Shown here piece by piece: positions 1 through 39,034 of a stretch of DNA of 39,034 bases. The notes below the pieces were generated by a model. It was not told where the DNA came from and made no database searches. It saw nothing but the letters and a program-made list of their open reading frames with translations. Made by a program: the position numbers and the translations under genes. This stretch comes from Roseofilum capinflatum BLCC-M114 (lineage in GTDB: Bacteria > Cyanobacteriota > Cyanobacteriia > Cyanobacteriales > Desertifilaceae): assembly GCF_030068505.1 (NCBI RefSeq), contig NZ_JAQOSO010000040.1, positions 1 to 39,034 of the forward strand, written 5' to 3'. Position 1 is the first letter of the stretch, and each line of letters begins with the position of its first letter.

Positions 1-57
1 ATTCCCTATTCCCTATTCCCTATTCCCCATTCCCTATTCCCTATTCCCCATTCCCTA
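1..57. repeat. Heptanucleotide tandem repeat (ATTCCCT/ATTCCCC)
   Basis: Eight head-to-tail 7-bp units ATTCCCT or ATTCCCC run from the first base to just before the first gene. The T/C variant follows a T,T,C order, giving a 21-bp higher-order unit. The same repeat closes the window in the opposite orientation. Heptanucleotide tandem repeats of this kind (STRR class) are known from filamentous cyanobacteria. Confidence 0.9.
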
Positions 58-61
58 AAAT

Positions 62-784
62 ATGACACGCTTAAGTAATGCTTCCGGTTTTGGACTGCAA
101 AATTTTTCTACAGAGGCTCTAGAGGAGCAACTCGCGGCGGTGGCGCTGCGGTTTAATCGCCAATATCGAGGAGATGCGTTTGAGGTTCCGCCGGAGGTGG
201 AAGAGATGCCGATTTTTCGGCAATGGATGAGTGGGGAGTTAACCCCGAAACTTACATCTGAGTTTTGGCAGGTGTGTAAGCCGAAAAAGGGGCAAAAATG
301 TTTGGATCTTGGCTGTGGGGTGAGTTTTTTGATTTATCCTTGGCGAGAATGGGAGGCGGTGTTTTATGGCCAAGAGATTAGTAAGGAAGCTCAGGAAGCT
401 CTGAATTCTCGCGGCCCCCAATTAAATTCTAAGTTGTTTAAGGGGGTGAAGTTGGGGCCGGCTCATCAGTTAGATTATGACCCAGGACAGTTTGATTTGG
501 CGATCGCCACGGGATGGAGTTGTTATTTTTCTTTGGACTATTGGCAACAGGTGATGCTGGCAGTGAAGTCGGTGCTTAAACCTGGGGGAATGCTGGTGTT
601 TGATGTGCTAAACCCAGAGGTGGAGTTGGCGGAAAATTGGGCGATTTTGGAGACCTATTTGGGTGCTGAAGTGGCTCTAGAGCCTTTAGAAGATTGGCAA
701 AAGCCGATCCGTGCGGTGGGAGGAAAGGTGGTTAAAAAACAAGAGGGCGAGCTGTTCCATCTCTATGCAGTTAAGTATCCGTGA
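62..784 (+). CDS. Class I SAM-dependent methyltransferase
   Basis: A 240-residue protein with a Rossmann-type methyltransferase fold. The glycine-rich SAM-binding motif I, LDLGCG, is at residues 81-86. An acidic residue in GQEIS about 20 residues later fits the ribose-binding position. FDLAIATGWS looks like motif IV, and LKPGGMLVFDVLNPE is the usual post-motif hairpin. The substrate cannot be read from the sequence. The start is the ATG directly after the tandem repeat, and no clear Shine-Dalgarno is visible. The stop lies 14 bases before the likely start of the cobK gene, so the two are probably cotranscribed; a corrin-pathway role is possible but the protein is not one of the recognisable Cob/Cbi methylases. 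Confidence 0.85.
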   Translation: MTRLSNASGFGLQNFSTEALEEQLAAVALRFNRQYRGDAFEVPPEVEEMPIFRQWMSGELTPKLTSEFWQVCKPKKGQKCLDLGCGVSFLIYPWREWEAVFYGQEISKEAQEALNSRGPQLNSKLFKGVKLGPAHQLDYDPGQFDLAIATGWSCYFSLDYWQQVMLAVKSVLKPGGMLVFDVLNPEVELAENWAILETYLGAEVALEPLEDWQKPIRAVGGKVVKKQEGELFHLYAVKYP

Positions 785-798
785 GGCGATCGCCACCC

Positions 799-1569
799 AT
801 GGCTAAAGTTTGGTTAATTGGAGGGACTTCGGAAAGCCGCCAGTTGGCTCAAGGCTTAGTAGAACAGGGGTTAGAGTGTGTGGTCACGGTAACTACTGAG
901 TCCGCGAGATCCCTTTATCCGAGTTGCCCGCAGTTAACAGTGAAGGTGGGCAAGTTAAAAGCATCAAGTTTAGATGAGTTTCGGCGATCGCACCAAATTG
1001 GCCTAATTTTAGATGCCAGTCATCCCTGGGCGCGGCAAATTTCCCAACAGGCGATCGCCTATTCTGAAGGCTCTAAAATACCGTATTTGCGCTACGAGAG
1101 ACCCCCTGTAACCGCTTCTTCTGACTCCGATCGGAACCTGACCTTAGACAGTTTTGCCACCCTACTGACGGGGGAATATTTGACCGATCAGCGCGTGTTT
1201 TTAACCGTCGGATCGCAACGCCTACCCTTATTTCAACCTTGGCAACACCGGGCGACCTTATTTGCGCGGGTGCTACCGTCTATCGACTCCATTCAAGTCG
1301 CACAAGAAGCAGGATTTAGCAGCGATCGCCTCATTGCCATCCGTCCCCCGGTTCCCGAAGCTCTAGAGTTAGCCCTCTGGCAACATTGGCAGATTTCTCT
1401 AGTAGTAACCAAAGCATCCGGAAATGCAGGAGGAGAGGCAATCAAGCGTCAACTGTGCGATCGTTTGGGAATTCCCTTAATTACCATCACCCGACCCAAA
1501 ATGACCTATCCCCAACAAACTCATGACATCCAAGAAGCCATTAATTTTTGTTTACATAGCGCAATATAG
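799..1569 (+). CDS. cobK: Precorrin-6A / cobalt-precorrin-6A reductase
   Basis: Predicted NAD(P)H-dependent reductase of the corrin ring in cobalamin (or pseudocobalamin) synthesis, converting (cobalt-)precorrin-6A to the 6B form in the cytoplasm. The protein is about 256 residues, normal for CobK/CbiJ. Family hallmarks are the N-terminal nucleotide-binding GGTSESRQLA, the DASHPWA motif, YLRYERP, and VVTKASGNAGGEAIK near the C-terminus. A GTG at 781 is in frame but would overlap the upstream methyltransferase stop. The ATG at 799 (MAKVWLIGGTSES) fits the family start and is chosen here. The family call is secure; whether cobalt is already inserted in the substrate is not determined. Confidence 0.9.
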   Translation: MAKVWLIGGTSESRQLAQGLVEQGLECVVTVTTESARSLYPSCPQLTVKVGKLKASSLDEFRRSHQIGLILDASHPWARQISQQAIAYSEGSKIPYLRYERPPVTASSDSDRNLTLDSFATLLTGEYLTDQRVFLTVGSQRLPLFQPWQHRATLFARVLPSIDSIQVAQEAGFSSDRLIAIRPPVPEALELALWQHWQISLVVTKASGNAGGEAIKRQLCDRLGIPLITITRPKMTYPQQTHDIQEAINFCLHSAI

Positions 1570-1611
1570 CCCTTTGTGCAGTGTATCCAACTCCCAAAAC
1601 CATTCATTATT

Positions 1612-1699
1612 AGGACTTACGCAACGACTCCATATATAGCAGTAGGGTGCGTTACGCTTCGCTAACACACCCTACTGATAGATTTAATGCGTAAGCCCT
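1612..1699. mobile_element. MITE-like element with 12-bp terminal inverted repeats
   Basis: The left end AGGACTTACGCA (1612-1623) and right end TGCGTAAGCCCT (1688-1699) are inverted copies with one mismatch. Between them, AGTAGGGTGCGTTA (1641-1654) pairs with TAACACACCCTACT (1663-1676), again with one mismatch. There is no coding capacity. GGACTTACGCA ends are common on small non-autonomous elements of cyanobacteria; the parent transposon family is inferred and not shown here. Confidence 0.7.
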
Positions 1700-1768
1700 G
1701 ATTATATCAAATCCGATTAACCCGCTATGATGACCAATCCTTGTAGGGTAGGCAGGACAACACCGCAA

Positions 1769-1995
1769 TACAGCAGTTGTCGCTGCTATGAGGTACATTA
1801 ATGACTGTTTTGAACGATAGCAAAAATAGCTCAAAGTCCTACCCAGTCTGCTGTTTGTTCCCCCCATTCCCCCATCACAGCGCGAAGCGCTGTATGCTCC
1901 CCTTCTCCCTTCGGCTTCGCTCAGGGCAGCGCCTGCGGGAGAAGGGGCTGGGGGATGAGGGGCAGCCATTACATAACTCATTTAGGTTTGCTGTA
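1769..1995. repeat. Candidate MITE with TACAGCA ends, carrying nested repeats
   Basis: TACAGCA at 1769-1775 is matched by TGCTGTA at 1989-1995. The next about 30 bases of each arm also resemble each other in inverted orientation (ATGAGGTA on the left, TAACTCAT on the right). The interior contains the hairpin repeat at 1877-1962, as if another element had landed inside. Boundaries are approximate. The short open frames here look like repeat sequence, not genes. Confidence 0.45.
1877..1962. repeat. Compound hairpin repeat (CCCCTTCTCCC family)
   Basis: ACAGCGC-GAA-GCGCTGT is a perfect hairpin at 1877-1893. It is followed by the arm CCCCTTCTCCC (1899-1909) pairing with GGGAGAAGGGG (1937-1947), then CTGGGGGATGAGGGG. 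The same arm and flank occur at 11931-11966 in the opposite orientation, where the loop is only AC. Here the loop holds 27 extra bases that include CCCTTCGGCTTCGCTCAGGG (1907-1926), itself bounded by complementary CCCT/AGGG. This looks like one small repeat nested in another. Confidence 0.65.
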
Positions 1996-1999
1996 TAAC

Positions 2000-2572
2000 C
2001 TAATAACAATATTTCCCATTCTGCTTTGTCCGTTGTTCATGGGACGTTCGCATCGCTCCCAACAACGTAGACACAATCACGCACCGCAGAGGTCTGCGCT
2101 TATCCTCCGGATCGCTATCCTTAAACCCCACCGTAATCCGTCCTAACTGCCCATTCGGATGGCCATGATGATTAAACTGTATCCGCCAAATCCCCTCATT
2201 TACCCCCCTCGTATACTGATAAAACGTCGTCTCATTCTGATTTTTTCCATCAATAATCAAAATATTGGGATTTAAATCTTGCCAATTTAAACCCGTCAAA
2301 TCAGAGCCACTCGGCAACTCTTTATGCACAACATACTGGGGATGCGGGTTATTGCGAAAACTCACCTGCCACACCAACTTATCCCGTTTCGCATTGCTCT
2401 GAGCCTCCTTAAGGGCAAGATGAAGCTGTTCTCTCCCTAACTTCAACTCTTGCAGCCGCACAAATCCCAGATAACTCGGCAGTGCTATAGCGATTAAAAT
2501 ACCAATCAGGGCAATAACCACCAACAACTCAATCAGCGTAAAGCCCCCTTCTCTTCCCCGATAGTTCAACAT
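2000..2572 (-). CDS. GspH/FimT-type pseudopilin, last gene of hps cluster
   Basis: A 190-residue prepilin-like protein. The leader ends at Gly10 and is followed by FTLIELLVVIALIGILIAIALPSY-type sequence: a type III prepilin peptidase site with Glu at +5 and a hydrophobic helix that anchors it before assembly. The remaining part is the variable GspH/FimT-like globular domain, ending in a CVIV-TLLGAM motif shared with the next gene upstream. The ATG at 2572 is preferred over the in-frame GTG at 2578. It lies 42 bases after the stop of its paralogue, in operon arrangement. It probably acts as a minor pseudopilin of a pilus-like secretion machine; this role is inferred from the hps context. The residues after LLGAM differ from the paralogue. 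Confidence 0.8.
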   Translation of the reverse strand: MLNYRGREGGFTLIELLVVIALIGILIAIALPSYLGFVRLQELKLGREQLHLALKEAQSNAKRDKLVWQVSFRNNPHPQYVVHKELPSGSDLTGLNWQDLNPNILIIDGKNQNETTFYQYTRGVNEGIWRIQFNHHGHPNGQLGRITVGFKDSDPEDKRRPLRCVIVSTLLGAMRTSHEQRTKQNGKYCY

Positions 2573-2614
2573 TTGCACCCATGACCAATGAACTAATCTT
2601 TACTTAAATCAACC

Positions 2615-3370
2615 TCACCAAGGATTACAATTACTCTCCGACTCCAACTCCATCGCCCCCAACAACGTCCTCACAATCACACAACGCTGCGTATTCGCCA
2701 CCGGTTTCGTCGGGTCATTCCCAAGAGGTACAGCCGCACCAATAATTAAACCCTTACTATTACCATTAGCATCAGTTAGCTTAGGATCAGTTAAAGGATC
2801 TAAATTCCCATCTTGATCAAACACAATCGTTACCGGCCCTTGATCCCCCTTGGGTTGAGGGTAAGTATCTTGGGTAATGTTTTCATCTAGTTTATTCTTA
2901 AAACCATCATTCTTTTCTGCACTACTTGGCTCATTGACGACAAGATTCGTAAACAACAATATCTGATCCCCAGAAATGCCCCGCTCCGATCCCAAGTTTT
3001 CCCACTCTTGATCTTTTAAATCATCCGCTCTACGATCCTTCTTATGAACCGCCACCTGCGGAATACCCTCAGCCGTCACCCGCACCGTCACACTCTGGGC
3101 AAGTTTCGTGCTTCTCGCCTTGGTTTGTGCCTCCCGCAGCGCCAAAGAAACATCATCATTTACCCCAGTCACCCGTTGTTGTCGCACAAAACCCAACCAA
3201 GTCGGAGCCGCAATGGTGCTGAGAATACCAATTAGGGCAATTACCACCATTAACTCAATTAACGTGAACCCCTGTTCACCTTTACAATCATTGTTCCTAG
3301 CCATTGACTGGAGCTGATGGAGCCAATTTCTACCCCATTGCTTTTGATGTTGTCCAAGTTCCCGATTCAT
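2615..3370 (-). CDS. GspH/FimT-type pseudopilin (HpsD position)
   Basis: A 251-residue prepilin-like protein. After a 34-residue leader with Gly34 it has FTLIELMVVIALIGIL, the type IV pilin N-terminal methylation site and helix. The globular part resembles the product of the neighbouring 2000-2572 gene, including the R-AQT-AR stretch after the helix and the CVIVRTLLGAM near the end, so the two are paralogues. The start codon has GGGGAT just upstream (sequence ggggatATG). It lies 42 bases after the hpsC stop. By position it corresponds to hpsD, whose Nostoc counterpart belongs to the hormogonium polysaccharide secretion pseudopilins, but I cannot prove orthology, so no symbol is given. Confidence 0.8.
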   Translation of the reverse strand: MNRELGQHQKQWGRNWLHQLQSMARNNDCKGEQGFTLIELMVVIALIGILSTIAAPTWLGFVRQQRVTGVNDDVSLALREAQTKARSTKLAQSVTVRVTAEGIPQVAVHKKDRRADDLKDQEWENLGSERGISGDQILLFTNLVVNEPSSAEKNDGFKNKLDENITQDTYPQPKGDQGPVTIVFDQDGNLDPLTDPKLTDANGNSKGLIIGAAVPLGNDPTKPVANTQRCVIVRTLLGAMELESESNCNPW

Positions 3371-3412
3371 ATCCCCTTCCCCTAAAAGTCTTCTATAATT
3401 GTTAATTGTTAA

Positions 3413-4573
3413 CTACTGAACCCTTCCCCTAATTTTCGTTTGAATACTCGTCGTCGGGAAAAAGAGTGCTGTCCGATCATTATTAGGATTGTACTTATCT
3501 GGGTTATTCGGATTAATCCTCGCTAAAGCATTGCCTCGAATATAAATCTGAGCCACTCCCCCATCGGAATCTACACAGGCAAAAAAGCTATCCGTCTTAA
3601 ACGCATCAAACGCAGTCGGAAAATCTGCCGCACCATAATTCGGACTTTGCCAAGGTTCATCAGGAGCTGTAGGAGCAGGAGTAGGAGCTTCTTTGTTTGG
3701 AAAAGCATCCTGACAATTCACAGCATTCGGAAAAGTCTCAGGAGTAATATCAGCTAATGTTGTATGGTCAATATGATCGACTAAAACTTGTATGGGTGTT
3801 TTACTCAAATCATAAGCTGTAGCTGTTTTCTGCCATTTCTCCATCTTCTCGTGTATGCTATCCCCAGATATCGAGAGGTCGAAATTGGCATATCCAGGAC
3901 TAGGGTTGAGATCGTAGGCCACCCCATCAATTGTCTCATCTTGAGGATTTCCACCGGTATCCACAATGCCATCGCGAAGCTCAACCCGACTAATCCGCAT
4001 GGCATTTGACCAGGTTCCGTTATTAGCATTGGTGAGATAATAGACAACTAGAGCATAGACTTGATAATCTTGCTCATTTGGATCGCCATTCGGTAACTTA
4101 ACTAATTGTCCAACTCTTCTACTCGTCGGGTTGGCTGTAACCGTAACATTCAAATTTTTATCTAAAAACTTGCGTTTCCAAAAGGCTAGTATCGGCAGTC
4201 CTTCCCCATTATCGATGACGGGAATTTGGCTACAACTAGCTGGAGGTGTATAAGAACCTGGTGACACAGGACTACTACACTCGGTTGTACTATAATTACC
4301 CGAAATCGCCCTTAATCCCTCGCCATCATAGATATACACCGCCGTCTCTAAATCTCGGCGGATATAATCGGCTGCGGCTTGAATATCTTGCTGAGTTGCT
4401 GACTGCGCTTGCTCATTGCGGTCTTTGGTGAGGATATCCACCATAAACCCCAGCAAGCTACTAATCATAATTGAGGCAACGACTAAAGCCACCAACAACT
4501 CAATTAAGGTAAACCCTTGATTTCTGCGCCCCTTACGACGGCTTTTTAATAAAGCATTCAGTAACATAAACAT
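3413..4573 (-). CDS. hpsC: Hormogonium polysaccharide secretion pseudopilin HpsC
   Basis: A 386-residue pseudopilin. The basic leader KSRRKGRRNQG ends at Gly20 and is followed by FTLIELLVALVVASIMISSLLG. After the helix comes a conserved stretch rich in Gln/Ala (QSATQQDIQAAADYIRRDLE) and AVYIYDGEGL, which is what I recognise as the HpsC family. The large C-terminal domain contains several Cys residues (SATTECSS, ASCSQ, VNCQDAF, FACVDSD) that could pair after export. AGGGG lies about 8 bases before the ATG at 4573. Third in the hpsA-hpsB-hpsC order. In filamentous cyanobacteria these genes are linked to polysaccharide secretion and gliding; that role is family knowledge. Confidence 0.85.
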   Translation of the reverse strand: MFMLLNALLKSRRKGRRNQGFTLIELLVALVVASIMISSLLGFMVDILTKDRNEQAQSATQQDIQAAADYIRRDLETAVYIYDGEGLRAISGNYSTTECSSPVSPGSYTPPASCSQIPVIDNGEGLPILAFWKRKFLDKNLNVTVTANPTSRRVGQLVKLPNGDPNEQDYQVYALVVYYLTNANNGTWSNAMRISRVELRDGIVDTGGNPQDETIDGVAYDLNPSPGYANFDLSISGDSIHEKMEKWQKTATAYDLSKTPIQVLVDHIDHTTLADITPETFPNAVNCQDAFPNKEAPTPAPTAPDEPWQSPNYGAADFPTAFDAFKTDSFFACVDSDGGVAQIYIRGNALARINPNNPDKYNPNNDRTALFFPTTSIQTKIRGRVQ

Positions 4574-4653
4574 CAGTATTGCCCCTAAACCTATTGAACC
4601 CTTGCCATTGCATTGGATAGAGGTGAAAAATTTTTCGCCCCTACTTGATATGA

Positions 4654-5433
4654 TTAACCCCCTCCTCCATAGCGATTAATAAAGCTATCGAGACTATCGC
4701 TATCGCCTTGAATTTCTGTGGTCATTTCCAACAACGGTGCTTTCACATTCAAGCTTGTTCCAGAAGCACGCTGTTGAACACCATTAGCATAAAAAGTTAA
4801 GAGTGTGCCCGTCTCTTTGAACGCATCCGCTCGGTAAACCCGAATCCCCAATAAATAACCTTGATCGAGTTGGGATTGTTCAGTAGCTTCAGTCTTATCC
4901 GTCACGCTGCGATAGGCTTGAATAATAAAATCATTGGGACTACTGGCTTGACAGCCTGTCTGATCGTCTCCATTAAAGCAATATAAACTGACATCCGTTG
5001 CTGAAGCTTCTTTTGCATTAGCAAGGGTTTGATTTTTGCAATATCCTCCCTTCTCGTAGTCATTGGGACTAGCTGGGGGACAAGTTGCTGGAAAAGAAGA
5101 TTGGGCAGGCGCACCAGTTTTGGCAAAATCTTCGCGTTTCGATTTGAATTTACGGGTTGCAGGATCGACTTCTTCTTTCAGTTCAACCACTGAATTGGGA
5201 GCAGGTAAACTTCCAGCTCGCACACCATCAATGTAGAATCGAGCGGCTTGTGTTGCCAGCTCTACCCGCCGCGCTTGAATGCGGGTAGCTGTTGCCAGGA
5301 CAATCACCGGGGCGATTCCCACTAACATAATCGTCAGGATGACGACGGCAACCAAGGATTCAATCAGTGTAAAGCCAGACTCACCCTTGGGCGGGGAGGA
5401 ATGGGGGTGGGGTTTTCGGAGTATAGGTTTCAT
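4654..5433 (-). CDS. hpsB: Hormogonium polysaccharide secretion pseudopilin HpsB
   Basis: A 259-residue pseudopilin. The leader ends at Gly20 and is followed by FTLIESLVAVVILTIMLVGIAPVI, a type IV pilin-like cleavage and methylation site with Glu at +5. The segment just after, RIQARRVELATQAARFYIDG and a VRAGSLPAP motif, is characteristic of the HpsB family. Four Cys residues in the globular half could form disulphides. The start has GAGG 7 bases upstream. It follows hpsA by 36 bases and precedes hpsC by 80 bases, all on the minus strand. Expected at the inner membrane as part of a pseudopilus. Confidence 0.87.
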   Translation of the reverse strand: MKPILRKPHPHSSPPKGESGFTLIESLVAVVILTIMLVGIAPVIVLATATRIQARRVELATQAARFYIDGVRAGSLPAPNSVVELKEEVDPATRKFKSKREDFAKTGAPAQSSFPATCPPASPNDYEKGGYCKNQTLANAKEASATDVSLYCFNGDDQTGCQASSPNDFIIQAYRSVTDKTEATEQSQLDQGYLLGIRVYRADAFKETGTLLTFYANGVQQRASGTSLNVKAPLLEMTTEIQGDSDSLDSFINRYGGGG

Positions 5434-5469
5434 GGGTTGACCTCGTAAGGGTTAGAGCTAGGGTAGATA

Positions 5470-8400
5470 TTAGTTGTTAGGAACTGGGCAAGTATCAGGG
5501 CGTTGATCTGCGGAGATGGCAAACTGATAATTAACAGCAGTGTCGTTCTCAGTAATGGTCACGTCCTTATCATAGGGATCGTCAGCATCCTCGTACCCAC
5601 CGCCTTGAGCGACTGTCTTAGTTGCATCTGTGGGGTCAACGCGCTTGTCGGGTTGAGCAGCACAGAGCAGGGTTTGCACCCATTTATCATCCCGTTTGAC
5701 TTCCCGATAGAACTCATTGGGAGGAGTATCATCCTTGATGGCAAACCGTTGGGCAAACAAGTCAGGTGCTTGGGTTAACAGAGCCACATCAAACCCCCAA
5801 GAACGGTTAGGTGGATCATAGTAGGGAAGTAATCCACTGTTGTTGGCAGCTCGGTAGGCTTGAACTTCATCAAATGGGCCAGTTCGTTCGTCGTACGTGA
5901 ACTCTAGAGGATCGTCCTTCAACAATACCCAAAAAGGAGCTGTTCCATAAGTGCTGCGTCCATTCTGAATAAATGAACCACTGATATTGGCATTCACCTC
6001 TGTTCCGTTAGGTGTCCAACTTTCTAGAAATCGGGGGAAGTTTGCCAAAGCCCCGTTTACTTCACCCGGTCTTCCTGGAGAATCTCCTGCTACAAACACC
6101 AAGTTAAATGTAGTTTTTTCTGCATGTTGTACCCAACTGGTTCTATTGGACATGGTGTCATTATCATCAGGGTTAAAACTTCCAGGATTTTTGTTAGTCC
6201 AATGAATTTGCACGACAGGAATGAGCAAGGGTTGCTCATCAGTGGCTGTGAGTGGGTTTAAGTAGGCTAAGGGCTTATTGCTCTCATATTCCCAAGATCC
6301 TGTTGGGTCACTTGAGTTGTCTGTGGTTCGGAACCACAGAGCATCACTTGCAGCCGTTGGCAGTCCAGTTACTGGGGTGATGTTTGATCCAGTTACAATT
6401 CCTTGGTCTATGAAAGCGGTAAGAATTGTATTGGCGAGTCCTGTAGAAAGAAAAAGTTCAATTTCACCATCATCATCTTGGATAGCACTGGCAGAAGTAT
6501 TTGTATAGGAAAAGTATTTAATGAAACCATTGCTGTCAACACCTAAAGCAATAGGGGTTTGAGTGGTTTCATCTAAAATTAGCTCATTTTTGTCATTTCT
6601 CAAAAAGGCAATACGGCGAGGGTAGCGCTGTATCTCAGCTTCTGTTTTTCCTAGTAGAGTACTTAACGTAGTTTTATCCAATTGAGCGGATGTTGATAAC
6701 GGAGTCTTACCTTGTAAGTTCATATAGCTATGCAGCTTGCTAAGGGAAGATTCCTCGATAGAATTAGGATCGGATATGATTAAATCTGATTCACTGATGT
6801 CATTATCATTGGTGTCACCATCATCATTTAAGTCTAGTACGATCGCTGATTCACTGATGTCAGTATCATTGGTGTCACCATCACCATTTAAGTCTATCCC
6901 TGATTCACTGATGTCAGTATCATTGGTGTCACCATCACCATTCCAGTCTAGTACGATCGCTGATTCACTGATGTCAGTATCATTGGTGTCACCATTACCA
7001 TTTAAGTCTATTCCGAAAGTAAAAGTATCATCAGTATCACCATCGCCATTCAGGTCATACTGATCTCCGGCTGGTCTATCGATAGGAATATGCCAATCAT
7101 TGGGTTCGCACTCAGAGACGGGGAGTTTTTCACAGATTTCCATCACATACTCTGGGAATGTGGCTCGGCGCTGAATGGGAGTTACAAAATTGTTGAAGTA
7201 GGAGCTAAAGGGTTTAGTCCCACTAAAGCTGGTGTAATCGCCATCACTGGGATAGTCACGGTTGGTGACGAAGCCATTGGTAAAGAAGCCATTTTTGCGA
7301 CGTTTAGCGATAGAACGACCATCCCCATAGTTGTTGTTGAGGTTATAGTCTCCATCACTGCGTTTTCCAAACTCAAAGTTGTCGGAGAGCAGCGTTAAGG
7401 AATCGGAAAAAACAGTGGCACTGCGCCAAGTATCTCCATCACCGGTACAACCCGGTTGGCCTTTGCGACAAGCAAAGCTGCCATTCAAACCGGTACGGCT
7501 ATAGAAGTTACTATAATTGGCTGTTAGAGCATCTGTAAACTCTTCCCCAGCACTATGTAAGTTGAAGTCTCCTTTGATGTAGACGGGCAAGTTGGTGGCG
7601 AGGATAAACCCTTTTTCTTCAGGTCGGTAGTCGTTTGTTGTTCCCCGGTTCAGTTGACTACCGTTGATCAGAACAATACCATTGGGACGGCGGGTGGGGT
7701 CGAGCTTGTAGTCTGTGCCACTTTGATCTAAGTCGGGTTCTGAACCGTTATCCACGTTATGATCGAATGTGGCAGTCCCATCTTTGACCCAAGTGGTTTG
7801 ATCGGGAAGGGCATCTTCGCGAGTCGCATAGATGAGTCCACTATTGGGAAGGAGATACTCTTGAGGATCGTTAAAGGTTCCTCTTCTTGTTGTCCTCAAT
7901 AGATCGAGATCGATTTGAGTGGCACGAATTTCTAAGGGATACCGTTCTTCGATGGGAAGATCGTAGCGACCACTTAAGCTTTCAGTGATCCACCCTGTTC
8001 CATCTGCACTAATCGAAGGATCAGCATCTGCATAAACTGCATCAGTTGTGGAAATAGTGATATCATCTCCAGATACTGCTGTGATTTTGCCTCGAATGAT
8101 TTTGGGTCGGTTTTGGTCTACAGGTGGAGTAGATGTTGTATCAACATAATGCTCCTCGACACTGACAATATCTCCTACCTCTAAGTCAGTATCAGGCATT
8201 CCATTCACCAATGTATAGGTTCCGCCTGAACCACCGGTGACTTGCAGGCTATGAACATCATTGGCTTTAATCTGCCGGGCATCGAGGAAGGTAACTTCTT
8301 TGATAGCATCAGCCGGGATATCGCTACTGCTTGAGCCACCATTCATAATCAGGGTCGCACAAATGGCAGCATCAACGGCAGTTTGTTCGGCAAGGGTGCG

Positions 8401-11046
8401 ATCCGTTGAAGATGCGGAGGTGCTTTTGTCTAAAGCAGAAGCAAGTAAGGGATTGACGAGGCGATCGCCTAATACCTTACTCCCATCCTTATACACGACT
8501 CCGGGATAGCGCAGTGCCGCTTGATATTGTAAGAGACTTAAATTAAACGCACTGGCGTTCCAACTGTAAACTGAGCCGTTGTTTGAGTTTGCTGTATCGC
8601 TGGCTGAATCCGTTGGATCGTAATAGTTAGCGACGCAAGCGAGGGGGGTTTGATTCGTTTTGTTCCCACTGTCATCTTCTGGGTAGTCGTTATCGGCGAA
8701 AGCGCTATTACTGTGGTGATAAACGACTGATGCTCGCATCCTTAGATAAGGGCGAGTGGTATTATTTGCTGAATCTACGGAAACAGAAGCGGTTGTCGGG
8801 TCATTGTCATGATCAAAAACAACCTCCGGATGGTTCTTAGCCACTGGGAAATAATCTGGCCAGATAATGATATTTTTACCTGGCTCTTCGTCGTCTACAG
8901 TAGGTGCAGTTGTATTGCTATTGGCTCCCGGCAAATAAATCCCTGCACCGGTAATCACTCTTAATCCACCCACGTTATCAAATTTATCATTGGGATCAGT
9001 GGCTGCATCAATTTCCCACTGTCCATCGCGGGCCGTGTCTCCTAAATCGGGTAAGCTGACCACTTGTGAGTCTCTGGTGCGGGGATCGCCTTGACCCGTT
9101 CCTGGAACGTTTCCAGATGCGTCTAACCACTTTTTACCGGTCACTTCTTGATCGATTAATTCACCGGAGATAAAGACACCTTCAGTCCCATCCCTGTAGA
9201 TGGTTAAGGGTAAGTTATTGCCGACGTTAACGCGATCGCCAATTTGCAGCTCTTTCCCCTCTCGCTCTCGTGGATTAGTTGCAGGAATTTCATCGAGATC
9301 TAAACTGAGTGTACTACTACCAGCTTTATTCTTGACATAACTGGTTGCATTGTTCGATGGGTCAACCGGAAACATCCATTGGTGGGGGGGACGCAAGGGG
9401 TTAAGTCCTGTTTTATCTGCTGTCTCTGAATCATGGGAGAGAGCAAAAAAGGATTTTGCATCCGTGTTATTGTTAATCGGAGCCAAATACCCATCAGCAT
9501 CTTGGAGTTGTAAAGGAATAGTGACATCTGGAATGAATTTGGCATTATCTCCTGGTTGGACTTCCAAAAAGGGCACGTAGCGAGTCCGTTCCCTGAAGTA
9601 GTTTCTAAAGAATTGTTTTTTTTCATTAGTGGTGAGGCCATCTATCTCTTCTTTCAGGTCGTCTGAAAGATCGTTTGATTGCAGTTGCATGGCTGCATTC
9701 ACCAGATAAGCAATGCGCTGGTTATAGGCATTGTTGTTATAGGTGACATCTTGACCTCCAGATGATGTTGTTGTTTTAGTGTTTTTCCCAAATTGGTTTT
9801 TCACCTCATTTGGGTCATTTCCTTCTCCATTAAACAGGTGGATCTCGTCTACTGGCGGTTTATCTGATGTCGTATTATACTGAGCTGCCCCTACATTCCC
9901 TCCAACATTGATTTTGCTACTTTCTTCATCGTAAAAGCAAGAATTTTTACCACTAACCAAATAGAAGTAGGTCTTACCATTGTTGTTTTGCTTACCTACC
10001 ATCAAGTTACTATTGGTAATCATCCGTCCATTGAAGCGTTGTTCCGTCCCTGACAATAGTAATAAGTCATCTTGGTAGACTACGGCATTGTTGGCTAGGG
10101 GAATGCGGCTCCAGTCTTGTTGATATTCGAGGGCAGAAAATCCTTTGGTTCCCCCAGGAAAGAGTTCATAGTCATTGGCATCTAGACCGGTGGGCAGTCC
10201 GCCATTTGCATCTGGGCCAATGGGTACGGTGGCTGCATACACAAAGAAGGCTTTTTTGATTTTTTGCTCGTTGGGCAACTTAAACCAGTCCGAGTCACCG
10301 ACTAAGCTGGCTCCCCCTCCGGTGTTGTTGGCACATGCGGAGCTGGTAGACCCTTCCATGGGCAGGTTGCGTGCTTCTAGGGGGTTGCGAGCGCGGTCAA
10401 ATTCTCCCCCATCTGTGGTTGGGTTGCGGTAGAGGATGGCATAGAGGGTATAGCTGTCAAATTTCCCGTTGTTATCGGTATCGACTGGGAATTTCCAGGC
10501 GGTGTTTAGGGTTTCGTCGCACTTGGTATTTTTAGGGGCATTAGTATCTGCTTCACCCGTTTGAGCATCATCATTATTTTTGCAAATTTTGTTGTCTTTT
10601 TTTATGTTGTAAACCAACTTAACCGGCACTTCATCCCCAAAGGTGTACTTTTCAATCCCACTCCCTAGTCCTCCAAATGAACTCATAAAAGCGGTATCGG
10701 ATGGGGTTCCCCTAGGAATTTTGGGGTCGTCAAAAATAGCGGCTATCTTCGCTTTTGCTCTATCCAACGCTGGCGCGGTGGCGTTTAATGTGGCTTCATT
10801 GACCCGGAAATTGTGGGCGTTTTTGGCTCGGTCGGTGGAGCGCAGTAACATGGCTAGGGTGAGCAGGGAGACGACGAGCATCACCATGGTGACGGTGGGG
10901 AGGACGAAGCCTGCTTGTTGCCCCCGACCGACACGGAAGAGGCCACCTAATCCTCGTTTGAGGAAACGGGAGAGCCATTGGGTTAGGGTTCGCCCTAGGT
11001 TGAGGAAACTATTCCGGAGATGTCTGAGTAGGCGTTGGATAGACAT
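5470..11046 (-). CDS. hpsA: Hormogonium polysaccharide biosynthesis protein HpsA
   Basis: A very large 1858-residue protein, typical in size and order for cyanobacterial HpsA. A 46-residue basic amphipathic leader precedes G46-FVLPT and a hydrophobic helix, a prepilin-like site without Glu at +5 (Thr instead), similar to PilX-like minor pilins. The rest is a long Asn/Asp/Thr/Ser-rich exported region with few recognisable domains. Residues about 1325-1425 contain four to five copies of an Asp-rich unit, D-LNGDGDTND-TDISES, resembling EF-hand/dockerin Ca2+ loops. The start has AGGA upstream. It heads the operon hpsA-hpsB-hpsC-pseudopilin-pseudopilin. In Nostoc, hps genes are needed for hormogonium polysaccharide and motility. 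Transcription would begin in the hairpin-rich spacer above 11047. Confidence 0.88.
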   Translation of the reverse strand: MSIQRLLRHLRNSFLNLGRTLTQWLSRFLKRGLGGLFRVGRGQQAGFVLPTVTMVMLVVSLLTLAMLLRSTDRAKNAHNFRVNEATLNATAPALDRAKAKIAAIFDDPKIPRGTPSDTAFMSSFGGLGSGIEKYTFGDEVPVKLVYNIKKDNKICKNNDDAQTGEADTNAPKNTKCDETLNTAWKFPVDTDNNGKFDSYTLYAILYRNPTTDGGEFDRARNPLEARNLPMEGSTSSACANNTGGGASLVGDSDWFKLPNEQKIKKAFFVYAATVPIGPDANGGLPTGLDANDYELFPGGTKGFSALEYQQDWSRIPLANNAVVYQDDLLLLSGTEQRFNGRMITNSNLMVGKQNNNGKTYFYLVSGKNSCFYDEESSKINVGGNVGAAQYNTTSDKPPVDEIHLFNGEGNDPNEVKNQFGKNTKTTTSSGGQDVTYNNNAYNQRIAYLVNAAMQLQSNDLSDDLKEEIDGLTTNEKKQFFRNYFRERTRYVPFLEVQPGDNAKFIPDVTIPLQLQDADGYLAPINNNTDAKSFFALSHDSETADKTGLNPLRPPHQWMFPVDPSNNATSYVKNKAGSSTLSLDLDEIPATNPREREGKELQIGDRVNVGNNLPLTIYRDGTEGVFISGELIDQEVTGKKWLDASGNVPGTGQGDPRTRDSQVVSLPDLGDTARDGQWEIDAATDPNDKFDNVGGLRVITGAGIYLPGANSNTTAPTVDDEEPGKNIIIWPDYFPVAKNHPEVVFDHDNDPTTASVSVDSANNTTRPYLRMRASVVYHHSNSAFADNDYPEDDSGNKTNQTPLACVANYYDPTDSASDTANSNNGSVYSWNASAFNLSLLQYQAALRYPGVVYKDGSKVLGDRLVNPLLASALDKSTSASSTDRTLAEQTAVDAAICATLIMNGGSSSSDIPADAIKEVTFLDARQIKANDVHSLQVTGGSGGTYTLVNGMPDTDLEVGDIVSVEEHYVDTTSTPPVDQNRPKIIRGKITAVSGDDITISTTDAVYADADPSISADGTGWITESLSGRYDLPIEERYPLEIRATQIDLDLLRTTRRGTFNDPQEYLLPNSGLIYATREDALPDQTTWVKDGTATFDHNVDNGSEPDLDQSGTDYKLDPTRRPNGIVLINGSQLNRGTTNDYRPEEKGFILATNLPVYIKGDFNLHSAGEEFTDALTANYSNFYSRTGLNGSFACRKGQPGCTGDGDTWRSATVFSDSLTLLSDNFEFGKRSDGDYNLNNNYGDGRSIAKRRKNGFFTNGFVTNRDYPSDGDYTSFSGTKPFSSYFNNFVTPIQRRATFPEYVMEICEKLPVSECEPNDWHIPIDRPAGDQYDLNGDGDTDDTFTFGIDLNGNGDTNDTDISESAIVLDWNGDGDTNDTDISESGIDLNGDGDTNDTDISESAIVLDLNDDGDTNDNDISESDLIISDPNSIEESSLSKLHSYMNLQGKTPLSTSAQLDKTTLSTLLGKTEAEIQRYPRRIAFLRNDKNELILDETTQTPIALGVDSNGFIKYFSYTNTSASAIQDDDGEIELFLSTGLANTILTAFIDQGIVTGSNITPVTGLPTAASDALWFRTTDNSSDPTGSWEYESNKPLAYLNPLTATDEQPLLIPVVQIHWTNKNPGSFNPDDNDTMSNRTSWVQHAEKTTFNLVFVAGDSPGRPGEVNGALANFPRFLESWTPNGTEVNANISGSFIQNGRSTYGTAPFWVLLKDDPLEFTYDERTGPFDEVQAYRAANNSGLLPYYDPPNRSWGFDVALLTQAPDLFAQRFAIKDDTPPNEFYREVKRDDKWVQTLLCAAQPDKRVDPTDATKTVAQGGGYEDADDPYDKDVTITENDTAVNYQFAISADQRPDTCPVPNN
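6788..7015 (-). repeat. Coding tandem repeat in hpsA (54/60 bp units, Asp-rich loops)
   Basis: Four nearly identical units begin at 6788, 6848, 6902 and 6962 on the plus strand (spacing 60, 54 and 60 bp). Each encodes 18 or 20 residues of the form D-NGDGDTNDTDISES-(AIVL). A more diverged unit follows to about 7060. The two unit lengths differ by whether two codons (AIVL versus GI) are present. High DNA identity suggests recent unequal expansion. The DxNxDGDxxD pattern is a Ca2+-binding loop type. Confidence 0.9.
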
Positions 11047-11337
11047 AGAAGCTGTCCTAGATGTGGAAGATAGATGCGATACAAGCCCTGATTGGGGTGA
11101 CCACTAGGGTGGGTTGAAGTTGAGAAGAAGGGGAGATTCTTGCGAGGTGATAGCGAGCAAGATGCTCGCACTCCTCGGTTGGGTTAAGAAGGATGAAGAA
11201 TCGGTATTTAGGTATTCTCTTTTCTGTCTTAACAAATTTTTGCGATGACCATCAACTGTGAATTCACTGTTGATGTGGGGTTTGCTGCTGGAATGGTTAG
11301 TTAGCAGCAAGGTGGGCAGTGCCCACCCTACTGGCTT

Positions 11338-11412
11338 GGCAAGCTTAAAACTGGGGGTAAGAGTGTAGGTTGGGTTTCGTTCCTCAACCCAACCTACAGT
11401 TTTAAGCTTGCC
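11338..11412. repeat. 75-bp two-level inverted repeat
   Basis: The outer arm GGCAAGCTTAAAACTG (11338-11353) pairs perfectly with CAGTTTTAAGCTTGCC (11397-11412). Inside, GTAGGTTGGGTT (11365-11376) pairs with AACCCAACCTAC (11386-11397). There is no coding capacity. It may be a MITE or a repeat inserted in a hairpin; no T-tract marks it as a terminator. Confidence 0.75.
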
Positions 11413-11490
11413 GGTCTACTACCCTAGGTTTAGGTTACCCAGGGGTGGCATAAAAATTAATCTTTAGAAGTTAAAAGCGGTGGGGGCGGG

Positions 11491-11509
11491 TTTCGCTACG
11501 CGACATGAA
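11491..11509 (-). repeat. Small TTCATG hairpin element, copy 1
   Basis: On the minus strand this reads TTCATGTCGCGTAGCGAAA: the constant ends TTCATG and GAAA around a hairpin TCGC-GTA-GCGA. It sits in the loop of the GGGGCGGGTT/AACCCGCCCC inverted repeat. It belongs to the same family as copies at 23052, 23897 and 27601, but with a shorter stem. Confidence 0.7.
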
Positions 11510-11632
11510 TACAGAGTTGATGATGGGTGTCCTAGCTTTGGGTATAACCCGCCCCTACAGGTTTTTTGGCCTGTTGCGAAGAATGATTGTTTTAGGGGGT
11601 TTGGAGACCAAACCCCTATGGGTTCGACTGAA

Positions 11633-11869
11633 TTAATATTGGTTTAGGTTGATTCCGGCTTCTTTGGCCATGGCTTGGATGCCTTTGGTTTCTAGGGTTT
11701 TGATGGCTTTGGTGGAGAGTTTGAGTTTGACCCACCGGTTGCCTTCGGGCCACCAGACGCGCTTGCTCTGAAGGTTGACTTCTTGGCGTTTTTTGGTGCG
11801 TCTGTGGGAGTGGGAGATGGCGAAGCCGTTGTTGGCTTTTTTCTTTGTGAGTTGACAGGTACGGGACAT
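11633..11869 (-). CDS. rpmB: 50S ribosomal protein L28 (bL28)
   Basis: A 78-residue basic protein of the large ribosomal subunit. The start [11 protein letters not shown], then [16 protein letters not shown] and the stretch around residues 36-48 ending in [15 protein letters not shown], are diagnostic of bL28. The length is normal for cyanobacteria. AGAGG lies about 6 bases before the ATG. Transcribed alone on the minus strand. No tight neighbour suggests an operon. Confidence 0.97.
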
Positions 11870-11930
11870 GGGTTACCTCTTTTTTTGCTGCAATCTCTTA
11901 TTGTAGCCTGAATTTGCTGGGTTGTTGATG

Positions 11931-12023
11931 CCCTCATCCCCCAGCCCCTTCTCCCACGGGAGAAGGGGGGTAAGAGTTTGTTGCCCTTTCTCCCACGGGA
12001 GAAGGGGGGTAAGAGTTTGTTGC
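11931..12023. repeat. Repeat family CCCCTTCTCCC-AC-GGGAGAAGGGG with direct duplication
   Basis: CCCTCATCCCCCAG leads into the perfect hairpin CCCCTTCTCCC-AC-GGGAGAAGGGG (11945-11968). A following unit of about 38 bp ending in GGTAAGAGTTTGTTG (11946-11983) is then repeated at 11984-12021, so the hairpin occurs twice in tandem. The same element is present in opposite orientation at 1899-1962. Confidence 0.8.
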
Positions 12024-12045
12024 GCTCCCCATCCTCCCTGTCTCC

Positions 12046-12849
12046 TTATTCCTCCTGGTTCATGAGGCGATTGATTTCGTCTTGGTATTCGGGGGGGGCG
12101 AGGGTGGTGGCGCTGGCGAAGATGGGTTTGGCTTGGTCGGGTTTGCCTTGGCGTTGGAGGACGATCGCCTTTCCTAAAAGGGGACGAAAGTCGGTATCAT
12201 TGTCTTCGATGGCTTGGTCGTAAACGGCGATCGCCTCTTCATAACGCTCTAAGTCGGCATAGACGCGCCCTAAGAGGAGTTTGACGGAGGCGGTATCGAT
12301 GGTTTCGGCTTCCGTTTGATTGGCGGTGGTGGCTTTTTGCAGGGTTTCTTCTAATACCCCGATCGCCGCTTGGGGATTATTTTGTTGCAGTTGCAGGTCA
12401 ACTAAGCCTTGCAAAACGGTCATTTCTCCGGGGTTTTGGCTTAAGATTTGCCGATAAATCCCGGCGGCGCTGTCGGGATCTCCGGTGTAATTCTTGGCTT
12501 CAGCCAACAGCACCTGATACTGGACATCTTGGGGGTTGAGTTGGACTAATTTTTCTAAGGGGGCGATCGCTCCTGGAATATCCCGCAATTCTAACCGCAC
12601 ATCCAACAATCCCCGCAACACGCTTTGATTTTCGGGTTCTCGCTCCAAAACCAACTCATAGCCGCGTTCCTGAGCTTCTAATTTTGCTTGACGAGAGGTT
12701 ACGGTTGCAGTCGGAGAAGCCTCAGAACTGGCCGAGGTGGAGGCACGAAAGGCTTCTGTGATCGGGGGAATAGTTGAAACCCCCAACAAGGCGACAACCG
12801 CTAAAATCAAAATGGCATTGATTACCCAACTACTACGCTTAATCGTCAC
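12046..12849 (-). CDS. TPR-repeat membrane-anchored protein
   Basis: A 267-residue protein with one N-terminal membrane helix (residues about 9-30, WVINAILILAVVALLGVSTI) followed by tetratricopeptide repeats from about residue 50 to 255. Recognisable units carry the A-x-x-x-Y...P pattern, for example AIAPLEKLVQLNPQDVQYQ, AAGIYRQILSQNPGEMTVL and AIAVYDQAIEDNDTDFRPL. The start is GTG, the first in-frame start before the membrane helix. The TPR part would face the cytoplasm or the periplasm as a protein-interaction scaffold; the partner is unknown. It stands alone between rpmB and a divergent gene. Confidence 0.85.
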   Translation of the reverse strand: MTIKRSSWVINAILILAVVALLGVSTIPPITEAFRASTSASSEASPTATVTSRQAKLEAQERGYELVLEREPENQSVLRGLLDVRLELRDIPGAIAPLEKLVQLNPQDVQYQVLLAEAKNYTGDPDSAAGIYRQILSQNPGEMTVLQGLVDLQLQQNNPQAAIGVLEETLQKATTANQTEAETIDTASVKLLLGRVYADLERYEEAIAVYDQAIEDNDTDFRPLLGKAIVLQRQGKPDQAKPIFASATTLAPPEYQDEINRLMNQEE

Positions 12850-13074
12850 ACCAAATCCCTTGAACTCTTATCTAGCTATTGTAAGGGAATGGGGAGATGG
12901 GGAGATCGAGTTTTGTTCAAAATCCTGCGGATTTAGTGGGTCGGGGCTTGCATAGAAGAATGGGAAATCCAAGCCTTGTTATAATAGGCTTTTCCTGTTG
13001 GTAACCCTGGCTTTATGCTCAGGGTTTCAGTTTAACTACCCATCTCTTATCTACTCCTCGCCCATTGGTCAAGC

Positions 13075-13848
13075 ATGTCTTCTTATATCTCTGCATCTTC
13101 TTCCGTATCCCCAGAGCAGCCCATTCAACCGATTCCTGCTCCCTCTGAACCCTTACAATACCGGGCTATTGGCTTAATTCGTGGCCGATATTATCCTGGA
13201 GATCGCTTAACCCAGGGAACACTAATTGCTTCAGATGGCACAGAAATTGATGCGGTTTTGCTGGGGCGCATGATGAGTTTACTGAAAAAACATTTAGATT
13301 TGGAAGTAGAACATCTTTGGGTCGTCTATCCCCGCAATCGCGAGAAAGAGGATCATTTACATACGCAAATTATGGGAGTTTGGGAACCGGAAACCCTGGA
13401 TTCTCCTGAACTCTCGGAGACCAACCTTCATCCCTTGATTGCTGATAATTATTTCTCGATTCGCGGAGAAGTGGTGTTCCATTCCCTAGAAACGGGAGAG
13501 GTGAAGATTAAGATTAATCAAGCTCCGCGCAAGAAAGGGGAAAAGCCGCGATCGTTTAAGCTCACCCTAAAAGGCGCTCTAGTCGGTAGAATTTTGCACT
13601 ATTTTTGGGAGTTCCATGTGGTGAGAGAAGGAACAGATTTGGTGATTCAGGAGGCTTTATGTATAGGGCGAGTTTCTAGGGGAAGCAAACCGCGATCGCC
13701 TCGCTTTAGTGGTCGCCGTCAAGGAAGTTACTTTAAGCCCCGTGGTCCTGGCAGTCCTAAACCGGTGTTGTCGGGATCGGGATCGCCGCGTCCCCAGATT
13801 GCATCTCCCAAAAGGGGCGATCGCCGCCAACAATTCCCAGAGCCTTAA
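13075..13848 (+). CDS. Conserved cyanobacterial protein with basic Gly/Arg/Pro/Ser tail
   Basis: A 257-residue protein of unknown function. Residues about 27-200 form a compact conserved domain (YRAIGLIRGRYYPGDRLTQG, then LLKKHLDLEVEHLWVVYPR). The last about 55 residues are low-complexity and strongly basic (GSKPRSPRFSGRRQGSY, KPRGPGSPKP), as in single-stranded RNA or DNA binding tails. I believe the core is a widespread cyanobacterial family but cannot name it. The N-terminus is Ser/Pro-rich and not a signal peptide. The next gene starts 4 bases after its stop, so they are likely translated together. Nucleic-acid binding is inference from composition only. Confidence 0.8.
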   Translation: MSSYISASSSVSPEQPIQPIPAPSEPLQYRAIGLIRGRYYPGDRLTQGTLIASDGTEIDAVLLGRMMSLLKKHLDLEVEHLWVVYPRNREKEDHLHTQIMGVWEPETLDSPELSETNLHPLIADNYFSIRGEVVFHSLETGEVKIKINQAPRKKGEKPRSFKLTLKGALVGRILHYFWEFHVVREGTDLVIQEALCIGRVSRGSKPRSPRFSGRRQGSYFKPRGPGSPKPVLSGSGSPRPQIASPKRGDRRQQFPEP

Positions 13849-13852
13849 GATT

Positions 13853-14365
13853 ATGGCAATTGTCATTTGTCCGGGGTTTCATCCTCCCTCTTTAACGGAT
13901 TGTTTCCTGGACACGATGGAGCTACCCACTCCCCAGCTCGTCTGCACTGGGTTGCCTCTAGATGGAGGAAGCCATGTTCGGGAGTGGGTCAAAACCTGGG
14001 GCAATCCGGAAAAGCAAACCGATAAAATTACGGTCATCAGTTATAGTGCTGGCAGCGTAGGGGCGATCGCCGCTTGTTGGCTGTGGCATCAGTTGGGCGG
14101 CCAAATTCAAGCCTTAATTGCTCTAGATGCTTGGGGAGTGGTGCTAATGGGGCCATTTCCCATTTATCGAGTTAGCCATGATTACTTTACCCATTGGAGT
14201 TCGAGTGTTTTGGGTTTAGGAGATGGAGGATTTTATGCCGATCCAGGAGTCGATCACCAACAGTTATGGCGATCGCCCCATCAGGCGATCGGTTACCGTC
14301 AAATTTACCATCAGACCGGGTGGGAAAAGACAACTGCCCGTGATTTTATTCAATCCTTATGTTAG
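13853..14365 (+). CDS. Alpha/beta-hydrolase-like protein
   Basis: A 170-residue protein. It starts MAIVICPGFHPPSLTD, and the strand and nucleophile elbow ITVISYSAGSVGAIAA places Ser in an S-Y-S-A-G context typical of small alpha/beta hydrolases. ALIALDAWGV follows, as expected for the next strand. It is shorter than typical hydrolases; a C-terminal His is present (Ile-Tyr-His-Gln near residue 156) but the acid is not obvious. A longer in-frame start at 13709 would lie inside the upstream gene. The ATG at 13853, 4 bases after that gene's stop, is better. The substrate is unknown. Confidence 0.7.
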   Translation: MAIVICPGFHPPSLTDCFLDTMELPTPQLVCTGLPLDGGSHVREWVKTWGNPEKQTDKITVISYSAGSVGAIAACWLWHQLGGQIQALIALDAWGVVLMGPFPIYRVSHDYFTHWSSSVLGLGDGGFYADPGVDHQQLWRSPHQAIGYRQIYHQTGWEKTTARDFIQSLC

Positions 14366-14566
14366 AGAACCGGGAAAAGCCCACCTAGATCCCTCTTGCC
14401 CCGGATCGTCTCTTCCCCTTACCCAGCAAGACGTTCAAGTTCTCCCCATCAGCCGTCAGTCCCTGAAAATTTTCCAAAATCGGAATTTTGTGTAAACGAG
14501 CATACCTTTTCTAAAAGGTTCTGGTAATGTGGGACAGTACACTTCACAGGCATGGTAAGGAAAACT

Positions 14567-15709
14567 ATGGCGACAATCGCTTGTGAGTATAAGCCAGGCT
14601 TAGAAGGCATTCCCGCAAGTCAATCGAGCATTAGCTATGTTGATGGGGGAAAAGGACTGTTGGAATATCGAGGGATTTCCATCACCGAACTAGCCCATAA
14701 AAGCAACTTTATTGAAACGGCCTATCTCCTCATCTGGGGTCAACTCCCCACCAAAGAGGAATTGGCACAGTTTGAAGCCGAAATTCGTCATCATCGACGC
14801 ATTAAATATCGGATTCGGGATATGATGAAATGCTTTCCTGAATCCGGGCATCCCATGGATGCTCTGCAAGCATCCGCAGCAGCATTAGGGTTATTTTATT
14901 CCCGTCGTGCTTTGGATGACCCGCAATATATCCGAGATGCAGTGATTCGCTTAATTGCGAAGTTACCAACCATGGTCGCTGCATTTAAGTTAATGCGTAA
15001 GGGAAATGACCCCATTCAACCGCGTGATGATTTGGATTATGCGACCAACTTCTTATATATGTTGACGGAAGAGGTTCCCGATCCAATCGCCGCGAGGGTG
15101 TTTGATGCGAGTATGATCCTTCATGCGGAACATACCATGAATGCGTCAACCTTCTCAGCGCGGGTTACGGCTTCTACCCTCACAGACCCCTATGCAGTGG
15201 TTGCCTCTGCGGTAGGAACCCTAGCCGGGCCCCTCCATGGTGGAGCCAATGAAGAAGTCCTAGAAATGTTGGAGGCGATCGGTACAGTAGAGAATGTACG
15301 CCCTTACATTGAAGACTGTATTGCCAACAAGAAAAAAATCATGGGCTTTGGCCACCGAGTTTACAAAGTCAAAGACCCCAGAGCGAAAATTCTGCAAGAA
15401 TTAGCCGAGCGGCTGTTTAAGCAGAAAGGACACGATCGCTATTACGATATCGCTGTTGAGGTCGAAAAAGTGGTCGAAGAGAAATTAGGAGCTAAAGGGA
15501 TTTATCCTAATGTAGACTTCTATTCTGGACTGGTGTATCGCAAAATGGGTATCCCCAGCGATTTATTCACACCCCTGTTTGCCATGTCACGGGTAGCAGG
15601 TTGGTTGGCTCACTGGAAAGAACAACTGGGAGAAAACCGGATTTTCCGGCCAACTCAAGTCTATGTGGGTAGCCATGAGTCCAAGTATCTTCCCATAGCT
15701 GAACGGTAA
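14567..15709 (+). CDS. gltA: Citrate synthase
   Basis: A 380-residue citrate synthase that condenses oxaloacetate and acetyl-CoA at the entry of the cyanobacterial TCA branch feeding 2-oxoglutarate and nitrogen assimilation. Catalytic residues are visible: His in LHAEHTMNAST, His in GPLHGGANEE, and Asp in YPNVDFYSG; MGFGHRVYK is the CoA/citrate-binding signature. The length fits the short (type I, dimeric) class. An ATG at 14552 is in frame, but the ATG at 14567 has AAGGA at good spacing and gives the usual MATIACEYKPGLEG start. A strong rho-independent terminator follows at 15762. Confidence 0.97.
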   Translation: MATIACEYKPGLEGIPASQSSISYVDGGKGLLEYRGISITELAHKSNFIETAYLLIWGQLPTKEELAQFEAEIRHHRRIKYRIRDMMKCFPESGHPMDALQASAAALGLFYSRRALDDPQYIRDAVIRLIAKLPTMVAAFKLMRKGNDPIQPRDDLDYATNFLYMLTEEVPDPIAARVFDASMILHAEHTMNASTFSARVTASTLTDPYAVVASAVGTLAGPLHGGANEEVLEMLEAIGTVENVRPYIEDCIANKKKIMGFGHRVYKVKDPRAKILQELAERLFKQKGHDRYYDIAVEVEKVVEEKLGAKGIYPNVDFYSGLVYRKMGIPSDLFTPLFAMSRVAGWLAHWKEQLGENRIFRPTQVYVGSHESKYLPIAER

Positions 15710-15761
15710 CCCAGAGAGCGATCGAGTTATTGACTGTTCTCTGTTTACTCGGTATGCACAG

Positions 15762-15786
15762 AAAAGGGGCCCCCAGCCCCTTTTTT
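15762..15786 (+). terminator. Rho-independent terminator of gltA
   Basis: The stem AAAAGGGGC pairs with GCCCCTTTT across a short CCCCA loop and is followed by a T run to 15786. It lies 53 bases after the gltA stop. Confidence 0.9.
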
Positions 15787-15792
15787 AGGTTG

Positions 15793-15829
15793 CGGCTGTG
15801 GCTGAGTGCAACCCGGTCGGCCACAGCCG
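15793..15829. repeat. Perfect 10-bp inverted repeat
   Basis: CGGCTGTGGC (15793-15802) and GCCACAGCCG (15820-15829) with a 17-base loop, directly after the gltA terminator. It has no T tract, so it is not an obvious terminator. It could be a dispersed hairpin or part of the 3' boundary of the minus-strand tRNA transcript. Confidence 0.6.
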
Positions 15830-15910
15830 AAAAGCATTGGAGATTTCGGAGTAGGAGCGTCTGGCTCCCTAGCTCCTGAATTGGGGTTGTTTTTTCGGAT
15901 CTGCTATGAA

Positions 15911-15998
15911 CGGAGAGGGGGGGATTCGAACCCCCGAACAGCTATTAACTGTTAACACATTTCGAGTGTGCCGCATTCAACCGCTCTGCCACCTCTCC
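15911..15998 (-). tRNA. tRNA-Ser (anticodon CGA)
   Basis: On the minus strand an 88-base cloverleaf: the acceptor arm GGAGAGG pairs with CCTCTCC (discriminator G). The D-arm segment is GTGGCAGAGCGGTTGAATGC. The anticodon stem GCACA carries loop CTCGAAA, giving anticodon CGA for codon UCG. A long variable arm follows, as in class II Ser tRNAs, and then GGTTCGAATCC in the T arm. CCA is not encoded. Confidence 0.97.
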
Positions 15999-16149
15999 AG
16001 GGGTTAGGTTTTATGGATCTTAACATAAAGTGGCAAGATCGATCCAAAATTCGTACAATCAGTTACTTAAAACCCGGCGATCGCCAATTATAGTCAAGTC
16101 TATTGGCTCTCAAAGAGCGATCGTACCCTAAGATTCAGGAGGAAGGTCA

Positions 16150-16491
16150 ATGAATTACACCTTTGACATTTTGGGGGTTTCACCCATCCTACATTTTTTC
16201 AATCATCAACAAGAGAAAGCCACAGAAGATCCTCGTCAAGGAGCTGAGTATGTAGCAACCTATGAATGTACCCTAGACGCATTTCTGCAATCTGTTGAAC
16301 CCGTTCCGCCTTCTAGGGGTTGGGAATTAGATCAAGTCGTCGATACCGTCATCCACTACTGGATGAACAACGCCGAAGGGATTCAACATTGGAAAGAGCG
16401 CCTCGATCGGGCGGGAAATGATAACCTACTGGTGGCGAGACTCGCAGATGTCAAAGCCTTAAAAGCCGAATTTAATTCCTTGCTCGGTTAG
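16150..16491 (+). CDS. Conserved cyanobacterial hypothetical protein
   Basis: A 113-residue soluble protein of unknown function. There is a strong ribosome binding site (AGGAGG about 8 bases before the ATG). The N-terminal segment MNYTFDILGVSPILHFFNHQ is conserved-looking, followed by YECTLDAFLQSVEPVPPSRGW and an acidic/amphipathic helical C-terminal half (DTVIHYWMNNAEGIQHWKER). There is no signal peptide, membrane segment or known motif. It precedes a 50-codon membrane-protein gene by 40 bases on the same strand. A real gene is supported by the ribosome site and codon use; no function is offered. Confidence 0.8.
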   Translation: MNYTFDILGVSPILHFFNHQQEKATEDPRQGAEYVATYECTLDAFLQSVEPVPPSRGWELDQVVDTVIHYWMNNAEGIQHWKERLDRAGNDNLLVARLADVKALKAEFNSLLG

Positions 16492-16531
16492 TCCATTCAA
16501 TTAAGGTGAATCAATCCAGGTGAGTTTAACC

Positions 16532-16684
16532 ATGTCCCTCAAAAGTCGATATGTATTCAGTAGCATTCTATTGTTGACCCTGATCCTACTCTTATTAAAT
16601 CGACCCTTCAACGTTGTGGGGATGGCTGGACTCACTACTTTTGGTTTAGCCTATTTCACTAAGGGAATGAGACGCTCCTCTTAG
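16532..16684 (+). CDS. Small membrane protein (50 residues)
   Basis: A short gene: ATG at 16532, TAG at 16682. The product begins MSLKSRYVFSS, has one very hydrophobic helix (residues about 10-23, ending RPF), a second weaker hydrophobic stretch (VVGMAGLTTFGLAYF) and a basic end KGMRRSS. Two short transmembrane helices are plausible. CCAGGTGAG lies about 10 bases before the start. It follows the 16150 gene by 40 bases in the same direction and converges on the cyclase gene, ending 13 bases before that gene's stop. The function is unknown. Confidence 0.6.
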   Translation: MSLKSRYVFSSILLLTLILLLLNRPFNVVGMAGLTTFGLAYFTKGMRRSS

Positions 16685-16697
16685 CCGTAGCGACTGA

Positions 16698-19406
16698 CTA
16701 TGGAAACGTCGATTTATGGGAAACTAACCAGTAAGTATCCATTTCGCCTTTCCCTTTAACGAAAATTTTACCCCGTTTTTCTAAAATATATTGCTCTTTT
16801 AAGGCTTCATAAACCGTTTCCGTCACTTGAATTTTACCCGGTTCTCCAGAGGATTCCATACGGGAAGCCACATTCACCGTGTCTCCCCATAAATCATAGA
16901 TAAATTTCTTTTTCCCAATCACCCCTGCAATCACCGAACCCATATGTATCCCAATCCGGATCTGGAAATTGTCCCCCATGGGGGTTTTGAATTGACCCAT
17001 ATACGCTTGCATGGACAGGGCCATCCGGGCCATAATATCTAGATGATTGGGCATGGGATCGGGCAATCCTCCGGCTACCATATAGGCATCCCCAATGGTT
17101 TTAATTTTTTCGAGTCCATAGGTTTCCGTCAGTTGGTCAAAGGTGGAAAAGACTTGGTTGAGCATGTCCACCAGTTGAATGGGTTGAACTTGAGCAGCTA
17201 GGGGGGTAAATCCGACAATATCGGCAAATAGAATGGTGACGGATTCAAAATCTTCGGCTAGGGAGCTTTGACTATGTTTGAGCTGATCGGCGATCGCCTC
17301 TGGTAAAATATTCAAGAGTAGTTTTTCCGATCGCTCTTTTTCCTGTCTGAGTGCCTCTTCTGCTTGCTTGCGCTCCGTAATATCCCGGAATCCCCACACC
17401 CGTCCCATAATTTGATCGCCAACTTTTTGGGGACGACTAAATTGTTCAAAGACTCGGCCATCCTTAAATGGAATAATCCCAACCCCTTCCGCGTCTAGAC
17501 TGTTCACCATTTCTTGTTGACGTTTCAAAAAAGCGATCGGATCTTCCACTTGCTGGGCCAAAAAATGACGCTGCTGCTCAACATCTTGAGAAGCCAAAAT
17601 TTCTGGGGGAACTTTCCACATTTTGATAAACTGATTATTGTAGGCAATAATTCGCTCAGACTGATCGACGGCAATAATACCATCAGCAATGGATTCTAAT
17701 ACCGCTTTCTGCAACGCGAGGGCATTTTCTAAGGCAATTCGAGCTTCTTTCTGAGGCGTGATATCTCGGACAACCCAGATCACAGAACGATCGGAAATCG
17801 GAGAAACATTCGCTGCAAACCAGTGTTTTTTGCCTTGAATATCCATCTGATATTCGACCCTCTCGGTCTGACCCACTTCCAGAACATAGGCAATGGTCTC
17901 TAAATGCCAATCTGCTAATTCTGGTTCCATAAATTCCCGGATGTTATGGTTGAGCAAATTCTCCTTATTATGAACTAAAAGCTCTTCACTGCCGGAAATG
18001 ATTTTTTCATACTCTCCCTGGCGATTAAAGACTAAAATCAGTTCAGTCATGGCTTCAAATAAGCCTCGCAATTCAGCTTCCGCCGCCGCTAGGGAGGCAG
18101 TTCTTTCGGCTACACGCTGCTCTAAATCTTTATTGCTTTGATCGAGAATCGAAAAAGTTTTAATAAGCTGCTCTGCCATACTATGAAAAGAGACAGCAAG
18201 TTGTCCTAATTCATCAGAGCGATCGGGTAATTCGGGAGAGTTCCAACTGCCAGCAGCTAGGTCTTGAGCGGAGCGATTTAAGGTTAAGATAGGATAGGTC
18301 ACCCAGCGAGCGGTCAAAATCCCAATAATGACAGCAACAATTAAAGCGATCGCACATAAAATAATCGTATTCTTGGTGTTGGCATGAATGCGATCCATAA
18401 AATCAGATTCTGGCACAACAATCACAATTAACCAATCTAAACCATGGTCGTCTTGCAAGGAAAAGACTTGCAGGAAATTCGTCTCTCCTTGTAAATCAAA
18501 TTCTATTTTGTCAGTATTCTTGATATCTTCAAAGTTTCCAAATTTATTTTTGAGAAATACGGCTGTATCTTTAACGATTTGATCTTGACTTTTGTCAACA
18601 AAAATTTGTTCTTTAGACTCTTGAATAAAAAGTTGCTGATCCTGATTGGATGAGGCGACTAATGCTCCGTCGCGCTCCATAATAAAAATCTGTCCCGATT
18701 GACCAATGTTTAATTGTTGCAGAAATTGACTAATATTAGATAAGGAGACATCAACCCCTAAAACGCCTTGAAAGTCACCTTGTCGATCGTAAATGGGTAG
18801 ACTGGCGGTTAATCCTAAACTTTGGGTGGAGACAAAGGGATAAATATCACTCCAAACAGCTTTTTGGTTGGCTTTTGCTTTCTGAAACCAACCGCGAGTT
18901 CTGGCATCATAGGTGGTGGTCTCTAACAGGTCTTGGCGATCGCCTTCGCTATCGACAGAATATTTATAATAGGGGCCACTGACGAAGTTTTCAGTGACCC
19001 GGATAATGGACTGTCCATCATCTCCTTGTCCCGATAGGATAATGCCGCCTTCAGGCGTGCCAAAATAGATAAAGGTGACGGACTGATAAAGTTGACTTTG
19101 ATACAAAAATTTCTGCTCTAGGCGTGAGTAAAAATCGGGATCTCGAAGGTGGAGGCGAATGTGTTGGGCATTGGTTTGATTAATTTGATGAGGTTCCTTA
19201 AGACGATGGCGCAAGTCCCCTTCTACGCGATCGCCAATTTCCGTCATTAATTGATCCGCTAAATCCTGCACAGCCTCCTGTCCAGTGCGGTAGGACAAAT
19301 AACCGACTAATCCCACCGTGGCGCAGATTTGCAGGACAAAAGGCACGACTAAAACCAGCCGTAAAGGAAGACGTTTCAGGTATTGGGACGTTGCTTGCCA
19401 AACCAT
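16698..19406 (-). CDS. Receptor-type class III adenylate cyclase (Cache-HAMP-PAS-PAS-CHD)
   Basis: A 902-residue membrane enzyme predicted to make cAMP from ATP in response to an extracytoplasmic signal. Order: membrane helix about 14-36; an extracellular dCache-like sensor to about 340 (containing DARTRGWFQKA and GVLGVDVSLSNI); membrane helix about 345-365; HAMP to about 420; two PAS domains about 445-690; then a cyclase homology domain about 715-890. Metal-binding Asp about 729 sits in LFADIVGF. Lys about 769 in IKTIGDAYM and Asp about 838 in YDLWGDTVN are the adenine-selecting pair, so cAMP is favoured over cGMP. NVASRM supplies the transition-state Asn/Arg. The layout resembles cyanobacterial CyaG-like cyclases. 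It is divergent from purB. Confidence 0.92.
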   Translation of the reverse strand: MVWQATSQYLKRLPLRLVLVVPFVLQICATVGLVGYLSYRTGQEAVQDLADQLMTEIGDRVEGDLRHRLKEPHQINQTNAQHIRLHLRDPDFYSRLEQKFLYQSQLYQSVTFIYFGTPEGGIILSGQGDDGQSIIRVTENFVSGPYYKYSVDSEGDRQDLLETTTYDARTRGWFQKAKANQKAVWSDIYPFVSTQSLGLTASLPIYDRQGDFQGVLGVDVSLSNISQFLQQLNIGQSGQIFIMERDGALVASSNQDQQLFIQESKEQIFVDKSQDQIVKDTAVFLKNKFGNFEDIKNTDKIEFDLQGETNFLQVFSLQDDHGLDWLIVIVVPESDFMDRIHANTKNTIILCAIALIVAVIIGILTARWVTYPILTLNRSAQDLAAGSWNSPELPDRSDELGQLAVSFHSMAEQLIKTFSILDQSNKDLEQRVAERTASLAAAEAELRGLFEAMTELILVFNRQGEYEKIISGSEELLVHNKENLLNHNIREFMEPELADWHLETIAYVLEVGQTERVEYQMDIQGKKHWFAANVSPISDRSVIWVVRDITPQKEARIALENALALQKAVLESIADGIIAVDQSERIIAYNNQFIKMWKVPPEILASQDVEQQRHFLAQQVEDPIAFLKRQQEMVNSLDAEGVGIIPFKDGRVFEQFSRPQKVGDQIMGRVWGFRDITERKQAEEALRQEKERSEKLLLNILPEAIADQLKHSQSSLAEDFESVTILFADIVGFTPLAAQVQPIQLVDMLNQVFSTFDQLTETYGLEKIKTIGDAYMVAGGLPDPMPNHLDIMARMALSMQAYMGQFKTPMGDNFQIRIGIHMGSVIAGVIGKKKFIYDLWGDTVNVASRMESSGEPGKIQVTETVYEALKEQYILEKRGKIFVKGKGEMDTYWLVSHKSTFP

Positions 19407-19564
19407 TCAGGGGATTGGGGAGAAGGGGAGAAAGGGGAAGAAGACCACAAGGTTGACAGATGGAGCAATCTTGTACTCAAAGTTAGCACACTCGATTCCA
19501 CCCGATCGCCAGAAAGGGCCCTTCAAGGGTAAAATAAGTCGTTGGTACTTCTGCGACACAAGCT

Positions 19565-20860
19565 GTGATTGAGCGTTATACTCTGCCCGAAATGGGCGAA
19601 ATTTGGACAGATGACTTTAGGCTAAAGACTTGGTTACAAGTTGAAATTGCGGTCTGCGAAGCCCAAGCGGAATTGGGTTATATTCCGGCTGAGGCTGTAG
19701 AGGAGATTAAAGCGAAAGCTAAGTTCGATCTCAAGAGAGTTCTAGAAATTGAAGCCGAAGTTCGTCATGATGTGATTGCCTTTTTGACTAATGTCAATGA
19801 GTATGTTGGGGATGTGGGGCGCTATATCCATTTGGGATTAACCAGTTCGGATGTGTTGGATACGGCTTTGGCTCTGCAAATGGTGGCGAGTCTGGATTTA
19901 ATCCAACATCAGGTGGAGGAGCTGGTGCAAGCGATCCGCTATCAAGCAGCTCAACATCGGGATACGGTGATGGTGGGCAGATCCCATGGAATTCATGCCG
20001 AACCCATGACGTTTGGCTTTAAGTTAGCGGGATGGTTAGCGGAAGTGTTGCGTCATCGCGATCGCCTTTGTCGTCTCCAGTCCCAAATTGCGGTTGGTAA
20101 AATTTCTGGTGCAGTGGGAACTTATGCCAATATTGACCCCAAGGTAGAAGAGTTAGCCTGTCAAAAGTTGGGTTTACAACCCGATTGTGCCTCAACTCAA
20201 GTCATTTCCCGCGATCGCCACGCCGAATATCTGCAAACCTTTGCCCTCCTTGCAGCCTCTATTGAACGGTTTGCGGTGGAAATTCGCAATCTCCAGCGCA
20301 CGGATGTTCTGGAAGTGGAAGAATATTTTGCTAAGGGGCAAAAAGGTTCTTCTGCTATGCCCCATAAACGTAACCCCATTCGCTCCGAACGACTCACCGG
20401 TTTAGCCAGAATTATTCGAGGTCATGCGATCGCCGGTTTAGAAAATGTGGCTCTGTGGCACGAGCGCGATATTTCCCACAGTTCCGTCGAGCGGGTTGTT
20501 TTGCCGGATACTTGTATTCTCATGCACTTCATGCTGCGCGAGATCATCAACCTGGTGAAAAATTTGTTGGTCTACCCCGACAACATGAAGCGCAACATGA
20601 ACGTTTATGGCGGGGTCATTTTCTCCCAACGGGTTCTCCTAGCCCTGGTGGAAAAAGGACTACAGCGCGAAGAAGCCTATAAAATTGTCCAAGAGAGCGC
20701 TCACCAAGCTTGGAACAATCCCGATGGGGATTTTCGTGCTTTGATTAGTGAGCATCCCCAGGTGACTCAAGCGTTATCTTCTGAAGAGCTGAACGCCTGC
20801 TTCGATCCCCATCAACATCTGAGACACCTGGATCGGGTGTATCAACGGTTGAGTATCTGA
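19565..20860 (+). CDS. purB: Adenylosuccinate lyase
   Basis: A 431-residue enzyme of the fumarase/aspartase superfamily that acts twice in purine synthesis, cleaving SAICAR to AICAR and adenylosuccinate to AMP, both releasing fumarate. The signature loop GSSAMPHKRNP carries the catalytic Ser. Also visible are the catalytic His region RSHGIHAEPMTFG and the LGLTSSDVLDTAL motif. The start is GTG (MIERYTLPEMGEIW, the standard family N-terminus); no good ribosome site is visible. Its last 19 bases overlap the end of the convergent SH3-domain gene. Confidence 0.97.
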   Translation: MIERYTLPEMGEIWTDDFRLKTWLQVEIAVCEAQAELGYIPAEAVEEIKAKAKFDLKRVLEIEAEVRHDVIAFLTNVNEYVGDVGRYIHLGLTSSDVLDTALALQMVASLDLIQHQVEELVQAIRYQAAQHRDTVMVGRSHGIHAEPMTFGFKLAGWLAEVLRHRDRLCRLQSQIAVGKISGAVGTYANIDPKVEELACQKLGLQPDCASTQVISRDRHAEYLQTFALLAASIERFAVEIRNLQRTDVLEVEEYFAKGQKGSSAMPHKRNPIRSERLTGLARIIRGHAIAGLENVALWHERDISHSSVERVVLPDTCILMHFMLREIINLVKNLLVYPDNMKRNMNVYGGVIFSQRVLLALVEKGLQREEAYKIVQESAHQAWNNPDGDFRALISEHPQVTQALSSEELNACFDPHQHLRHLDRVYQRLSI

Positions 20861-21720
20861 GCATATTCCTGAAGGGGAGTTATTTCCACAGACAAGGCAT
20901 ACTGCAACCGAGCATCATGGGAAACGACTTCTATGGTGTAGTCTCCAGAGGCAAGCGGTTCCCCGCTCCATTGCGGGATACCCTCCTCAGAAGTCTCCCA
21001 GACTTGGCTCAATAGCTCCCCATCAGAATCAATCACTCTGGGGATCGTCCCTTCTACATTTTTTAGATTTAAAGTTTTTCCGGGTGGGATATGGACGACA
21101 TAGCGGTGGACTCCCACGCCAACCATTTCTTCTTGAATGCGTACTGAAGATTGCTGCGGGCCTAAATTGAGCCGTTCTACTTTTTCATTGCAACTACTAG
21201 CAACATCTGACCGTTGTACCCAGCCTTTGGTGGGGTCAATAATTTCAAACCATTGGTCAGTGGCGTTCATAATGCTAATCCATCTGCCTGTTTCTAATTC
21301 TCCGACGATCTCTCCCTCTTTTTGTGGATGCGATCGCACATACAACGGAGACTTGTCCGTAGACAGTTGGGCCATGCTAATTACACAGTATTCTAAGTCT
21401 CGAACTTGAGAGGCTTGCGAGGGATTGAGGGCGACTGGAGTCCAGTTTTCGTGCAAATGGGGAGGAAGCAGCGATCCCGTTTGGGGAGTGTTCTTGACTT
21501 CCACCAAACTGGCTGTTTCTTCAGGCTCTTCAGGTGCTGCTGTTTGGGTGGAAAGGGTGTGGCTGGAAGCTCGAACTGCCTCTTGACTTCCATCGACGGT
21601 TGTCTGCTTTTTCTCCGAGTTAGGCGATCGCCAATATTCTGAAGCTTCTAGGCCGAGGGCGGCAAACAAACCGGCCAAAACTAGACCCATAATTTTGGGG
21701 CAATTTAAAGAATTATACAT
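20842..21720 (-). CDS. Exported bacterial SH3-domain protein
   Basis: A 292-residue protein. The N-terminus MYNSLNCPKIMGLVLAGLFAALGLEA resembles an uncleaved signal anchor or signal peptide. A Ser/Thr/Glu-rich linker follows to about residue 95. A bacterial SH3-type domain then spans about 110-170 (SPLYVRSHPQKEGEIVGEL, WFEIIDPTKGWVQ). The C-terminal about 110 residues look like a beta-rich pre-peptidase-like domain (ASGDYTIEVVSHDA). Its role is probably cell-wall binding in the periplasm. AGAGGA is about 10 bases before the ATG. The stop end overlaps purB by 19 bases, tail to tail. Confidence 0.8.
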   Translation of the reverse strand: MYNSLNCPKIMGLVLAGLFAALGLEASEYWRSPNSEKKQTTVDGSQEAVRASSHTLSTQTAAPEEPEETASLVEVKNTPQTGSLLPPHLHENWTPVALNPSQASQVRDLEYCVISMAQLSTDKSPLYVRSHPQKEGEIVGELETGRWISIMNATDQWFEIIDPTKGWVQRSDVASSCNEKVERLNLGPQQSSVRIQEEMVGVGVHRYVVHIPPGKTLNLKNVEGTIPRVIDSDGELLSQVWETSEEGIPQWSGEPLASGDYTIEVVSHDARLQYALSVEITPLQEYAQILNR

Positions 21721-22072
21721 ATTAAAATATCCTCTGATTCATGGGGGACTTATTCTATTACCGGTTTCGTCTCACAAGGTTTAGCTAAATTGGCTTCTAT
21801 TCTTGACACCATAACCGATCCTCTCCAGAACTGCAAACCCTATCCTGGTAATGATCCCCGGTTTTTTTATAATCTTTATCCGTAGACTTTTCTGGATAAC
21901 AGTTGGCAATCATACTATTTCTTGGGTCATTAAAAAAGGGTTTGATCTCCAAACCCTAGCTTTAGCTTATTTTAAGAATTTTCCTTCTGGGTATAGAAAC
22001 AACCAGCATCAAGTTAATTTATCAACCCAGTTTTGCCCCTTGCCTCTTGTCTCTTGTCTCCCCCCCTATTGC
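21721..22072. other. Spacer with a terminator and pyrimidine-rich short repeats
   Basis: There is no convincing gene in 352 bases. It holds the minus-strand terminator at 21932-21957. At 22030-22075 it has short iterations (CTCTTGT, CCTATTG) related in style to the heptanucleotide repeats at the window ends. The promoter of the SH3-domain gene should lie near 21721-21790, but no clear box was identified. Confidence 0.5.
21932..21957 (-). terminator. Rho-independent terminator after the SLH gene
   Basis: Read on the minus strand, AGGGTTTG pairs with CAAACCCT around a 5-base loop and is followed by a T run (plus-strand A run 21932-21936). It lies downstream of the 22073-22945 gene. Confidence 0.8.
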
Positions 22073-22945
22073 CTATTGCTCTCTAGAAATTTTGTCATAG
22101 AGTCGCTTGAGCATGACTACCATTTCCGCACGAGTCACCAGTTGATTCGGTCGAAAGGTTCCATCTTGGTAGCCACTAATCAGATTTTCTTTGACGGCCC
22201 ATTCCAGGGCATCATAATACCACCGACTGCGACCATCAGGATATACATCTCTAAACATGCGCTTTTTCTCCGTTGCAAACATATAGCCAGAATAATAAAA
22301 CACGCCATTTTCTACCAGACGACTAATATCGCCGACTCTGACGCGATAGTTATTAAACCGTTGGACTCCATAATAATTATCGATCATCACCCTGGCATAA
22401 CTGGGATTTTGCCGGTCTTGGGTCATCCGTACTGCATGGCCATAGGTGCGATCGCCAAATGAGGTTTGATCCAAAAACCCATCGGCATTAAAATCCGCAT
22501 TATATTGGGCGCTGCCTCGATAACCGGTGACTATGCTATAGCCTTTACCCAGGACTGAGCTGAGTTGGGAACTGATCATATCCACCCGATAGGAGGCGAT
22601 CGCCTCTCGACGGTTATTCCACCATCGGCGCAACAAGTCCACCGCCTGATTAATATACCAGCCTTGACTATCGGAAAACCCGTAACGCCGGGCCTCTTGA
22701 AGCAGTTGCCCAAACTCTGCCAGACTAAATCGATACCCGGTTAAATCGGAAATTGCCCCAGCAGCCGCAAACAGCGTACAGGACATCGGATGCAAATCGA
22801 GCTGATTATATTGAATTTGCCGATCCCAAAAAGTCGAAGGAGCAGCAGGAACATCTTCCAGGACATTGCCCAGTCGCCAGTCTGAGGTGCTATAGGCTTC
22901 CTTGGCAGCATAATAGCCGTAAGGAACCGTTTGCTGTTCAGTCAT
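22073..22945 (-). CDS. C39-like cysteine-peptidase-fold protein with C-terminal SLH domain
   Basis: A 290-residue protein. The C-terminal residues about 230-287 are one S-layer homology domain (FRDVYPDGRSRWYYDALEWA, then GYQDGTFRPNQLVTRAEM). The N-terminal part has Cys56 in HPMSCTLFAAAGAISDLTG, His170 in DRTYGHAVRM and Asp189/Asn190 in ARVMIDNYYG. This is a Cys-His-Asn/Asp arrangement like C39/papain-type peptidases or transglutaminase-like folds. DFNADGFLD at 151-159 is a Ca2+-loop-like motif. SLH proteins are normally exported, but there is no signal peptide, and a TAA lies 24 bases upstream in frame, so no longer N-terminus is possible. The catalytic role is inference. A terminator follows at 21932. 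Confidence 0.75.
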   Translation of the reverse strand: MTEQQTVPYGYYAAKEAYSTSDWRLGNVLEDVPAAPSTFWDRQIQYNQLDLHPMSCTLFAAAGAISDLTGYRFSLAEFGQLLQEARRYGFSDSQGWYINQAVDLLRRWWNNRREAIASYRVDMISSQLSSVLGKGYSIVTGYRGSAQYNADFNADGFLDQTSFGDRTYGHAVRMTQDRQNPSYARVMIDNYYGVQRFNNYRVRVGDISRLVENGVFYYSGYMFATEKKRMFRDVYPDGRSRWYYDALEWAVKENLISGYQDGTFRPNQLVTRAEMVVMLKRLYDKISREQ

Positions 22946-23051
22946 AATTTGAATACTGTTGAGCCAAACTTATCAGAGAAATGGGTTGAAAACTCCGTCC
23001 TGAAGGACGGCTTTTCTTGCTTTCTAATATACCAGTCTTTCCTGTTTTACA

Positions 23052-23072
23052 TTCATGTCCGCTTTGCGGAAA
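23052..23072 (+). repeat. Small TTCATG hairpin element, copy 2 (upstream of tnpB)
   Basis: TTCATGTCCGCTTTGCGGA plus AA: constant ends TTCATG and GAAA around the hairpin TCCGC-TTT-GCGGA. It ends 8 bases before the tnpB promoter -10 box TATAAT (23081-23086), so it occupies the spacer/-35 zone. It is identical to the copy at 23897 inside tnpB. Confidence 0.85.
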
Positions 23073-23080
23073 ATCTGTGG

Positions 23081-23086
23081 TATAAT
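23081..23086 (+). promoter_or_regulatory. Likely -10 box of tnpB
   Basis: A consensus TATAAT lies 30 bases before the tnpB ATG at 23116. The position where a -35 box should be (about 23058-23063) is now inside the small hairpin element, so the promoter may be weakened. Confidence 0.5.
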
Positions 23087-23115
23087 GTAAGAAAATTTAA
23101 ACTAAGCTTTACTTC

Positions 23116-24307
23116 ATGGAAAAAGCACAGAATTACCGATTTTACCCAACGCCTGAACAAGAGTCGCTATTGTGACGAACTTTAGGATGTGTAAGATTGG
23201 TTTACAACAAAGCTCTCCATGAAAGAACTCAAGCTTGGTATGAACGGCAAGAAAAAGTGGGTTACAGTCAAACTTCTTCTATGTTAACTCTCTGGAAGAA
23301 GGAATACGACTTAAGCTTTCTTAATGAAGTCAGTAGCGTTCCATTACAGCAAGGGTTAAGGCATTTACAAACTGCTTTTGCCAACTTTTTTGCTAAACGG
23401 ACGAAATATCCTAACTTTAAGAAAAAACATCAGGGCGGTAGCGCCGAATTCACTAAATCTGCTTTTAAGTTCAAGAGTGGTGAAATCTATTTAGCCAAAT
23501 GTGAAGAACCTTTACCTATTCGATGGTCTAGGCAAATTCCTGAAGGATGTTTACCCAGTTCTGTGACGGTTAAACTACACCCGTCAGGGCGTTGGCATAT
23601 TTCCATTAGATTTGATGATCCAACTATCAAACCTTTACCTGCCAATAATAAAGCGGTAGGAATCGATTTGGGTCTGAGTAGTTTGGTAATTACCAGTGAT
23701 GGGGAAAAATTTCCTAACCCTAAGCACTTAAAAAAACACTACCGTAAACTCAGAAGACTTCAAAAAATTCTATCCCGTAAACAGAAAGGATCTAATAATC
23801 GGTATAAAGCCAGGGTCAAATTAGCTAAAGCTCACCTAAAAATTACCGACACACGAAAAGACCATTTACACAAAATAACTACTCAACTAATTCGTGTTCA
23901 TGTCCGCTTTGCGGAAAAATCAAACGATTGGTGTTGAAGACTTAGCTGTGAAAAATATGGTCAAAAACCGAAAACTGTCTCAAGCAATATCTGATGCAAG
24001 TTGGGGAGAGTTGACCCGTCAGTTGGAATATAAGTGCCAATGGTACGGTAGAAACTATATGGAAATTGATCGATGGTTCCCTAGCTCAAAGCGATGCAGT
24101 AATTGTGGACATATTGAAGAAAAAATGCCGTTAAATATTCGGAAATGGGATTGTCCTAAGTGCGGAAAACACCACGACCGAGATATTAACGCCAGTAAAA
24201 ACATTTTGGCGGCAGGGCTTGCCGTTTCAGTCTGCGGAGCGAGTGTAAGACCGGAACAGAGTAAATCTGTGAAGGCAACTGCTAGGAACCAGAAACCTAA
24301 ATCGTGA
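23116..24307 (+). pseudogene. tnpB: tnpB pseudogene (RNA-guided nuclease, broken twice)
   Basis: Reading from ATG 23116 gives MEKAQNYRFYPTPEQESLL, then TGA at 23173, then RTLGCVRLVYNKALHERTQ in the same frame: a nonsense codon where related proteins carry an amino acid, probably Arg. A second lesion at 23897 is a 19-bp hairpin element inserted between ATTCGTG and AAAATC, shifting the frame. Without it the reading would be LIRENQTIGVEDL. Pieces retain the RuvC Asp (VGIDLGLSS), Glu (GVEDLAVKNM), Asp (HHDRDINASKN) and the zinc site CSNCG/CPKCG. Intact TnpB is an RNA-guided DNA endonuclease encoded by IS200/IS605 elements. Two open pieces remain (23197-23937 and 23894-24307), neither likely functional. 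Confidence 0.92.
23897..23917 (+). repeat. Small TTCATG hairpin element, copy 3 (inside tnpB)
   Basis: Same sequence as the copy at 23052: TTCATGTCCGCTTTGCGGA followed by AA. Removing 19 bases restores the tnpB frame and a family-typical protein sequence across the junction, which shows it is an insertion. The element has no coding capacity. Confidence 0.9.
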
Positions 24308-24350
24308 GGTTTAGGAATCCCCTCGCCTTTAGGCAGGGGTGGATGTCAAC
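24200..24350 (+). ncRNA. Candidate omega/reRNA of the TnpB element
   Basis: In IS200/IS605 elements the guide RNA scaffold overlaps the 3' end of tnpB and the right end, with the guide taken from flanking DNA. Here the right end has the expected terminal hairpin (24319-24339) and TGGATGTCAAC, and the flank TTAACCTGAG would be the first guide bases. Its presence is inferred from family knowledge. With tnpB broken it would be an orphan. Confidence 0.35.
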
Positions 24351-24418
24351 TTAACCTGAGTTTGGCCCAGGGCGATCGAGCTATACACCGCCCCAATCCT
24401 CATCAAATCATGAACGAT

Positions 24419-25330
24419 TTAAGTCCCTGTGGGCACAGACCGCAACAACCGCTCGATAATTACCCTCCCTTGTCGTCCTCCGGCGGGAATCATGCGATGG
24501 CATAGCACATGGGGCGCTAAAAATTTGACATCATCGGGGGTGACATAATCGCGATTTTCTAGAAAGGCTAGAGCTTGGCTGGCTCGTTGCAGGGCGATCG
24601 CCCCCCTGGGACTGACCCCCAAGGTAATCTCTTCATCTTCACGGGTTGCCCGCACCAAATCGACAATATATTGCTGTAGGGGCACTTCTACTTTCACTTG
24701 CAAGCATTCTTTTTGCAGGGTCTGCACTTCTGCTAGAGAAATACAGGGTTTTAGGCGATCGGCATTCTTTTCCCCTGCATGTTGTTGCAACATCTTTAAC
24801 TCTTCTGACTCCGTGGGATAACCCAAGGAAAAGGACAAAGCAAACCGATCCATTTGTGCTTCCGGTAAGGGAAAGGTTCCTTGATATTCCACCGGGTTTT
24901 GGGTGGCAATCACAAAAAAGGGAGACTCTAGGGTATGGGAAACCCCATCCACGGTCACCTGCTGTTCTTCCATGACTTCCAGCAGTGCAGACTGGGTGCG
25001 AGGAGTGGCGCGGTTAATTTCGTCGGTGAGCAGCACATTGGCAAAAATGGGGCCGGACATAAACTTAAACTCTCCAGTGTTGGGGTTCCAGATATTGGTT
25101 CCGGTAATATCGCTAGGGAGTAGATCGGGGGTACATTGAATCCGTTGAAACTTGCCATCAATGGAACGGGCTAAGGATTTAGCCAGCAAGGTTTTCCCCA
25201 CTCCAGGAACATCTTCTAGAAGGGCATGGCCCCCAGATAAAAGGGCCACAAGCACCAGACGAATTGGATCGGCTTTACCGACGATCGCCTGATTCAGGTT
25301 ATCGATTAGTTGCTGGATACGCTCTCTCAT
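24419..25330 (-). CDS. MoxR-family AAA+ ATPase
   Basis: About 303 residues. Predicted cytoplasmic chaperone-type ATPase that, in known MoxR systems, helps assemble or mature a partner protein. Walker A is GVGKT in LLEDVPGVGKTLLAKS; Walker B is VLLTDEINRA; ATQNPVEYQGTFPLPEAQMDRF spans sensor 1 and the MoxR insert; GVSPRGAIALQRASQA is the C-terminal lid signature. A GTG at 25372 would add 14 residues. The ATG at 25330 with GGGGAG upstream gives the MRERIQQLIDNLN start I recognise in this family and is preferred. No VWA/DUF58 partner gene is adjacent here, unlike many moxR loci. Confidence 0.88.
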   Translation of the reverse strand: MRERIQQLIDNLNQAIVGKADPIRLVLVALLSGGHALLEDVPGVGKTLLAKSLARSIDGKFQRIQCTPDLLPSDITGTNIWNPNTGEFKFMSGPIFANVLLTDEINRATPRTQSALLEVMEEQQVTVDGVSHTLESPFFVIATQNPVEYQGTFPLPEAQMDRFALSFSLGYPTESEELKMLQQHAGEKNADRLKPCISLAEVQTLQKECLQVKVEVPLQQYIVDLVRATREDEEITLGVSPRGAIALQRASQALAFLENRDYVTPDDVKFLAPHVLCHRMIPAGGRQGRVIIERLLRSVPTGT

Positions 25331-25445
25331 CCACTCATTACTCCCCAAGTTGATTCTTTTAGAATAGCTCACTCCCTAGATTGAGTCTGTTGTTCGCTAT
25401 CTCCATCTCTGCTGGTCAATTGTGCTTTGGCAGGAAGGTTTGCCC

Positions 25446-26558
25446 TTAATACGGCTCGTCGGGATGGGTGTATCCCAAATGAGTCCAAGCGGCAGGTAGG
25501 GCAATTCTACCGCGAGAGGTGCGCTGTAAAAAGCCAATTTGCAATAGATAGGGTTCATAGACTTCTTCAATGGTTTGGGAGTCTTCCCCGGTAGCAGCAG
25601 CGAGGGTTTCCAACCCGACCGGGCCGCCGCTAAAATTCTCGATCATGGCGCTTAAAATCAGGCGATCTGTCCAATCTAAACCGCAGGGATCGACATTGTA
25701 GAGTTCTAAGGCTTCGGCGGCAATTTCTGAAGAGATGGTTCCCAGTTTTTTCACTTGGGCGTAGTCGCGAACTCGGCGCAAAAGGCGGTTGGCAATGCGA
25801 GGGGTTCCGCGCGATCGCCGGGCAATTTCGGTGGCTCCTTCGGCTGTGATCTCTGTACTTAAGACTTTTGCGGCTCGTTCGACAATTAAACTTAACTCGT
25901 CTAACTCATAAAAGCGTAATCTTTGCAGCAACCCGAAGCGATCGCGCAAAGGAGAGGTTAAGGCCCCGACTCGCGTGGTTGCCCCCACCAGGGTAAAGGG
26001 TTTCAGGGGAATGCTGCGGGTTTTGGCCGTCTTCCCTTTACCCACGGTAATATCTAAGCGGAAATCCTCCATGGCTGGATAAAGTAACTCTTCCGCCACC
26101 CTAGAAAGGCGGTGAATTTCATCCAAAAATAGGATATCTCCCGGTTGCAAACTGACTAATAAACCGACAATATCGCGGGGACGTTCTAAAGCTGGTGCAG
26201 CACTGATTTTGCAGGTCACGCCCATCTCGGAGGCTAAAATTAAAGACATGGTAGTTTTGCCCAAACCCGGCGGCCCGTAGAGCAATAAATGATCCAAGGG
26301 TTCCTTTCGAGCTTTTGCCGCTTCAATGGCAATTTCTAGCACACTTTTGAGGTCTTTTTGGCCCACATAATCGGCTAATCGATGGGGGCGTAATTTTTCT
26401 TCCTGTTTGTCTGTTTCCTCAAAACTCGCTTCCGCTTGTAAGAGGGAATCTTCCCGATCGGGTTCTCGTTTTTTCTGCGCTTCATAGGTTTTGCGACTGG
26501 TACGCATCTGCCGTTTTTTGGGATCGGGAAAGGAGGGGTAGGAAGACTCAATAGCCAT
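25446..26558 (-). CDS. ruvB: Holliday junction DNA helicase RuvB
   Basis: A 370-residue hexameric motor of the RuvABC branch-migration complex. Walker [10 protein letters not shown], Walker [13 protein letters not shown], sensor/arginine-finger region [12 protein letters not shown], and the C-terminal winged-helix DNA-binding domain ending [18 protein letters not shown] are all present. Cyanobacterial RuvB has an N-terminal extension; here about 65 charged residues precede [11 protein letters not shown]. The ATG at 26558 is followed by [17 protein letters not shown]. No ruvA or ruvC is nearby. It is divergent from the 26684 gene across a spacer with two inverted HIP1 sites. Confidence 0.96.
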
Positions 26559-26683
26559 AATTTGGGAGCAATTAAAAATTAAAAATTAGATTTCAGATAA
26601 GAAACAGCACAGTAGAATGTTGATAGCGATCGCCTCTTGAGCCATGGCGATCGCTGCTATTGATGTTAATTAAGCTTGAGATG

Positions 26684-27244
26684 ATGTCTTATCCCTCCTT
26701 AACTGTGCCAGAAAACGTCGGCTTTGAACAGGCGATCGCCCTCACCCAAACCTTTCTTGACCTTCTGGAACAGGGAGAAGTCAGCGAAGCAGTGATTGAA
26801 ACCACTGTCAGCGCGTTAGTCAAAACCCAAAACGGAGCCAGGGGATTTTTTGTCACGTATTTGACCGATGAACGGGCTTTGAGCGATCGCCCCACTCCAG
26901 CAGTTATTCGGGGTTTGCAGTCTTCTCCCGAAATGGTTAGCGAACTTCTTGTCAAAAATGTCGCCATGTCTACCGCCATGGCCATCACCCACACTCGCAA
27001 TCAAAACCCAGACCTGGCCGCTAGTTCTCAACAAGTCAGAGACCGCAGTTCCCACCTCATGACCCAACTGCAATTACCCGAAGTCAAAGATAAGGCACAA
27101 CAGCTTTACGAGAGCGCCCAAACGGGAACCGGAGCATACCAAGGTTTCCTAGAGCGCTGGGGGTATGATGCAGAGCAAAAACAAGCCATTCAAGCTGCTC
27201 TAGAACAAATTATACCAAATCTAGAAAAGAATGCTAGGTTATAG
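26684..27244 (+). CDS. Conserved cyanobacterial hypothetical protein
   Basis: About 186 residues, mostly helical, no signal peptide or membrane segment. It begins MSYPSLTVPENVGFEQAIALTQTFLDLL. The middle has TQNGARGFFVTYLTDERALSDRP and the end is RWGYDAEQKQAIQAALEQII. I take it as a conserved cyanobacterial protein of unknown function. In-frame ATGs at 26660 and 26681 are also possible; the MSYPSL start is chosen because the residues before it look non-conserved. A likely terminator follows at 27359. It is divergent from ruvB. Confidence 0.75.
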   Translation: MSYPSLTVPENVGFEQAIALTQTFLDLLEQGEVSEAVIETTVSALVKTQNGARGFFVTYLTDERALSDRPTPAVIRGLQSSPEMVSELLVKNVAMSTAMAITHTRNQNPDLAASSQQVRDRSSHLMTQLQLPEVKDKAQQLYESAQTGTGAYQGFLERWGYDAEQKQAIQAALEQIIPNLEKNARL

Positions 27245-27358
27245 ACCCCCCAAACTCCGTTAATAAGCCTAATGCTGTATTAGGGCAACACTCACTGACC
27301 TCCACAATAGTTTTAACATTTCTTCATAATTTAGAACTCAGTCCCATACAGGCTACAA

Positions 27359-27390
27359 CCCTTGATTCCAAAGGAATTGGGGGTTTTATT
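27359..27390 (+). terminator. Probable rho-independent terminator
   Basis: CCCTTGATTCC can pair along its whole length with GGAATTGGGGG (including three G-U pairs) around an AAA loop, followed by TTTTATT. It lies 115 bases after the 26684-27244 gene and ahead of the shared leader at 27416. Confidence 0.5.
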
Positions 27391-27415
27391 CATTTCAACG
27401 CCCCTTGAGGCAATT

Positions 27416-27538
27416 ATGAAGTTTTATTACAAAATTCCGGATTTTGCATAAAAACACCCCCCCAAAACCTGACTACCTTATAGAAGCCTTCGTTGCTTCT
27501 GCTCAATTATCCATTGTGCATATGCCGAGGATTAACTC
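27416..27538 (+). promoter_or_regulatory. Shared leader/promoter module, copy A
   Basis: From ATGAAGTTTTATTACAAAA through TTTTGCATAAAAA, CCTTATAGAAGC and GCTTCTGCTCAATT (27416-27508) this aligns without large gaps to 32127-32218 in front of the PEP-CTERM gene. AGAAGC (27482-27487) pairs with GCTTCT (27495-27500). GAGGATTAACTCATG supplies the ribosome site. Boxes for a sigma factor are not certain; TATAGA is a possible -10. It is likely a common promoter and 5' leader. Confidence 0.65.
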
Positions 27539-30500
27539 ATGTCTTTAATCAACTGGTTTGACAAACCATCGCCCAAAACCACCAAACCCCAGAACTCTCA
27601 TTCATGTCGGACGAAGTCCGAAACCTTTATTCTCGAACCCATCCTTACCCCCAGTGGTATCGTGGATGGATTCGATGAAACCCCTGATGCCCTTCCCCTA
27701 GAGGATATCGAGGTTCCGGAGGTAGACGCGCCAGAAGTCGCAGATGCACCAGAGACGGAAGACACACAACCAGACATCGCCACTACAGACGAGGTAGAGG
27801 CAGTAGAAACACCCGAAGCGGATAACCTGATTCCAGACGCGGACATTGAGGAGATTGAGTTTATTACCGACTCCCCGACAGCAGACGCTGAAGAAGTTAA
27901 CGGTGTTGAAGCTGTTGAAACAGAATCAGAAATTGACGGTTCCCCAGAGAGTGTTGTCGCGCAAGCCTTAAGCGACGCGCCCAATGCTGACTCAGCCAAT
28001 GAAGATGTTGTTGAGCCTGAACTCACCGTCGATAACGCCGATCCGGAGATTGAACCCGATGACACTACGGGTGAAGAGGATCTCACCGTTGCAGATCGGG
28101 CAGATGAGGCCGTTCCTCCTGAATCTGAAGCTGATGAAGGTGCTGAAGCGGATGAAGACAATGCTGATTTAGGCACTGATGCGGCGATCGCCGACAACCC
28201 AGATGAATCAGCCCCCACGGACTCCGAACCTGAAGAGACTACCGACGAGCCAGTTGAAGACTCAGAAGACAATGAAGAGGCGCAACTGACTCCCGTAGAA
28301 CCCGAAGAACAGTCTCCAGCCCCAACCGGCATCTTCACCGTTGGCGAAACCGGAGAAATCGAAATCGAGTACCTCTTTGACGGCGGCAAATATCAGGGAG
28401 AAGTCGCCCTCTTTAGCTTAGACGGCATGGACGACCTAGAACCCGGTTCAGAAGCCTTTATCCAAGAAGCCGCCGCTCGCGCCTTGGGTATCGAACCCCA
28501 ACCCGATGTAGGGGTGGATTTATCAACCGATTTGTCCGACCCAGATTTAGGTGAACCCGCCCCCACCGACACCGATTTACCCGCCGAAAATGCCCCTAAA
28601 TTGGGTGAAATCGTCATTTCTGACAAAACAGAAGGCGCGAAATTCGAGGGCATTCTAGGCGAAAAGAACTGGAATAAAGGCGAATTTTCCGGCGTGAAAA
28701 CCGTGCAGATGCGCCCTGGGGATACCTTCGGCATCATGCTCGTTCCCAACAAAACCGTACAACAAGTCTTTGACAATCCCAGCATCGGCGGTTCCGGTCG
28801 TCCCCTATTCTCCCTCTCCACCGCTAATCCCGATGGTGGCTTCCATGTCGGACAAATCGCCGATGTGACCGGAGATGGCAATACCTTCGTCATGGAAGAT
28901 ATCCGCGTCGATGGCAGCAGCGACTATGACTACAATGACATCATCTTCCGCATCAAGGGTGCAACTGGCGATGCCGTCGATCTTGATGATGTCATCGATG
29001 CAGACAACGACTGGCGCGAAACCGAACTCGGTCAAGAAATTCTCGACTATGTTTTCGACACTCTAGAACCCGAAGATGTCGCCGCCACCATCACCGATGA
29101 CCTCGACACCGAGCTTGTTCCCGAACTCGAAGACGTTCTCAGCGAGCTGAAAGAACAGTTAGAGGAAATTACCGAAAATCCGGATATCGTCAATGAAGAC
29201 CCACCCCCTGACGCACCCACGGAACAAGAGCAAGATGCCCTCATTGCCGAACTCAACGCCGAACTCGAAGCAGCCTTTGCCGAGTTAACCGAAGACGAGT
29301 TTGCCGATGTTAACGCTCTCGCCGGTAAATTTGAATTCGACCCAGAAGATCAACCCCTCGTCGGAGTCATCGATACCGGATTTGCCGAAACCAACCCCGA
29401 CATTGACGACAGTCGGATTACCCTGGGTAAAGATTATATCGATGGCGACGATAATCCCTTATTAGCCGAAGGGGAAGGAGATGACCACGGGACAAAAGTC
29501 TTAGAAGTCATTGCGGCCACTCAAAACAACAACGTTGGTATTGACGGCGTTAACGATGATGCTCCCCTGTGGTTGGGACGTGCTGTTGGTTCTGGCAAAT
29601 GGGCCGATTCTCTCGTAGAATTTGTCGATGCCGCCAAAGAATCCGAGCAACCCAACGCTGTCGTTAACCTCAGCTTTGATTTAACCCAAGAAAACCCCGA
29701 TGGCTCCATTACCACCCGCACGGAATTTACCGAGCCGGAAATTGCAGCCCTCAAATATGCTCGCGATAACAACGTCTTGATTGTTGCCGCAGCCGGGAAC
29801 CAAGGGGAAGCGGTGATGTCTGCCTTGGGACAAGCTTCTGAGGATTTCGACAACGTGATTACCGTTGGTGCAGCCGATGAAGCCGCAGAACGGGCGGAGA
29901 ATTCTAGCTACGGTAACGGTTTAGACCTGCTTGCTTACGGTAGTAGACTTGATGACCCCACCACTCTGGCACAAGATCCTCAAGTGGATGCCTTTGCTGG
30001 CTTAAGCGCAGAGGAGATTGAGTTAGTTGAGCTTCTGATGGAGCAGTCAGAAGATTCGGGTACAGAGAACGCTGCTACTAATTCTCCTGGTGGTGTTGCG
30101 CCCACTGCACCCATTCCAGACAATAATACTGGGGAAAATGCCAGCACTCCTACTCCAGCCGCTCCTATTCCAGCCAATGAGCCGGGTAGTAGCATCACCA
30201 GCACTGAAACGAGTATTCCGCCATTGCTCAACGATAACTTCAATACCGAGAATCTGGGCACAGGAGACATTGCCACCCTTGACCCCATTCTCGATAATGC
30301 TGACACTTCAGAAAATCGCCTCTTGTCTTCAGAAGAAGAAGCTAAAGCATTGGCAGCGACTCAAAAAATGCTGGCGAATGTCTTGGCTTCCCTGGAAGAT
30401 AGCGACGATAGTGAGTGGGGACAACCTGCTCTTACCGGAACGTCCATTGCTGCGGCTAAAGTGACGGGTGCAGCCTCGCAAGTGTGGGCGGCGAATCCGG

Positions 30501-31582
30501 ATTTGAACTTTGCCCAAGTTAAGGCCATTCTCAAGGACACGGCGGTAGATTTGCATACTCCCGGTTGGGATATGGAAACGGGAGCAGGTTTACTGAATTT
30601 GGGACTAGCAGTGCAAGCGGCATCGCTTACCCAAGGAGAAGCTTACACCCTGGAGAAAGATCCAGTTTTGTCTGGTTTAGGACTGCTCAATGGTGCGGCA
30701 ACTCCCGCAGAACGTCCCGCCTTCTTCAAAAAACTTTGGCGCGGCGTGAAGAGGGTCTTTTCCAAAGTTGTCAGGGTTGTTAAAAAGGTCGTCACTGTTG
30801 TCAAGAAAGTTGTCAACGTTGTCAAGAAGGTGGTGAGCTTTGTTAAAAAAGCTGTTCCTATTCTGAAATCGATTGGCTCATTTGTTTCTGGACTGGCGAA
30901 GAAGTTTGTCTGCTTGCCCATTTTAGGCAAGGTTGGAGTCGTCTTGGGCGGTATTGCTCTGGTTGGGGCGGCCATTGGTGGTGCAGTGTTGTGGTTCAAG
31001 AATAAGAAAAAACAGCAACAACAACAGCAGCAACAACAGGTGGTTGTGCAACAAATTCCCCAGCAAATTTTGGATCTGGAGAATGCTTGGAAACTGCTGA
31101 CTCCTGCCGAACAAAACAATATCGGCCCAGCCCTAAAAAATGGCATCGATCCCAAGTTTCATCCCTTGTTTAACGGCAGCGACCCAGATGGTATCCTTCC
31201 TTTACTGCAAACTATTAGTGGTTTGACTCCTACTCAACGAACCGAGCTGGGTGGTCATGTATTGAATGGTGTACCGGCTTCTTGGACAACGTTCTTTAAT
31301 GGCTCAAACCCAGCTAATCCCAATGTTCCAGCTTCTACTAAAAATGCTTGGAACAGCTTGACTGCTGCTCAGAGGAGTGTCCTGCAACCGTTTATGCTCA
31401 ATGGGGTGAGCAGTCCCTATGGTCGTCCTCTGTTTGATGGTAGTGCCGAAGGTCAGCAAATCACGAACGTTCTAAATACGTTGGGTAGTCAGAACTTGAA
31501 CAATAGTCAGCGCAGTTTGATGATTAGTTTCATGCTGAATCCGGGTGGTATTCCTACTGAATACGAGTCTCGGTTCCCGTGA
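27539..31582 (+). CDS. Large DUF4114 / subtilisin-like (S8) protein with cationic heptad repeats
   Basis: 1347 residues. The N-terminus MSLINWFDKPSPKT has no signal peptide. Residues about 45-260 are very acidic (Glu/Asp/Ala/Pro/Thr). A DUF4114-like domain is at about 385-480 (RPGDTFGIMLVP, then DGSSDYDYNDIIF). A subtilisin-like domain follows: Asp612 (VGVIDTGF), His650 (DDHGTKV), Asn754 (AAAGNQG) and Ser969 (LTGTSIAAAKVTGA). About 165 acidic, Pro/Thr-rich residues are inserted before the Ser. Residues about 1062-1120 are cationic 7-residue repeats (VVKKVVT, VVKKVVN, VVKKVVS), then a membrane helix about 1126-1153, nine Gln, and four C-terminal repeats with LNGV and F-GS motifs. A hairpin element at 27601 adds about 7 residues near the start. 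It is probably a surface or secreted protease; the export route is unknown. Confidence 0.88.
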   Translation: MSLINWFDKPSPKTTKPQNSHSCRTKSETFILEPILTPSGIVDGFDETPDALPLEDIEVPEVDAPEVADAPETEDTQPDIATTDEVEAVETPEADNLIPDADIEEIEFITDSPTADAEEVNGVEAVETESEIDGSPESVVAQALSDAPNADSANEDVVEPELTVDNADPEIEPDDTTGEEDLTVADRADEAVPPESEADEGAEADEDNADLGTDAAIADNPDESAPTDSEPEETTDEPVEDSEDNEEAQLTPVEPEEQSPAPTGIFTVGETGEIEIEYLFDGGKYQGEVALFSLDGMDDLEPGSEAFIQEAAARALGIEPQPDVGVDLSTDLSDPDLGEPAPTDTDLPAENAPKLGEIVISDKTEGAKFEGILGEKNWNKGEFSGVKTVQMRPGDTFGIMLVPNKTVQQVFDNPSIGGSGRPLFSLSTANPDGGFHVGQIADVTGDGNTFVMEDIRVDGSSDYDYNDIIFRIKGATGDAVDLDDVIDADNDWRETELGQEILDYVFDTLEPEDVAATITDDLDTELVPELEDVLSELKEQLEEITENPDIVNEDPPPDAPTEQEQDALIAELNAELEAAFAELTEDEFADVNALAGKFEFDPEDQPLVGVIDTGFAETNPDIDDSRITLGKDYIDGDDNPLLAEGEGDDHGTKVLEVIAATQNNNVGIDGVNDDAPLWLGRAVGSGKWADSLVEFVDAAKESEQPNAVVNLSFDLTQENPDGSITTRTEFTEPEIAALKYARDNNVLIVAAAGNQGEAVMSALGQASEDFDNVITVGAADEAAERAENSSYGNGLDLLAYGSRLDDPTTLAQDPQVDAFAGLSAEEIELVELLMEQSEDSGTENAATNSPGGVAPTAPIPDNNTGENASTPTPAAPIPANEPGSSITSTETSIPPLLNDNFNTENLGTGDIATLDPILDNADTSENRLLSSEEEAKALAATQKMLANVLASLEDSDDSEWGQPALTGTSIAAAKVTGAASQVWAANPDLNFAQVKAILKDTAVDLHTPGWDMETGAGLLNLGLAVQAASLTQGEAYTLEKDPVLSGLGLLNGAATPAERPAFFKKLWRGVKRVFSKVVRVVKKVVTVVKKVVNVVKKVVSFVKKAVPILKSIGSFVSGLAKKFVCLPILGKVGVVLGGIALVGAAIGGAVLWFKNKKKQQQQQQQQQVVVQQIPQQILDLENAWKLLTPAEQNNIGPALKNGIDPKFHPLFNGSDPDGILPLLQTISGLTPTQRTELGGHVLNGVPASWTTFFNGSNPANPNVPASTKNAWNSLTAAQRSVLQPFMLNGVSSPYGRPLFDGSAEGQQITNVLNTLGSQNLNNSQRSLMISFMLNPGGIPTEYESRFP
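27601..27623 (+). repeat. Small TTCATG hairpin element, copy 4 (in frame in the protease gene)
   Basis: TTCATG followed by the hairpin TCGGAC-GAA-GTCCGA and AA. It encodes part of SHSCRTKSE between KPQN and TFILEP. Removing 21 bases leaves CAA ACC in frame (NSQTF), so this copy is compatible with translation, unlike the copy in tnpB. The stem sequence differs from the other copies but stays complementary. Confidence 0.75.
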
Positions 31583-32062
31583 CTGACGACGCTGGCCCAT
31601 CGAATTGCTGCGAAAGAATCGGAAATTCGGCAACTTCAATGGACGATCCAGAGCTTAACAGCACAAACGCATCAGATCAATACGCTGGTTAATCATTATG
31701 AAGGCTTGCGACACCAGTACCAGAGTCAAGCCCATTACTGGAATGGCCGCATCCGTACTTGGGGATTAGTGGGCTATCAATGGCAACCCTATTGGTACAA
31801 ATCTGGGAAACGCTGGCGACAAGGTTGGCGACAAGTCCCGGTTTACGGATGGATTCACGATGTCCAAGCGGAAGCCAATCGTAATGCGATGCAACAAGCG
31901 GCGAATACGGCAGCCCAAATGCGGGATGCGGTTCGGCAGCAGGGACAACCTCAAATGGGGAATAACCAAGCGCAAATTGCTCTGTTGCAACAGCGTATTG
32001 CGACGGCGGGGCAGGAGTTGCAAGTGTTGAGACAACAGCAAGCGGCTGGCGGTTCTCCGTAG
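31583..32062 (+). pseudogene. In-frame coiled-coil reading frame after the protease TGA
   Basis: The frame of the protease gene continues past its TGA (31580-31582) for 159 more codons without a stop. It starts LTTLAHRIAAKESEIRQLQ, a coiled coil, then an aromatic/basic stretch (WNGRIRTWGLVGYQWQPYWY) and a second Gln-rich coiled coil. No ATG or GTG start exists in this frame. The first TTG (31706) sits inside the first coiled coil with no properly spaced ribosome site. It may be a C-terminal part cut off by a nonsense mutation, or reached by TGA readthrough (the next base is C, a leaky context), or a gene with an unusual start. Translation is not proven. Confidence 0.55.
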
Positions 32063-32080
32063 TTGCTATTCAGCCATCAC

Positions 32081-32112
32081 CTGTAGGGGCGAGGGGCCCC
32101 TCGCCCCTACAG
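32081..32112. repeat. Perfect 32-bp palindrome
   Basis: CTGTAGGGGCGAGGGG is followed directly by its exact reverse complement. There is no T tract. The end GCCCCTACAG is shared with the hairpin at 11546-11560, so it is probably a member of a dispersed repeat family. It sits between the coiled-coil frame and the second leader module and could stop or protect transcripts. Confidence 0.85.
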
Positions 32113-32126
32113 CAATTCAGTCGAGT

Positions 32127-32269
32127 ATGAACTTTTATTACAAAACAAGGAGTTTGGCATAAAAATGACCTGAAAAAACTGAGAACCCTATAGAGGCTTC
32201 TATGGCTTCTACTCAATTCTGTGTTCACTTTTTCATCGTCCACATCTACCCTTGAGAGGAATAACACTC
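32127..32269 (+). promoter_or_regulatory. Shared leader/promoter module, copy B
   Basis: 32127-32218 is homologous to 27416-27508: ATGAACTTTTATTACAAAA, then TTTGGCATAAAAA, CCCTATAGAGGC and GCTTCTACTCAATT. AGAGGC (32192-32197) still pairs with GCTTCT (32205-32210) through a G-U pair although the 7-base loop differs. The ribosome site is GAGAGGAATAACACTCATG, similar to copy A but with about 20 extra bases between module and start. Confidence 0.65.
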
Positions 32270-33475
32270 ATGTCTATGTTACACAATTGCTTCAAAGCTT
32301 TCTCTGTTGTCGGAATCTTCTCCCTCCTCAATATTGCTGCTCCAGTTTGGGCAGCTAATTCCATCAAGTTGAAAGTCAATCTTCCTGGTACTCCAGAACA
32401 AGAGGCTGTAGTTCCAATTGCCGAACTTGAACGCTTTGCTCAAACTGGAAAAACTTCTGATTTACCACAAGCACTTTGGCATATTACTGTTAGCGGTATG
32501 GTGTCCATCACTACTGAAGACATCTACGAACAGCTCAACCGTCCGATTTCTGTCAATCCTAACGAACCTCTTGATTGGGAGGAACAACATATACTCAGCT
32601 TTTTATCACCTCCTATTTCAGAAGAAAAACGCAAAGTTTCTGCCCAGCTAATTGCTGAAAAGGCAAATGGCAAAAAGCTAATTACTTTTCTCAAAACTGC
32701 ACCTGAAGATACCATCACGGGAGATAATTTTTTGTCTACGCTTCAGGCTTATAAGCCTACCAAGTCTAATCCTCGAAAGCTAAAACCCATTGACTTGACA
32801 ACTTGGAAACAAGAAGGTTTACCAGGATCTGGCACTTGGGTAGTCTCTGCTGATGGAAGCTCCGTTTTGCAGACGATTAATGGAAACCCAACCTTCTTTG
32901 TTAGTCCAGAGGAGTTTATCAATACAACTGTCACGGGTAAATTTAGGGTTGAAGATACCATTGATAACGATTTCATTGGATTCGTTTTTGGTTACCAGTC
33001 ACCCATTGCCGCGAAGGACGATCCAGTTAATGACTTTAAATTTCTGCTGTTTGATTGGACTAAATTAGGTTCGATTAGAGAGCATGGACATGAAGGTTTT
33101 GCTTTGACTGAAGTCAAGGGAACATTCCTCGATTATGCTTCTGGTTTCTGGCATCACCAAGAAAGTGCTGAGTTTGATCTTCTTGCTACTAATTATGGCC
33201 TAGGCAAAGGTTGGAAAGCTCGTACTGACTATGATTTTACTTTGCTTTATGAAACTGACCGCATCAAAATCGATATTGATGGAGAAACCATTTTTGACAT
33301 CAGTGGAGAGTTTGAACCGGGTCGTTTTGGCTTCTACAACTATTCACAGCGTTATGTTCGCTATTCAGGATTTGCTTCTGGGCCTGTGCCTGAACCTGCT
33401 GCTGTAGGTGGTTTGGTTGTCCTTGGCCTTGTTGGCTTGGGTAAAATGGCTTCGCGCAAACGGAAAGGCGCTTAG
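32270..33475 (+). CDS. Exported PEP-CTERM protein with thrombospondin-C-like domain
   Basis: 401 residues from the ATG at 32270 (MSMLHNCFKAFS). A classical signal peptide ends at about residue 28 (AAPVWA/A). The middle to about 165 is a novel-looking region. Residues about 170-365 resemble the thrombospondin C-terminal / laminin-G-like fold (NDFIGFVFGYQS, FKFLLFDWTK, then IDGETIFDISGEFEPGRFGFYNYS). The C-terminus VPEPAAVGGLVVLGLVGLG with a basic end is a PEP-CTERM sorting signal, so the protein is expected on the cell surface or in the extracellular matrix after exosortase processing. A six-residue longer start at 32252 is possible but lies before the ribosome site. It shares its leader with the protease gene. 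Confidence 0.88.
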   Translation: MSMLHNCFKAFSVVGIFSLLNIAAPVWAANSIKLKVNLPGTPEQEAVVPIAELERFAQTGKTSDLPQALWHITVSGMVSITTEDIYEQLNRPISVNPNEPLDWEEQHILSFLSPPISEEKRKVSAQLIAEKANGKKLITFLKTAPEDTITGDNFLSTLQAYKPTKSNPRKLKPIDLTTWKQEGLPGSGTWVVSADGSSVLQTINGNPTFFVSPEEFINTTVTGKFRVEDTIDNDFIGFVFGYQSPIAAKDDPVNDFKFLLFDWTKLGSIREHGHEGFALTEVKGTFLDYASGFWHHQESAEFDLLATNYGLGKGWKARTDYDFTLLYETDRIKIDIDGETIFDISGEFEPGRFGFYNYSQRYVRYSGFASGPVPEPAAVGGLVVLGLVGLGKMASRKRKGA

Positions 33476-33482
33476 TTGAATT

Positions 33483-33601
33483 TACAGCACTTCGGTTTCT
33501 TTATAAGTAAAGTAGTAAGAAAAAGTACCCCAATTCCTACGAGATCTAAGCCGGGGGTTGGGGGGATCTAAATGTCTGTCGAAAGATCGAAAACTGCTGT
33601 A
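33483..33601. repeat. Candidate MITE with TACAGCA ends
   Basis: TACAGCA (33483-33489) and TGCTGTA (33595-33601) are inverted, and the adjacent bases (CTTCGGTTTC on the left, GATCGAAAAC on the right) are loosely complementary. The same end heptamer bounds 1769-1995. The spacer has no gene. Confidence 0.4.
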
Positions 33602-33617
33602 TTCATAATTCAAAGTA

Positions 33618-34511
33618 TCATCGCAAGAGTTGCCGAATCATGCTGTTGGCTTGAGACCCATAGCCGCCGCCAAACAGGTTAAAGTGATTGAGAATATGAT
33701 AGAGATTGTAGAGGGTTTTGCGGATGCTATAGCCGGGATTGGGGGGCAAAATTTGATGGTAGCCTTGATAAAAAGAGGCGGGAAAACCGCCAAATAATTC
33801 GGTCATGGCTAAATCGACTTCGCGATCGCCCACATAGGTCGCTGGATCGAAAATTACTGGTTCTCCAGACACCAAGCAGGCAGCATTTCCCGACCATAAA
33901 TCCCCATGGACTAGGGAGGGTTGGGGGTGATGATCCCGCAAGAGTTCGGGAAGTGCCTCTAACAGTTCCTTCTCCTGCGGGAAATTTCCCCCTCGCCGTT
34001 TCGCCAGGCGGAATTGATAGCCTAATCGATGCTCCCGATAAAAGTCTACCCAGTCGGCTGTCCAGGTATTGATTTGGGGGGTGGAGCCAATGGTATTATT
34101 GCCATCCCAGCCAAATTCTGGGCGGGGTGGTTTGGCGCTGTGCAGACGCGCCAGTTGTCGCCCCATTTCTGCCCAAGATTGGGATTTTCCGCCCCCAAAT
34201 TCTAACCATTCCAAGACAATGTAGGCCGAGTTGCCGGCGACTCCCGTACAAATAGGAGCCGGGACGCGGATGGTTTGGGTATCGTACATTTGCTGTAAAC
34301 CCAAGGCTTCTGCTTCAAACATTTCGATGTCCACAGCGCGATTGAGTTTGACAAAATAGGTGCGGTCACTGAGCGTAGTCGAAGTACGATCGCCACTTCC
34401 CTGAACTTGATATCCTTGATTGATACACCCCCCAGCCACGGAGCGATGGGATTGGATTTCAAACGGTTGGTTGGTGACTTCGCTGATGCGATCGGCAATT
34501 AAATTCCACAT
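33618..34511 (-). CDS. Fructosamine/ketosamine kinase family protein
   Basis: 297 residues from the ATG at 34511 (MWNLIADRISEVTNQPF). Predicted cytoplasmic kinase that phosphorylates ketosamines (often ribulosamines in bacteria) so that glycated proteins can be repaired. Visible: SVAGGCINQGY nucleotide loop, FVKLN with the ATP-binding Lys, VLEWLEFG hinge, the catalytic VHGDLWSGNA and the metal-binding DPATYVGDREVDLAM. A GTG at 34544 would add 11 residues and is less likely. A small repeat adds eight residues (STTLSDRT) just before YFVKLN. It follows the M16 peptidase stop by 40 bases, so they are probably cotranscribed. Confidence 0.9.
   Translation of the reverse strand: MWNLIADRISEVTNQPFEIQSHRSVAGGCINQGYQVQGSGDRTSTTLSDRTYFVKLNRAVDIEMFEAEALGLQQMYDTQTIRVPAPICTGVAGNSAYIVLEWLEFGGGKSQSWAEMGRQLARLHSAKPPRPEFGWDGNNTIGSTPQINTWTADWVDFYREHRLGYQFRLAKRRGGNFPQEKELLEALPELLRDHHPQPSLVHGDLWSGNAACLVSGEPVIFDPATYVGDREVDLAMTELFGGFPASFYQGYHQILPPNPGYSIRKTLYNLYHILNHFNLFGGGYGSQANSMIRQLLR
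34367..34387 (-). repeat. Small repeat inserted in frame in the fructosamine kinase gene
   Basis: The minus strand reads TACTTCGACTACGCTCAGTG. The protein around it is GDRT-STTLS-DRT-YFVKLN, with DRT on both sides, as if an insertion duplicated its target; 24 bases removed would leave GDRTYFVKLN. The core TCGACTACGCTC matches TCGGCTTCGCTC at 1911-1922 (two differences). Confidence 0.6.
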
Positions 34512-34551
34512 GGCTCGGTTGAATGCTGCACAATTGATTCTCACAGACCCA

Positions 34552-35877
34552 TTATTCGGGTTTTATAGTGACGATACCATAGGCTTCTGGAGAAAGATAC
34601 GACCGGGCGGCTGCTTGCAGATCTTCCACTTCTAGGGAACGGATGCAGGTGGGATAATTCAGGGCCAGGTTAACATCTTGGAGCATGGCTTGATGATATC
34701 CATACAGGTTAGCGCGATCGCTCGGTGTTTCTGTGCTGAAGATAAACCGGTTAGCCACTTGGGTGCGAATGCGTTGCAATTCTGAATCTTGCAGATTATA
34801 GCTCAGGGCAGCCACTTGTTCGGCGATCGCCTCTTCCACCTCTTTTAAATGCTCCGTCGGCAACTGAGCCGCCACATAAAACAACCCTTGGCTATGATAG
34901 GTTAAATTCGCCGCCACCACACTCGACACTAAATTCTGTTCTTCCCGCAACTGACGCACCAACCGAGAAGTCCGCCCTTGAGACAAGATAGAACTGAGAA
35001 TATCAAACGCATAGGTTTTTTCCTGAGCCAAAGCACCCGGAACCCGCCACACCATCACCAACCGTGCTTGTTGCAAACTCGGATCGACAAACTCCCGGCG
35101 TTCAATCGAGGAAAACGGTGTTTCACTTAAATCATTAAAAGGGGCAGTGTCTGACAACTGCCCTAATGGAGGGATAACCGATTGAGTCTTTTTCAACCGT
35201 TCCCCATTGACAGTCAGGGTGCAACTATCAGCCACAATTTGGATCAACTCATCTACCGGAAGATTCCCCACCACCGAAGCCGTCAGATTTTGGGGGTGAT
35301 AATAATGCTGATGAAACTCCCGCATTTGCTCCGGTTTCAGGGTTTCAATCACCTCTTTGGGGCCCAAAACCGGGCGACGATAGGGCAGGGTTTCAAATGC
35401 TAATTCCATCGCCCTTTGATAAACTCGGCGACGGGGATTATCTTGGGAGCGACAAATTTCTTCAAGCACCACCGAGCGTTCCCGCTCAAAGGCTTCATCA
35501 GGAATACTGGCATTTAAGACCACCTCAAATTGCAGGGGGGCTAACTCCATAAAGTCTTGAGGCGCTGTGGTGATATAGAATTGGGTGTAATCTTGGCTGG
35601 TTAGGGCGTTGGTTACTGCTCCTCGTTCTTCGATCTGGCGCTCAAATTCACCAGCAGGTAGGTTAGGCGTTCCTTTGAAGATCATATGCTCTAGGAAGTG
35701 AGCCATGCCATTGATGGGATCGGATTCTACCGCCGAACCGACGGGGAGCCACAGGCTTAAATTGACGGCATCTACGGGCATTTGCTCGGCGACAATGGTT
35801 AGCCCATTGTGGAGGTGGCGCACGGTTGGAGCAATAGACCGTTCTGGAGGTGCTGACCTAAGCAAGGTTGAAGTCAT
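34552..35877 (-). CDS. M16-family zinc peptidase (processing-protease-like)
   Basis: 441 residues, normal for a single-chain M16B peptidase. The inverted zinc motif HxxEH is in MAHFLEHMIFKGT. The third ligand Glu is expected in the VVLEEICRS region, and RPVLGPKEVIETL and YYHPQNLTASVVGN are family stretches. The C-terminal half is the inactive-type M16 domain with REEQNLVSSVVA and the ETPSDRANLYGYHQAML segment. Because the HxxEH is intact, this is the catalytic type of subunit; substrates are probably peptides or presequence-like segments. The start MTSTLLRSAPPERS is the first ATG. It heads a probable operon with the fructosamine kinase gene. Confidence 0.92.
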   Translation of the reverse strand: MTSTLLRSAPPERSIAPTVRHLHNGLTIVAEQMPVDAVNLSLWLPVGSAVESDPINGMAHFLEHMIFKGTPNLPAGEFERQIEERGAVTNALTSQDYTQFYITTAPQDFMELAPLQFEVVLNASIPDEAFERERSVVLEEICRSQDNPRRRVYQRAMELAFETLPYRRPVLGPKEVIETLKPEQMREFHQHYYHPQNLTASVVGNLPVDELIQIVADSCTLTVNGERLKKTQSVIPPLGQLSDTAPFNDLSETPFSSIERREFVDPSLQQARLVMVWRVPGALAQEKTYAFDILSSILSQGRTSRLVRQLREEQNLVSSVVAANLTYHSQGLFYVAAQLPTEHLKEVEEAIAEQVAALSYNLQDSELQRIRTQVANRFIFSTETPSDRANLYGYHQAMLQDVNLALNYPTCIRSLEVEDLQAAARSYLSPEAYGIVTIKPE

Positions 35878-35954
35878 TGAAGAAAAGTATCACAAGGTAC
35901 AAGGTTCTTCTTCTATGGTAAACACTTCTGCCAAAACTTGGGCTGTCTGCGATC

Positions 35955-35985
35955 AAAAAACGCCTTTGGTATGACTCCAAAGGCG
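35955..35985 (-). terminator. Rho-independent terminator of psaF-psaJ
   Basis: On the minus strand CGCCTTTGG pairs with CCAAAGGCG across a 7-base loop and is followed by TTTTTT. It lies 64 bases after the psaJ stop. Confidence 0.9.
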
Positions 35986-36049
35986 CTGCCGCTTAATTTA
36001 ATCTTTTCTTCCCAACACAGCAAATTGCTAGGTGAGTATTCCTGAAAAC

Positions 36050-36175
36050 TTACATTGGATGGAATAGTAAGTCAGGATAAAAACGGTTAAACTCGATTAG
36101 AATTCCAGCCGTGACTGTTAGTAATAACATAATCAAAACTGGAGCTGTGGACAGATACTTAAGTAAACCTTCCAT
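36050..36175 (-). CDS. psaJ: Photosystem I subunit IX (PsaJ)
   Basis: A 41-residue single-span thylakoid membrane protein. It reads [19 protein letters not shown], then [20 protein letters not shown]. The KYLSTAPV start and the IE-NRF-PDLLFHP end are diagnostic of PsaJ, which packs beside PsaF in photosystem I. Two to three residues longer at the N-terminus than the common form. It starts 39 bases after the psaF stop, the standard psaFJ operon, and is followed by a strong terminator. Confidence 0.97.
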
Positions 36176-36214
36176 GTGAAGACTCCAAAACAAAACACAG
36201 ACTTGAACAGAAAA

Positions 36215-36709
36215 TTAACGGGGTGAAACCGTAATTTCGTCATCCTTCGCGAACATTTCTCCGCTCATCATGTCTTTCGCTGCGACCAGGGGCCAAGCAA
36301 AGCCAGAGAGCATCATTTTAATCGCTAGGGGTACATCGATAACCACTTCTTTTTCTTCGGGTTTTTTCTCACCACGAATGGCGATCAGGTAAGCACGACC
36401 TACCCAACCAATCCAACCGGTAATATAAAGAAAGAGTAAGCTGGGAATAATGAAGTCTCCAGCATGGCTCAGACGACCATCAACCACCAGGTGGGGGAGG
36501 CCATCTTCACCACAGAGGGCTTCAGAATACCGTTCAAATCGTTTGGCCCCAGATTGGGGATCATCGGTGGTGGCGCGAGCTGTTTTAGCCCGTTGCAGAA
36601 AAGCGGGAGATTCACTACAGGGAACCAAGTTTGCTAAATCCGCAGAAGCGGGGGGAACAAAGCCCAGCCACAAACAACACATCAAAACCAGAACAAGCAA
36701 TCGTCGCAT
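36215..36709 (-). CDS. psaF: Photosystem I subunit III (PsaF)
   Basis: 164 residues. The lumen-directed signal peptide [23 protein letters not shown] is cut before DLANLVPC. The lumenal N-domain has two Cys (VPCSES, ALCGED) and the FLQRAKTA and KRFERYS motifs. [16 protein letters not shown] and the helix [19 protein letters not shown] are typical PsaF. PsaF lies on the lumenal side of photosystem I and helps dock plastocyanin or cytochrome c6. The frame is open back to 36784, but the ATG at 36709 (with AAGGAA upstream) gives a correct signal peptide. First gene of psaF-psaJ. Confidence 0.97.
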
Positions 36710-36840
36710 GGAAATGTTTCCTTTTGTTACGAAGTGCAAATAGTATGTTACAAAGAAACCAGAGGCTCTATGAAAGCCAATCATACTGGACTAAAGAGAC
36801 TCCGTAAAGATTAGAGCTACAAAAAAGTCTCTAAAATGGG

Positions 36841-36880
36841 CTTTTCTGAACTGTCCACATCGGTGTGCCGTTCAGAAAAG
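36841..36880 (+). other. Hairpin in the tsaD leader
   Basis: CTTTTCTGAAC (36841-36851) pairs perfectly with GTTCAGAAAAG (36870-36880), with CAC/GTG extending the pairing inside the 18-base loop. It lies 29 bases before the tsaD ATG and is followed by GGTTTTCC, which is too weak for a clear terminator. It might be a 5' regulatory structure or a stop for the divergent psaF side. Confidence 0.55.
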
Positions 36881-36909
36881 GGTTTTCCTTTAGAACAAGG
36901 TAGCAGGCA

Positions 36910-37968
36910 ATGGCAACGATTCTAGCAATTGAAACAAGTTGTGACGAAACTTCTGTGGCAATTGTAAAAAATTGTAACGTTCTGAGTAATTTTGTGGCTT
37001 CCCAGATGGCGGAGCATGGCCAGTATGGGGGGGTGGTGCCAGAGGTGGCCTCTCGTCGTCATTTAGAAACGGTGAATGGGGCGATCGCCACTGCCCTAGA
37101 AGAAGCAAACCTCTCTTGGTCAGAAATTGATGCGATCGCCGCCACCTGTGCCCCCGGTTTGGTGGGAGCCTTATTAGTCGGCATTACGGCGGCTAAAACC
37201 TTGGCCCTATTGCACGATAAACCCTTTATTGGCGTTCACCACCTAGAAGGCCATATCTACGCTTCCTATCTCACCAACCCGGACTTAAAACCGCCCTTCT
37301 TGTGTCTGCTGGTCTCTGGAGGTCACACCAGCCTGATCCAGGTTCACGAATGCGGCAACTATACGACGTTGGGCAGAACTCGCGATGATGCGGCTGGAGA
37401 AGCCTTTGATAAAGTGGCTCGTTTGCTGGGATTAGGTTATCCGGGAGGCCCGATTATCGATCGCTTGGCCCAAACCGGTAATCCTCAAGCCTTTCCCTTA
37501 CCTGAAGGCAGAATTTCCTTACCCCAAGGGGGATATCATCCCTATGACTGTAGCTTTAGCGGCTTAAAAACGGCGGTGATGCGGCTGGTGAATCAATTGA
37601 AGGAGTCTGACCCCAATTTACCCATTGCTGACCTAGCCGCCAGCTTTCAAGCAACGGTGGCTAAAGCCTTAACTAAACGGGCTATCCGAGCCGCTCTTGA
37701 CCAGAATTTATCAACCATTGCCATTGGTGGCGGAGTGGCGGCGAATCAGGGATTACGCGAACATCTGAAACGGGCTGGAGAGGAGCATGATCTAGAGGTA
37801 CTGTTTCCACCGATGAAATACTGTACGGATAATGCAGCGATGATTGCCTGTGCAGCAGCCGCTCATTGGGAAAAAGGCGATCGATCTGCCTTAACTCTAG
37901 GCGTTCAGTCGCGCATGGATTTATCCAAGCTTCAGACGCTCTATAGCACTACGCACGGTAATTGGTAA
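36910..37968 (+). CDS. tsaD: tRNA N6-adenosine threonylcarbamoyltransferase TsaD
   Basis: 352 residues. Catalyses the last step of t6A37 formation in tRNAs reading ANN codons, transferring threonylcarbamoyl from TC-AMP, working with TsaB and TsaE. Features: N-terminal [16 protein letters not shown], the metal-binding [42 protein letters not shown], and the C-terminal [14 protein letters not shown]. The length is normal for the family. AGCAGG just precedes the ATG. It is divergent from psaF; the leader holds a strong hairpin. Confidence 0.97.
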
Positions 37969-37970
37969 TC

Positions 37971-37998
37971 CCCCATTCCCCCATTCCCCCATCTCCCC
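37971..37998. repeat. Short C-rich tandem (CCCCCATT)
   Basis: Three CCCCCATT-type units and CTCCCC lie between the tsaD stop and the convergent hydrolase gene. They resemble the ATTCCCC units at the window ends but have an extra C. Confidence 0.6.
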
Positions 37999-38003
37999 AC
38001 CCC

Positions 38004-38891
38004 TCAACTTGCCAGACGATCGCCCATTTCCTCAGCATGAATCAGGCGATCGATTTCTTGCGCGACTTGATCGGTTGCTTCTAACATCGAAAAATGGCCA
38101 CAACCGGGAAGTTCCACCACATTGTCGTATCCGGAGCGAAACAACTCATGAAAACTGGCCAAATGTCTCACATAGCGAGGTTCCATCACCTTATCCTCAG
38201 CACCGGCAATAAAATAAACCGGCTGCTGTAGATGGGCCACCAATTGGGGCAAGCGGTGAACCTCCTCCTCCGTCGTCGAATCCAATAAAGCTCCTAGGGC
38301 CGCCTCATACTCGGCTGTGACAAAATCAATTAACCGTTGTCGTCCCCAAGTTCTTGATAGGGGTTGAGCCACCTGAGAGCGGGTAAAGAGCCAATCGAGC
38401 AAAGGCACATCCACCAACCACCGAGGCCGCCGTTTCACCAATTGAGCGCCAGCAGAGCGGAAGCGCTCGAATTCCTCTTTTAAGTAAATGCCGCCCCCAG
38501 AATTGAGGCAAAACACCCCGCCAATGCGATCGCCCAATTGAGAAGCCGCCCATAGGGACACACTGCCCCCCAAAGAATGGCCCACCAACCAAGCCTTCTC
38601 AATTTGTAATTGATCGAGGAGAACCCCCAAATCCTTAGCATAATCGCTGGGAGTATAGCCCAAAATCGGCTCGCCCCCATGGGTCTGTAAACCTTGTATG
38701 GCCTCCGATTCACCAAAGCCACGCAAATCATAGGCTAAACATTGATAGTGCGATCGCAGTTGCTCAACCAAAGGCCGCCAATAGGCCCGGCTCAACAACC
38801 AGCCATGAACAAACACCAAGGTTGGATTAGCCGTTTTCGGTTCAGTTAATTCGTAAGTATGGGAAACGCCCAGGATATCGATTTTTGCCAT
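38004..38891 (-). CDS. Alpha/beta hydrolase
   Basis: 295 residues. The oxyanion motif HGW is in LVFVHGWLLSRAYWRPL. The nucleophile elbow GHSLGGS holds the Ser, Asp is in FIAGAEDKVMEP, and His is in LPGCGHFSMLEA: a complete triad. AYDLRGFGES is the usual strand-4 turn. A cap region lies about 150-215. The substrate is unknown; proline iminopeptidase, epoxide hydrolase and carboxylesterase families share these features. The ATG at 38891 gives MAKIDILGVSHTYEL. It is convergent with tsaD. Confidence 0.9.
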   Translation of the reverse strand: MAKIDILGVSHTYELTEPKTANPTLVFVHGWLLSRAYWRPLVEQLRSHYQCLAYDLRGFGESEAIQGLQTHGGEPILGYTPSDYAKDLGVLLDQLQIEKAWLVGHSLGGSVSLWAASQLGDRIGGVFCLNSGGGIYLKEEFERFRSAGAQLVKRRPRWLVDVPLLDWLFTRSQVAQPLSRTWGRQRLIDFVTAEYEAALGALLDSTTEEEVHRLPQLVAHLQQPVYFIAGAEDKVMEPRYVRHLASFHELFRSGYDNVVELPGCGHFSMLEATDQVAQEIDRLIHAEEMGDRLAS

Positions 38892-38923
38892 ACTCCTATC
38901 CTATCCCGAACGGTGTCCTAGGA

Positions 38924-39034
38924 GGCAATAGGCAATAGGGAATAGGGAATAGGGAATGGGGAATAGGGAATAGGGAATGGGGAATAGGGAATAGGGAATG
39001 GGGAATAGGGAATAGGGAATGGGGAATAGGGAAT
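38924..39034. repeat. Heptanucleotide tandem repeat (GAATAGG/GAATGGG), 21-bp super-unit
   Basis: About fifteen 7-bp units run to the last base. After two diverged GGCAATA units the order is GAATAGG, GAATAGG, GAATGGG, repeated about four times (a 21-bp super-unit). This is the reverse complement of the repeat at 1-57. The window ends inside it. Confidence 0.92.

Follow-up and report, generated by a model that had tools for sequence, protein, structure and literature searches.

The window analyzed here, a 39,034-nt stretch of contig NZ_JAQOSO010000040.1 from the filamentous cyanobacterium Roseofilum capinflatum BLCC-M114, contains four copies of a very short hairpin element that starts with TTCATG. 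The 17-bp copy TTCATGTCGCGTAGCGA (11493..11509, minus strand) lies between ORFs, is followed by an AA at 11491-11492, and is within a GGGGCGGGTT...AACCCGCCCC repeat. Two 19-bp copies on the plus strand are hosted by one tnpB-only insertion sequence of the IS200/IS605 type (22970..24355, plus strand; OrfB_IS605, Cas12f1-like_TNB), whose copies on another contig of the same genome (G000:C74) and in the relatives G005 and G009 align across its full span. One of these, TTCATGTCCGCTTTGCGGA at 23052..23070 (target AA 23071-23072), occupies the leader of the insertion sequence (IS), upstream of tnpB, and the other, at 23897..23915 (target AA 23916-23917), breaks tnpB (23197..24307, plus strand) into two frames, with ORFs at 23197-23937 and 23894-24307. 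The 21-bp copy TTCATGTCGGACGAAGTCCGA (27601..27621, plus strand; target AA 27622-27623) forms a 7-codon in-frame insertion near the start of a subtilase gene (27539..31582, plus strand; Peptidase_S8 and DUF4114). All four copies are where a preliminary description of the window had placed them, on the strands it gave, and a pattern search returned exactly these 4 matches (dinucleotide shuffles averaged 0.09, none of 100 reaching 4). That description had also assigned the copies to spacers, a promoter and genes, which holds for 11493 (spacer) and 27601 (gene), but the supposed promoter copy at 23052 and gene copy at 23897 both lie within the one IS. An additional TTCATGTC at 33094 (minus strand) lacks such a hairpin.

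The unit consists of TTCATG followed by a hairpin with a TC..GA foot and measures 17-21 bp (the window copies being 17, 19, 19, and 21 bp long), with a stem of 4-6 bp including the TC/GA foot and a loop of 2-5 nt. Its limits were set by empty sites, which were found for three of the four window copies (23052, 23897, and 27601), none being found for the 17-bp copy. They divide the previously proposed right end, GAAA, into a GA that belongs to the element and a final AA that is the target. The 23052 site is empty in the IS copies L053 (1 of 20 junction bases different), L049 (2), and L043 (4), the last from the same genome; the 23897 site is empty in L053, L049, L062, and L046 and filled in L043; and the orthologous 27601 site is empty in G007 (L054), with 3 of 20 junction bases different. 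At 11493, no empty orthologue was seen: the sites in G005 (L048) and G007 (L041) are both filled, with an identical hairpin in the former and another, of the CCGC-GAA-GCGG type, in the latter. Among the alignments listed, at least 11 clean target contexts have an empty partner, the three window copies included, and in the clean cases nothing is duplicated or lost, the unit being located directly 5' of AA without target duplication. The empty partner is mostly another copy of the host repeat or IS, and an orthologous chromosomal site only for 27601. In the L198 context, the filled and empty partners differ by 20 bases, one above the 19-bp unit. Some apparently empty alignments (the TATCAAGTTCGC context and a few more) proved to be misalignments and were excluded from the count. 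A list of apparent hairpin swaps at the same site was likewise mostly misalignment, and same-site stem differences were drawn only from comparisons of own stretches, relatives' loci, and orthologues of 11493.

Counts of ends and target from own-genome stretches, picked for matches, and from relatives' loci, fetched by pattern, are skewed; the unskewed counts come from six whole Roseofilum genomes, which were not chosen by matches. There, AA comes next after 786 of 801 occurrences of TTCATGTCNGC(N2-4)GCNGA (AA is 8.4% of dinucleotides in the window; the control pattern had 0 matches), and TT precedes 786 of 816 occurrences of CATGTCNGC(N2-4)GCNGAAA. When hairpin cores were searched without any tag in own-genome stretches chosen for holding matches, TTCATGTC preceded 47 of 49. 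A search of the genome for TTCATGTC(N6-14)GAAA gave 276 matches against 6 for the reversed control, far beyond chance. Numbers in the six genomes (G000, the genome of the window, and G005-G009) are 276, 409, 14, 175, 36, and 31, up to ~29-fold different among species of the genus, with controls of 6 against 409 in G005 and 2 against 175 in G007. The signature is enriched only in Roseofilum, an absence elsewhere that rests on a sample of 290 other genomes of the class, each with at most 19 matches. One of these (G239) has 9 matches against 1 in the control, 6 of the 9 being one string without a paired stem. Three plasmid stretches of 50 kb each from Trichormus and Nostoc contained no TTCATG elements, and C-GNA-G hairpins were not in excess there (16, against 138 for a ninefold larger set of loop types; 103 against 467 in our own sequence). 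A related TTCATGTCGGACCGGGTCCGAAA in another genus (L033) directly precedes an ATG.

The compensated stems noted in the preliminary description recur across the family: stem and loop vary between subtypes with compensation, and the ends are constant. Counting distinct inner sequences among the matches listed, for genus and background alike, at least two flush pairs occur in 34 of 73 from Roseofilum and 7 of 113 from other genera, and re-dealing the arms of the former gave a mean of 21.4 and a maximum of 30 over 2000 trials. The compensation lies between subtypes; single decayed copies have no clear strand preference of wobbles (G.T to A.C, 11 to 6, a count in which some strings are perhaps not elements). 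Loops of 3-4 nt occur in 27 types, of which 13 have GNA or GNNA loops on the TTCATG strand and 2 on the opposite strand, although the types share descent, which makes P values of this test too small, and one comes from another genus. Four of the five GNNA types do not belong to GNRA, the stable class of RNA tetraloops, the tetraloops being mainly GACA, GATA, and GGTA; common subtypes with TT and TTT loops are not GNA. Nearest-neighbor folding energies are almost equal on the two strands and gave no clear strand signal. GNA and GNNA loops with at least two G-C pairs are described as extraordinarily stable DNA mini-hairpins (PMC4686876). The 13 types with such loops on the TTCATG strand, nearly half of the 27, match this motif and point to a single DNA strand in folded form.

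Many copies, compensated stems, and clean empty sites were all found, and the mobility of the TTCATG hairpin family, suggested earlier as that of a mobile structured element, is well supported by these sequence comparisons. It is very improbable that the hairpins are immobile and have been selected as terminators, mRNA stabilizers, or protein-binding sites for which the constant ends would be the recognition motif. The preservation of structure while sequence changes would suit such selection, as would the TTCATGTCGGACCGGGTCCGAAA upstream of an ATG, but copies lie within tnpB and the subtilase gene, tnpB is broken, and the empty state of the matching sites disfavors it. Most sampled copies lie in larger repeats (55 distinct copies in 15-26 contexts), along with which they probably multiplied. 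These numbers would suit a passive spread in which larger mobile repeats, REPs, and IS copies alone multiplied a few old insertions and the small unit itself is now immobile, as would the supply of 89 of 150 GA-foot copies in relatives by two contexts (from loci fetched by pattern, and hence skewed). We regard this as unlikely, given that genes and IS copies hold single contexts whose empty sites are clean, the presence in one genome of an IS copy with and another without the 23052 element, and the disparity in match number between species of one genus. Nesting was also seen: the copy at L099:4339 sits in an older inverted copy, at CATG^AA, the latter being part of a REP-like repeat (by eye), and in L175, which is nested too, the junction carries a base change.

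As to how the units move, we put at about even the chance that these are very small mobile DNA elements, TTCATG plus hairpin, that move as a single folded strand joined 5' of AA by a trans-acting enzyme of the HUH/Y1 kind. The mechanism we infer, single-strand insertion by an HUH/Y1-type enzyme, would have as its moving form a single DNA strand with TTCATG at the 5' side, folded as a mini-hairpin. Such an enzyme, acting in trans on single strands, would join it 5' of AA, which is 3' of TT on the opposite strand. Beside the hairpin foot, the first TT of the element might form base pairs with the target AA and so bulge out CATG; guide sequences of IS200/IS605 pair in this manner with their target. 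A more specific version can be offered only tentatively: the 17-21 nt unit, moving as one folded strand, would be built on the ultra-stable d(GC-GNA-GC) mini-hairpin, be recognized by its ends and shape and not by stem sequence, and be inserted 5' of AA by a single-strand enzyme in trans, and occupied sites may swap hairpins. Such a unit would be smaller than any mobile element known to us. The same mobile units might instead be copied as RNA and then reverse-transcribed into the target, a route reportedly proposed for the SDRs of cyanobacteria. RNA copying would likewise keep a short structured unit with compensated stems, and reverse transcriptases occur in all six Roseofilum genomes. Their numbers (2, 6, 2, 3, 3, and 3 in G000 and G005-G009) track copy number poorly, however, though the highest counts of both coincide in one genome; the prevailing tetraloops are not GNRA, and the GNA loops fit the DNA mini-hairpin motif. 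We think the RNA route improbable.

Across the six Roseofilum genomes, no enzyme was tied to the TTCATG family, the Y1 loci carrying other hairpins or no consistent copy. Matches to Y1 (PF01797) number 4, 8, 0, 9, 9, and 4 in G000 and G005-G009, and thus do not track the copy numbers given above. Loci were available for 30 of the 34 matches and, when scanned, showed TTCATG hairpins only here and there and never in the position of ends; nor were autonomous-element ends matching the unit found in these 30. RAYT A (179 aa; L078, L079, L094) occurs in all three high-copy genomes (G000, G005, and G007), and among the 30 Y1 loci compared none from the three low-copy genomes groups with it. We rejected it as mobilizer: it has GGTAGGGTGTGTTGCGGC-type repeats of its own, and three against three related species is a weak correlation. 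RAYT B, which has GTAGGTTGGGTT repeats, was also rejected, and TTCATGTCGATGCGA beside a TnpA (L068, L075) looks by eye like tnpB coding sequence.

Derivatives of IS200/IS605 have no target duplication, no terminal inverted repeat, a one-sided target, and hairpins near their ends. The TTCATG family resembles them in inserting without target duplication beside a fixed short target and differs in that the entire unit is one 17-21 nt hairpin with a tail. With REP/REPIN elements and their RAYT (TnpAREP), it shares a short, non-coding, dispersed hairpin with a constant single-stranded 5' tag (PMC6006769, PMC3733652, PMC3116915). The REP tag, however, is a terminal tetranucleotide, GT[AG]G or CGTC (PMC6006769, PMC3733652), and the basal stem has 7-20 paired nt, whereas the tag here is TTCATG and the stem 4-6 bp including TC/GA. 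A REP also flanks its RAYT gene, and the TTCATG family does not: loci L078, L079, L094, and L084 are without a TTCATG hairpin, and in L083 one lies ~440 bp upstream of a RAYT accompanied by GTAG repeats of its own. In Roseofilum, GTAG-type repeats go with two kinds of RAYT gene.

The family appears to be a Roseofilum member of the very small mobile repeats of cyanobacteria, of the small dispersed repeat (SDR) kind, with its own ends and an AA target. SDRs of Nostoc and relatives were described by Elhai et al. in 2008 (Genome Res 18:1484, doi 10.1101/gr.074336.107), reportedly as families of 21-27 nt, of which SDR4-6 share a common hairpin with compensatory changes, and as occurring in heptamer repeats, in minitransposons, and nested in their own copies. 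Both are thus dispersed, many-copy repeats of ~20 nt (17-21 bp being at or under the lower end of the SDR size range), both are hairpins with compensatory changes, and both occur in larger small repeats and nested in their own copies; the heptamer-type repeats of SDRs have a counterpart, by eye only, in ATTAACA-like flanks. The link to Nostoc-type repeats raised earlier appears right as to kind, but in the genomes sampled the TTCATG signature does not represent a Nostoc family, belonging to another genus and having the ends TTCATG..GA. Both insert precisely, SDR5 between nucleotides 3 and 4 of HIP1 (PMC4390886) and the TTCATG family directly 5' of AA. A motif ascribed to Nostoc, TC(Y)C-GTA-G(R)GA, was absent from the Trichormus and Nostoc plasmid stretches, had 2 matches in 87 genomes of the class, and was present in 5 of 60 genomes of the order. 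One of these (G095, from another family of the order) has 23 such hairpins against 0 in the control, with matching stem bases in 23 of 23. They are like the TTCATG family in their TC/GA foot, C-GNA-G loop, and compensated stem and unlike it in their 5' tail, ..CGTAGCG or ..CGCAGCG, followed by AG.

The TTCATG unit is among the smallest mobile-looking DNA units, and the family offers a test bed for how repeats of ~20 nt move, a question that dates back to the description of SDRs. Its ends are exact and its AA target near-strict, its insertions inside IS copies can be placed in temporal order, and a single genus spans 14-409 matches per genome. Reading frames are created or disrupted by these insertions 17-21 bases at a time, as tnpB and the subtilase gene illustrate. 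If movement as a single strand is the right reading, the DNA shapes that transposase-like enzymes can move would extend down to one mini-hairpin.

The four hairpin copies of the window lie where the preliminary description had placed them (named by their starts, 11491 on the minus strand, 23052, 23897 and 27601), and TTCATGTC(N6-14)GAAA matches four times in these 39 kb, with 0.09 matches expected. The many genomic copies that it named as support for a mobile structured element were also recovered: the same pattern matched 276 times in the strain's own genome (G000), compared with 6 times when reversed. A search of 10 genomes of the family gave 409, 14, 175, 36 and 31 matches in the five other Roseofilum genomes (G005 to G009; reversed-pattern controls 6, 2, 2, 7 and 7) and 3, 10, 8 and 6 in four genomes of other genera (controls 9, 4, 2 and 3). 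The stricter pattern TTCATGTCNGC(N2-4)GCNGA left 235, 374, 2, 151, 21 and 18 matches in the six Roseofilum genomes, own genome first, and 0 in the control. Outside Roseofilum, no genome in a sample of 291 from the class exceeded 19 matches. A scan of named genomes returned at least 120 stretches; of the 80 listed, 71 came from Roseofilum acuticapitatum or R. halophilum, 4 from uncultured cyanobacterium UBA2566, and 5 were single matches in unrelated bacteria. By the coordinates of their matches, G005 and G007 correspond to R. acuticapitatum and R. halophilum, in no stated order. One further genus, g3, carries a subtype with a GGAC/GTCC stem at two to three copies per genome, one copy having a mismatch. 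In g3, TTCATGTCGGACCGGGTCCGAAA stands 8 bases upstream of an ATG at L033:1500 and again at 2985, in leaders that are nearly identical and separated by 1.5 kb, and genomes G002 and G004 also carry this subtype.

Three of the window's four copies have a matching empty site: one such site is orthologous (27601, in G007), and the other two lie in further copies of the tnpB-only, IS200/IS605-type insertion sequence (IS) that hosts 23052 and 23897. Once TTCATG..GA is taken out, the rejoined flanks differ from the empty copy at 1–4 of 20 bases, and no bases are duplicated. Across all fetched loci, at least 11 distinct target contexts, including the three window sites, have clean empty copies (among them GATCCCCCT^AAATCCCCC, CCCTCTCCCT^AAATCCCTC, CTTCGCT^AACGC, TTTTGTA^AACCCGCC and GTTGGTG^AACCCGCC), most pairs of empty and filled contexts being copies of a single host repeat. 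In whole Roseofilum genomes, AA directly follows the unit in 786 of 801 cases, and TT directly precedes the CATGTC-hairpin in 786 of 816. C is rare directly upstream of the element (none of 15, 1 of 29 and none of 12 contexts, from three sets that overlap in part); the second position upstream is mostly a pyrimidine.

Individual sites record parts of this history. Two IS copies of the own genome were compared, that of the window and that of L043; both have the 23897 insertion, the 23052 insertion is present in the window copy and absent from L043, and IS copies of other species that cover both sites (L049, L053) have neither. The simplest order is that an element entered tnpB, the IS copy was duplicated, and a second element arrived later. 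The 27601 copy adds seven in-frame codons to a subtilase gene, codons that the G007 orthologue lacks. At sites orthologous to 11491, G005 has the identical hairpin and G007 a different one, and several host repeats likewise carry different stems at one position, as in the CTTCGCT^AACGC group (CGC-GAA-GCG eight times, GGC-GACA-GCC four times). A preferred site hit repeatedly would explain such differences, as would an exchange of hairpins. At L102:8400 lies a chimeric TTCATGTCCGCGACAGCCGA, its left arm of one subtype and its right arm of another, joined at GCGA.

Copies are also carried by larger repeats. The 400,870 bases of own sequence, made up of the window and 20 stretches selected for holding matches, contain 60 elements, or 55 once copies with identical 30-bp flanks are removed, and these fall into 15 contexts by loose grouping or 26 by strict grouping. 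A repeat of 166 bp whose inverted ends are TATCAAG and CTTGATA (L095:9543-9708; similar in L098 and L101) holds two elements about 117 bp apart, CGC-GAA-GCG and CGC-TT-GCG. Of 150 copies at loci fetched by pattern from the relatives, 89 lie in its two element contexts. A tandem array of 44-bp units in the own genome (L096:9899-10052) has four elements, one GGC-GACA-GCC per unit. Copy number is thus inflated, and there have been fewer insertions than copies.

Among the matches listed, at least two flush pairs within the TC/GA foot occur in 34 of 73 distinct inner sequences from Roseofilum and in 7 of 113 from other genera. Re-dealing arms among sequences of equal length gave a mean of 21.4 and a maximum of 30 in 2000 shuffles, against the 34 observed, the mean being high because subtypes have arms in common. 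The main stems after TC are CGC, GGC, GC, GGAC, TGC and CAC, each with its own complement, and GC forms the last two bases before the loop in 28 of 37 stem-and-loop types, one of the 37 coming from another genus. Of 27 types with loops of 3–4 nt, 13 have GNA or GNNA loops when read along the TTCATG strand, compared with 2 along its complement. PMC4686876 describes DNA mini-hairpins with a GNA or GNNA loop and two or more G-C pairs; there, GCGAAGC melts at 78 C and resists nucleases, and CGCGAAGCG, the core of the commonest element subtype, is employed. Standard DNA energies do not distinguish the strands, and triloops with equal stems score alike in that calculation.

We consider it very probable that the TTCATG elements are mobile. 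DDE transposases duplicate their target on insertion. Joining by an HUH/Y1-type enzyme fits better than DDE transposition or reverse transcription because there is no target duplication, the fixed dinucleotide is on one side only and the strand resembles a mini-hairpin; such an enzyme would join the mini-hairpin-like DNA as a single strand. We give a single-strand route roughly even chances, and a Y1 enzyme as the mover somewhat poorer ones; the whole-genome counts leave this assessment as it was. Among Y1 loci, RAYT (REP-associated Y1) loci and reverse transcriptases in Roseofilum, no gene tied to the family was found. A RAYT-like Y1 gene surrounded by GGTAGGGTGTGTTGCGGC-type repeat arrays occurs in G007, G000 and G005 (L078, L079 and L094; 179 aa in L078 and L094).

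The small dispersed repeats (SDRs) of Nostoc, as described by Elhai in 2008, reportedly have compensated hairpins and lie within heptamer repeats, minitransposons and each other; on that description they resemble the TTCATG elements in size, compensated hairpins and nesting habit. The elements do not fit the definitions of REP in PMC6006769. Judged by titles and abstract openings, including those of the Roseofilum reptotaenium genome paper (PMC5177637), no literature on TTCATG elements or such Roseofilum repeats was found. Other families of the order have TC(Y)C-GTA-G(R)GA hairpins whose stems are compensated and whose tails read CGTAGCG or CGCAGCG (L280, L284, L279, L283 and L285). In G095, a genome from another family, this hairpin type occurs 23 times, with matched stems in all 23, and the parallel suggests that a TC/GA foot with a GNA loop is a wider theme.
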